The notes under the pieces are model-generated. The model did not search any database and was not told where the DNA came from. It saw nothing but the letters and a program-made list of their open reading frames with translations. A stretch of 64,000 nt of DNA from Galaxea fascicularis (taxonomy: Eukaryota; Cnidaria; Anthozoa; Scleractinia; Euphylliidae), in the NCBI GenBank assembly GCA_948470475.1, contig OX419346.1, positions 1,910,231 to 1,974,230 on the forward strand. The letters run 5' to 3'. The position numbers were made by a program, and so were the translations under genes. Within the stretch, counting starts at the first letter, position 1; every line of letters begins with the position of its first letter. Below, piece by piece: positions 1-64,000 of this stretch.

Positions 1-1063
1 TTAATCTTGGAGTACACGGGATTCTCGTAAAAAACGTATTTCTTGTAATGAAAATCGTAAAATATCACGACGACACAGTCATCCGACCATGGGAAATCGC
101 GACGTTGCTGATTATCATTTGTATGTACGTAACATTTTAACAACCAATTTTGTAGAGAAATGAATATAACCGATCAAAATTAAATGCTACTCTCCTCGTT
201 TTTGGCGTCGCAAAAACGGAGTCTCCTTCGACGATTTGGCTTAGCGTTGACCAACAAAGGCGATCGAAATAGTCATTTAGTTGTAATGAGTACCCTCTTA
301 AGCAGGGATATGGTTGGACCTAGTAGTAATCGAGTTATAGAGACACTTTCATTGAGTTCTTATAAAACATTTTCAATGTTTTCCCCGTCTTTTGTTATAA
401 CTACCTTTTTTTTAATGAAAACCGAAGTAATAAGGGGAATATTTGAAAACTTAAACAAACAAATCTTTGGTAACGTGTCAGTGTTGTCAATAACTGATAT
501 AGTTGATGAAAACTAATCGGAAAAACTCTCCAAGAAACCGACAAAAATTGAGAACAGCCGCCCACAAATGTCGCGAACAAAGAGGTTATGAAATCGCTGT
601 CATCACGTATCTGTGGTTCTTAAAACTAATGCCGGCCAGTTTCTGTCACTCTACGTCCTACTTCAGTATCAAACTGAATATTGAATAAATCTATCGCATA
701 TAGTTCTGTTACAGTTACGAATTTAGCTTTCTAATTATTGGGATACAGTCTTCACGTAAAATATATAGAGCAAAATTGCCGGCCGGAGGGGCACCGAGAT
801 GATAATCTTTAAAAAAAAAAAGACCTACAGTAAATTACATTTCGAAAAAAGGTTTGAAAAAAATAACCGATTCTTTGAAACTGATCAGGTTATGTTATCT
901 AACATTTCTCAGGGTTTTGAAGATCTCAAACTAGTATACAAAGGAGACTTGTTACATTTCCGGGATAACCTGATTCTACAAAAACGTTTCTTTTCAACAC
1001 GTGGTAACGTGATTCTGGTCTCCAAGTAATCAATGGTTAGTCGATATCATGCAATAAACAACA

Positions 1064-1272
1064 ATTTTGGTATTATCAACAGAGTTGATAAATGTAAATT
1101 GACCACCGTACAGGGATTCTAAAAGCTGACGTTTCGAGCGTTAGCCCTTCGTCAGAGCGAATCGAGCGAATCGATTCGCTCTGACGAAGGGCTAACGCTC
1201 GAAACGTCAGCTTTTAGAATCCCTGTACGGTGGTCAATTTACATTTATCAACTCTGTTCATAATACCAAAAT
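1064..1272. repeat. Long palindromic (foldback) element
   Basis: The two arms, about 95 bases each, are near-perfect reverse complements meeting around 1165-1175. The arms run inward from 'attttggtattat' through 'gaccaccgtacagggattct'. The right flank (1273-1330) continues unpaired, so this may be two head-to-head copies of one terminal sequence. Penelope-type retroelement termini can produce such structures, but I see no reverse transcriptase here, so the class is unproven. Confidence 0.75.
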
Positions 1273-1288
1273 CTTTGTGTACTACTTC

Positions 1289-1324
<36 letters not shown>

Positions 1325-3157
1325 CCCCCTTTATTCATCATGCAATAAAGTTTCATCCGGCTGACTGTAATGGCCGATTCCTATCTCATTAAACCGGCAC
1401 CTTCAACGGTTGCTAGAGAAATAGTTTTTTCCCCGTCATTAATCTCTTGACAAGTCCGATAAACAACACGAAAAAGCTACAGTCTTAGTTTGTTAAGGGG
1501 CTAAGCAGTGCCGCAGTGGCTAGAGGTTCATCAAATCTAAGGAGTTGGCAATTCTAACAAGGCCTGTTTCGTGAGGAAAACAAAATCTTCCGGAAATCTG
1601 GAAATTTTGCCGGGAATCGAAAAACTCAGTAATTGTTTGGGAAATATGCCATAGTTCTACAGTAGTGTTAAGAAATATTATTAAGTTGAACAGCTCGAAA
1701 CGAAAGCTTTGTGCTCTTATAGTGGTATTGTGCGGGTCTTTAATAATTAAGCGCAGTTGGCGCCAAAATTGCGGCGAGTGGAAAACTGAAACTGGATTTG
1801 TGCATGTATATCTTGTATCCAAAATAAGCAAACGTCTCATCGGAAAAGTTCATGTGCATAGAACTGGATAAAGCACATTTAATGTTGCAAAAACGGTTGC
1901 AATGATATAAGAGGAAAATAACTAGTGTATAGTGAAGACTGATTCTATTCCCGTATTTTCGAAACCATTTCATTTACTCCCGCAAAATTTGAACAAAGAA
2001 ATCTATCCGGTAATCTTAAGGAGATTTGCTGCAATTAGCTGGCAATGTGTTTAACGAATCGACAAAGTTGACTTATTTTTCATTTTGGCGCGCGAGTAAA
2101 TGCAAATATTTAGGCTAAAAAAGTCAACAAGTCTTCCCAAATGCGCAACGGCTTTTAGTTGAAATAGAGCTCAAATATACTAAGTCATCATAGATATTTA
2201 TTACATTGTAGTTTATTTTTGACTGACAAATGTGCTTATTGTCTTTGGCGCAGATTTTTTTTGGGAGAACAGTTTAAAAGCGGTTTGATTTGTGAATAGA
2301 GTTCGCTCAACACACCTCCTGGTCGACAAGCAAAGTTTGACTCCTATTCCCAGTTGCTTCGCGTAAGGTAAGTGTCTTCTGATTTGTATAATATCGTCAA
2401 TTACGAACAACGCGTTACATTTATATCGTGTAGTACCTGGTGTCCTATTCAAACCACAATTGGTTAACATATCAATGTTGTTAACTTCTTCATTTACTTT
2501 CTTAGTTGAAAAATTGTTCATTTGCCCGTTAACGACGGAGGAGTTAAATTACGTTGTAGTGAGGTTTTATTTCTCACGAGTTATTCTGAAAACTGTAGAA
2601 TAATGATTTGAACTGAATGATTTAGTAGGAGAGATTTTTCTTCGTTGTATTGCAATTACAAGTGATATATAATTTAGAAACATTTGTTACCACGCTATAT
2701 TAACATTGAATACAGGAAATGAATATTGCTTTTGTCTATGGAAAGACTGTGTTTTTAAAACTAATGCAAAAATTGTAATTTTCTTTTTTTGCCTTCGTTT
2801 GTGTCCCGTCACGTAAATTTCGTAATTACCCTTGCGCTTTCCATCATGGGGTCCAACCTGTGTTTGGAGTTATGCCTGGTCTCCTTTTGGGGGTTTAATT
2901 TAACATTTCCGTTGAATATCCTCGCCCCTTTCACATCTCCCCACCAATCCCAGGGTCGAGAGGCACAAGCTAAGCCTAAGACAGGCTGAACAAAGGGAAG
3001 AGTGTTCCTCTTAAGCGTTATATTTAATCGATTTTCGAACTTAATCAGTGTTTGCTTTGCTCGGCGATTTATTAACAATTCTCATGTCAATTTGTAGATA
3101 CCAATTGTGATTTGTTCTCACGCACTGAACAGTTCCCGAGCTTGGTGCCGAGTACCA

Positions 3158-3224
3158 ACCTCGTCCCCAGGGCTTTTCCCTATTTTTCTTTCTATGGAAA
3201 AGGGCTAGCCCTGGGAACGAGGTT
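3158..3224. repeat. Short inverted-repeat MITE-like hairpin
   Basis: The left arm 'aacctcgtccccagggcttt' and right arm 'gccctgggaacgaggtt' pair around a pyrimidine-rich loop of about 25 bases. The hairpin lies about 110 bases upstream of the acceptor of the first peptide gene. There is no coding content. Confidence 0.65.
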
Positions 3225-3372
3225 GTCCGAGTACTGTTTACGTTATATATTGTCACTGTCAGGAGTAATTGCTTGTTTTACGATGGTGGAATTAAAACCT
3301 CCCTACTCAGAGCCTTAATTGTGATTCAGTTTCAGGGCAGAGCTCGATATCACGGAATTCTTCAAAGCAAAA

Positions 3373-4328
3373 ATGAATGTCAAGCTGTCGTTGTTACTCT
3401 CGGTTGTTCTTTTTTCTGTATGTACAGTACTTGAAAAGCCAAGCCAGAGAGGAGGGGCTCTTCTACATCGCTTGCGGCTGCTTTCCGATAAGGTAAAAAT
3501 TATTAATGATCAGCTATTAGTTTTAGTCCGTCAGCAGAATCAATTACACGTTTTTTTTATACGAACCAGTAAATTTCGGCTGAGGCACAGTTTTTGGTAA
3601 TTTTTTGAAGACTGCAGCCTCAAATCGTTCTTAAATTGTTATTTTTTATACTGTATACGACACGCTTAACTCACTTTGTATGATCATGCATGCAGACGTC
3701 TTGTCAGCTCATTTTTAGCTGGTACATGTACTCCATGCGAAATGTTCAGTAATTATTTTGTTGCCGAATCGAGCCTCATTTCTGAACGAAAAGCGGTACA
3801 TTGTATTACATGTACTTCAAGTTTTAACTGAAGGCAACATATATAAGGTACGATATTACTGACCGGTTTTTCCAGCTTTTCACACAAAAGAAGTGCGATT
3901 TTGGTTAAAGCGTATATTCAATAAATTACCGGCTGTAAGTTATCTAATCAAAACTCCAGCCTCGGCTTGTTAGTAGCTTGTTCTTAACTTTTGGGAAAAT
4001 CTCAGCCTGAGTGTTCTCATAAAAATGCAATTGATTCTTATTATAAAAAATACGCATGTTCTCAATTTGAGAAAGATTTTTACTGCTAAATCATTTATCT
4101 TGGACACAATCAAGGGAGGAAACTTTAAAACATCGGACCAGCTTCTTTATAACAAGTCTCAAAGTTTCACTCATCACAACTTGCCCATGATCAATCCTGT
4201 CATCTTCTTTTCAAAATCAGGTATTTGACCAGAGAAGCAGGACGGGAAAAACAGAAGGAAAAGAAAGTTCTGTAGGAGGGCCTGGACGGTGTGCTTCCGG
4301 ACATTGGAATATTTGTTCTGGAAAATGA
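3373..4328 (+). CDS. Peptide gene 1: secreted two-cysteine (CxxGxWxIC) precursor
   Basis: Predicted two-exon gene for a 75-residue secreted precursor; family not recognised. Exon 1 (CDS 3373-3492, 40 codons) opens just after an acceptor (ttcag, ends 3335) and encodes a signal peptide with a hydrophobic core at residues 5-20. It ends LLSDK at a phase-0 donor (AAG|gtaaaa). Exon 2 (4221-4328) follows a good acceptor (cttcttttcaaaatcag) and reads in phase 0 to TGA. The mature region carries GGPGR, then C64-ASGHWNI-C72, then SGK and stop. Arg before the loop and the terminal Gly-Lys look like processing and amidation signals, predicting a small disulfide-ring amide. A second in-frame acceptor 12 bases downstream (gaccag|AGA) would drop four residues. 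The loop resembles that of the gene at 27499. Splicing is inferred by eye. Confidence 0.6.
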
Positions 4329-5647
4329 AATAACAAGCCAAGTTGCTGCCGTTGTTTTCTTTAAATGGATCTGCAATCTCTTATTCTTTCGCGCTATCTA
4401 AGCATTCCATTTCAAGTTAGAAATCAGAAGCAAAAGAAGAGGAAGAAGAAAAATATGATATAGAGAGTAGAATCTTATTAACGGCTAACATGATCACGAT
4501 TTCCTTGCATTTCTGTTTTCTGTTCTGTCTGCAATTTTGATGTTTATAAATATAGGTGAGCTGTTTTGCGTTAACCATGAACGTCAGAATTACTTTACAT
4601 TGTTTCCAGTAGCCTCTTTTACAGGAAAAAATGTAAACGATAACATTACATTAACGAGTTGTTTGCCGCAAACGTGATGCTGTCTCTCCTATCACAAAGT
4701 TTCCACAGAGCATACGAACGGTGTGATGGCACGCAACATTCGAACGAAACAAATTTACCGGCAAAAGCTGTTAAACCTCAACACTCGGAATAACTCCTTG
4801 TAGCTCAAAGTAATTGTCGCTCATAACCGTTCAAGTGACAACTCACGGGATAAGTGCTGTAAAAGTCGAAGAGTTAAGAATAAAAGTTAAGTAAACAAAA
4901 CATGAATTAAATTAATTTTTTTCAGACAATTTCAATTCAGTTCTCTGTGACAAAATATAAGGAGCACTTAATTCTGCAAAACTGACATGGCTTACCTGGT
5001 TGGCGGGGGAACTTAAATAACGGTGTACAGACACCATAATGAATTTCGTCCAGATGTTGTTTCTGACCTTTCCATAGCCTTTAACCATATTTCAACCAGT
5101 CTTTGTAGTCTTCCGTTACCGCAAGAGAAACCTCAGTATAAACCTATTAGAAACTAACTGAAATGGTTCGACTTGAAGGCTCCATGGACAACATATGATG
5201 CCGTGGCAACTTATCTATTGTATGCCGTTTGTTGCCCCTCTGAACCATACAAACTGGCCTAATATATTTCTTTATTCTCCTAACTAATCCTTTCCAAATG
5301 GAAAGAAAGGATAAGGGGAACTGAGTTTGCCATGAAATATACGAAGCTAGATATCTAAAAAAAATAAAGGAGTGGAAGATCCGTTTAAAAACATAATGTT
5401 AAGTTTAGTGCTCTACAGAGACTATAACTTAAATAAAGTAATGTGAAAAAATGCTTTTAAGAAGTGAGTTGTTTGAAAGATGCTCATATTTGTTTGTAAT
5501 GAGTATTAACATGAAGTTAAGTTGGGTTGGAATGCCAGGATGCGGTCTCGATGTCTGAATTCACAACAGTACCAGCAATAACATAAGAACATTTTTTGCA
5601 CCTCACAATCAACTGACAATAATCGCGCGAAACAAAAATTATATACC

Positions 5648-5734
5648 ACTTATTAACCTCGTCCGTTCGGTCATCACAGGGAAATCTCAGACCCGGCGAG
5701 GCATGTAATGACCGAACGGACGAGGTTAATAAGT
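5648..5734. repeat. Inverted-repeat hairpin element
   Basis: The left arm 'acttattaacctcgtccg' and right arm 'cggacgaggttaataagt' are perfect reverse complements. Pairing continues through 'ttcggtcat'/'atgaccgaa' around a short GC-richer loop. This is a typical small non-autonomous foldback element. Confidence 0.75.
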
Positions 5735-6285
5735 TATTTATTATATGGCCCTTTTGGCGATAATAAAACTCGTTCTCACTGTGGCTCTCTTCATCACTCA
5801 TACTAAAGAAGTATCTGTATGCTAGTTTTTCTTTCAGTTATTACTTTGTCCATATTTTTTGTTGTTTTCGCCCACGCGCTCGTAGCTTTTACTCACAACT
5901 CAAAAGAGCCGTCGAGCCGAGAAACATTTTCATAATGCCTGGTCATTACAAGAAAATCTTGCCCGCTCTCCCGCTCAGCAGCCAATCCGAGCGCGCGTAC
6001 TAAACTATTGTAGCCATATAATAAACAGACATAACACTAAATCAAAAAGAAAAAAAAAGTTCGTATAGATAGTGAATTAAGGATCATAACCGACAGTCCC
6101 TTTAAAAAGAACTACAGACTTATAATTACTTCAGGCTGCTTGTTTCGCTAATAACAAGATACACACATATTTGATTGAGGTTGACATTCAGGTCAAGATC
6201 TCTTTTGACACACAGAAACAAATTTACAATCATCTAGGCATCTCTATTGCGTCGCACTCTACACACAAGTATCCTACAATTCACA

Positions 6286-6444
6286 ATTTTGCTGATAATA
6301 ATTTCCAAGTGGATTGTGGGTAGATCCAATTTGTGGGGCAAACCGCCTCTTAAGGAGGTAACTTGAAATTGCTCTTTTAACCGTTTACCCCCCAAAAGGA
6401 CTGGATCTACTCACAATTCACTTGGAACTGATTATTAGTAAAAT
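6286..6444. repeat. MITE-like inverted repeat
   Basis: Terminal arms of about 40 bases pair imperfectly: the left has 'ccaagtggattgtgggtaga' and 'tcca', the right 'tggatctactcacaattcac' then 'ttgg'. The middle is unpaired. It lies downstream of the VWA gene stop codon. Confidence 0.65.
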
Positions 6445-6848
6445 GGCATATTACCTAATCATCTCTTTTATCCCAAGTAAATCTAAGAGGTAAAAAACCA
6501 GATACTTTGAGACGAAATTCAGGAACTGCATGAAAAGCAAATCAAGAATAACTTCTTCAATAGTTACGGGAGTTTCTACCGTTCGTCCTCCTCTAAATCA
6601 ATACAAGTGCACGGAACAGCTTAGCACAGCCAACATGATAACCCACTTATTGTCACGAATTCAATCTCTTTCCCTTGCTTTAAATTTTGCACTCTCTTTT
6701 CAAGTCTAACTTTCGCTGTTATATGATACAGTATGAACTAGAAAAATTGAAACAAAAACAAATATAAAAACGACAAGCGCGCAGTCACCTTCAGAGTTAC
6801 CCTTGGTTTTCAGTTTTTCTCCAACTAGAGACTACATGGGTACTCTTT

Positions 6849-9800
6849 CTACGAGGTAACAAACAAGTGCATTGTTTGTGAAACAATAACCCTCGAGATT
6901 CTACCTTTAACGATCAGGAAAACAGTATCTGTCTTTTCCGCGTCCAGCAAGCGAGTAGCCATGACACGAAAAGGGATGGTCACACAACGGTCCTTTCTCA
7001 CTGACCTAAGTCTCAGGCGAGGGGAAGCCACGATGTAACGCATTCTATCCTTAATGACACGCACGTTGAAAACGTCATTGGGGCCATAGTTGCACAACTG
7101 GAAATGAATGAACGTGACTCTGTTTAGAGGGAGGGTGTAGTCATTGCTCGCGTACTTGCCCCTCAGCACGGCCGTGGTGGGTTTAACGGTTTGGCGGGAA
7201 ATTCTTTCAAATGCGTTACCACCACGTGTGGTTCCTCTCAGCTTTAGTTTGAAAGTACGTGCAGGCGCCCGAGGAGTCATGCTGGCGGTGAAATGGTCGT
7301 TGTCACGTGACTGGAGAGTGACATCACGAATGTGGTGTCCTTCAGTGGTTACAAGCTGCAGTCGCAGGGAACTGTGATCAACTTTCTCCGATCCAGCCAA
7401 AGTAATAACTAGGGTGTTCGGTTTACCTTTGAGAAGAAAAACGATAAAGATAATTTAAAGTCGTCTTTCATAGTAAATATCCACCGCTAGCCACCTCCAC
7501 TTCGGTGAATAGTTGTTTTATTATATACTTAAACAGTGAGATAATATACACCGCAAAAAACTGATTTTAATTCATATATTCCAGTAAAGATTGCAATAAA
7601 ATCCCGCGCGCAAAAACAGCTGTCTCGTTCTCTCGCTGACAGATAAAATTTCTGAAGACATTTGTTTAGTTCTGGTGGCGACATTTCTTCAAATGGAGTT
7701 GCAAACTCTCTCTGTATTGGAAACCATTCTGTAAAAAATTTCATTCAACTTTGGTTTTCAAGTGAACAAGTGAGGTGATTTTCTCTTTAAAACAACTCAT
7801 TTATTCGATTTCGCCGAATAAGCGCACACCCGGAAATCCGGAAAAGTAATTAAGCTCAAACACCCACCTCCCTCTCCGCATAGATTCAAACCGCGGAAAA
7901 TGTATCTGAATCAGAAAGCAGCGTCTTAAAATAAAAGGGTCAGCGAGCTTAGGCAACGAACACGGCAACGGCACAAGGACGCCAACAGTAGGTTCTACAC
8001 GTGCGTCCATACAAAGGCGAGAACCAACATTTTAAAAGTACGTTTTGCTCGAGCTTTCCAACGAAAGATAACGACCGCTCGTTGACCTACCAAGCACCGG
8101 ATTTGCTACCGGGACATCAACCATTTGCCCTCTTCGTCCTGGTACTGTGGTCAGAAAGTAATGGCTGAAATCCACGTTGGTAGCACTACTCGACTTGACG
8201 AAGAATTCGTGACCACCATTGCTACCCCTTACGGCTAGGGTCCAGGTTCCTCGTTTGGGGTTATCGATCTCGTATACTGAGATCTGGGATAGGCTAAGTT
8301 TTCCAGACGTTATTATGACGTTATCTGGGTCTGTCAAGGTGATCCCGTGCCCTGTAGTGAAAATAAAGGATCAAAAATGTTCTTTTGTTGAGATGGTTTG
8401 TGGCATTCTTTAGATAAATGGAGACAATCTCGAATTAGACATGGTTTGATGCTACTCTGGTTTGAAAATTGATGAATGTAACTTAAAAAGTTACAATTCA
8501 TCAATACATCAATCAATTTTAAACCAGAGTAGCATCAAACCATGCCTGATTGTCCACCTGGTTGCAGTGTGAACTTGAACATAATCTCGAATTAATTGTG
8601 ATTATAACAAATATATATATAAGCGGGCAGGATCTAGACCCCCTCTCCTGGCAAGAGAAATTCCGTGCAAATTATATATATCTGGCTAACAAGACGCAGC
8701 TTTGTGGCACTATGTTGAGGGGGGAAGAACAGGAGTAAATCTCCCTTCTCCCTACTTTCTGAGCCAATTTCTCCCTCCTCCCTACTCATCCGGGTCCATC
8801 CAGTTCAATTCTCCCTACTCCCAACTTATCTTTTTCTCCCTCCTCCCAACTTTTTTTGGGCCATTCTGTTCCTCCCCCCTCTATGTTGGAAAGTGCCTCA
8901 CAACAAACACATACTGAGTCGTTGTTCTGGGAATATGGATAATACACTCAATCCTTTAAATTTCAAGATCTCGTTTGCAATTCTCCCTTCATTCTGCCAT
9001 ACATTTCCTTGTAAATCACTAAAGAGAATTTGGTGTTATAGTAAGATGACACCCTCAAAGTGATACATTTGTCTAGTCGCATCACCTGTGTACAATGTAT
9101 TTGAAATAGAGAGTAGAAGTTACGTATTAATCACTCCTGGGATGATGTAAACAAGGAGCTGTTTCTTCCAGGGGTTGATTCGGGTTTGCTTATAACAAAG
9201 AAAAAAACTTATAAACCTTTTATGTTATGATGAAAAGGGAAGTGGACGAAAAGGCGAAATCGCAAAGACCCATTCGTGCACATCTAAAGTCAATGCCGAA
9301 CAAGCGCTGTACAGCAAGAACACAAACCTCTTGTATTTTGTCGAGTGGTGGTTACAGTCACAATCATTTCTTCCATGGAGTCATCCACTGGAATGCTGTA
9401 TCGGCTGTCTGCAGCTTGACCAACTCTCCTTTTCTTCCTGCTTGACATGTTTGATCCAAAACTCACCACATTGTTTCCTTCCAGGGCTCCACCAGTTAGA
9501 CCGGCGAGCTGCTCTAACTCCCATTGATCTTTGAGGTAAATAGCCTGGCCAAGAGTGAATTCTGCAAGGTCACGAAAAGCTGGATGAAGATTTCTCGGGT
9601 CATTACCACTGTAACCTTGACTGCGGCAGAAACCTAGACACAGAAAAAAACAAGCAAGCTAAGTCTTTGTCTTCCTCCTTTCACATCGCATCGTGTTTAT
9701 ATTATCGGACTTGATAATGCTGTCATGAGGACAGCAAAACGTCGTTGTTCCGTGCTTTTAATGTTAATCTTCTAAAAACATGAGAAAAGGCGTAAACAAC

Positions 9801-11167
9801 GAATCAAACACAAAAGCAAACATGCTAATAGATTGCTTATTAAATAACTAATAAACAAATGAATGAACGAATGGGTGAACGAATGAATAAATGAAGAAAT
9901 AAATGAAAGAATGAATGCGTGAATAAATAAATGAGTGAATGAATCAGGAGCCCATCACCAGGAGCGTACAACTGCCCGTCACGTCGTTTTCAAGGACCGA
10001 TTTATTTTTAGATTGAATTTTCCGCAAATATGGGACTACCTCAGGAACCCCATTCTCTCGTGCGAAACTTTTCCTCGACCTTTCTTTTGTTCTAAAGTTT
10101 CTTAGCTTCGCAGAGAAACTTTAGAACAAAAGAAAGGTAAGGATGATGCGATATCATGTGTACCGGAACTGCATTTTTTCACGGGAAAGATACTCTAAAA
10201 ATAAATCGCTCTGTAAAAGTGCCGTGACATAGGCTTAGTATAGGGGTTGTACGCTCCTAGTGATGGACTCCTGATGAATGCATGGGACAGTGAATGAATG
10301 GATGTATAAATGAGTAGATGGATCTATCCATGAGCGATGGAATGAATAAAAAGTCATGTGACTATTTTTCTAAAGCTAACACATATCCGAGGAATTGGTG
10401 TAACATAAATATGGTATCACAGTATTCTGAGTGAGTGTTCGAGATGACGGCTACAATACGGGCTGACTGCATTATAGTCTACAGAAACATTTATTTAACA
10501 TTTTTCACAGACTACCTTGTATCATGCGGTACCTGTAGTGAAGAAATTAATAGTGACGTCATATTCATCCTTGCTTGCCAACAGCTTTACTTCTTCTATG
10601 TCATACTCCGTTGCATCCTTAGGGCCCGCATCAGTGAATACGTACATTGGGGAACCTACCTCAGGGCCCTCGTACAGGGCCTCTAACATGCCCCTAAACG
10701 TGTACTCCGGACAGTCCCCTCCTCCGTGAGCCCTCAGGTTTTTTATGGCTTCTACAAATTCCCCAGCCTCGGTCTCGTCTTTGACAATCACTTGCGGACT
10801 GTCTATGAAAAATATTTAATCGCAGGACCCATCACTAGGAGCGTGCAACTACCCTATATTCCTGTCACAGCGTTTTCACAGAACGATTTATTTTTAGATT
10901 GAATTTTCCGCAAATATGGGACTCCCTCAGGAGCCCCATTCTCTTGTGCGAAACTTTTCCCCGACCATTTTTTTGTTCTTAAGTTTCTCTGCGAAGCTAA
11001 GAAACTTTAGAACAAAAGAAAGGTGATGATGATGCGATATCTCGTGTACCGGAACTGCCTTTTTTCACGGGAAAGATAGTCCAAACATAAATCGCTCTGT
11101 AAAAATGCCATGACGTAGGCTTAGTATGGGAGTTGTACACTCCTAGGGATGGGCTCCTGTTAATTAA

Positions 11168-11220
<53 letters not shown>

Positions 11221-14053
11221 CCGTTGGGCCGAGTTGGCTATAACCAATCTTATATCCAACAAGCGCGAATGGAATAATTGTTTTATTAAATTTTCAACCT
11301 TCGGTTTTGCTAAATTTTATTTAAGTGTAAGAAACGAGAAGAAAGTGATGAGACTTTCGGGCGCCAAAGCGACCTTTGACGCATTCATTTCCATATAAGG
11401 TCAAACGCAGGTATAATGGCTGGTAACCAAGATCTAGTGAACCAATCAAAAAGCTAGAATTGCATTATCCGAGGTTGAGAATTTAGTAATAGGTATTACC
11501 CCCTAGCTAAGCAAGAATGGGAGTTGCCAAGAGCTGAAGTGCACGAGAGCGGCACGAGAGGTTTCCTGAACGATCAGTAGTTATATCTGCAGTAATTCTT
11601 CCCAACATACGGAGGGTTGAACGACTGAATTATGATCCGCAACTCCCGCACTTTTTCGCGTTTCTGCCTCTCCCGGTAATTTATTTTTCCCTTGCCTTCC
11701 ATCCCCCACCCCCCATTCTTTCTCTCGGCCCCTGTTCTCCAGAGTTCCAGTCTCCTATCTCTCCTACTAAAATACTGAAAATGTCCCAAGACGTTTGTTT
11801 TTTAGTTTTTTCGTTGTTATCGTTACTGGTCTTTTCTAAGAAGGAGGAATCTTGGCGCGACGGTTTAAACTTGAGTATTAGGCATTTGAAAGTGTAAGGG
11901 AGGAGAGGAATTGAACGCGCGCGAAGAGACAAGAGGGAAAGAGGATTATTTTCTCCACGCTTCGCGTTTCTTCATCACGTGCTCTTTTCCCCTCTTTTCT
12001 TTACTTTCCACTGCTTGACACTTACCTGCCGGATAAGGGTCATTGAAAGGTGACAGAATGTAAGTGACAATAGGAGCACGACGAGGGTAATTAATGATGT
12101 CAATTGCAATGTTCTTTGCCGCCTCTATTTCATCACTCATGCTTCCGGTATCATCCATGACAAACATCAGTGACACATCTCCTTGCACCGCCATGAAACT
12201 ATCGAAAGTTTCACTTCCCACGCTCTGGCGAAGGCCCTGGAGAAATACTTTTCCCTCGTTTAGAGAGCTTCGCTTTTCACGCCTAGGCGCGGATGGTTTC
12301 GTGCTCAACAAATACATGATCTGTCCCATCATCTAAAAGATAATCACATGATGCAACTCATGAGTTTTTACATATGATCTAATTAAATGATAATGATAAT
12401 GATGACGATAATGATAGTGATAATGATAAATGATCGTTATAGTGATAATGATAATGATAATGAAAAATTAATAAATACTCAATTGACCACTCCCCTGGAG
12501 AGGCTTTTCAGGGACAGCGAAACAAAAAAACAAACAAACGAAAACAACAGAGTTAATGATATCCCAACTGGCGGAAGGTAGACCACTTTACAAGGATGAC
12601 CGAGAGGCTGGACTGGGCACTTACACAGAACAACGTGCAACAGTTAGTGGCCAGAGCGGGATATGAACCCGGATCGCCGCCTTAAAATCGAGCGCCCTAA
12701 ACCACTCGGTCATCCGTCCTCCAACTGCGTGGCATGGCAAGCGCGCAAGAAAGCCTTAAAATCAAGAGAAAAACAGGAAGTCGATCGATCAGGAGTGGTC
12801 ACAAAATCCTTTTGTAGGGACCGCGAGACGAAACACGATATCGTGCTTGTAACCTTTCACCAGCACGTTTGGATATACATGTATCCACGGCGAATTCGGA
12901 AGGCCGGGAAAGGACTTTAACATACCGTAAATTTTAATTTAGCCCACGCAGGTTCTTATATAAATGGTACTTAAAGCAAATTTAGGGTAGTTCTTATATT
13001 TTCATATGAATTTCTTTTAAATATATTATAAATATCATCTCATACAGTGTGGGGATGTCCTTAACAAGATATCAGCTCAAACAAACTCATAGTCACAAAT
13101 ATAATCAGGTGATGATCTTAATTCAGCAGTTTCTACCTATATACTTTTACAGCAACTCCACTGGTAAGAACCTAACTTAAAATGTTACCCTTACTAGGTT
13201 ATTAGGTGGAGGGAGCTTAAAATGAAAATTTTAGCCTAAAAGGTTATTATTAAAACCCAGGTTCTTATACGCGGGTTTTTCAGAAGGGGCTTGTTTACAG
13301 GGAATTTGTCGAGAATATATTCGTATACGAGACATGCGTATACTGGAGATTCAAAGTTATACTTGTAACTGGCTAAGATTGGCAGGTTTTGGTGGTGAAT
13401 CATTTGTTGTACACACTTGCCCAGTTGCACCTAAGTCTTCAATCGACAGATTCTTTACTTTTTCTAGAACGAATAACTCCGGTAATAAAACACAACAGCC
13501 TTACCTGTCGAGCGAACTTATAATTCTTGCTTCTCACGGCTCTCTCAACAAGAGCTTTTTGTTTCGTCAACGTCTGCGCACTATAGACAATACCTGAAGC
13601 GTTGGCATTCGCTACTGCTCGTTCAATTTCATTAAGCACTTCCAGAAACTTGTTGGAGGGAGAGGAACGCTGCCGATAAACCCTACGCTCCTTCTTGTAC
13701 GTCACAACAGTTTCTGTGATCGGTACTTGTGTGGTTCTTGGTCTTGGATGTGCAGTACTAGTTGGTCTACGTATTCTGAAAGGACCGCCGAAGCCTCCGG
13801 AGACACTCAATCTCCTGTGTACAACAAGCATCTTATCAGGCTTTTTCTCGGAGCTCGTGTAAATAGTTTTCATGACCGTCTTCGTCGTCTTTTTGGGCGT
13901 GAGAATTTCGACGGTTCGTTCCGAGCCACTCGAAAAATCCATGAATGAATCACGGGTGAACTGAAGAGAGGAGAAAAAATTGCCCCATGATTGATCTACG
14001 CATAGGAAGAGGACCATTATCCCAGTCAAAAGGAGCTGAACTCGTCTAGCCAT
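6849..14053 (-). CDS. Secreted VWA-domain protein (VWA7/hemicentin-like), six exons
   Basis: Complete 756-residue protein. Coding exons in order are 14053-13505, 12332-12026, 10802-10533, 9633-9328, 8351-8091 and 7426-6849 (stop). All junctions are GT-AG and keep frame; intron 1 is phase 0 and introns 2-5 are phase 1. Residues 1-24 form a signal peptide ending near DQSWG. The basic Ser/Thr-rich region after it precedes a VWA domain (about 234-400) split over exons 2-4. The metal-site motif is DDTGSMSDE (D243, T245, S247), the variant form seen in VWA7-like proteins, followed by GGGDCPEYTF (312-321) and YVFTDAGPKD (D343). Exons 4-6 encode beta-rich repeats of the family's C-terminal region (for example TWTLAVRGSNGGHEF and FKLKLRGTT). 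No transmembrane segment or anchor is seen after the signal. Likely an extracellular adhesion or matrix protein; the ligand is unknown. Confidence 0.85.
7427..8090 (-). other. Intron 5 of the VWA gene
   Basis: The 664-base intron runs from GTAGGT (minus-strand donor after CTTG) to TTCTCAAAG. It is phase 1. I see no repeat with clear termini and no nested gene. Confidence 0.7.
8440..8544. repeat. Near-perfect foldback element in VWA intron 4
   Basis: 'catggtttgatgctactctg' at the left is matched by its exact reverse complement ending at 8544. Arms extend to a total of about 50 bases each around a short A/T loop. It lies within intron 4 (8352-9327) of the VWA gene. Confidence 0.8.
8720..8885. 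repeat. Pyrimidine-rich degenerate tandem repeat
   Basis: Repeated variants of 'ttctccctcctcccaactt' make a strand-asymmetric C/T tract of about 165 bases inside intron 4 of the VWA gene. It is transcribed as a purine-rich segment in the pre-mRNA, since the gene is on the minus strand. No ORF here is credible. Confidence 0.6.
9840..9944. repeat. TGAA/TAAA-type microsatellite, left of the MITE
   Basis: Degenerate 'aatgaatgaacgaatg' repeats end exactly where MITE copy 1 begins. Similar 'gaatgaatggatg' sequence resumes at 10274, so the MITE appears to have inserted into a pre-existing microsatellite. Confidence 0.7.
9945..10273. mobile_element. MITE copy 1 in VWA intron 3
   Basis: A 329-base element with inverted ends: the left begins 'caggagcccatcaccaggag' and the right ends as the complement of 'caggagtccatcactaggag'. 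An 'atgaat' sequence at both borders may be the target duplication. A central hairpin ('cctttcttttgttctaaagt' and its complement) occupies about 10079-10137. A second copy lies at 10823-11159 in the same orientation. There is no transposase reading frame. Confidence 0.85.
10823..11159. mobile_element. MITE copy 2 in VWA intron 2
   Basis: About 337 bases, clearly homologous to copy 1 along its length, with the same inverted ends and central hairpin. The loop of the hairpin is in the opposite orientation to that in copy 1. Its left border is about 20 bases from the acceptor of VWA exon 3 (exon begins at 10802 on the minus strand), so it directly abuts the 3' splice-site region of intron 2. Confidence 0.85.
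11165..11290. repeat. Inverted-repeat element in VWA intron 2
   Basis: The arm 'aacaattattccatgagcgc' with 'gcgttggatat' pairs with 'atatccaacaagcgcgaatg' and 'gaataattgtt' about 60 bases on. The middle has a second stem ('tagccaac'/'gttggcta'). It follows immediately after MITE copy 2. Confidence 0.75.
12387..12470. repeat. TGATAA microsatellite
   Basis: Degenerate 'gataat' repeats in intron 1 of the VWA gene, close to the acceptor of exon 2. The frame that is open across it (12387-12581) is a repeat artefact. Confidence 0.85.
12575..12722 (-). mobile_element. tRNA-derived SINE
   Basis: Read on the minus strand, the 5' part resembles a tRNA. An A-box-like 'tgaccgagtggtttagggcg' is followed about 35 bases later by a B-box-like 'gggttcatatcccg'. 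A tRNA-unrelated tail then runs to about 12575. The head resembles a Leu/Ser-type tRNA in its A box, but the anticodon stem and acceptor are too degraded to call a functional tRNA. It lies in VWA intron 1 in the same direction as the gene. Confidence 0.7.
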
Positions 14054-17000
14054 GATTTAGGAATCCAATAGACGCTCAGTCTTCTTCAGTTTGAAGCGCA
14101 GAGAGTCAATTTCACCATTTGTCGTTATGAGGTCACCGGAAGATGTGTAAAACATCATTCGTCGCTGGATGTGTAACGGAAGTATTGATCAAACTTGTCT
14201 AAACACGTGGGTGTCAGAATATTCTCGTGTGTCCTTAAAATCTTCCATCGATGTAAAACCATGCGTAGGCTCTCCCCAATGACACTTGCTTGAAATAAAT
14301 GACTTGATAGAGAAGGAGGGCTCTCGGCAACAAAGAATGAGGAGAATTTAGCATATGCGCGAGGAAGAAAGCAGCACGAAAAGATTGATTCGCATGAAGT
14401 AAAAAATCATGCAGGCGAATTTTTTGCACGTGTATGAACTGTACTTTAATCAATGCAAAGTGCTTCATGTTGTTTGGTTGTGAAGGAAAAGGTCAGACCG
14501 TAGCGGCGGTGGGTGGGGAGGCTGCTTCGCGCTCGTTTTGGATAGGCTACTGTTGTTAAAAGCTGTAGGTTTGAATTCAGACTTAGCCAAGAGCGCCAGC
14601 CGTAGAAAATACCGATGCAACGAAACTATGTTTTTAAACGAAAACAAAAGAAAGCAGAAATAAAGAAAGCAAACAAGCATGAAACAAATAGGGTTTTTAA
14701 AGTTTTCAAGTGCTTACCTCCTACTCACTGAGTCGGAGAAGTTACCCTGCGGAGCGGTCGCCGAAGAGAGGAGGAAAAACGAGATTTGCTTTTTCCTTCA
14801 AGGGTACCTCGCATAATTACCCTTACGGTAATTTCACTAACCTTTCCGGGCTGGCTTCGCGGGGCAACGGAGGATGCGAGCGCGAAAAACGCGCCTTTTT
14901 GTTTAGTAAAACTAGTTCCAGGTCTTCTTTATAAAGTAAAGCCGAAGTTGCGTGACGGATGTTTGGGTCATTAAAACGCGGGGCCGGGGTCTGATGTAGG
15001 GCAGGAGCCCATGGGATTTTGTGTAGGGCTTGGGATAGGGATAGAGTAGGGTCAGGATTAGGGTTAGCCGACCCGGGCCCCGGCCCTTGCGTTTTACTGA
15101 CACCCCGGAATGTTTGCAACATTGGCATCAACCATGCAGTTTTTTCACATAACTGGAAACTGTCAACTTTCTCGCCTTACCCTCCACCACCCTGGCTACT
15201 AACCCCTCTCCCCATCTAGCAATAAACGAAAATTACGTGACATCAATTACTTGTTAACTGGTCATTTAATTTTTCGTGTATGTATCGATCATGAAGATTC
15301 TCATTCACTGGGGTACGGTTGGAATGGCTTTAACTCCGGTCTTGGTCACTGGTCTGTTAAAAAAAACAGAGAAAAGCAGATGAAAACCAGCCTCTTGTTA
15401 CGCCACATTTGATCAAGTACACGTACACAAGAACCTGGTGTACTAGTCCTGGTAACCACTGTTCAGACTCGCGTTTTCTTAAATTTAAAACCTTTTTCTA
15501 TGAGAATAGTCTAAATAATATTTTCAATGTGTTACATTCTGTAATTATTTTAGACGAATTCGAAAACTCACAACATACCTTGTCGGTCAGAAGATGAGCT
15601 TTACTTTCCGTGTCATTTAATACTGTACAAAGTTTCGACGTCTCCCCCCTTTTCTTCGGGCACAAAAGAATTGACCAGCCAAGCATCGCTCAGGAACCGC
15701 GCGTTCGTTTTTCTTTCGAGAACTTTCTCCTCGTAACGAAGATCTCACAGTTATCTTCGAATCTTTCTCCGGCCCTGCAAAGGCTGGCGGATCAGCGAGT
15801 CCTTCTTGAAATAATCCTCTGCTTAATTTTTCCTTCTGAAAATTCTGACAATGAAAATACAAGGGAAATCAGTTTTGAGTTTCTCCTTGGACGTCGAGTT
15901 AACTTGAAGATCTGGCCATTTTCAATTGGAGAAATTTGTTTACCCGCAAACAAACAATTACCTTTGTATTCCACGATGCTCTCTGGTTTCTTAGGCGAGG
16001 ATGAATCGCAGAAGCAGTTAGAAAAACAGCTGAGAATAAAAGCACCATCATCTCTCTTCGCTTAAAATTCATCGTTTTCCTCTCACAAGTTTTGAATCTT
16101 TTACCTTACTGTCATGAAATAAAAATGTAATAAAGAAAGTAATCAGTACGTTGAGAAAGACTCAAAATTCGGTTACATGTAACGAAGCTTTACTCAGTCT
16201 AGTTTCTTACCCCATTCCACTAAAAGCAACTCGGGAGTGGTTAGACCGCGAGGATGAGCCGTGGTTAGGCAATAAAGCCTAAGCAGAAATCTATCGGCAG
16301 TGGCGGTCGATCTAGATCAGTAGAACAGCCGATGACGCCGCCGTAAAATTGAAATTCAGCGTGCATGTCGTTTCATTTATTAGAAATATTTAAATTTTGC
16401 AAAAATCTTTGTGTGGTCACCTAAAATGAAGAGCATACTTACCAGGGTTAGACTGCGAGTAGGGTTAACTAAGTTAGGTACCTTGACCAAGGTTTTGACC
16501 CTCTAACTGCTTTGCTGCAACCGTCACTTCGTTATTATATTGCAGATGTCCCTCAATCTGATCACGCTGACTAAAACTGCGGCGAAACTCGTCGTTTTGT
16601 TAAAGTCTTTTTGTTGAAGCGGATAAAGACTAGACGCTTTGGAATCAATGACCTATTTTATGCTTTTATTAATATTATAATTATATGATAAATACAGGTG
16701 AACGGATATCCTTGGGTTCCGAATCGTTCCTGTTTTCAACTTATTACCTTGAATTTTAGCCTATACTGAAACCATAACAGAAAGCTCACGAGTTTATCTT
16801 GGCTTAAACGATTGAAAATGGGTCATCAACAAATTGTTTAGCTATCTTTCTTACTTAATAGAGAGATTTTATTGCCTCACTAAGAGTTATTTTGGCATAG
16901 ATAACGGTCATTTGCGGTTTGTAAGCCGCATAGGCATTCGTCACCGTCGGGATTAAATCATCTTTGACGAAGGTCGAAATAGAATTTAAAAAAAGTAAAA

Positions 17001-17455
17001 AATTAAAAAAGTCTCTAACTTCAGCGCAAACAGAGAATACCGAATATTAAACAACACCATGTGGTCAGAGTTTTCTGCCTTCTGTTTAGCATGTGTTGAC
17101 CGGCTTTACACACCATTTATAGACGGACGCAACACTACCTATCAAGAACAAATCATGAAAAGTTCTGTTCTGTTGGTCACTTTCATATGGTAAGGTTATA
17201 AAAAAGCATAGTTTTCTAAAAAACGTCGTTATCTTCACGCAACACGCACCACAAAAACGGCGAATAAGGCTTAATAGTCAGTTCGCCTTATATTCCACTT
17301 CTATGTCCAATTCATCAACAAATAAATTATTTGTCAAATTCATTAACCCTTTAAACCTGTCCTTTAAAGATCTTTGATGTGATATATCAAACACAAGGAA
17401 AACTGCTTCATCATATATCGAAATTCTGGGAAATGGATTAAAAATTTTTATTCAG
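14054..17455. other. Upstream flank of the VWA gene and intergenic DNA; no supportable gene
   Basis: The VWA 5' flank (about 14054-14230) shows no clear TATA box. A 151-codon open frame at 15610-16065 (+) starts at GTG, lacks recognisable motifs and overlaps open frames on the other strand, so I do not call it. At 15050-15066 there are two telomere-like 'ttaggg' units within a G-rich stretch. Nothing else is recognisable. Confidence 0.5.
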
Positions 17456-17481
17456 CTTCGAAGTGTTTAAACACTTCGAAG
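17456..17481. repeat. Perfect 26-base palindrome
   Basis: 'cttcgaagtgttt' is followed directly by its exact reverse complement with no spacer. It may be a hairpin or dimeric protein site, or the remains of a small element. Confidence 0.7.
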
Positions 17482-17677
17482 TTTTTGTTTTATCATAAGT
17501 AGAATTAGGAATCTAAACCTCCGATCCATCACGGTTGTGATTTCCTTTGCCACAGTTCTTTTCATCAGCGTTATTAATGATTTGAAAATTTAACCGCGGC
17601 TTTTCAGTGTACTTGATGCTAACACCATTTATCAGTTTCTTCAGACTCACTAAGTGAAGTCGCATCTGGAAGCACAA

Positions 17678-18109
17678 TTTAAAGTGCCCCTAGCCCTCAA
17701 ATATTTTTTTGCTAAAATAAATGTTTGCATCTGTTCGAAACGCATTTCGGCTCTTTTTATCGTTTCTTTACCAAATCTTGACTTTTTATAGGCCTTAAAA
17801 CTGAGCCTCATTTTTTTCACGACCGAGTCAGAAGGGGCGTGGGTTTATTCCTGATTTGACGTCACAAACTGATTTCCACTCATGCATGCAAAGTACCTGA
17901 TTATGGCGTCAAGACAGGAATAGACCCACTCCCATTCTGACTCGGTCATGAAACAGTGTATAATGCTTAGTTTTTCGTGAGTTTTGAAGCCTATAAAAAG
18001 GCAGCCTGAGGAGTTATTAAAAAAGGAAAAAAAGGCCGCAGTGCGTTTCGAACAGGTGTAAAAATTTATTTTAGCGAAAAACATATTTTTGGCTTAGGCT
18101 CACTTTAAA
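17678..18109. mobile_element. Large foldback element (about 430 bases)
   Basis: The outer arms pair imperfectly over more than 150 bases: the left has 'gctaaaataaatgtttgcat' then 'ctgttcgaaacgca', the right carries the complement. An inner near-perfect stem runs from 'gaccgagtcagaaggggcgt' to its complement ending at about 17947. The 79-codon minus-strand frame at 17845-18084 lies in the arm and is not a gene. Confidence 0.75.
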
Positions 18110-21100
18110 ACCGGGGCTGTAGGTAAGAACTGCTCAATGAATTCGCACAATACAGCTCAAACGGGACAACAGGAGACTGTTGTTCAATTGATAGTGTCTG
18201 ATAATTTTCGATTTTAATTAAGTAGTAATGTTATTAGTAGACGTGCAAAACTTTGAAGCATATTATAGCATTCTGAGTTAGTTTTAATAAGAATGAACTG
18301 AGAGTCCTTGACATGCGTTTAATTTACCCTAAAAATAGCAAATTGCGCAACTGAATCAAGCCAAAGCCCCAGGGGCATTAAACCCACGCTACATTTAAGT
18401 GGCCCTACAGATTAAATCCACACGCTGAACCCAGTTCCATAACCATATGAACGTTGGAAATCTAAAATTGCTCGCGGTAAGGGTGAATTTTACTACAAAA
18501 TAATGAAATCATGTAATCATGAAATCCATCGCGCGTTTTCGTGAAAGTGTGTCGGTCACCGGTACTCAAAACAGAAACAACCTTCCGGGAAGGGGAAATT
18601 CGGTTTGGTGGGACAGAAAAGGTATCACTTCAAAACAAGTTAGAAAAGGACATTGTGGAGGAGTGGAGCAGCTGAAATCATATTTAAGAAGAGAAAATTT
18701 ACATTCAATTTCAAAGAATTAATGGTTGACGGCAGACGAAACATAAAAATTATCCAGCTAATAAACACCAACCTTCGTTAGGATTTAACTGCGCTCATGG
18801 TTAAAAAGGAGCAAAAAAAATCATGTAAGATATTCAACTGAAATTTCTGAGTATCTGAAAAGTGTTTTAACACTTAAAAGTGAAAAGCATACCGAAAGCA
18901 TCTTTTCCTGAGTACTTTCCTTTCAAACAACACACAACTACGTATAAAATTCACTGTTATGTTAATGACTTAGTAATAATGGCGATATATGGCGTCGAAT
19001 ATCTTGTCAGTATAGCATCGCATTTTTATTTGTTCCTCAAAGATGCTTTTCGCTTTCAGTTTTTAGAATTTACAGGACAAAGGATTTATAAAGATCTGTA
19101 GAGACTCAAGGTTGTTTCCCGGCTGCGTGGTCTGAAAGGTTTTTCGATAATATTCAACATGCATTTAACTGATTTAAGAACCATTGATTACTGAGCTTGT
19201 TATTGCATACTGAAACTAAACGATAACTGCATGCGCATGCTCCGGACACAACGACGGCTTCTTTAGTCGGCGTGTGCGATAGTTCTCAAGTAGATTAAGG
19301 CCTGGGTCAAAACCTCTTATTGGTAAAAATGTTTTTTTTTTTCATAATATAACAGGCCATAAGAATGGCACTGAACCAAAATTTAGCACATAGGAAGTTC
19401 TCATCGTCCTTAACATTTTTAATTATAAAGGACCTTTCTATAGATCACGTGACATGTGACGTGACCATTTCTTGGAAACATCGCATATTTGGGGAATTGA
19501 TGACGGTCTTAAAATATATTATCGTATAAAATGGATTTTCTTATGCAGATTAATCATTTCCAGCACCTCTCGTTTGGAATGATCGTCCATCGTTATGTAC
19601 AAAAATTTTATACGGGCAAAGGTCATTTTTCAGACCAGAATTTAACCTTTGGGTGCCTAGGTGGTAATAATTTAAAAACAAAACTAAAAGAACAATCATT
19701 TCAAGCGTAGAAAGTTAGATACACTGGATTCCCATTAAAAACGCTGATTTATTTACTTGTAACGATGAAATCCGCCACCAATTCGCTGATTTACGAAGGC
19801 TTCATATTTTGGTCACGTGACTGATCAAGTGATCAAAAATTACACGTTAAGGCAAAAGAAGACAACGAGATTCATGTTTAGCGAAAATCTTATTTGGATC
19901 TATGAAATCTTGAGAAAGGTATTGGCAATCATCCATATTTCTGAACACACCGCTAAACCAAGAGGCCTTAAAGTGCTTGAGTTTAACAAACACGAAAAAT
20001 GCTCCGGAAAAAATTTGCCAAAATACTGAAAGCTGTTTTTACTGATTTACCTTTGTTTTGGTTTTGCCTTTATAGGATGTCGAACAAAAAATGCTCGTAA
20101 TGTATTTTTTCACGGCCGATGTCATATTTTATTAGCCATGTAATTTCTGATTGGTTCCTTGCGTTGTATTCGTTTGTTTACCGACTATGATTCGCTGAAG
20201 AGTCCTCAACCAAAAGACACGCGCTCCATATGCTGTAGTCCCTATCCTTATAAACACTTTTTCTATATTTGATTGAATAGATTTAGTTGCGGGTAGGTAA
20301 TTTGACAAAAATGTTTTTGAAAATATCACATCCCCGCCTTTTGCCCCTCCCTCCATGCCGACTTAAAACACTGATAGTTGCATAACACAAGCAATACAGC
20401 TTTACCACGCACTGCAAGTGATCTGAGCCAATCCAATCAATCATTATTGCATATATAGATGAGATTCTCCATCACTGGGTGCTAGAACATTCCTCTATTA
20501 CTTTCAACATCTTCAAACGTCAGCACGAAACAACATGTTCCCAATGCATGCGATGAAATGTAGTATGGTTAAATCAGGTTAGCCTCTTTCTTCTCTAAGC
20601 TTCTGCAGTCGATATTGGACATGTTGGATCTCTAGTGATCATCCCGTCTTGTCTCCTTCTTCAATTTGCGTGATTTCATCTTTCGGTTGCGCCAATGATC
20701 TCAGGATTAATGTACGACTCTTTGTAAAACTATATTGCAAATATCTTTGCCAGGCACTGATCGACCATCCGTCATAACTCAGCAAGAGCCGGAACATCTT
20801 ACAACGTGTTTCAACATGCTTTGCCAAATCTCGAAGTTTCACTATCGTATTGCAAAATAATCATTTTTTTGTCACGACAGTTATCAAAGGCTTCTGGGTG
20901 GCATGTTTAACCCGTTCTTGACATGCGCGAATCTTAGTAACCAATCATATGGAGCGTTTGAAGTCAGTGATCTAAATTTGATATTGCCACAAAACTGGCT
21001 CATTGGGAATAAATTTTGAAGATTTTTCAAAAGGTCTCCATTCGACCATCAGCTGAACGAAGAGACAAACGTCGTCCGAAATTCAAAAACGTAAGTATTA

Positions 21101-22495
21101 CGTTTTCTCAGTAATATTTTGCAAACTTGAAATTCAATTACAAGACTGACAACAAATTGAAACTACGAAGAGAGCATTTGAAGGAGACACCATTTTGAGT
21201 TATTACAACTGATTTACCAAGGAAACCCTGAATTGGCTGTCAGGACGTGCTCTCAACGAAACCTAGAATAGTTTTGAGCTGATTCTAACTGGCAGCTGAC
21301 AAAATGTCCCGTTTAGTCTTGTTCCTTAATTAAACCACAAACTGTTAAAATTTTGTTCTTGGCGAATATTACGTTCACTTGCAGGTATATTCTGGGTTTT
21401 CTATCATCCTTGCTTTTTATTACCATCATGGTATCCTTCACTGCATGAATTGCATAACAGGCAAAGATAAGTTCTCCGTACATACATTAATGCTGTTAGT
21501 CTACAAACAGCTTACTTCAAAACAAGACAACAAGAAAATTTGGAAAATTAAACTTAATGGTTTCACTGCCGGAATCAGCACCACAGGAAAGTACTGCTCA
21601 GTAGCTTTCATTTGAATGGTCACATTTAGGGATTGCATCCTCAGACTCAAACGTTAGAGCCACCTCGAAAGCAAACAACACAGCACATAGGAGCAAACAA
21701 AGCATTAGTTATAACAGTTCAGTCAGTACTTCAGGCTTCAGGCTTCTAGAGGGAAAAATCTGTTCAACACTGCACTCATCTCATGGAAATCGGAGAAATT
21801 ACATACATACATATATACATTGTTTATTTGGTGTCTTATACATCCTACATATCGTGTAATAAATTTGTACAAATATGTTGCTTTCCCGGGGTTGCTTTAT
21901 CGGAACAAAGCTATGTTACGAGAAGTGAAAGGCTTATGGCAGCCACGGTTTGCAGGTGTTTAGATGGCAACTGTTTGATTTGCTGAAAAAAAAAAAAGAA
22001 ACAGGGGAGAGTTCACTTGTCCAAATGCCGACTTCCCATTTTTTTTGTACTGATGCCATGAAAATCCCCTGATCTTATACGATATATCTCAATACGAACG
22101 GTATTCTGGGCAATATGCCCAGCCACGCTATTGTAACCATTTTGATCGATCATTTCCTCCTTATTGAACATTCTTGTGTAAGTCTTATTGTCCGGAAACT
22201 GTCCGGAGTTTAAATATCGTGTGCAGTCCACGTTTTCTGGCAGAATCACAGTATACTGCAGTAGACAGAAAGGACGACAAATTGTTGAGAATGTTGTCTA
22301 TTTCGGATATTTTATTTGTCAATTGTCTGATCACATGAATCGACTTCCTGTTTGCCTCACAAGCACTATCTTGCGTAACTGTCATCGCTAACACCATTTC
22401 AACATGAACAAACGTACAGAAAAAAAAGTTCTGGCCGCACCCGTGGTTCCAAACTAATTTGAAACCATAACGATGAAGAAGAAGCTAACGAACCT

Positions 22496-22790
22496 AATTC
22501 GGGTCCATTTGAAAGCGCAGAACCGGTGCCCCTGAAGTCAAAAGTTTATGTAACAAAATTCCCGAAACATTTTCACGTTGTATGTTGTTCAGAAAAGTAT
22601 CAAATTTACAATTTGCGCTGAACCTTTACAAGTTGTTTACTTCAATTCGGGTTGATTTGAAAGCGCAAAACCGGTGGCTCTGACGTCAAAAGTTTATATA
22701 ACAAAATCCCCGAAACATTTTTGCGTTGTTGTTCAGAAAAGTATCAAATTTTTCAATTTACACTCAACCTTTTCAAGTTGTTTGCTTCAG
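22496..22790. repeat. Tandem duplication, period about 148 bases
   Basis: Copy 1 starts 'aattcgggtccatttgaaag' at 22496 and copy 2 starts 'aattcgggttgatttgaaag' at 22644. Both continue with 'cgcaaaaccggtg', 'tcaaaagtttat' and 'gttgttcagaaaagtatcaa' type blocks with scattered differences. No reading frame is preserved. Confidence 0.85.
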
Positions 22791-23577
22791 TTTGCGGTTT
22801 TGCCTCGGTGACCTGACGTACCGAAGGGCAACAAAAATAACACTCCTTCAAAATTATTCCAACGTTTGTGACTAAAGTCCAGATGCAAGCTTTAATGAAT
22901 GAAATGTGAAGCGCGTAGAGCAATTATCGCTTGTTTCCTGCACGCTTTAAGGCACGCGCGCCGATGAAAGAAAAATGCCGCTAGTTAACGTATGTTAACT
23001 CTGTGCAAAGTTCAGATTGTCTCAAATTAAGACATCATTAGAGTTCTGAGAAGCTGAAGGAAATTGCAGAAGGTTCCCTAGAGCTTACCTCTCAACAGTA
23101 ACCATAACAAACATAGTTTAAAGTTTAGAGTTTTCAAATTAAGACATATTTAGTGTCCTGAAAAACTGACCGGATCAAGGACGATGCAGAGCTAGGGGTA
23201 CTTGCAACAGTATCCACGCAAAGCGGAAATATTTTTATTGGATTTCCTGCTTTCTTCATGCTTATCACCTCAGGCTTAAAGCCCGTATAAACGCTCCCCA
23301 AAAGAACAACAACAGCTGTAGTGATTGCAGTTAACCGATTGTACAGATACCGTTTGCGAGATCAGTAGACCCAGACATCCTGGGCCGAGAGAACGAAACC
23401 GAGGCTGACGCGGGCTGAGCTGGCACGATAAACAAAGAAGCAAGAGTCATTTGGGTTTTTAAAATTCCCAACTACATTTCTTGTGCTTACAAATGCTCGA
23501 ATAAAGAACAGAAAAAAAGGTAGAAAACTGAAAACTACTTGGAGCTTGCGAAAGCTGACTTTTTTCCATTCCTTTGA

Positions 23578-23683
23578 ACAACAACATCCAACAAGGGTCA
23601 ACAAATCACAACCACACTCAACATGCAGTGTTCGGCCAACCAACACCCAACATGTTGGGCCCAGAAATGCTGGATGTTGTTGC
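23578..23683. repeat. MITE-like inverted repeat
   Basis: 'caacaacatccaac' at the left pairs with 'ctggatgttgttg' at the right. An internal 'caacatgttgggcc' is itself palindromic. There is no coding content. Confidence 0.55.
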
Positions 23684-24373
23684 GTTAGCTAGCATTTAAT
23701 GTTATTGTTTGATTTGTTCCAAAGAGATTCAACTGTTAGAGAATACACAGGATAACAGACGTTCAAGTGTCGAAGGGTTATGACAATGTTTGGTGCGTTC
23801 GTATGGGCAACAATTATACAGATTGAAGTCAGTTCATTAATAATCTATCCACTACTTTCCTGTTTAATTCTGCTCTGATGTTGGTTTCTTCGGCACTCTT
23901 TACAATCAATTATCCTCATCCTGTCGCAAAGAGGTTTCGGTATATCAGAGGAATAACGATACTTTGAGTGTTTTTATAGGTAAAATGTATCCAAGCGGAC
24001 TATGTGGCAGTGTTGTCACGGAGGGTCTATTATATGGTCCATGCATTCCATAAACCGCCATACTTTGTTCTTTCCAGACCAAAAAACCGCCTTCATTTTC
24101 TTCTTATGCCCGGAACCGCACTTATTTCTTGACCGCAAACCGCCAAAAAAAATACGCATGTTCTCGAGAACTGACACTCAAAATAGACTTAAACCACCAG
24201 ACTGCCAGAGCATAATAAACCCTCAGCACGGGCCTTTCCTTTAAATAACAGCTGTGCGGATTTTGATTTCACTGCTTTAACCACTACTTTCCTATTTCTG
24301 CTCTGGTGTTGTTTTCTTCTGTACAATCAGTGGTTACTCAGTTGAACTGTTGTTGTGCTGTTGTACTTCTCAC

Positions 24374-24746
24374 GTTGATGTGTTCTTTGGAGGTACGCTG
24401 TAAGGATTTCTGACAGTATCATGCAAAACAATTGCATCACGAATACGATGCATGGAGGTTTGTGAAATTAAATCAAAAGAGGTACAAATTGATCTAATAA
24501 TTTAAATTACACGTACAATGGCTAACAATGTATTTTTCTACAAGAAAACATCATCTAGCCAGTTGATTTGTTCTTTGGAGGTAATGATTTCTGACAGTAT
24601 CATGGAAAACAATTGCATCACGAATACGATGCGTGGAGGTTTGTGAAATTAAATCAAAAGGGATACAAATTGATCTAATAATTTAAGTTACACTTACAAT
24701 GCCTAACAATGTATTTTTTTGACAAGAAAACATCATCTAGCCAGTT
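24374..24746. repeat. Tandem duplication, period about 188 bases
   Basis: The unit begins 'gttgatgtgttctttggagg' at 24374 and again 'gttgatttgttctttggagg' at 24562. The copies share long blocks such as 'acaattgcatcacgaatacg' and 'gacaagaaaacatcatctag' at high identity, so the duplication is fairly recent. It is noncoding. Confidence 0.9.
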
Positions 24747-27498
24747 AGCTCTCGTCTTGAAGGCAAAAATTCGCTTTTCGCTTATGTGTCGCCGAAATCC
24801 TAGCATTCCGAAGGCCAGGAGCAAGCTATGATTGCCGAGCTCCACATTAAATTTTGTCGCCAGAATGTTGACAACCTAAGCTGACCACAGAAAATCGGAC
24901 GGCATTATCTCAATCATATACTAGGCAACAGGGAAACTCCAAGGAATGCGTTGGTTTCAGTTAACAAAGTAATTTTAGGGAAATTGTATTTCACACGTCC
25001 TTGTATGTTTTCATGGTCATTACATAACGCAAGGCGGGGGAGTGCCGGGGGCGGGTAAAGGTAATGTCTCAACAGTCCCATTCATTCCGGCTGTTGTACC
25101 TCGTTTGGCGGCTGCTTTTATGTTGCAGATTTATCCACTTCGAATTCTTTTGCCTTTTTTCGTTTCCTCATTAGGCAGTTTTACTCTTCTTCCCATCGTC
25201 AAAAACGACGGTTTATCCCAGATCGACCCCAATTCACTGTCTCGAAAAGGCATTTTTTGTCTGGAGAATCATTGAAAAGCGGCGATCAGAGGCCTGTTTC
25301 TCGAAAGTCCCGTAAACTTCTCGGGCCCGAAAAGCCATTTAAAAAATTGCAATCCGCTTATTCTAAAAAGCTTGTATTTTGCTATGATTCAAGATACGAA
25401 AGAGCAAATTTGTTGCAAAGTTTTATGCCTGAAAACATCTTCGCTTTTAAGATACTAAGGAAATTATGGCACCCGAAATGCACCTTAAAAGTTTCGGGGT
25501 GGAGTCTCAAGAAACGCGCGCCTGGTGCGGACCGATCTATTTGGTTTTCATCAGCTCGACGGTTTGCATGGACATCGATACCACCTCAATGGAGCTCTAA
25601 ACATTAAACTTTGTTGATTAATGCCACACGCCTTTTCTTATTTTAGCATCGCCGAGCGTGCCAATTAAAATAGTTCAAAGTAAACCTCCAAATTGCCAGC
25701 AGATGTTTAAATAACCTAAACAAGCCACTAAACATAACGGGTTAATTTTCACCCTTTTCGATTTCCCTTTGCAATCTCTAAAATGTGCTTGAAACAAATA
25801 TAAACGCTAGCGAGAGCACATGCTTCCAGGCTGTTTGCACTTCACCCTTACCCCTTTTCCATTGCCATTTTCGATTTCATTTTACCTTTGAACTTTAGAG
25901 CACTATTGAGATTGAATTGGATTGACTAATTAATGATGAATGACGACGCAAATTTTTTTAGGCTAACGGCATAAAACCAACATGCTTCACAGGAGAAAAC
26001 ATTTGTTAGATTTGTTATCGTAGTTACGTTATTGCGACATGTTGCATAACAGTAAAAACATACCTAACTTTCAATGCCATCGCAGTGATGTTGGTGACTA
26101 CTCATTTGTACACATAGGTACTGCATTAGTTTGATGGGGACAGGTTTATCGGGGCGGGGAGAGGGGGGGGGGGCTGCTCTCCCCCCAGGGGAAAGGAGCG
26201 GGAGAGAGTGCCCATACCGTGGTCCACTATAGGTAACCTTGCTTTAAAGGGAATGTTAGTTGTTCTTTCACAGGTAGAAGTGAAACAGTAAATATTGTAA
26301 ATCGAAGTTTTGGAGTGAAATGTAAAAAAGAAAAAAACCTTGGCTTACTTTTGACACCAAACAAGGAAGGGCTACTTTTTGGGTTTATGTATACCATGTG
26401 CATTTTGGTTGAAGTTTGGAACGTGAAAGGAAAAGGGGTGGTAACAACAGATTAACTCCCCCAGCATTCTATCCTTCTTATCGCTGTACCAAAGTTCAAA
26501 ACTGTGACCACCCAGTGTGGCGGCTATGACTGTTGCTTTATTAAGCTGTAGAAATTCAACTTTTGATGATACTCGATTGAAAATGATCACGTGAAAATTA
26601 GCAACATGTACCTCTCACAGGCGCATTTTCATTCAAAAATTCTTTAGTTCTGCTTTGAAATGTAGCTGCAAGAACACGACGTTATTCTGGGAAAGCGTTT
26701 ATGTTGCACTGACAAGGGTCGTTTGAAAAAGCGCCATTCCTAAAGAGGGCAAAGTAATTTCAAAACCATTGAGATTTTCTATATAAGCAATTTTTCCTAG
26801 TGACGGAGTGCTTGCTTTCTTAAACTGTCCCTAGATAAGGTTTACGACAGGTGTTTCATTTGTTTTAATGCTTAATGAGTGAAGCATTGATAAGCAACGG
26901 TTTTGCATGACTATATCTACCAACGCGAAGGTTCACGGACCCACCGCCAGACTTCTATTTCTGCATTCCACCAAAATATTTTGTTCTAGCAAAAGAGCAG
27001 CGAAATACATTTTGACGACGAAAGAATAGTGGAAAAGGGCCCAGGATGAGTAATAGAAAGAGAAGATAGTTGTACATTAGACAATAAAGCTGTACCTACC
27101 GACCAAAATGGGGAAGAACCAGTCTGAAGAACGAAGCAATAGCTTAGAGAGAATGTTGCATCATGCCAATATGACAATGTGACGGATATACGATCTCACA
27201 TTCCACTGCTTCTTCAAGTACATATACAAACAGGGTGATAATTTTAATTACAAACTGTTGAAAATCTAACAAGTAAAGGAAGTTCTGTTTGGCAACTACA
27301 GTCTGAGAAAAAAAGGCAACACCTTTCGAAACAACATCCTCCAGTTTTTGTAAGGCTGACTTTGTCTTTTATTTTGAGTTTGTTCTTCCCGTGATTTCTA
27401 ATGCACTGTGACTATATAAATCACTATTTCTAAGACAAAAATGAGGTTCGATCCTAACATTCTTTTTCCATTTTTTCAAGGATTGACTGGCTGAGTTC

Positions 27499-29329
27499 AT
27501 GAAAATGGCACCTTCCGTCATGCTATCTTTAATGCTATCGCTCATTGTGGTGGGTTGCCTTATATTGTACACAGACGGTGCACCTCTTTCTCAAAGGGAT
27601 GGTCTCGCGATGCTGGAAATTTCTGGAGGTTATAACCTGAAGATTAAGGTTAGAAAATGGGAATTTAATCTCAAACTTGTATGATGAATATGACTTATGA
27701 ATATGACTGGTTTATTTACTTCAAATCTATCATTAACATCATTGATTAAAACAATTATTTTTAGAACTTTTTTCAAAACTTCTGGGTTTAATTTTGATGT
27801 TCTCTTCCTCGTGATGTCTTTAAAAATGGCCGACCATTAAGTCCTAATCTTGTGACTTCCTTTGAGGTAACCGCGACGCAATTGTTAGATGGGTCTAAAT
27901 TGGAATCTGTTACATCGACGATTTGAAACCAACGATTTTCAGTGCTTAAGGCCCTCGCAAACGAGGCAACATTGTTGCGGAAACATCGTCGTGGACACAT
28001 TGTTTCCCGAAATGTTTCCTCGTTTGCGCGCACACGGAACATTTGTTGTGGAAGTAATGTTTCCTCGTTTGCGAGGACCTTTAGGTTGGGTTGACGATAC
28101 TTCAGACAATCCTGTGATAAACTTCATTATGATGAACGGTCTGAACAGAGCGTAAACTCCCTTTTCATCTTAAAACAAAATTAACCACAAAGCATAACCG
28201 GTGACGGCCTGATAATTAAACATACAATCATTACAATCTCAGCTTAATTTCCGGCAGAGAGTTCAGATCTCTCTAGACGAGTGGCTTGACTATGGTAACT
28301 GAACTCGGTGATTGTCATTGGCGGCATTCCATTGTGCGCGAAACTTCCCTTTCCTTTGAACATTATATAGAGCTTATAGTTTGCTTATCATCAGAAAGAT
28401 ATTGAATGAAAGTAATTTACACTCGTGACTGATTTGGCAAAGCTAGAACATTTTCATTTTCCTCTGTCAACATATGGGATGTTATGGAGAACGAGATTGT
28501 GTTCATAACGAAAGATATTTTGTAACAAGAGATATTTTAACCGAATTAGGATACCAAAAATGTGAACAATATCATGAAGCAGAATGGCTCACTTGAGGTG
28601 AAAGAGGCGACAAGCAAAATCGGCGAAAGAACGTCAAGCACCTTCCCTGGTGATGACACTCAAGTGAGATCTCTCAAAAACACCATTACATTAGACGAGA
28701 GAAGACATACGACCCAAAGACAGAGAGTTAGGAGGGGTGTTCCTCGACGGTGTCTTCCGGGATGGTGGGCATTGTGTAATAGACTGCAAGAACTCAGAAA
28801 ACTAAAGGGCAGGACAGAAGGAGAAACCAGCAGACGATCTGGAGGTAAACATTTTCCTTTGGTTATTCCTTTAGAAGGGATTAATTGAACTGAATGGGTG
28901 AGATACCAAGCAAACACACTTCATTATGAATTCTTCACTTATATTCCTGACTCCATGTAAAGGAGTTATGTCACAAATTATCACTATAAAAAGTTTACCA
29001 GTTTACCAACACTACGAACAAGCCTCTAAAGATGGCGAGCATTAAGATCCTGGCCAACTTTTCCAAGTTCTTCTGATGCGTCCGAAGATATAGCTATGCA
29101 CAAAATATGATTTGCTTCCCCGGCATTGAGAGAGAGAGAAAAACGTGGTTCTTTCAGTTTGTGTTCTGGGAGCGTTTTGATTGTAAATAAAGGCACGTGA
29201 GGTTGCTTCGTTTTAGTTTGATCCCCATGAAAGTCTCTTTTTTTTCAAAAAATCACCCCTTACCTCTTTGGTTGCTGTTTTCATTTTCTTTCAGGATCAA
29301 CTGAGACGCCAACGATTTATGATGGCTGA
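27499..29329 (+). CDS. Peptide gene 2: secreted precursor with CxxGxWxLC loop
   Basis: Predicted three-exon gene, about 159 residues, family not recognised. Exon 1 (27481-27648; ATG 27499) follows a strong acceptor (ttttttcaag). It encodes a signal peptide (hydrophobic residues 8-24, likely cut near TDGA) and ends at a phase-0 donor, AAG|gttaga, which is weak. Exon 2 (28550-28844) starts in phase 0 and carries an acidic/basic spacer, then QRQRVRR, GVPRR, C118-LPGWWAL-C126 and NRLQELRKLKGR. RR before the loop and KGR after it look like cleavage and amidation sites. Exon 2 ends at a donor (GGAG|gtaaac, phase 1). A pyrimidine-tract acceptor at 29294 joins a short last exon ending IYDG-stop. If that intron is retained, translation ends at 28888 instead. 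The loop matches the one at 4290-4316. Exon 2 is convincing; the exon 1 link is less certain. Confidence 0.6.
27949..28080. mobile_element. MITE in intron 1 of peptide gene 2
   Basis: The ends 'aggccctcgcaaacgagg' and 'cctcgtttgcgaggacct' are inverted repeats flanked by a possible TTA duplication. The middle repeats 'gaaacatcg'/'atgtttcctcgtttgcg' variants. Open frames across it (27788-28155 on both strands) are by-products of the repeat. Confidence 0.8.
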
Positions 29330-29518
29330 TGAACTCCAGTAACCGTTAAAGACACAGTAACCATAAGAACGTGGGAAACTTCTGGGAATTTCGAGAGTTC
29401 CATAAAGGTCCTCATGATTAGTAGTCAGTTCGGTTAAGCTACACTATTTTTGATGTTATGACATCTACATAAAATGAAATGAAAAAAGATGTACATTAAT
29501 GCAACTATATCTCACAAC

Positions 29519-29528
29519 AATAAATAAA
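29519..29528 (+). terminator. Polyadenylation signal of peptide gene 2
   Basis: Overlapping AATAAATAAA lies about 190 bases after the stop codon of the last predicted exon, in the right strand and range for a 3' end. Confidence 0.5.
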
Positions 29529-29529
29529 A

Positions 29530-31884
29530 ATGAGTCACCCGTCCAATGAATACCCTCAAACCCAGTTGTTCAGTACGCGGCTAATATCCGCGAAATGAAC
29601 CAACAGAGCTGCCAGGTTCTTAATGTTTACGCGTATACTTTTAAGTGCAAGGGAGGATACGTATAGCATGAATAGTAAAGATGATTAAGCGGGATCACTA
29701 AAAATAGAAACGCCCTGCGCCCTATAAAAAAGTGCAAGGTATTTTCTCAATGCTATCGGCTTTTATGTCAGGCATTTCTCAACGATGAAGATCGTACTCA
29801 CGCGGCTGACTTATAAATAAATAAATTCCCTTAAACCGAAACACATGTCTAGTAATGGACGTATCTCGCTATCAATTTGATTTAGTAGAATCAAGAATGT
29901 GACTACCTTGCACTGATCAAAGTGGCAACATGTCGTTCCGCGTAACGGATTTCAGGTATGACACAGGGCGGTTGCAACTTTTCTTACGCCTTTCAATACC
30001 AGATACCCATAAGATGGAAGATTAACCTAGCGAAATATTGAGTTGTAAAAGCCACCACATAACACATCGCCTTGTAGTTTTCATTTCAACGAATGTTCTA
30101 TGGTTCGCGTGTTACGTAAGCCCCGCGCTTCCATGTACACTCTGGAACACACTCAACATCACTACAGGAAAGCACTCTTCGAGGATATTTTATGTTCAGT
30201 GACCAGTGGTACGCTTAATTTACCTCGAGACTATATGGCTACATTATTTGACATACAGTTGGCTGCTTAATGAAATGGCTCTTAAAACAAAACAAAGGGA
30301 TCGCAACCGCTATACAGCACCACGTCAAACGAATGCTGCAAAGAGGAAACGTAGTCGTCTAAAAATGTATTCACCTGAGTATCATGATCAGAAATCAGTT
30401 AACCTTACATTGCTTCTCGATCTTTAGATTTATCAACATGCGATAGAATTATGACTAACTTAGTCCATATTTTCTAATTATAAAGGCAACATTGTAGACT
30501 TAATACGCATCTGATTTCTTAGTCACCATTTTGCACCCTTTGATGAGTCATTCTTGAAGTCGACTTTTGATAAGCTCACATGATTAGCCACTGTTGACTT
30601 GTGAACTAGTTTTCCGCGGAGTTCATGAGCCAGTCGGAGTTACTTCTGAAGCGGGTCCTTCTTCCAGACTGTCGCCGACTAACCATGATTGGCACGAAGT
30701 CGAAGCTCTTCAAAAGATTCGGGACCGTCGCTTCCTCTTAAGATCAGGAAAACAAAACTTTGTGCCAAGCATGAAGTTAGTGCATGATGTAGTTCAGTAG
30801 CATCAAACTGTAGTTTTGAAAAACGTTTTTTCTTGACACTGCCGAGACGTTTACGATAGAAAAAGTAGCCTCAGTTTAAGACAGACAAACTTGAAACTTG
30901 ACAAACATTCATCAAATGCAACAGTAAGTTGTAGCGTATCGAGAGAAGCCAACCATTACTACATGCTGTCTACGTTACATCTCCTCCCAAAATATTGTTC
31001 TAATATCCCTACAAATCATTTTTTGATGCCCTTTTTTCGTTGCGCTATACTTACGCAATACAATGTTTAATATTTTGCGGCGTGCTTTGACTGATTACCA
31101 AACAGTTCTGTTTTGAAAACTAAGCACGTTTGTAAGATTCATACGGATAGCGCACCATTATCCCAGTCCTGCGAAACTTGAAGGGCAAGAGTCCATGCAT
31201 GGACGTGCACCTATGATCAAAGCTAGTTCACGCTCAATCAAATCATTTCCAATGAATTATATGCCCCTTCGCTTGTTTGCCACTGAGTTTCGAGCCCCGT
31301 CGCAAAGCATCAATCAGGTAACGCGGCTCATAAATTGTGTCGGCGGTAGTACACCGCGGTTAATACTATATGCGATTCAATGTTGTAAAATGCTCTTGGC
31401 TTTGCCAAGCTAGAGACTCATTCGTAAAAAGCCTTTCTTTTTTGGGTTCAGGGACCCTTGGAAATAAAAACGCTCGTGATGAATCGATCGAGTGACTCTT
31501 AATCTCGGCTACTAACAATACTATGATCTAACGCATAAGTCAAAACCAAAAGCCATGAAAGATCCTCTCTGTTTTCTCATCTTTAAATAAGTTCATTAGT
31601 CTCCTTATTCTACTATATATTCATGATAATATACTAACCTCTGTGACAGAGAGAAAGTGATTCAGTGCATGGGCTGAGCGGCAATTGAGCGGAATTCGAG
31701 TGATGGACCTTAGTCTTGTCTTCCCTCAACAACAACAACAACAACAACAGTAGTAATTTTATTTGGAGGGAGGACGCAATAACCTGTTACAGTTTTCTAA
31801 CTTACGGCCTTCGTCATTTACAGGAAAACATGTTCCTGTTCAAATTTGCAACTAAGAAAATCGTTTTAAAAAAAGACACTCAAA
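29530..31884. other. Intergenic; no supportable gene
   Basis: Several frames of 60-75 codons are open, but none has a signal peptide with matching splice sites or a known motif. No clear repeat termini are visible. Confidence 0.45.
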
Positions 31885-32394
31885 ATGTATGTTATGCTTG
31901 TGGTGCTTTTTGGAGGTGTCGTCGGCCTGGCTACACTACAGAGCATTCCAGGTTGAATTGTTGACATAGCTATCCGTTCGAGTGGGAAAAAAACGGAAAA
32001 TCGTCAATAGAGGGGAAGTTGGTATTTCCTTTCTTTGTAGTCTTTCCGTCAACAAGGTTATCAAGAAGAATTTCAGAGTAACATAACAAGATAGGTATTG
32101 ATAAGATTAAATCAGCTGGATGAAAACTCGAAGCTTAAAAAGTCGTAATTCCGATGATTCAACACTTTTAAAACTGTTCTTTTAAGTGTCAAATTACTGA
32201 GTTTACCATTCACCAACTCCAGTATTTCATAGAATTATCTTTTTAACATAACAACAACAGGCAAACACAAATCCACATCCATTAATTTACTGCAACAGTT
32301 ACTTGAAGACGGCTCTATAGATGCTTTGAGCCAGAAAGTCCATGATAAAGCTACTATAGTCCTTAAAAACTACAGTTTTAAATTAAACTCATAG
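31885..32394 (+). CDS. Weak candidate: small secreted protein, two exons
   Basis: A possible 66-residue protein. Exon 1 (31885-31951) encodes MYVMLVVLFGGVVGLA followed by TLQSIP, a good signal peptide, and ends at a phase-1 CCAG|gttgaa donor. Exon 2 (32261-32394) opens in the matching phase after 'aacaacaacag' and gives a helical-looking region (INLLQQLLEDGSIDALSQK) up to a TAG. There are no cysteines. Both splice sites are weak and an upstream out-of-frame ATG (about 31829) may precede the start. It lies on the same strand as the peptide genes and could be a diverged relative, but sequence resemblance is limited to the general plan. A chance signal-like ORF is possible. Confidence 0.22.
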
Positions 32395-32871
32395 TTATTT
32401 TCCAAGTTACTTTCAAATCAAGTAAAACTAAAAATAAAATCAGAGATCCAGATTTTTTACTAAAACGGGCTTGTTTATCTTATACTTAATGTCTGGAGAT
32501 CAGAAACAAATCCTACTCAAAGGATGAAACTGTTTGGTGTGATACTATGAAGTCTTGTTCTTCTGGTATAGTCTCAGGAATCTTTCAACAGCCACAAATA
32601 GATCTGTCGAGACACTGATTGACTTCAAGGGGGGAAATGATGAAACACGAGGGCTTTCAGACAATGCATCATACAGCAGTACCACAATAACAAAGTATCC
32701 CTTCCTGATCGACTGGCAAACGAAATCACCTGTTTTACTAAAATAACGAATAGGTAATGTTGACTTCTCGCACAGTTTGCTTTTATCATCAAACCATTTC
32801 AATCAGATTGGCTAAAATTTGCTTTAGGTATGTGTCTAAAGTATACCAGAATTTTCATCTAAGAGCCTTTT

Positions 32872-33373
32872 TACATGGAGATAGGGAGGCCCGGCTAACC
32901 GGGCTACCCGGCTAGGAGGGTTAAGAAATAGCCCCCCTTTACATGCAACTCACCTAAGTGGGATGTTTTTTGAGTGGGCGTTATAAGCACAAGAAACAAG
33001 ATGGCGGACAAAAACGACGTTTTGGCCGCTTTTCAGTGTTTAGGACTATTATTTGCACTCTACTAATCGAGCGTAGTCACCAGAGACGTTAAAAGCGGCC
33101 TTGGAATAGATCGCTCCTTTTGCGGTCTTCTCACCTCGGAGAGCTGGGACAACCCGGGTCGAACCGTTTACAAGGAAAAAAGCTATCCCGCCTACAAGGG
33201 TGCCCCGGACAGGCAGACAGGGCGCCCCGGGAAGGCGGGTTACCCTGTTTAGTACGTAAACCCCTCAATGTATTTTCTAAAGAAGCGTAGAAGAAGTTGG
33301 CTTCCCCAGGGTAGCTCGGTTAGCCAGGTAACTCGGTTAGTCGGGGCACCCTCCCTCTATGTAAACAGGCCCT
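32872..33373. mobile_element. MITE of about 500 bases
   Basis: The left end 'agagcctttttacatggaga' and the right end 'ctctatgtaaacaggccct' are imperfect inverted repeats. They are followed inward by GC-rich 'ggctaaccgggctacccggc' and its imperfect counterpart 'gctcggttagccaggtaact' near the right end. Flanking TAA-like sequence is consistent with a short target duplication. No transposase frame. Confidence 0.75.
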
Positions 33374-33401
33374 AATTAACTTTAATTCGTCCGCTTACAA
33401 G

Positions 33402-33630
33402 TGATGGTTTGGTTCGCCACCTAAAATCCTCGGCCAGAATTTTAAACGATGCGTCAGAAACAAATAATGCGGTCCTTATCGCAACGTGCTTCAATGAGTA
33501 CCTCACAGGGGCCTTTTTGCTGTATCATATCGGATTTACCAAACTTTTACCGTCGAACTTTGAAGAATCTTTTGAAGATCGTTTGCAGAATCTAATTACC
33601 AAACAACTAAGAAAATTCCTTTCCGGTTGA
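33402..33630 (+). CDS. Unassigned exon-like reading frame
   Basis: After a possible acceptor (cttacaag, ends 33401) a frame of 75 codons runs to TGA, giving a helical, amphipathic sequence (for example NEYLTGAFLLYHIGF and EDRLQNLITKQL). It starts 30 bases after the MITE at 32872-33373. It could be the terminal exon of an unseen gene or of the candidate at 31885, but the phase does not match the latter. I do not recognise it. Confidence 0.2.
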
Positions 33631-35422
33631 GCTAATCTTGAAATTGATTGCTTTATAAATAGAATGTAACTGATCAATGGAAAAAGGTCGAGTTTTTACG
33701 AGCGAATATTCAAGACACAGTTAACATCTTTGGCGACATAGTAACGACAAATGAGCCAATCACATTCGAGCATTTAATTTGCAAAAGACTTCCATGGCCA
33801 AATGGTAAGAAAGACGTGCAGGTCAGCTAAAAATGGCCAGAAGGAGATATGGACGGCTGATATGTGCCTGAAAAGTATCAAAAGTCGACCTAGAGTAATA
33901 GCTCGCTCTATATCGTTGAACTCAGTATGCGCTAGCATATGTGGATGCAGAGTGGAACATGCAATGATCGATTGTCTTGCACTTACTTGGTTACTGACCA
34001 CGACTGCTTCAGTATACACGATGGGTATTCAAATTCATTAGCAATTAATTAAAAGAAAAATCAGGGCAAGTCTGAAACACTCGAGATTTCATCTGATTAC
34101 TTTAGAGATAACCTTTGACAGAAATAGCTTTTAATTCTGGCTGTCAGACAAACTATAATTAAGTTTCTTATCCTGGCTACATGCCTCTCTTAAGGTGAAA
34201 CCCGAACCGCTGTGTTTTTCGCCCTTCAAGGTAAAAAGTTTCTGAAAAAATGTAGTCAATTTAAATTTAATCCCTCTGGTATGCAGAATTAAATATTCCA
34301 GGCAAGGTTTACAATTGCCGCCAGATCAGACAACAAACCAGGGTCTAAAAATAATTGGCAAGATCATGTTGGCTGTGTGCTCAACGACGCATGCCTCAGC
34401 TCAGATGTTTGCGTCATGGGCACTGACGTTAAGGTGTTGGCCCTGTGTCCTTCACTCCATACGTAAAGCTTGCATTAAAAGAATGTAAAAAACAGAAACT
34501 CAAACACTTATCAAAAAGAGAAGGTAGCACCGTTCCCGGGCTGTGGTCTTAGGGTTGGATAGAGGCTGGGCTATGGGTTGACCACCCGTCTCCAGAGCCT
34601 CTGTTGGTCTACGTTCCTTGGCGCGGGTTATGATTGAGGTTTGCCACCGCTAAACCCACACTCCAACCCTTAAAACCTGCAAACGTGCGCATGTTCTATC
34701 CTTTCTAAATGCGATGTAAGTTCGCACACGTTGAATTGTGCTAAAGCGAAGACTCTCGTTGCAGAACACTCAACAGGACGGACGTGTCCTTCACAGGTAT
34801 TTATAAGTGTCTGGTTCCAGAGTTAGATTTTTGAACATGCTTCATGTAAAACACAGGAATGCACAGGATTTCCGAACGATACCAAAAATCATCAATTTTC
34901 ATGATGCAAAATTTGCAAAATTCCTGGCTAATCACCAGGGTTTACAATTAACGTTCGCCGCAGAAAGGATTCATCTAAAGATTTGTTGACAGTCTACTCT
35001 TTGCAAAGGGGTTTTTTTGATTCGGCTGGATTAGTTCTCCAAGCCACAAAATTAAGGATGATGACTCGACAGTTGTTTTTAATACCTCCAGCGGTAAATC
35101 CAATTCAGAAATGGTGATATTTGATAACTAAAGATGCCCAACTGTATCTCAAATCTAGAAAAGCTCATGCCAAAAAAAGAAAAAAAAAACAGTTTCACGT
35201 TCCCACAAACGTAAATTACAAAGTATAAATAGATAAAATTGTCGAGATGGAGGCATCCAAATGCGCTTAGGCACCATGCAAGGGATGCTTTCATGAAAAA
35301 ACTAAGATAAATTAATAACATAATATGTACATATAGTTGTCACAGACTTGAGCACGCACCTCATAAAAGTGTATCTTACTGGCATACCATGATATCAGCT
35401 CAAAGTCAAACCACATGACGAA

Positions 35423-35673
35423 GAACAAAATCTCTGAAGATATTTTTGAGATAATGGGGACAAGATAATTAATGATTTGACATTTCAAACGTTTTGCCTG
35501 TTGGTCCCCCCAGAGTTAGTTTAAATTCATCTACTGTATCGGTTGGACAAGAACAAAATCTCTGAAGATATTTTTGAGATAATGGAGACAAGATAATGAT
35601 TTGACATTGCAAACGTTTTGCCTGTTGGTACCCCAGAGCTAGTTTAAGTTCATCTACTGTATCGGTTGGACAA
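35423..35673. repeat. Tandem duplication, period about 128 bases
   Basis: 'gaacaaaatctctgaagata' begins each copy (35423 and 35551) and both end 'ctactgtatcggttggacaa'. On the minus strand one frame stays open through both copies (35469-35678, motif CPTDTVDE twice), so this may be a duplicated exon, though no gene context is seen. A separate 30-base duplication ('ctactgatactttcaataa') lies at 35788-35843. Confidence 0.85.
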
Positions 35674-38305
35674 ATCATGAAAACTTGATGAGGTTTGCTC
35701 TTCCTTTGGAAAAATAGCCGAACATTTTAATTCTGGTGCCCTGACAGCGATATCGAGTTCCAGAAAAGAAAAATACTTGGTCATGTCTGTCTACTTCTGA
35801 TACTTTCAATAAACAGCTGTCTACTACTGATACTTTCAATAACCGCTGAAGAAACATTAGGCATTCACATTGCATTCTTACATGGTTTTCATCAACAAAA
35901 TGAAACAGTTTCGTATGGATGAATAACATACTGACCTGAGTCAAAGCCAGCGTGGACCTCCCGAAATGAGTAATAGTCTGAGCGGTTTTGCTCATCAAAA
36001 AATCATTAAAAAATAAAGGAAAAGAAAGAAAAAGTTGTTGTGTCAACGGAAATCAGCCATTAAAAAAAATTACGTCTTATTTTCGTAACAAATTGCTTCC
36101 GGGTGTTAACGACGTATGCTCTGAGGAAGTTGAACTCGGAACTGATCGCACAAAACTACCCCCCGTGCAGATCAAAGTTGTAACTTCACGCACATATGCC
36201 CTTGAAAAAGAGCTTGGTATAACATGGGAAATTAAAAGCGTTAAGTAGGGGGAACCGGCGGGAAAGTTTTCGTCCGAGTTGTTAAATTAGTTGAAGCTGA
36301 TATACACTGAGGCACATTTATCTGGATTGCATTTTTAAGCAACATAAAAGACTTACGCTAAAGCACGACCAGACAGTTCGCTAGCAATTTACTTCATAAG
36401 TCCCTAAAACATCGCTGAACCTCAGGAATTCGGTCAATGCAAATCATCTTTGAGAATTTCCTTAACAGACTCGTTTAACACAAATATGGGCAAAAATGCT
36501 AATTTAATGCCTAAATATTTCTTGGTCAGCTCTTGAGATAAATCCGCGGAAATATAAATTATCATTGCATTTAGCCCCTGGCTAACCTGTTAATACGCCG
36601 CTTGATTTCAGGGATTCAAGATAGGTGATTTTGATAATCCTATTATCTCAGTCTGTTTATCTAAGGAAGTTGTGCTAAGCTGGATTAACGGTGATTATAC
36701 CTCCCAAAAATTGTCATTTTCAATTGGGAAGCACGATGAACAGTACGTAAGTAAAATTAAAGCTTTCTAATTCCATCCGTTCGATGCAAAAGCGATAAGA
36801 GAATCAAAATTGTAAGCAAAGTTGAAGTTAGGAAAAAATTCCATCCGTTTTGGGGAAACGTAGCCTTTCATCTGTATTTTCTGTATCGCTTTGTTTGACT
36901 GAATGACGTCACTTCCGTTATACTTCTTCTGCGGTGGATGTGCAAGCAAATATGTTGAATCAAGATTTTATTTGAAATCCCCTTCAAAGAGTTTAACGAC
37001 AACAAGGATTATAAGGACAAACAAATTTCTTTATGATGTCTTCTGTCTTTGGTCGGCACAGGGCCTACACGATCAGCAAACCATTTCAGAGTGTAATTAT
37101 CACTTCAGCCCGGCTAGCCATGCTTTCCAAGACGTTTCCGTTAAGTAAGTTAAGTTAACCGACAATATCCCAAAACAAAACAAAAAAAAAATCAAGGTTA
37201 AGTTACTTGACCACAGAAGTCACTGTATTAGACAACAAAAGTTTGTATTACACAACCGTTATGAAGCATCAATTTGCCAGAGTTGCTTTTGGAATTTTCA
37301 AACAGTTGAGTCATGTTCTCGTATGCATAACGTTTTCGTCATCGCTAACACAATTAGCAGTGTTGTTGGCCAAATAACGGCAAATAAAAAATTCCGTTAG
37401 GCTCTTGACAGCCAACTAGGTACTGTATTGTTCCAAAATAAGTGGGTCTCAATTGTAGATGTCACTGATTTGGCTTTTTAAACCAACGAGGATCGGTTGC
37501 TCGTTCTTTATAAAGCTAGTATCATTCTACTGACGGACTCAGGCATCGACATGGTGCCGTCCGCTGACTGGTTTTCTTAAAGTAATGATTGTAAACTCAA
37601 AAGCTAATGACCTGTTTCCAAACATATCGACATAAATCTAAAAAGCAAAATATTAACGCCAAATAGATTATGTTCAGTTTCAATAAATTTACCTCCAGCA
37701 ACTTAAATCAACTGTGCTCTTTAGTGGGCTTTCTTGCTTCTCTGACTCGTTCGCTTGTTATTTCGGTCCTCTGTGATATGCCAAAAAATCTTTAAATTAG
37801 GGAAACCCAAAACATGGCCAAAAATGTACTATGGACGACTTTTCCTGCAAAAAATCGATTATCTTTCTTTTACATTTCAAGGACTGTTTCGGCATGAGTA
37901 AAGGTCATTAAGCAGAATTTCTGTGAAGTTTGGGTCAGAAAACAGCAAAACCCAATGCCACTTTAAACCGGTCAGAAAGCCTGATTAACCAATACCATAT
38001 AAATAAAATTTTGACTGTGCAGGACTGAACTAATAGTAAGTAAGAAATTTGCCTAAAATTTGTCATTATCCCTTCCCATCCCACTCTTGGGGAAAACCAT
38101 GTCTTTCCCCTCAGAGTGTGGTGAGAGGAAATCTGCCAGATGGTATTGTTCCCAGCGATTACGTTGTTACCACAAGCTGTCAACAAACTCTCGATAACTA
38201 TATGAAATAAGCATATTCTAAGCCTATGTTTTTAAATGTGCCTCATAATATGTCGTAAACCAAATAAAATTACAAAATACGGCTAACGGTATGAAAAGAT
38301 ATATG

Positions 38306-38429
38306 TCAATTTAGTCGCAACTCGTTGCGCAAGTCATGCAAAATGTAGTAGGATTTTACGACTTTTTAACTGGTCCCAACACTCCAAGCGATAGGCCGAA
38401 GCAAAAGTCGCCAACGGCGTCTAAATTGA
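38306..38429. repeat. Small foldback element
   Basis: 'tcaatttagtcgc' at the left pairs with 'gcgtctaaattga' at the right around an AT-rich middle. Short non-autonomous element, low divergence at the tips only. Confidence 0.5.
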
Positions 38430-41400
38430 CTTTTTGATTGTTTTGATATCTCATCAACGTCACCCATCCAAGATTCTCATAACCCACTCTACATCCCAGC
38501 TTAGGTGACCTATGGCCACGCTTTTTTTTTTTCATTCTAAAAATCGTTTTGTCAGTACACTCGTGAGAGTGCGTAACACGTCGCAGTTCTAACGTTTAAT
38601 ACCAGTTCGAGAGTGCTAACGAAAACAGAGCAGCATTCTGGGAAACTATTTCCGTCAACAATTTTAATATCAAACGTTATGGTCACGTTCTGATCTGCTT
38701 CTTCTTGGTATAGTAAAGTATCGAACGCACAGAACAACAACAACAACAAAAAAAAAATATTCTGAATTGCACTGGCAACAGTAACATTCAAGGAACAATG
38801 ATTTTTATAAACTGCGCCTGTGGAGAATTCGAGGCAGATTCGAAAACATCACTGAAAGCACTGCTCCTAGAGTGCGTGAGAACCAAGTACTTTATTCATT
38901 TTTTTATTCTAAAGACTGCAAAAACACAAATCATATATGGGGTTTGGATAGCCAGAGATATCATACGTCTTTGGTTATGTGGTGACATTTCTCCTAAAAA
39001 TATACGTGTTAACAGCAACTCTGCACTTCTCAATCAGAGAAATTCGTGATTCTCGGTCAGGGGTGGCGGTTAGCATTAGAGAGGGAGCCTCCCTTAATAT
39101 TATTAATTTTCGTAAGTGAGTGCCAAGAAAGCGTGTGAAAATCCTGTATACATTTCCACGTCAGAAGTCTTATTTGGCCGGATATTGAGCTCTCAGAGGT
39201 ACAGAAGAAACACTCAACGTGCAAACGAAGTATTTTTGCAAAGGGCAAAATACATTTTTTCATGTCGCTCACTTGGGATGCGCGTATGGTCTTTTCGGCA
39301 AAGAAACCGAGCTGTTACTTCGTGCAATAACCGAAGGAACGTAGCGTTGAAAAGTATGTGCCTATTTAAAGATAGCTAGGTATAATTTAAGCTAAAAATT
39401 ACTGCAATGTGCGCTTGGAAAACTATTTTCATAAAACATGATGAATAAAAACTATTTAGAGACCCAGTGTTTAGTGATGTTGATTATGATGTGTTGTTTG
39501 TTTTTTAAATCCTAAGGTGTGACCATATCAGTTGTGAATGAAAGCTACTGAGCAGAACCTGTTTGTTTGTTTAGTTGTTTGCACTTAACCTTTAGGCAGT
39601 TTATGGAATGAGCCAAACTTTTGACTTGTCATGAGTTGTTTTGAGTTTAGGCAGCCGAGTCTGCTTACCTGAAATCCAAACAATAACTCTTTAAAATTAC
39701 ACAAAATGGAAATGCACAATAATATTTTCGTCTCGTTGTGAATATTGCCCTGTATTGTGATCTATGGCAGCATCTTACAGATTGCTTTGAAAATTAATGT
39801 GTCAAGCCTAGCACGAAACAGATGCAAATGCCTTTTTGTGAGATTTTCAGTTTCAGCTGTACATTGCTCCAAACACGGTAGAACTCGTGTCATTACTAAA
39901 ACCACCTTTTTGAAAATGAGAAGGCTGAGCTTGTTGTACTTGAATTAGACCAAAGAGGACAAATCCTAACCACACGTTTTATATTTTGCAAACACCCGCT
40001 ATTTTCCCGTGCGGAAACTGGTTAATTCTAATGAGAATTTAACTAATCTATCTATGGATTTGAAGCTCATTAAAACTAAACTTACAAACGTAAAACTATC
40101 TTGTTGTATCCCTTTGTCAAAGTTTTCAGTCCGAAAGTGAAAACCAATCTTGGCAATGCCATCAAAAGATTTGACTCCGGGCGATGGCTAGGGGCATAAC
40201 CCTATAAAATCCACCAACAGGCTTAATCAACTGTAAAACAAGATTGTATTTTTTTTTGGTCCAAGAAAGAAAGCACGTTCGTTATGTTATGTTTGTTTTT
40301 TTCTGTAATATATGTAAAACTTAATTTTGGATAAAACGTTCCCATGTACATGCAACAAAAAGTGATCGTTTTGTAAATTGTAGAGTCAGGCCATTACAGA
40401 GTAAACAAAACGCGAGAATTTCATGCGAGAATCAAAACGAAGAGATCGTCAACGGGAGCAGCCCCTTATAAAGAAAGAAGGAACCATTTGCATTACGGTA
40501 GGTGAAAGAGTAACAGGACATTGTAAAGTTCGAATCATCGCTTAGCCTCCCAGTGTGGTCAGTCACGGTGTATTCCAGAACAAGCTTAACAAACAAACAG
40601 TGAAATCAAGAAAATACTATGTCGACTGTTTCTTGGCACCGTTTATCGTGTTGATAATAAGGAGATATGATCCAAGTATATTTTCTATTTTTTTAGCGGA
40701 TGTTTTGATGAAATCAGTTGACCTTGCTAATCCAGCAAAAATACACCCTTGAATGGCATGCGTACCGGAGGAGGTTTGTTTGATCGGCCTTGTTTGCATG
40801 CATACATGTCTGTGATTTGGTCACCAGCTTCAGGTGTCTGTGTGTGCTAAAACTTGTTCCTGTTCGGTGGGACAGAGGAAGGGACCTGGCTAACTATCCC
40901 GATTTTCACACGACCTACCTATAAGTAGAAACTGATATTTCAATAGGGTGACCCTTTCAGCCGAGAGGCTCAACGGAGACTCTACCATTTCACTGACAAA
41001 TTGCTGAAATTACTTAAAACGATAAAAAAAGAGAATGCACTTCGCTAAACATTTAACACTCATAGCATCAAAAAACGGCAATAGTACTTTTCAACTTCAT
41101 TAAAAACTGATCGAAAAAGATGAAGAAATTTGACCCTAAGAAATAACGAAGTCAAAAATTGTCGATAGAAAAAGAAACAGCAGAGGAATATAAATTTTAG
41201 TTAATTTTTATTTGTTGGGCTTGAAACGGTGGATGGAAAGAAAATTTCCCTGGAAGAATAATTTGAAAAACGTACTCGAAGTATTCGAAGTACGCCTTTA
41301 TTGGTAGCGTCTCCTACATTCCATAAAAAATAAAGTTTATGTGTGTATGTATGTACAATGGTAAACACTTCGTTAAGGTCTTCTGGCTGGGATGTAACTG

Positions 41401-43543
41401 ATACACGAGGTACTCCCAAACAACATTCTACGGAAAGCTTATTCCTGATGGCCCTCCCCCGTGATAAATTGCTCTGGCTAACCGCATATTAATCTATCTT
41501 ATCTTATGCAAGATACATTTTTATTCAATTTTTCGGGATTTATGCCAGTCTTTTGAAGGTAATACCGGTTACAGGATTTTACCTCGTTGTAGATTTGGCA
41601 TTCCTAGGGTTAACTTATCTGGTCAATGACACTTCACTGAGCATTTAATCGTTCAAACCGTCCGAAGTACTTTCCTAAATTGCCCCAGTTTTGACTGACA
41701 GATGCTAGAAATAACTTAGAAGCTGCTCCATTTGGCGTTGTGAAACGCATGCAATTACCAATTACTTTGACTTCGATAAACGCATCAAGATAACTTTGTT
41801 GGCATCCATATTTAATCCACGTAGTCATACCACCAGGATCGCCTTTCGCAGTCCTCATTTTAACTCCTTGTTTACGTTCCTAAGAATTAAGACTCAACAC
41901 TGTTGGCTCCAGATTTCACCACTCTCAACGCTTAACGACGCTCGACACAATTTGGCAACCTTCCTAAGATGTCCTTTAGAAATTTCTGTTAGTAGACAAG
42001 TGGCAATTTACTTAACATCGTTTCAAAATGACCCCTTTGTTTGTGCACGAATTAGCGCATCTTTAAGCTGTCACGTTGGCGTGTCAACGATTTCCTCAAA
42101 TAGCTCTCAATACACGATACACATATTCTAATTGCGTTAACAGAGGTAATAAGATCACAAGTGCACGGGAAGTAGACATTTTCAAGAAGAGCGCTACAAT
42201 CATATTTTCCCACATATATTTATCTCTACGAAACATCACGTACTAGCAAAATAAACCAATCCATTTATTTCCGAGATATCTCACACGAGTTTCTCCAATC
42301 AAGAGGCGGATATTGCGTTAAAGAAGTAAATAGATATCTTATTTCCTATCCCAATGCTCTCTGACCAAGCTCGAGACAGGTGCGCAGAAACTACAGCGGC
42401 TGGGTTAGACTGTTTTTATTGCAAATTAAAAGCTCTTTAACAAATGTTCTTTTAAGTGTAACAACCAACGACTTTAAAATTTTAAGAGGCCAACATTTAT
42501 TTTAAAAAAATGATTATTTATTGTGATCTTAACTCTTATCTGCATTGTTTGTTCGAGCCCTTTTTTTAACACTAGGATTCGTTTAACTTTTTTAGTTCTC
42601 GTCTTGCTGAAAGCAGTAGAGAGTAAGAATTGTGAAGATTCCTGGAATTTATTTTGCATTTTGCGGTTAAATCGGAAAAGCAATGGAGACGAGAAAATCT
42701 GAAACATTACCCGATAATCAAACCCCTTGCAACGAAGAAAAAGTTTTCTATAATTCCAAGAGGTAATCCTATTCAGAAACAAACACGTGCAAAACATTAC
42801 TCTGAAGCTAGCAAGCTAAATAATGAGTCAAAAATTACAAACATTTTTAAGTAAAACAGTGTAATCAGGGACAGATTTGAATTGGCTTCTAGTGCTCCCA
42901 AATACTTTCCCCTTATAAGGAAAATAATTTGTTTTAGTAGTTAGAGCTAAAATTAACTCTTTCGGGACCTGTGAAAATTCTAAGGAACTGTTATCTGGAA
43001 TTCTAGCTTATGATTCAAACTACTTGCTTATGATTTAAACTACTGCGTGCAGCTACTCAAGCTACTATTTCACGGGCAGTGGTTTTGCTTCTAAAAATTC
43101 ACAGTGTGATGTTACAATGTTTCTTTCAATGCTGCTTTATTAAGGTAATTAACGGACGAAAAAAGAACAAAAATTCCGTCCGCGCGCCGTATGCCCCTTG
43201 TGCCAGGTCCGTAAGACAACGATACGCCGACCGGAAATAGCACGCTGGGAGAAATTCATTTATAGACATACTTATCCGCAAATTTGTCGTAGGCCTGCTA
43301 AAGCTGGGGACTGATTGCTGGTAGGCCAAAACAACCCTAAAAAAACGCATGTGTCATAACCTTGTACTTAACGACAAAGACACAGTGTTTGAATTGAAGG
43401 AGATTTTAAAATTCCTCAGGAAGAAGAAACATTGCAAATAAGTCGAGTGGCTTTTCCTGCTTAGAAAAATAATCCACGAGCCAATATGACATCACGATGA
43501 TTGATGTCACGAGTAGTGGGAGGGTGGTGTGGTTCGTGGCACC

Positions 43544-43580
43544 TATAAAAGACAGCATTTCGAATCGTTAAGCTCAGTTC
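43544..43580 (+). promoter_or_regulatory. TATA box and initiator of peptide gene 3
   Basis: 'tataaaa' at 43544-43550 is followed 32 bases later by 'ctcagttc', a good initiator with the A at 43576. The next plausible donor is 90 bases downstream. Spacing between TATA and initiator fits a focused RNA polymerase II promoter. Confidence 0.6.
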
Positions 43581-43666
43581 AACCGAGAAAACGAAGAAAA
43601 GTATTCCACGAACTCTTCAGAAACCTGTAGCTCTCATTAGTGCCTGGAAGGAGTTTCGCACCACAG
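43576..43666 (+). other. Noncoding first exon of peptide gene 3
   Basis: The presumed transcript starts at the initiator A and runs about 91 bases to a donor (ccacag|gtacga). It contains no ATG. The first acceptor that fits the signal-peptide exon is at 45513, giving a 1.85-kb intron in the 5' untranslated region. The link between the two is inferred from orientation and position. Confidence 0.45.
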
Positions 43667-45556
43667 GTACGAGGTATATGTTTTCAAAAAACATATCAAT
43701 ACACATGTAACACGCTAACTGTTTGGTATATGCAACGCTGATCGACTTACGCGAGCAAGTTGCGTGTCAGCTAACTTCTGTCTAAGTCATTGGTGGCCTA
43801 AAACATTATCTTACTTATTTGATTGTACGAACTAGTCATCAAGTAAAGCAGTTTTAAATTGAGTGATTTGCAAACTGACTGCCATCACCCGTGGCCGGGT
43901 GTTACCTTAACGAGTGACCATTTACGAGAAACACGTGCCCTAGTTTTCAAGCATTTTTACGAAGTGCTATCTACTACTACTACAATGCCATTTTGGAAGT
44001 CCGCATAGTATGGTCGCTTCTGGGACTAAAAGAAGGTTATTAATGGCTCGGCAAAAGAACGGCTTATAGTGCTTTTTCAAAAACCGGTGAAGTTATCGTA
44101 TTGCGTGGTTAAACGAAAACTTAGTGAAAGAGTAAGTGCGCGCTTGGCAAGGATTCGTTCAAGCTAGTTATATTCTAAATATGTTAGGCTAAGTGCTCAC
44201 TAAATTAAAGTTGGTAATTGAACGTCATTTAAAAAGTTCGGCACTCACGTGGCACTCCGCACTGGTCAAACACATTGAAATCAACTGAAAAAAGGGCAAA
44301 TTTTTCACAGATGCAGCTCGTCACTTTGAGTATGTGCGTTTGATTCAATCGAATTTCATGAATTTAGGTATTTCGATGGGAAGGTATGATTTGTTGTTGA
44401 AACGAATAGACTACAAAGACAAAAAAAAATCTCGATACATTTTGAGAGATTTAAGTGACTGATTTGTGGCCGAAAATTGCAATCCAAACGGTTTTTTCAT
44501 AGAAACTGTTGGTTGCATAAGGGAGAGATCGCATTACAAAGGCTTACTAACTTTAGATGGCATGTAGACAAGTAATAAAAATCACGTCTAAAAACGCTGC
44601 TCAGCGACCGAAATATGCTATCACGTGAAGGCACGTGGCTTGTGTACACTGATGGAAGTTCTCTGTTTTCGTTGCGCAACACTTGTTCCTTGCTTTGATT
44701 ACGTTACTCCAAACGTATATTTTATGAAAATACGTGAGATGAATCCTTCCGACGTCGACCCGCCCTAGTTTTTAACGTTGATTGGTGCTACGTGGCAAAA
44801 CTGATGTGTAGTAAGCTAGCAAGAGAGGATTTATTCACGGGATAATCAACTTAGCAAAATGAGATTCGGTGGGGACTGACACAGTAACATTCAGTTTGTG
44901 ACCATACCAAAGGAATTGCACAACATCAAGGCTACAAAGAGGAAACTTCTTGAGCTAATCTTACGCCAATTCATTATCTTGCAACTCCACTTAAAAAGGA
45001 ATGCGTCACACCCGCCTACAAATTAAAATGCTCCACGAGATTACACTTGTTTAAGATAAGTTGTGGTTTGTAATTGTTCCCGGTCAAACAATAGAATTCT
45101 GCTCTGCGTTTTCACAATCTTACAAAACCAATAAAATAGTTGAAAGAAAACAATTTTGTTGGAATGGTGATTCAAGCTTGCGTATCGTTGCCAACTGCCA
45201 AGTTCCGCAGAAAATGCTGGAAAGGAATCCAATTAGTTAACTTCAAAAAGTTAAGATCAAAACAAGAAAATAATCTCAATTTTCATTTGGCAATATATCA
45301 AGACACAAGCTCCATGCTATGATCTGTTTGGAAACTTCAATCTATCAGGTCACACTTCGGAATTTCATTTAAACATACCTGACCTTATAACAAAATGTAT
45401 TGAGTTGTCTCAGGAGCCCATAATGGGCTTCTGGTTGTCTTTAATTTATCGGAGGGGTTTAACGCCCCCACAATAATCCCAGAGCCGTTAATAATATTTT
45501 ATCCGTGTTGCAGTCATTGAAACAAATCAGTTGACGACCACTCCTGCTGATCAATA

Positions 45557-46943
45557 ATGAAGGCGTCAAACTTCTACGCAATCGCTGTTCTGTTAGTTGG
45601 TTTGGTGATGTTAGCGTCAGCAAGACCAAGATTTGAAGTGAAGGAACTTCAAATGGGAAGACGCATATTAGAGGTGAGCTTTCACATAAACCATCGAATG
45701 TTATTTAAGAATTCACCGATATTAATTTGTGCCAAACGAAGTGCAGGTTTGAAAAATTTTGTGAATTTGCCACTTGGAGAAAATGAAATTGAAGTAATTA
45801 AGTAAGTAAGTAAGTAAGAACTTTATTTAAGTGTCAATGTATTTAGCCAATGTGGGCTAACTGGGGACATTATTGCCTCTACCATGGGCTCATTCTCTAC
45901 CTACAAATTCTTATTAAAAGAATAAATTCTCATAAAAATAGGATTAAAATATTGTTCTACAATAAAAGAAAATAGAAGAACATATGTTCTTTTTCGAAAT
46001 TCTAAAATTCTATATTAATGTAAATTTAAAATTCTAAACTGAATTCCTTATTTCTGAATAGATGGGTGAGGCCTCTTATTTCGGGTGCAAAACTTACTGG
46101 CCGCACAGGTTACAGCAATTGCTGTTGTTACTTATGATGCAGGACAAAAGTCTTAGGACAATTGCCTCTCTACCCCCCCCCCCCCGAAAAACCAGATGCG
46201 TCCATCGACCGCTGGAATGTTGCAATATTGTCTGGGGGGAGCTGGGTTCTAAAGGACGCAGTAAAAGAACAACATTCGTTTGAGGGTCCCCTATACTTTT
46301 TTCGTGAAACGTGATTGGGACTATTTTTTCTCGGGAAACGTGATTTAGGTTTATTTGTTCATTCGTGCTTCGTGATTGCCGATATTTGCTTTATCGTGAA
46401 CGTGAACGAATTTTGGGAATTATCCATGACGCGTGAACAGTCTCAATATTTTTACGTGAATGCATTTTCCAAAGTGTTGTAGGGGACCCTCTCGTTTCTG
46501 TTGTAAGGGTAGAAGTGTGCGTAGTGAAATTTTCTGGTTTTCGCCCAAGTTTGTCAAGTGTTTACTTCTACCAGTTCAGGAAAGTCAATGATATGTTAAT
46601 ATTGGAAACTTTGCTACTTTTTCAGGATGCATTAAAGCTTCATTCAAGAGTTGCCACCGATAGGAAAGAGAGCGAAGAAGACAAGAACGAAACAGATTTC
46701 ATGAAAAAGCTGTTTGACTTAAATGAGCACGAGAGCAACCCCAACTTCTTGGACACCAAGTCAAAACTGCCCACACCAGAAAACGGTCCTCGGCAGTCTG
46801 ATGCGGCACCTAATGAAAACAGTTATCGACCCAAGACACGAGTACGCAGGCGTTGTTCACCTGTACTCTTCGGGTGCACTACACCTTCAACCATAATACG
46901 TAAACACAGGAAGCATAAACAAGCTTACAACAGGCGTTTCTAG
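45557..46943 (+). CDS. Peptide gene 3: secreted precursor with RRR-CSPVLFGC loop
   Basis: Predicted 144-residue secreted precursor, family not recognised. The signal exon begins after a consensus acceptor (ccgtgttgcag, ends 45513); ATG at 45557. It gives MKASNFYAIAVLLVGLVMLA with cleavage likely at SA|RP, and ends GRRILE at a phase-0 donor (GAG|gtgagc, 45673). The second coding exon (46626-46943) follows ctttttcag and reads in phase 0. It has an acidic spacer (ESEEDKNETD), a Pro/Asn-rich stretch, then KTRVRRR and C116-SPVLFG-C123, TTPSTII and a basic tail (RKHRKHK). Polybasic sites on both sides of the six-residue loop predict release of a cyclic peptide. The size and plan recall cyclic neuropeptides in general, but no family match is claimed. 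Both splice sites are strong, making this the best supported of the set. Confidence 0.75.
45789..45935 (-). mobile_element. Probable LINE/SINE 3' tail in peptide gene 3 intron
   Basis: A (TAAG)n tract at 45795-45820 abuts 'aactttatttaagtgtc'. Read on the minus strand this is a body followed by AATAAAG and a short simple-repeat tail, as in some CR1/L2-type non-LTR elements. No reverse transcriptase is in view, so class is tentative. Confidence 0.45.
46282..46491. mobile_element. MITE in peptide gene 3 intron
   Basis: 'gagggtcccct' at the left pairs with 'aggggaccctc' at the right. The interior has degenerate 'cgtgaaacgtgattgg' units. It lies just upstream of the second coding exon, about 130 bases from its acceptor. 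Confidence 0.7.
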
Positions 46944-47331
46944 AGAGGAAAACAGACGCACAAACCAAACATAGTTTTTGTGGTGAAATTAAACTTGACG
47001 CGCGTGCAACAGTACGTTAGTCTTAATTGTTTATAGCCACCACGTTCTAATGCAGTGGCAACTTTCTCATTTCTCCTTAGTTTTACTTCAGAAAGCAACT
47101 CTCCTCATCCATACAAACCTAACTTATCTCAACAGCTACGTAATTGCTAAGCGTACGCCTGAGCTGTTGAATAATGGAAAACTAAACCTTTCTTTTTAAA
47201 TTTCCTCTTCTGTTGTGCAAGTCATATAAATGAGCAATAATTTATAAAAGTGTAAAAAGGGTAGTTTATTTAACATCTATGTAAGTGAAGGCGCACTTGT
47301 TTCGCTGTATTTATGAGAAAAAAAAAGATGA

Positions 47332-47337
47332 AATAAA
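47332..47337 (+). terminator. Possible polyadenylation signal of peptide gene 3
   Basis: AATAAA about 390 bases after the stop codon at 46943; no closer canonical hexamer was seen. Confidence 0.35.
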
Positions 47338-49480
47338 AGGAATATTGAAGTGAATATTATGCTTGTTTTATCAGTTCCTCGACTGAAAGAATTGGGACGG
47401 ATTTTGACAACATCTTTTCGTGTGTTTGGGATAGAAAATGATTCTAAAACTGTATGTTTATTACACGAGAGCAATAAATGCTACTTTAAGATTCCTGATA
47501 CGAAATCCCTTCGCAGTCTTAGTAATGTTAACTAGAACTCTGTCCTAGACATTTTCTGTCCATATCCGAATGAATTACAGATAAGCAATGACTAGCAACA
47601 TTGCTAGTGTGTGTTTAGGCGATGTTATTTGTACAGACAATTCGCTAAGAAAAAACATATTTACGCAAAATGAATTTCAAAGCTAGAAAAGGCGAAGCAG
47701 CGCCATGATGGAGATACGCCGGTAGCTCGATTCTCGCACACGGCTAGAGCAGTCCTTGCTACAAGACGTTTTTCACCAGTTAATCTGATTTTCCGGCAGA
47801 AGATACGTAAATCATCTCAGTAACTTGAGTTAATAGAGAAGTAACAGTGTTTCTTAGGGGCCGTTCATTTTTTATGCGGTAGGGGTATTGGTGGGATTTG
47901 ATGGGTATCTCCTGTAATATATGATGACCCCTCTATCAATTAGAATTTATTGCCCTCAGGTAGTCTTCAATATTTCAACAATGTTCAGCAATACTCGGTT
48001 TTTCAGTATAACTGAAAATCACGGAGCTCTGCATCATACACTTTTGCAAAATTTAAAGATGTCCAAGCTCTATTTTCTTTACGGCCTTCACCTATTTCAA
48101 CATACTCACTTCGTTTTGGTAACAATATTATTGTTTTTTGTTTTGCTCGAAAACACTTCAAGAACGACAAGAGCGGCGCGCAACGCCTTTGGAGATGTCA
48201 CAGTAGGCTGTACTATTTGGTAGCATGTTATTCTTGGATATTTTCAGCTGTTCATAGTTTGCAGGTTTCCGGCAATCCATATGAAACCATCAGTGAGCTT
48301 TAATAAACTCATTTATATCCCATACCAACTGATTGGAGCTTTAACTACTTGTTCGTAACCTGTACTGAGAGAGCCCTACAATTGATGGAGACTGCATGAA
48401 ATCTTGTTCTGTGTCTATCATTCTTTATTTCTCAGTTTGATGCTCATATGAAAGCTGGGTTTGTAATGTTTCGTGCGGCCATTACTTCGAAAACGTAATG
48501 TAATGTTTTCAACGTTTCTTATAGCGTAACTTCGGAATCCATAAAATGTTTAAAGGTTTCTTTGAACAGATGTAGGTTGCGAGCGATTATTCAGCTTTTC
48601 TCTGGTTAAATTATGCACTTCTTCGTCAGCGAACCAATTCTTTTCATTCTGTGGAAAACGCCCAGTTGTTCTCAGGAAATCAGTGTTATCCGTAATCTTG
48701 GAGGTACAGGGTAGCGTTCCTCGACTCGCCATACCGCAGACAACAAGTACTACTCACAAAATACATCAATTCTCACGACCTTGCTGCCAAAACTATTAAA
48801 CAGGTGAGCTGACAATCCCAGACTTAATCCACTTGAGATGATTGCTAAAACCGAAATTGTGGTGAAGAGCTTAGAAACTTTAAATAACGTCTATGAATAG
48901 TGGGCGAAGTTGTTAAGTACATTCAGAAAGCTAGGGGACCAACATGATAACTATAAAAGGGATAGGATATGTCGGACAGTTATGCTCACAGTAAAATGCA
49001 GCTATGTTCCACGACTTACTAACACGAATAGGCAATGCAAGTCCTGTTGAACATTTGATCTAATTAAAATCGAGAAAAATGTGCTCTTTACCTCCATGCA
49101 ATGAGATGCATGGCATAGTTCTTTGACGAAATATAACATCTTTTTTTGGTTGTTTTGCACTTCTGTCTTAATCGGAGACAACGCAAATACTTGGTATCAC
49201 CTTTATGCTTTATCATATTCATATCTTTCAGTAGATTGGATTGATGCCAGAGATATTTGCAGACGACGTTCCATACGCCCTAGAAACAAAGGCGTGTGTG
49301 GCTTTTCCAGCTTGCGGTCAAATACTGTCTGAAAATGATTATTTTCCTGATGCGATGTTATTCAGTAGTGGCAGGTTTCAAAACAGGTTTAATGCGCTTT
49401 ACCTCCTACCTTAGAAATCAGATACTAAATTAGCATGGGTGTACTACGTTTGAGTCAATCGTGTAACTGTAAGTAATCAG

Positions 49481-49660
49481 TTCCTGATGCTGCATACGGG
49501 TCATTCAAGAGACAATAAGAATCCGAAGGCATCAACATCACAGGACGACTCTGGGAATCATGTTGCCATTGAAGGAGGAGATTGCACAATCATCACAGAC
49601 GCTGCTCTACAACAAGGCGAAATCCATCGTCTCATGAGATGGAAGCTGGCTGGTTTTAAG
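49481..49660 (+). CDS. Unassigned exon-like frame, phase 0-0
   Basis: A 60-codon frame lies between a possible acceptor (gtaatcag) and a possible donor (AAG|gtcatt). It encodes a polar segment with GGDCTIITDAALQQGE. No domain is recognised and neither site is strong. It could be an exon, a pseudogene piece or chance. Confidence 0.18.
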
Positions 49661-49769
49661 GTCATTCTAGTTTTTCAAACCGCAAATTAAATCAAACTTG
49701 CTTTTGAGACGTTCTTCCGTTCTGTTCCGTTTCTTTATCATGTTGTACAAGGTGGTTCTCGTCTGTTAA

Positions 49770-49911
49770 TAGACAGTCTGCATAAATGGCGCCTAAATTT
49801 GAATAACAACACTTTGTACATCCCTAGCCTAGTACCTATGTTTCTAGACAAAGGATTTTTCACTTAAAAGTGAAGCTTAGGATGTACATTGCCATTTATG
49901 CAAGGGGTCTA
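49770..49911. mobile_element. MITE
   Basis: 'tagacagtctgcataaatgg' at the left pairs with 'ccatttatgcaaggggtcta' at the right; 'gtacatcc' and 'ggatgtac' inside also pair. No coding content. Confidence 0.7.
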
Positions 49912-50875
49912 CATATGTGTACAATATTATAAATTGAGACTTTTCCAATGAAAGCTATCGTGTAGCAGTTTTTTTCAGGTTTTGTTTGGTAAAGCTACAG
50001 AATCACATGCATGGTTATAAAACCACTTCAGTTTGTGGACGAAATCCTTACTTCTGGCCATACAAATAAAACTTTTGAAGCGACACATCTTCGCTGCTGT
50101 ATCCTATGGTGTCAGCTGACTGCAGTAAGCGCAGTAAGATTTCGACTGACAGAAAATCTGATAATAAATTTATTACTTTGTATATTCACAAAGCTTTCAA
50201 ACTTTAGCATTTCAAGTAATGGCATTATTCAATGGGTAACACAGGTACACTTCGAGCCGGAAGAAAATCTGATTTCTACCCGGCAATAAGAGTTGAAGGA
50301 ATGGCCTTCCGATCGCTGACACAGTTTGGTGATGCTACTTAGTTATCCACTGAGGCTCGTGGGAGGTGAGAATTATTGACTATTATTGATTATGAAGTTG
50401 AAAGCATTGAATTCGTTGGATAAAAGCTAGTGAAAATGCCATGCAGAATTATCAATTCGTACAAGCTGGCACAAACTTTCAACTCGGCTGTGGCTGGAAT
50501 CAAATGGGCACTGACCATTCTAGTGAAAGTTGCTCACACTACGCAGGACTATCCTGCCGTCTCGTCTAATATTACTCCAGATTTTTACTAAGCGACTTTG
50601 GAGTAGTTTTATAAATGTCTTGTTAATTCATATGCACAAGCTTGTCCTCATTTTTCCTGTATACCTTTCAATATCAATTTTATTGGATGAACAAAGACAT
50701 TGACATTACATTACAAAAAACTTTAGAGTCTTTGGATGTCATTCGTAACCTTTACCATTACTTTTTAACCATTTAAAGGATTTTCCTAGAGATTAAACCC
50801 TCCTCATAATTCTTTGGAATTCTTGGCAAGTGTTGATTTAAAATGGAAGGTGTAATTGAGTGATTTCATTACCAG

Positions 50876-51064
50876 AGGAATGAAAGAGATTTTCCGCATG
50901 ACGGAAAGTGGTATCTCATCCGAGATGACTTAGATTTCACCCAACGTCTCATGCATGCCACCGAGGTTCTGTTCAACACGATGAAAAGTGAGTACAAAGA
51001 GACACATATTGCACTGGTTAACCCGAGGAATCCTGCATTCTTCAATGCGTATAATCTACACTGA
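50876..51064 (+). CDS. Unassigned terminal exon-like frame
   Basis: After a pyrimidine-containing acceptor (gatttcattaccag, ends 50875) a 62-codon frame reads to TGA with a mixed, protein-like composition (for example DGKWYLIRDDLDFTQRL and HIALVNPRNPAFFNAYNL). The upstream exon could not be found. The opposite strand is also open here, so coding status is uncertain. It may be a last exon or an exon relic of a larger gene. Confidence 0.27.
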   Translation, partial: RNERDFPHDGKWYLIRDDLDFTQRLMHATEVLFNTMKSEYKETHIALVNPRNPAFFNAYNLH

Positions 51065-52700
51065 TTTTCGGAGAATAGTAGCAATGCATTAACTTGAATT
51101 GAAAAAAAAAAAAAAAAGAAAAAAAAGAAAGAAATCCACCGGTTCCGTTTTTTCAGAAAACTATTTTTAATCGTGTTTGCGTACCAAGATTACTTATCAA
51201 AACCAGCAATTATCTGCCACAGAGAAAATCTGAGCTATTCATGATTGTTTTACATACTGTAAACTAATTTGACAGCCGGGTCTGTTTTTTAAACAAAACC
51301 ATACGCCTTATAAATTGTAACATTTAAAGAGTTATTCCACGAACGACTAAAGTAATCCATCGGCAATACAATGCGAATGTTTTGACTGGCTTCATCTTCC
51401 AAACCATTGCTTGGCCATGGGATTGGATCCCTTTAATGGAATCAATTTATCATGGTGCAGAAGGTTGTTCTAGCTATTCAGTCTGTGGTCGAATTTCTAC
51501 CGTATATGACCACTTAAATGAACTGAGTTTACCATGGTAAACTTTTCAATATGTGGACGTATTTCTAACGTGCGACCTTCCGCATACACTATAAGAGAAC
51601 GTATGAGGTCTTCATTTCGTAATCCTCGGAAGAATTTGTCATAATTGTCGTCTTATCTTGGTTAACAAGAAAGATTATTGAAATGTTTTACACAGGAAAT
51701 GGGGGCTTAATACCATTAGGTGAATTAGTGGTTTGCAAATCTAAACAAATAATTTAAAACATCCTCTACGCCCGTTTTTATGCGACAGAATGGATGCGCC
51801 TATCGTCTTTAGCAAACTGAGTCTGGGCGATAACCTCCCAGGATAACAAAACAGATTATTTGCTTAGGTTAGCCGGTGGGTTAATTTAAAATTGCTACTT
51901 ATCGCTGTCCTCGTGAAAGCACTTAACATCATTAGCAAGGCCTTAAATAGTAACTTATCCATAGAAAATTGCGTAAGTTTGATGTAAAACATTCCAAAGG
52001 ACGATGACACAGCGTTTTGCTGAAAGATGCAACAACAGTAGAAACATGACGTTTTCCGTGTCGGCGTGCTCTCCATTTTGTGCCTCTCTTTTTGCAACAG
52101 TCGTTGAACCGAGCAACGAGAACACCCGGATTTAGGAGAAGTACGAAAAGCCTCTTTTAAGGCCCTGTTTCAATTTCATTTACTCTCATTTTTTTTCTTC
52201 CTCGCATAGGCGGGATGTCACAGATACTTGACCTTTACTCCAAACGTACTTCAAAACTTGACGCTACAGCGCACGCAATCGTAGTTTCGTACTTTTCACA
52301 ACCTCTAATTGAAGATAAGAGCCCCAGATTTTGGGAAACTCCCTTTTTTACTGTTATGGAGTCATAATAGCTGACTCTTCCAAGCTTTTCTCCGAGCGCG
52401 CTATAGATACATTAACCTTGATAGGCGCAAGACTCTTCCGTAAGACGCCACACAAATGGGGTTAATTTTGCCCAGTGGGAAATCTTCGTGGTTATTTCTT
52501 AGGATATTTCTGTCAATGGACTTCAGGAGTCCCTGTTACCAGGGTCACGATACAGCCAACGAGAAGTTCATCCATTTTTGACCAGCTCGACAATTAAATA
52601 TCAATTTGTGTAATCCGCTGCTTTTTGTTATTTTTTAGGGCCACAGCTTCCAAACATTACCGCAATTTGGTGTTATGTAAACAATTCATAATGATTGCAG

Positions 52701-52898
52701 CAGTGGAGAAGAGTCTCGCCTTTGATAGATAGCCCCTCAGTAATGTTATGTGATCAATTTATGGTCAAAGCAACAGGAGGGACCTATGCCTTTGTCCGGT
52801 CCAAACAAACTTCCCAATTTATGCTCATGTTCAGGGCTGATTTGAACGAATTGAATCCAAAATTAACCCACATGTTGGAGTGCCACGGGCGTGGCAAG
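52701..52898 (+). CDS. Unassigned internal exon-like frame, phase 0-0
   Basis: A 66-codon frame is bounded by an acceptor (aatgattgcag) and a donor (GGCAAG|gtattt), both in phase 0. It reads like folded protein (CDQFMVKATGGTYAFVRSK, FMLMFRADLNELNPKL). Neighbouring exons are not identifiable, and downstream sequence (52980-53100) has short broken frames, so an isolated exon relic is as likely as a live gene. Confidence 0.25.
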
Positions 52899-55093
52899 GT
52901 ATTTCTTCTATATTTTTAGAACGTCCGGTCCTAATATGATCCCCACACGGATTGGCCTTTTATCACAAAACCTGGATTGTTGAGAAGACAATGACACAAG
53001 TCTGTGGCGCCCTGAGGGCAAGGTGTTGAAATACTTTGGAGAGGAAACTGCGGAAAGTCAAGATGACCATCCAAGAAAGCATTGAACGTGACGCACCTCT
53101 GCGCATTTCAGGGCATTTTTAAATTTTGCCCACATTGCCTGTAACAGATACAATTCATGTCTAGAAGTTTTGAGCTGGGAGTGTTGAACCGGAACGCACA
53201 GATGGAAGATGCGCAAATAGAAAACAGTTCCTGGGAATCTTAAAAATGCGAGCTACCTTGTTATCTTTAAATGACATCACCAGTAGTAAACACGTCCGGA
53301 AATGAGTGTCTCTGATATAGATATGCTGGGTACTATTTAAACAGTTAAAGGGTCCATGTTTTAGCTTACAAAAAGACGCCACTGATTCATTCGATACCAA
53401 GAAGACGCGGCTATAGGTGCGCAGACCTCAAGTCAAAAGAAGCTTCATCCCGGCTTTGGTGAGAAGGCAGTTGTGTTATCTGATATTATTATTGTATGAT
53501 ATGTTGTATCCCGGTTTAAATGGCTAGCAAATTATCCACAAATTTCGATAAAGACAAGCCTTCCGCGCTTATTTAAGGGGATTTCTTAAAATAAGGCGAT
53601 TTTTTAGACCCTGGACGTGACAATATTCGTCCAATACAGACACCGATGGAAACGTACGCCTATCTAATATCTTCTCCTAACCCACAGAATATAATTAAGA
53701 GTTCAGCAATAAGCGAAAAGAAAAATTTGACGGGAACCTGTTTGTCTGAAGAAAGCGGCCAAGTTGACGCCAAACCAAGGGTCTTCACAAATCTCTATTT
53801 CTACTCGCATCTGCTTTCGTGACTTATTCACTTATCGTCCACATTCTAGATAAGACGCAAACTGTGTTGCTATCACAATTTTTCTGTAAGGCTAAGCGAC
53901 TGTTTTTAATTCACCGAAGTGGCAACAAAACCTGTAATCACGAGAGGATTTCTGCAACTGAGTTGTATGGCCGTGTGCCATGAATCGTGCAACAAGGGTT
54001 AATTTCGGAGTTTTTCGGGTTGTGCTTTGTCACTCGATTTCACTCCTTCGTTCAGTGACTGAAATGATTCCTGGTTGAGTTTCACCATGTTATTTGAGGT
54101 GTTTTTTTCTTTTTAACTAATGAGTGTGTGCCGGATGAAATCTTCAGTGTGACTAGCAAAATAAACCGACACTATCTTGTGTTAAACTTTCTGTCATGCT
54201 GAGCATTTTTAACTTGGGACGCGAATGCTTATATGGAGACAGCACGTGACATGCTGATTTTTCTCAAGTTGAGATGTTATGTGATAGTGGCCTCTTTACT
54301 TATTATTAAGAAATTTACATTTGTTATGAAATATTTTTTCCGAAAAATATGTCAAGTTAAACTTAGAAAGGACACGATTTTTCAGATAATAGTTAACAGA
54401 ATTATATCTTTATAATCTAAACAGTTCCAGGAAACGCGCGAATACAATGCATTACAATCTTACCTAATAGAAAGCAAGAACTAAACTACCTATTCACAAA
54501 GCAACGTCAAGCACTACCTTTTGATTACATATGATGCCAGAATAGACATTAAGTGTGACACCAGAATTGCGTCATACCTCAGTTATATCAACAACATGTA
54601 CTCCGGTTGTAATCAATGTTTCATTTTGATGTTTGTCATTCATGTAACACTTAAAATACGTCATCGGCCAAGCCACTTAGCTTTGCAAAACAACGCAAAC
54701 AATTTTATGATGGGGCTATGAGCGTCTATAAAATGTTGTTTAAGTTCTGTCTTGATTATTGACTTCTTTGGAAGTATTGGTTGGTTTTAGCACGGTTTGT
54801 CGGTTAGGATTTTACGAAATCGTGCATAAACTTCATGTCCTTTATCCATTGCTTTTCACAATGGCGGTACCCAAAAATGACGGCAAGATTCTAAAACAAA
54901 AAAATCCAACCTTTTCGCTTCCAAATATGCCTTGGATGAGACGGTCGCTATTCACACCATGGCCGGAATTAACGGTTAAGTGATAAGCTCAATGCGGATT
55001 GTACATGTTCGGTATTTAGCTCACATTTTCACGCCATAACTCATTAACTGATTGAAATTATGTTAGTTAAGAATAAATGTTTACAGGTCCGTA

Positions 55094-55155
55094 TGGGAGG
55101 GTGAGGGAGGGGTGAGGGAGGGGGGAGGGAGGAAGAGGGGGGGGGAAGGGGGGCG
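55094..55155 (+). repeat. G-rich purine tract
   Basis: Some 60 bases almost free of pyrimidines, with many runs of three to nine G separated by one or a few bases. The composition could form G-quadruplexes or triplex DNA on the + strand. The 122-codon frame that starts here is a low-complexity artefact at its N-terminus. Confidence 0.7.
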
Positions 55156-57338
55156 TCGGACCGCCATCGGTAGACTGCTAGAGCACCTCTGGCGCGAGTT
55201 GGAAGGGTTGTTTCTCTTCAGAGGCATACAAAACGGCTCTTGTCGGAGCCACAACACAAGGTCTTGCTCTCCGTGCTTTAAGTTAAGTTTTTCGCAGCAT
55301 TTCTGTCCAAATTGCAATTTAAGTTTGGTAGCAGGAGCTCATTACCCTGGTGTTAGTGACTGTTCATCGGATGGATCACTTCATGAAAACATCATTTTCA
55401 ATCTATGCCGGCCAGCCAGTTTGGTTTTTAAATTAACCCTCGTACAGGCCTGGTTTAAGGGTGACACTATGTGTGAGTAAACTTACACTGCAATCTGAAA
55501 TCGGAACAAACAAGCTTGGTCTAGCTAAACGCTAGAAAAGGGCTGCAGGCATCGCGAAAGAGACCTCATGGATAACCTTTATGGCAGACAGCAAATTATT
55601 CAAAGTGATGGCTGAATCACTGCTCCAAAGAATGGGCTTGTAAACTGTGTAATCAAAGGACAAACATTTGTGGTCGGATTCCGGCCAAAAATTCCCTGGA
55701 TTTTCCAGCAAAAGTATTCTTTTGATTCATTGAGTACATGTTCGATTTTACCGATGATTCTTCTTTGGTCTCTAATGAGGAATTTTGAAGTCCTTACTAT
55801 ATCTTGTGCAACATCAAATACTCGCAGCTTTCATTTGCAGTAAACACAATGTTTGGCGGCTATTAATGAACAAACGATGTTTGACCAAATGCGTATTTTC
55901 GCTGAAATTTCGACGCAACCACTTGAACCTGCATCCGTCAACCTCTGAAAGAAGTGTGAATCCGCGTATATCGGTAAAATTACATTAAAACTCTCAGAGG
56001 CCATTGCTGAAGAGGCTGTTCATTTAGTTGTAAGTTTAAATTGATTGACACACTTTTGACAAGAGAACAGATCAAAGCTGTGTCAGGACCAGCCTAACAC
56101 CACGAAGTACATTTTTGCTTATTTAATAGCAGTCGCGTGCCACCTTATTAGACAACGATCTTATTTCAAATACTATTTGAATTTCAATATCCTGTTAAGC
56201 GAGACACGAAAAAATGTTGTTAAGCCTTGTGTAGGGGAATTAGAGTAGCATTCACTTTTTCACAGGTTTAAATAGCAGAAAGCCTACCCTGCCAGCTGTT
56301 GGTTTCTCCTCTCGGGAAGCGCAGGGGAAACCAACTGCTCCCAGGCCGCACAGAAAGCCAGGTAAACAGAAAAAAGTGCGCAAAAGAAATGCTCTATTCT
56401 CCCCCTATCAATCTCTAAACAACGATTTTGAAGCCGATCGATCCAGTTGTTTGAATCTTTGATTATAATTTATCTAATAACTGATCTACACTACTATGGC
56501 ACAACTACAAAACAACCACTGAAGTCAGAAATGCTAGCGGGAAAACAAATAGCACTGATGAGTTATTACTAGTCTGGAAACACAACATAAATACCTCAAA
56601 TGATTACGACTATGTGATATTCAAAGACGTCCGACATCACTGATCATCACTGGCGTGGCAGTCAAGAAGCAGAAGAATTCATGAGCTGAGAAGATCCTGG
56701 CAAATTTGTATCAACGCTGTCTGAGATTAGCAAATAGCGATAAACTGCGAAATAATGACCAAAGGAAATGAGAACGTAGTTGGGCAAAGATCAACGAGTA
56801 CTGACGTTTCCAATTCAGTTTACGTGATCGCTTGTTCCTTCTTGAATCATGTGCATTAGAAATCGGTTACTTATTAATAGACAACTATGGGGCCTTAAAG
56901 CCTGCTTGTCTTATGGGCGCTAAGGTGGATAGCAGAGGCTAAAGCTCAAAAACAGACTTAGCTTGGTAGCGAACGAAAAACGATTTGTATAGACCAATAG
57001 CTGACATACAGTACCGCATATTAAATTAAAATAAGTTGTCCGTGTGTTCAGTTTAAGGACAGTTCTGGGTCTATTAGGCCACATGTCAGTTGTCCGTTTA
57101 AGGTTTTCACCTCTTTATTTGAGAAAGGAGAAGTTGTAATTCTCGCTGTTATCGTTTGCTTGCTAAAGCAGAGCTTATTTGACAACAAGTGTTCTACTCT
57201 GGTAACTAGAGGTAAGGTCGAAAAATAGAGGGAAAGTATGACCATTAGGCGAGCGATTCAGTTTTATCTAAGCTAACGCCTGTTTCTTCGTCCTTTTGCA
57301 GAATTAACAAAAACTGATTTCAACTCAACTCAATTGCG

Positions 57339-58264
57339 ATGCATTACAAGTGCTTCCAGGTTTTTATTCTCTTTAACGTCAGCGTCTGGCTTTGTGCTTC
57401 ACTTCCGATTTCATACGAACAAAGGAAACAAACAGCAGACCTGCTTAACAAGGTACAGCGACAGACAAAGAATACTTAAATACCCCGACCGTAAACATGT
57501 CTTTGGACCGATTCTCCCTAAATCAGTCGGAGCTGAATAGTATCCACCGATTTGGGGGGTGCAATTCACCGATTTAACCATAGTCTTTCCTATTGTAGTA
57601 TTGTAATACTCTACGATTCTCCATTTTATGAAAAACGATTCTCCGATTGAACTATGCTATTCTACAATTTAGCACTTACCAGACTCAGCTCTTCTGTTTG
57701 GACTTACTAGTATTGGGGTATTCCTAAGCTGCTTTCATACATACTAGTTCCGTACTATGACTTATTTTTGCAAAATTAATGCACTCTTTTTGGCCTTGGT
57801 GTTCTGAAACTTAACTCGCACCCTGCCGGCACGCTTTAATTCGTTGGTTAGTCATTAATGGTTACTCTTCCCTAATCCGCTGCCTTCCTGATAAAGCGCA
57901 GAGCGGTACATCCGAGGTCTGGTGTTTAACAGACTATGTAATTAAGTAATTAGATTTGAAAAGTCGCGCTCGTACTTAACTTACAAGGTTCTTAATATGT
58001 GTATAATTACAGGAAGTGACTCTAACATTACACTCTAAACGTTGGGATAGAGTGTTGGGATAAAACTCTGTTCCACCTCTGATCAATATTGATATGAATG
58101 CCACGGAAGGTTTCGTCCAGGAACACCGCCCTCAATTTCATATTGCTTTTCAAAGTTGTTTGCAGGCGAAAGACGTTCCATGCAAGATGAATGGAGCAGA
58201 GATGAACGGTCGATGTTTCAGCCAACAGGGGAGAGAAACAATGGAGAGCCAGACCTTAGCATGA
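57339..58264 (+). CDS. Peptide gene 4: secreted two-cysteine precursor
   Basis: Predicted 70-residue secreted precursor, family not recognised. The signal exon follows a strong acceptor (ttcttcgtccttttgcag, ends 57301); ATG 57339; the core FQVFILFNVSVWLCASL is likely cut near ASL. It ends QTADLLNK at a phase-0 donor (AAG|gtacag, 57452). The next exon (58166-58264) after ttgtttgcag continues in phase 0 as AKDVPC44-KMNGAEMNGR-C55 and ends at TGA. The loop is longer (10 residues) than in genes 1-3 and lacks a dibasic site directly before it. Exon plan and lengths match the other precursors. The same genomic exon is also open in another frame for 43 codons up to a donor at 58297, so an alternative product cannot be excluded. 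An AATAAA at 58511 could serve as its 3' end. Confidence 0.5.
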
Positions 58265-58510
58265 GGGAGATGCTCCTTCGTGATATTCTTGAATGGGTAA
58301 GAAGAATTTTCACGAATTACATTTTTCCCGACTAAGTTTGTGGTCAGTAAAAAGAAATGAGTGGGAACACGAAAAGGCTCCAATTAACTAATTAAATAAT
58401 GCCGGTTCTATGACAAAATTGGGTATCTGCTAGCTCAGTAGTCTCCCTCGCAGCCGTTTTTAGTCTCGTCACGTAACGCTCCTTCCCTAGTTCAGTTGGC
58501 TACCACGTGA

Positions 58511-58516
58511 AATAAA
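58511..58516 (+). terminator. Possible polyadenylation signal of peptide gene 4
   Basis: AATAAA about 250 bases after the stop codon at 58264 and about 190 bases before the first recognised exon of peptide gene 5. Confidence 0.4.
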
Positions 58517-58701
58517 AGGCCAGCGCAAAATCCGGTCTCAATTATCAAAATTCTCCGTTTTAGGCTACGTGACCGGCAAGAGAAACAAACATTCTTGAGT
58601 TAATGATGCTAAATTTCAGTTGACTTCAATATTCCTTGCAATATTTCCATTAAACTGAACCGCCGTGCAGTGAACCAAACATTTCCTCACATTTGTCACA
58701 G

Positions 58702-59357
58702 TTTAAGGGTTTTGAAAACTGTACATTGCTGATCGTCGCACTAATTGCCATACAATTAACAAGAACGTTTTATAAACAGAATAGAAGAAAGCTTGAACAA
58801 CCCGAACAGAGTCAGAACACACTCGAAAAACGACAGCCTTGTCGAATTAGTCCTGGCCACCCTCCTCCAGCAAACTGTTATCAAGCATCACAAGATACAC
58901 CGGAGAAGCAAGAACAGAGGAAAAGATACGAATGGGTAAGCAACATTTCGTTAACTTAAACAACGACGACGGAAACAGCGACGAAAACGTGACACAAGAA
59001 AATAGAGTAAATCAGCAAAAACAATCGCTCACAGTGCATGTGCGTTTTACATCGTGGTACATTTCTTCATTTCTTTGTCACCCTCTTCCTCGGCGCTTAC
59101 CACAGGACATTTCGAGATTTTCATTTAAGGGAATCGTTTATTATTACAAAATATTAGCTAATATTATCTCTAGAAATTTGCGGCATGCATCCCTAAGAAC
59201 CAACCATACAATTGCTTTCTAGGCGTTCAAAGAACCTGGACAAGGACAGATGACTGCATTGGACATGGATGAAATTAAAGAGTACGACATGGAATTAGAG
59301 AAAGCGTTAAACGGGTTGGAAATAAAAGGACGCGGCTCCCTTTATAATCAGATGTAA
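58702..59357 (+). CDS. Peptide gene 5: KR-flanked two-cysteine precursor, start exon not found
   Basis: Two exons, at least 122 residues, family not recognised. The first seen exon (58702-58935) follows an acceptor (catttgtcacag) in an open frame without an in-frame ATG, so the start must lie upstream. It encodes a signal-like hydrophobic segment (CTLLIVALIAIQL), a Gln-rich spacer, EKR, then QPC-RISPGHPPPAN-C and a spacer ending QRKRYEW at a phase-0 donor (TGG|gtaagc). KR before Gln suggests release of a peptide with an N-terminal pyroglutamate and an 11-residue Pro-rich loop, closed by the downstream RKR. The last exon (59223-59357) after ttgctttctag continues in phase 0 with an acidic tail (DEIKEYDMELEKAL) and a KGRG site before the stop. 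It may share a start exon with peptide gene 4. Confidence 0.5.
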
Positions 59358-59605
59358 AACGACCCAAGTGTATTTTTTCGGTACCTAGAGGAAGAGAGAA
59401 ATGACTGAAGTGTGGATCTCTTTTGAGAACCCGTCAACACACTCTTGTTTTATTGTAATTTTGTACAATACTGTTAAATTAAATTCCCGTTAACTTTTAG
59501 CTTCCTTCAGTTGAAAAGTAGACTAGTGTTTTGACGGATTCTAGTTTTAATATACAGGTCCTCTATTCACTGTTTTTCATTATCTTTTAAGTACGTCTTT
59601 CTTCC

Positions 59606-59905
59606 TCATTCATTCATTCATTCTATTTTATTTAATTTTATTTTATTAACTTCGCCAAGCTGGCAGGGACACCGCAACAGCGTGAAGCCAATTACTGCGG
59701 GTCCGAGACACAGGTCAGCACCAGGGGTGGTCACAGCCAGGGTTCGTTACGTCCCTAGTGGTTCTTTAACGTCCCACAGAATTAATTGTGGAGAGTTGTG
59801 ACACGGGCCCTACGGTTTTATCGTCCTTATCCGAGAAGACTAGAAAGTCTAACCATTCATTCATTCAATCATTCATTCATTTAATCATTCATTCATTCAT
59901 TCTTT
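59606..59905. repeat. Paired CATT microsatellites around a repeat segment
   Basis: 'cattcattcattc' tracts at about 59606 and 59853-59905 bracket some 200 bases that read like a dispersed element ('gggtccgagacacaggtcag', 'gtccttatccgagaagacta'). Class unknown. Confidence 0.45.
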
Positions 59906-60143
59906 CTTTCTTTCCTTCGGCTTTTTTACCTTCTTCGGAACGAGTGTTCACATCGTTCAAGTCTGGTTGCGATGCATCTTGTTGTACACCTGATTTTGTG
60001 GTTACTGCACCTAGTATTTTGGTGCTTATGATCATGCTGGTGTTCTCACTGTTTGTGAAGGATCTTTCCTTGCCGAATGAGAGGTTTGTCGTTTACATGT
60101 ATTAAAACTTCTTCATCAGATCATTGCTTTCTAATAGACACTA

Positions 60144-60293
60144 CAGCGGAACCCCGTTAATACAACCACCATCGGGCCACGAAACTTGGTATTAACGGGG
60201 TGGTCGGATTAACGAGGTTTTCAAAATGAGAAACTAAATGGGCTTATGCAGTTCGGACCACAAAGAAGTGGTCGTAATAGCGAGGTTCCACTG
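60144..60293. mobile_element. Short pogo/Tigger-like MITE
   Basis: The ends 'cagcggaaccccg' and 'cgaggttccactg' form inverted repeats flanked by TA on both sides. 'CAGTGGAACC' type ends with TA duplications are known from pogo/Tigger elements of the Tc1/mariner group; inner repeats 'ttaacggggtggtcggatta' are also typical of such short derivatives. No transposase. Confidence 0.65.
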
Positions 60294-62745
60294 TACTTAC
60301 TGAGTGGGTTAACATTAATGATAAGGCAAATAAAAGCTTACATTGTTTGTACAAATAGTTTTTTCACTTGTGTCCACTCAAGATAACCGATTACGAGCTT
60401 AAAAAAATAAGATAATGGACACGACCTTTTGATTGTGTGCAGAACGGCTGTATTCGACGAAAATACCGCTTTAGCACAAGTCTCAAAATCTTGTTAATAA
60501 ACATTAAAAGTAACTGCCTGAACAGAAAAACTGTCGATAGTCCGTTCCAGGGGAAAACTCATTTTACTGAGTTTATCTTGTTTAGGGTTTATCACCATAG
60601 ATACGAGAGCTCGCCTGTGATTCATGACTTCCTCTACTTCAGACTAGAGCTGATGGGACGAGAGTTCAAACTTTTTCAGATCGCAATGTGGCATGTGAGT
60701 GCTCGAAAGCCGTAACGAAGATCAGGAGGAATGTTAATGTGAACAGAGAGGTATAATTAGGTGGGGCTGGGATTGAGGAGAAGGGCTAGATTTTCGTCCC
60801 AACCATCACAGCTTTAAAGCAACTGAGTTGTTGGCCAAAAATATTCCCTTGCTCGGACAGGATGTAAACAAGGTGAGCCATATCGAAAACACTCATGGAA
60901 GATTAATGAGCAAAAACAATCGCTTGCTTTGCACGTGCATTTTACATTATGGTACATTTCTTTGCTGTCCTCTTCAAAACAACAACGTGAGATGACCAAA
61001 TTCAACTGCGCCTTTTGTCGAGAATGCGAGGGCATGATTATAAATTTTGGTTTCTTTTTAACGCGACTTAAAAACTTATTTTAGTTCCTGCATAATTAGT
61101 TCGTGCCCCCTTTACATTAAGACTTGAATAATAAACGCACATGATTAAAATAACTAGAACCTATTTTGCAACTACGTTTTCCTTTGTTGTTACTAAATTT
61201 CCCTCTTGGCTAGTGAACAACGAATTTTCCCAATTTTACCATATCTAGAATATTTAAATAAACAGAAGCAAGTAAATGGAATACATTAAGAGCAAAATGG
61301 ACAAACCTGTTGTCTTTGCTTACCGGTTTACTTTGATTACTCTGCCGCCTCGCAAATTTAAGTTGACGAAGGCTTTCATTTTACCAAGTCTCTCCTGGAC
61401 TGACTGCAGGACTCTTACCACACAAAATCTTGTCTCGCTTCTAGGCCTTAATTCTAGATCTAGCATATACCCACATCTCGCGAGAACGTCTCATACACAG
61501 GTCAAAGGAACAATGACTGCGCAAGTCAGAATATCGCGCGGGAAAACTGGAGATGACTACGTCATAGATAAGTCTCCAGCTTTTGGGCTCAATCTCCAAC
61601 CCGGAAGAAAGGGCCTCTCTCCAGCTCTCCAGCCGCACCAGTAAACTCTCCAGCCTACCAGGCTGTAAATCCTCTATTTGCAATAAAATATGGTTAACAA
61701 TTTTCAAATATATACCAAGTAGAGTTTCAAATGGTTTTTAAATTTTGTGCAACAAATACGTTCACATTTTCAACCAAATTTTGCTTCATGCAGTCTTTTT
61801 TTGCTTCCGGTTGAACTTTGTTTCTCAGAATGCAGGAAAAGTGGTCTCAGAGAATTCATATTTCACTATTCAGTAACAGTTTTACAAAATGTCATTTGAA
61901 CATCACAGTTTTATGATTGAACACTTGCAAAAAATTGGTCGCAAAGACGGGGTTCTTGAAGTGCCTGTCCTGCTTAAGGTTTGAGGAATGACATCAATTC
62001 AACTGCTTGTACACTATCACCCATACTGTTTACGTGCTAACAGACATAAACTTTAACTGACTTTACGTGCCTAAATAAAATAGAAACGATGTATTAAAGG
62101 TCGAGCTTAAACGGAAAAGTTGAGCATCTCTCAAGCTTTACGCGTTTGCGCGCGACCTTTCATATATTGCTGCTATATGCATTTTCACGCAACGCAGTGC
62201 AAATTCACCCTGTCACGTATGTACTTCATTTTTCCGTCACATGCATGTCTCCTTTTTGCCTGTACGCCTTTCTTTAGCCACATCTTTTGTTATCCCAAAT
62301 TAATTACCAAAATATTGGAACAACGGATGAAGTTTTTTAAATGATTTATTCTAAAGTCAAAAATTACCAACAGCGAAAGCAAAACCCCTTAGCTGTAACG
62401 CTTGCTTAATTTCTCGTATTTTAATTTTTTTTCTTACAGTAAATCACATCATGTCCTCTTAAAAGGGAGAAGCAATGGGATATATGGATTTGTTCTAGTT
62501 GGATTCACGTAACTTGTTTTTATGTGAGTTCGTAAGGCCACGAACTTGCCCAGTCGCCTAGTCAGTTACTATACCACTTAACTTTACGCTCTAAACTTGA
62601 GAAGTTGCAAATCAGTTCCTACTTAACAATCAGCTTTCACCCCGTCACCAAAATAAAACAAAATGATATGATGGGAAAAGACCAGAAAACATAGGTAGAA
62701 CATGACTAAAACGCTCCTCGTAAGACTGAAGATTGTTGTCCGATT

Positions 62746-63294
62746 TTAGATAACCATCAGGGACACGACATGTCTGTTAGTTTTGCTCAACGCTCGGCCC
62801 GTGACAACAACCAGCAGGTCGTCTCGATTACCTGGTTCAGCGCTACCTGGAGCTTCAAAGGAGACAGAGAACAAATTCTGGCGACCTCGGCGTACAGTGA
62901 TGGAGGAGCGGCGAAGATGGGAAACCAGGAAACGATTCTTGATCTTGCAATTGATGTCAAAAATGTCAGTTGGCCCATTGTTGTGGATCACAAACATCAA
63001 ATAACCACTTCCACCAACTGGTACTGTAAACTCGTTTCTGGCGTACATAACTCTTATGAGTATGTGACTTGGGTGCATAATGTTACGTGAGTTACGTTCA
63101 AAGTCGAATCCCCGCTTTGTCCTTCCTCTCAGCTTTAACCTGAAGGGTGTCGTGAGAGGATCAAACGAGGCTAAATAGGAATAAGGGAGTTGTTAAGAGA
63201 CGCCTTCCATCCTGGCTCATTAAATCAAGGTTTAGTGTTGTTTTGTTGACCTTATTTGTTCTGCCTATAGTTATGGTGACCCAAGCTTTTTGTC
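62746..63294 (-). pseudogene. Last exon of a second VWA-family gene, frameshifted, partial
   Basis: On the minus strand the exon starts after CCGACAG at 63294 in phase 1, exactly as the last exon of the VWA gene at 6849-7426, and ends at TAA (62746-62748). Aligned landmarks are VTITIG/LVITLA, LNLDLMSQDG/LRLQLVTTEG, FRLKLRGRT/FKLKLRGTT and FVIHNNGPTDIFDI/FQLCNYGPNDVFNV. The first frame hits TGA at 63161, while homology resumes in another frame at about 63173 (YLASFDPL onward). Length confirms this: 549 bases cannot fit phase 1 plus a whole number of codons. Either the gene is broken or the assembly has a one- or two-base error here. The remaining exons, including the VWA domain, would lie beyond 64000. 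Confidence 0.7.
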
Positions 63295-64000
63295 CTGTCG
63301 GTAGTATAAAGAAAAATGAACATGACCTATATTTTTGTGTTATGTGTTGCAAGCTTGTGCGGATATTTGCTCTCTTGAATACATGTCACACAACGCATAC
63401 GCAATGCCGTCGCATCGCGTAATTTTCCCTCCTTAAAGCCGCTTAAACGTTTCAAGGTAACTTCTTTGGTACTTTTCCCAGTCTTTCTGGTTTGTCTGCT
63501 TACTAATTCTTCATCCAACCTCGGCGAGCGTTTCTTCCTACATCACGGACCTTCTTCGTATGTTTGCCGGCTTTTCTATGCAAAGGGTACCAGTTTGTAT
63601 GTTCGTATGTGAATCGTGCATTCTCCCTGTTACGTGCAATCTTTCTTGTGGTTGCTAAAACGGCTGTTTTAAACCAGTTGAGCACACCTTTTCTACCAGA
63701 AGCGTAATAACGCTTGGCTTACCGTAACTTTTGTCCCCCAAATTTGATAATAAACAATGACAAAAATCCTTTTTAATAGTTTATTCAAAATCGGAAATCG
63801 GAAAAAAGTAACAAAAAAAAATCACAACACCAGAAAGCGTAGCCCCTTAGCCGTAGACCGTAATATGGTAGTATATTTCATTAGATTTATTCTCCAAACT
63901 CACAGGAATACTTTTTATCCAGTAGGAAAATCAGGCATAGCGACACACATTTTCCATGTACTGGTTTGCATTAATATGCATGGTTGCCCTTGACCTTATG
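63295..64000 (-). other. Probable intron of the second VWA-family gene, to window edge
   Basis: No match to the penultimate VWA exon (TWTLAVRG-type repeat) is visible in these 706 bases on the minus strand. In the intact paralogue the equivalent intron is 664 bases, so the next exon would be expected just off the edge. Small open frames here look like chance. Confidence 0.45.

Follow-up and report, generated by a model that had tools for sequence, protein, structure and literature searches.

Predicted secreted precursors with single two-cysteine loops form a dispersed cluster in Galaxea fascicularis, a probable local family of candidate signalling peptides

Somatostatin/allatostatin-C and melanin-concentrating hormone (MCH) have one disulfide ring near basic sites; MCH starts RCxxG, and the allatostatin-C loop consists of six residues. 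The receptor group of these peptides was reported to be bilaterian-specific (PMC11087051). In cnidarians, cyclic FRamide peptides with the consensus CXXXMCWFRamide are described from Scyphozoa and Cubozoa, whereas neither Staurozoa nor Octocorallia are reported to have yielded them (PMC6909153). The neuropeptide families of hexacorals are GRFamide, GLWamide, X1PRX2amide, and RWamide (PMC7523074). A term search of that paper returned neither "cyclic" nor "cysteine", and "cystine" occurs once, on vasopressin. The hexacoral script applied there required at least three similar copies together with amidation-type sites, alongside TBLASTN and Regex searches with known peptides; such a script would therefore overlook ring peptides present in one copy. 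Most cnidarian peptide-type GPCRs have no known ligands, the library used in PMC11087051 being one of 64 peptides.

The window analysed here is a stretch of 64,000 nucleotides from the stony coral Galaxea fascicularis. Its probable content is five small preprohormone-like genes that form a dispersed cluster across both strands, namely 1, 2, 3, 6, and a merged gene 4/5 (Table 1). A preliminary description had proposed a same-strand set of cyclic-peptide precursor genes. Reading and scanning both recovered its signal exons at 3373, 27499, 45557, and 57339, each with a likely acceptor just upstream of the ATG, judged by eye and unscored, followed by a phase-0 donor. Genes 1, 2, and 3 do join the signal exon to an exon with a single Cys-x(6-7)-Cys loop. 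The genes do not share one strand, as gene 6, at 16072-15617 with the loop ERCLAGQFFC, is on the minus strand and was absent from the original set. The idea of a family on a conserved gene frame holds insofar as there is a local family of single-loop secreted precursors, supported by the loop motif that genes 1, 2, and 6 share and, for genes 3 and 4/5, by contigs lacking the introns, but the makeup of the set was mistaken.

Table 1. Exons and loops of the five genes, in window positions.
Gene	Feature	Positions	Strand	Detail
1	signal-peptide exon, 40 codons, phase-0 donor	3373..3492	+	
1	loop exon	4221..4328	+	loop RCASGHWNIC at 4287-4316
2	signal-peptide exon, 50 codons	27499..27648	+	
2	loop exon	28550..28888	+	loop RCLPGWWALC at 28748-28777
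3	signal-peptide exon, 39 codons	45557..45673	+	join matched by P0001
3	loop exon	46626..46943	+	loop RCSPVLFGC at 46851-46877
6	signal-peptide exon, 37 codons	15962..16072	-	
6	loop exon	15617..15844	-	loop RCLAGQFFC at 15688-15662
4/5	exon 1, signal peptide, 38 codons	57339..57452	+	
4/5	exon 2	58156..58296	+	
4/5	exon 3	58780..58935	+	KR-QPCRISPGHPPPANC loop; cysteine codons start 58840, 58876
4/5	exon 4 with stop	59223..59357	+	

Judged by eye, a likely acceptor lies 18-43 nt upstream of the ATG in every one of the five genes, and a phase-0 intron interrupts each of them after codon 37-50. The acceptor of gene 2, TTTTTTCAAG, is poor. The donors of genes 1, 2, and 4/5 are weak, the three scores being 0.7, 2.2, and 2.2; the gene 3 donor scores 6.9. 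Signal exons were scanned on both strands of 264 kb, that is, the window and 100 kb on each side, of which 12,620 bases are N. The scan, which had no cysteine requirement and through which gene 6 was detected, passed nine distinct frames. N-terminal signal peptides are predicted, judged by hydrophobicity alone; the cores of genes 1, 2, 3, and 6 are the strongest in the 264 kb, taking the top four peaks (2.83-3.18), and the remaining frames reach at most 2.55.

Public contigs bear on several of these models. The gene 3 join (genomic span 1387 bp from ATG to stop) is reproduced in an intron-free frame of 144 aa, P0001, which lies on a 963-bp contig and is 98% identical; three of the 144 residues differ, all outside the ring. 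Genes 4 and 5, previously listed as separate, proved to be one four-exon gene spanning 2019 bp, the model being matched join for join by a 989-bp contig. Its 181-aa product, P0004, aligns to the model without gaps, and the six differing residues (6/181) all lie outside the ring. Because this contig joins exon 2 to 58780, the 58702 start is ruled out as a gene 5 signal exon. The loop formerly assigned to gene 4 (frame AKDVPC...) is in the wrong frame and, given the contig-matched model, is not the protein. For gene 2, the unspliced open frame P0003 of a relative shows 95% identity, with 4 of 107 compared residues differing, again all outside the ring. A dedicated search found no intron-free contig for gene 2. 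None was found for genes 1 and 6 by alignment search only; the same search missed P0001, so this blank is weak evidence of absence. A donor-like GGAG/GTAAAC after position 28844 could close the coding part of gene 2 sooner.

Genes 1, 2, and 6 have in common the motif P-x-R-C-[LA]-x-G-x-[WF]-x(1,2)-C, which was seen first and tested afterwards on the same data. Its column score is 63 versus -24±13 for shuffles, reached by none of 20,000. Full loop exons of these genes also exceed shuffles (z of 6.4 for genes 1-2, 5.4 for 2-6, and 2.9 for 1-6), and masking the motif lowers these values to 2.3, 0.0, and -1.5, respectively, with a weak residual similarity between genes 1 and 2 that 18 of 500 shuffles reached. 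The similarity among the three is largely limited to the motif, a pattern expected for peptide precursors. A conserved mature peptide within an otherwise diverged precursor was found for these three only, not for genes 3 and 4/5. When gene 3 is added, the column score is 67 versus -48±19 (0/20,000 shuffles). Its pairwise loop scores are reached by 243, 1498, and 10396 of 20,000 shuffles, and its full exons show no significant similarity to the other genes (z -0.2 to 0.6). Gene 3 fits the motif family weakly and probably shares an ancestor with genes 1, 2, and 6. Inclusion of gene 4/5 weakens the five-gene column score (reached by 64/20,000), and its loop is without similarity to the others, each pair score being reached by at least 15692 of 20,000 shuffles. 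The merged gene, whose loop is larger and of a different sequence (QPCRISPGHPPPANC, preceded by KR), lies outside the motif as a neighbour and may be unrelated by descent to the other cluster genes.

Two cysteines with a basic residue, by which the preliminary description had grouped its genes, occur at chance level. The pattern [KR]C-x(6,7)-C has 76 matches in six frames of the 264 kb, against an expected mean of 68.8 (20 Markov shuffles, maximum 83). Above chance, by contrast, is the RC-x-x-G-x-[WF] loop common to genes 1, 2, and 6. When exons across the 264 kb were screened for a loop accompanied by a dibasic site, eight distinct places passed. Three are genes 2, 3, and 4/5, and the other five include neither gene 1 nor gene 6. 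Genes 2 and 3 have a basic pair or triplet immediately ahead of the ring cysteine, and gene 4/5 has a pair two residues ahead. Gene 6 has none ahead, its basic residues coming behind the ring, one residue past it (ARRK). The ring of gene 1 has no basic pair, only a single R, and the C-terminus of this precursor is SGK, a possible amidation signal.

Searches for further members within 100 kb on either side gave none by tight motifs and none convincing by signal exon. The W-type loop pattern has four matches genome-wide and four in a reversed control, and hence is not discriminating alone; two of its matches fall beyond the cluster, the frames there having 14 and 32 codons, and were judged to be chance. 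In protein searches of the genome with loop exons, gene 6 found only itself, gene 2 found one match beyond the cluster (E 0.78, a 50-codon frame), and gene 3 found seven (E 2-3.2), all judged to be chance. These searches are insensitive, since each missed the others' paralogues. Pfam includes profiles for somatostatin, allatostatin-C, and MCH precursors. When the five precursors were scanned against Pfam, a weak test given peptides this short, no family emerged, only two unrelated weak rows; nor did NCBIfam or PDB yield a convincing match. No matching family turned up in the published papers that were searched by term.

Taken together, our results favour a local family of secreted peptides looped by a disulfide, in which genes 1, 2, 6, and probably 3 derive from one ancestor and the products would act as signalling ligands; we consider this the probable explanation. 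We infer secretion, the disulfide, cleavage, and the signalling role. In the precursor from each of these genes, a signal peptide would be accompanied by a spacer that changes fast and by a single mature peptide with the core P-x-R-C-[LA]-x-G-x-[WF]-x(1,2)-C, the disulfide closing a loop of six to seven residues. Following removal of the signal peptide, the ring would be closed in the ER. Prohormone convertases could then cut at the basic residues beside the ring, and the released peptide would act as a ligand outside the cell, its most likely target being a G-protein-coupled receptor.

Single-disulfide cationic antimicrobial peptides, of the bactenecin and brevinin types, offer another model, in which the loop and basic tail of secreted defence peptides would act on microbial membranes. 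The charges of gene 3 with its tail (+4.9) and of gene 2 (+1.7) are consistent with it, as are W, F, and L within the loops, the basic tail of gene 6 (ARRKGGRRR, left out of the charge figure for that gene), and local duplication with divergence, which fits defence genes. However, charge is weak elsewhere (+0.8 in gene 1, -0.3 each in genes 3 and 6 without tails, -1.2 in gene 4/5), and genes 1, 2, and 6 conserve a specific ring motif rather than overall amphipathic character. We regard defence as unlikely, and a signalling role as the more likely.

The animal is a cnidarian, and venoms often contain small secreted disulfide peptides, raising the possibility that venom or other secreted gland peptides were recruited from such a family. 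A precursor with candidate basic sites and a single predicted disulfide differs, however, from the anemone peptide of PMC5450702, which has many cysteines, and Pfam matched no family, making this very unlikely in our view. We find it highly improbable that these are unrelated small secreted proteins whose loops look alike as a chance find in selected frames. It is true that two-cysteine loops near basic residues occur at chance frequency, that the motif was noticed prior to testing, and that genes 3 and 4/5 lack significant similarity. Yet gene 6 came from a cysteine-blind scan, and its loop exon nevertheless carries the same VPxRCLxGx[WF] as gene 2, with a pair score that 0 of 20,000 shuffles reached. 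The gene layout, moreover, is common to the set.

Returning to signalling peptides, we tentatively propose, at somewhat less than even confidence, that the core PxRC[LA]xGx[WF]x(1,2)C marks a family not described before, made up of one-copy signalling peptides with a disulfide ring and expanded by local duplication. If this one-copy reading is true, the ring peptides could be ligands for orphan cnidarian GPCRs and would supply a concrete cyclic-peptide set for them, and it would follow that such families can be found by combining the layout of the genes with a ring motif that has diverged.

Like the Galaxea peptides, the cyclic FRamides (PMC6909153) come from a cnidarian precursor, with candidate basic processing sites in the Galaxea case, and their two-cysteine ring is likewise presumed. 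They have four residues between the cysteines, a C-terminal WFR(X)amide, and several similar copies per precursor, whereas the Galaxea loops have six to seven residues between the cysteines, one copy, and no FRamide; the CXXXMCWFRamide consensus is in none of the five loops. GPPCRWGCamide of Clytia (PMC8638164) is likewise a predicted cyclic cnidarian neuropeptide, but has three residues between cysteines, amidation right after the second cysteine, and an RWGamide precursor. With somatostatin, allatostatin-C, and MCH the likeness is the one-ring plan, although Pfam, a weak test for short peptides, assigned no such family to the five precursors. The hexacoral families differ in being amidated and, in PMC7523074, without a described cysteine ring, but they have a signal peptide and basic processing, as is predicted here, and RWamide precursors are likewise single-copy.

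Genes 1, 2 and 6, predicted precursor genes, share a predicted two-cysteine ring, P-x-R-C-[LA]-x-G-x-[WF]-x(1,2)-C. The preliminary description had relied on two cysteines with an adjacent basic residue, a criterion that occurs at chance frequency. In six frames of 264 kb (the window plus 100 kb per side), [KR]C-x(6,7)-C has 76 matches, and 20 Markov shuffles gave 68.8 on average and at most 83. A looser pattern, RC-x-x-[GV]-x(3,4)-C, has 6 matches versus 3.5 expected (maximum 8, 20 Markov shuffles). The tight motif, P-x-R-C-[LA]-x-G-x-[WF]-x(0,2)-C, finds genes 1, 2 and 6 versus 0 matches in 20 shuffles, and a form admitting gene 3 has 4 versus a mean of 0.2 (maximum 1), both forms being derived from the same data. 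In a less dependent test, residues flanking each first cysteine were redrawn from the same exon in 20,000 shuffles. Genes 1, 2 and 6 scored 63 (shuffles −24 ± 13) and, together with gene 3, 67 (−48 ± 19), each reached by 0/20,000; with gene 4/5 added the score was 6 (−76 ± 27), reached by 64/20,000. Pair 1-2 was reached by 5/20,000, 2-6 by 0/20,000 and 1-6 by 192/20,000. Pairing gene 3 with genes 2, 6 and 1 gave 243, 1498 and 10396 per 20,000, and pairs with gene 4/5 at least 15692/20,000. Full loop exons are similar between genes 1 and 2 (z 6.4), 2 and 6 (z 5.4) and 1 and 6 (z 2.9); with the motif masked, these values are 2.3 (18/500 shuffles), 0.0 and −1.5. Unmasked pairs involving gene 3 or gene 4/5 range from z −0.9 to 0.6, and behind the hydrophobic core of the signal exons none of the ten gene pairs is significantly similar. 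Because of these redraw and exon-similarity scores, we regard genes 1, 2 and 6 as a family by their predicted ring and gene 3 as a likely member by layout and a weak motif, while gene 4/5 is a neighbor of similar layout. In all five genes the first intron is in phase 0 after codon 37–50, and an acceptor, judged by eye, likely lies 18–43 nt before the ATG. Donors are weak in gene 1 (2.2), gene 2 (2.2) and gene 4/5 (0.7), as is the acceptor ahead of the gene 2 ATG.

Gene 6 came from a scan of both strands of the 264 kb for signal exons, defined by an ATG, a hydrophobic core and a phase-0 donor. Nine distinct frames passed, and the four highest hydrophobic peaks (2.83–3.18; others 2.0–2.55) were genes 1, 2, 3 and the 16072 frame; the gene 4/5 signal exon fell under the donor threshold. 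Since the scan made no demand for cysteines, gene 6 is an independent find. Its loop exon lies downstream and ends in AVPERCLAGQFFCARRKGGRRRNFVQY. As gene 6 is on the minus strand, the set is not same-strand as first proposed. A donor-like ACAAG/GTATGT follows close behind its stop, perhaps marking a 3' UTR intron.

Predicted genes and neighboring features (window coordinates)
Feature	Position	Strand	Basis or remark
Gene 1	3373-3492, 4221-4328	+	sequence reading
Gene 2	27499-27648, 28550-28888	+	sequence reading
Gene 3	45557-45673, 46626-46943	+	sequence reading; join matched by P0001
Gene 4/5	57339-57452, 58156-58296, 58780-58935, 59223-59357	+	DNA reading
Gene 6	16072-15962, 15844-15617	-	loop RCLAGQFFC
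Donor-like site behind gene 6	15616-15578	-	
VWA7-like locus	6852-14053	-	amid the peptide genes
VWA7-like locus	62749-66931	-	directly after the peptide genes; runs past the window's end
VWA7-like locus	91326-94235	-	outside the window
Tandem repeat	24400-24746		181-bp unit x1.9, 93% match

For genes 1, 2 and 3 we obtained the same exon structures as before. Gene 3 is matched over its full length at 98% identity by P0001, a 144-aa predicted protein on a 963-bp public contig. The gene spans 1387 bp from ATG to stop, more than 963 bp, so the contig lacks the intron; we take it as a transcript of the same or a close species, on which the database output is silent. The database's source code 'lgn' presumably denotes Logan assemblies. 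P0002 is the gene 3 signal exon, unspliced and reading on into the intron. The gene 2 relative, P0003, comes from a 1971-bp contig, on which its open frame is unspliced; the search of predicted proteins turned up no intron-free contig for gene 2. The alignment search alone gave none for genes 1 and 6, a result of little weight, as the same search missed the findable P0001.

Genes 4 and 5, initially described as two, are a single gene. An acceptor-like site, TTTTCAAAG, before 58156 brings exon 2 into phase with exon 1, and four phase-0 exons chain into a 181-aa precursor. This model was composed ahead of the alignment search, run with it, that returned P0004 (181 aa), which aligns without gaps; the gene spans 2019 bp versus the 989 bp of the P0004 contig. 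The loop previously assigned to gene 4 is unsupported, having been drawn from another frame of the second exon. Residue differences all lie outside the rings, though numbers are small: 3/144 in P0001, 6/181 in P0004 and 4/107 compared in P0003, excluding its first residue (the start codon).

Across the whole assembly (416.6 Mb, 170 contigs; the window's own contig is 22 Mb), the W-type loop pattern has 4 matches, as does a reversed control, with 2.4 expected by base composition. Besides genes 1 and 2, the matches lie in frames of 14 and 32 codons. Genome protein searches with loop exons returned the exons themselves plus weak matches, seven for gene 3, one for gene 2 and none for gene 6.

A conserved ring with a diverged spacer, one copy per precursor, a signal peptide and basic sites is the profile that would be expected of a ring-peptide hormone. 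Unlike the other genes, gene 1 ends its precursor in CSGK-stop (4287-4328), and its ring could be C-terminally amidated via the terminal SGK. Defence peptides would also fit as products, given the basic tails in genes 2, 3 and 6. We would nonetheless rank signaling above defence, both because a specific ring is what genes 1, 2 and 6 have conserved and because neither gene 1 nor gene 4/5 is strongly cationic.

The three VWA7-like loci (VWA_4 2.9e-12; VWA7 domains slightly under cut-off) are mutually paralogous, with 28–87% identity by exon. Exons 62749-63192 and 91326-91745 are 87% identical to each other, and their identity is 55% with the 64185-64610 copy and 32% with the 6900-7253 copy; on these values, the pair appears to be a recent duplication relative to the other copies. 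Duplication together with these loci may have enlarged the peptide cluster.

Scans of the five precursors returned two weak, unrelated rows in Pfam and three in NCBIfam, and PDB comparisons gave one row and two rows, with E above 1. The terms 'cyclic' and 'cysteine' are absent from a hexacoral survey (PMC7523074), whose script, as described in part of that source, accepted only sets of three or more similar peptides that carried amidation-type sites. Ring-peptide terms are absent from a Nematostella paper (PMC6756747) and a Hydra paper (PMC12440616), and excerpts of a review (PMC9545775) contain no cnidarian ring peptide. According to excerpts of the respective papers, the coral peptide reported in PMC12858582 lacks cysteine, and PMC11087051 names disulfides only in its mass-spectrometry methods and gives the somatostatin/allatostatin-C/MCH receptor group as bilaterian-specific. 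Neurosecretory cells of coral larvae are described, in a section of PMC12225738, as having short secreted proteins with conserved cysteines. The cyclic cnidarian peptides found described, in portions of main texts, are CXXXMCWFRamide (PMC6909153) and GPPCRWGCamide (PMC8638164); both have amidated ends, with four residues between the cysteines in the former and three in the latter.
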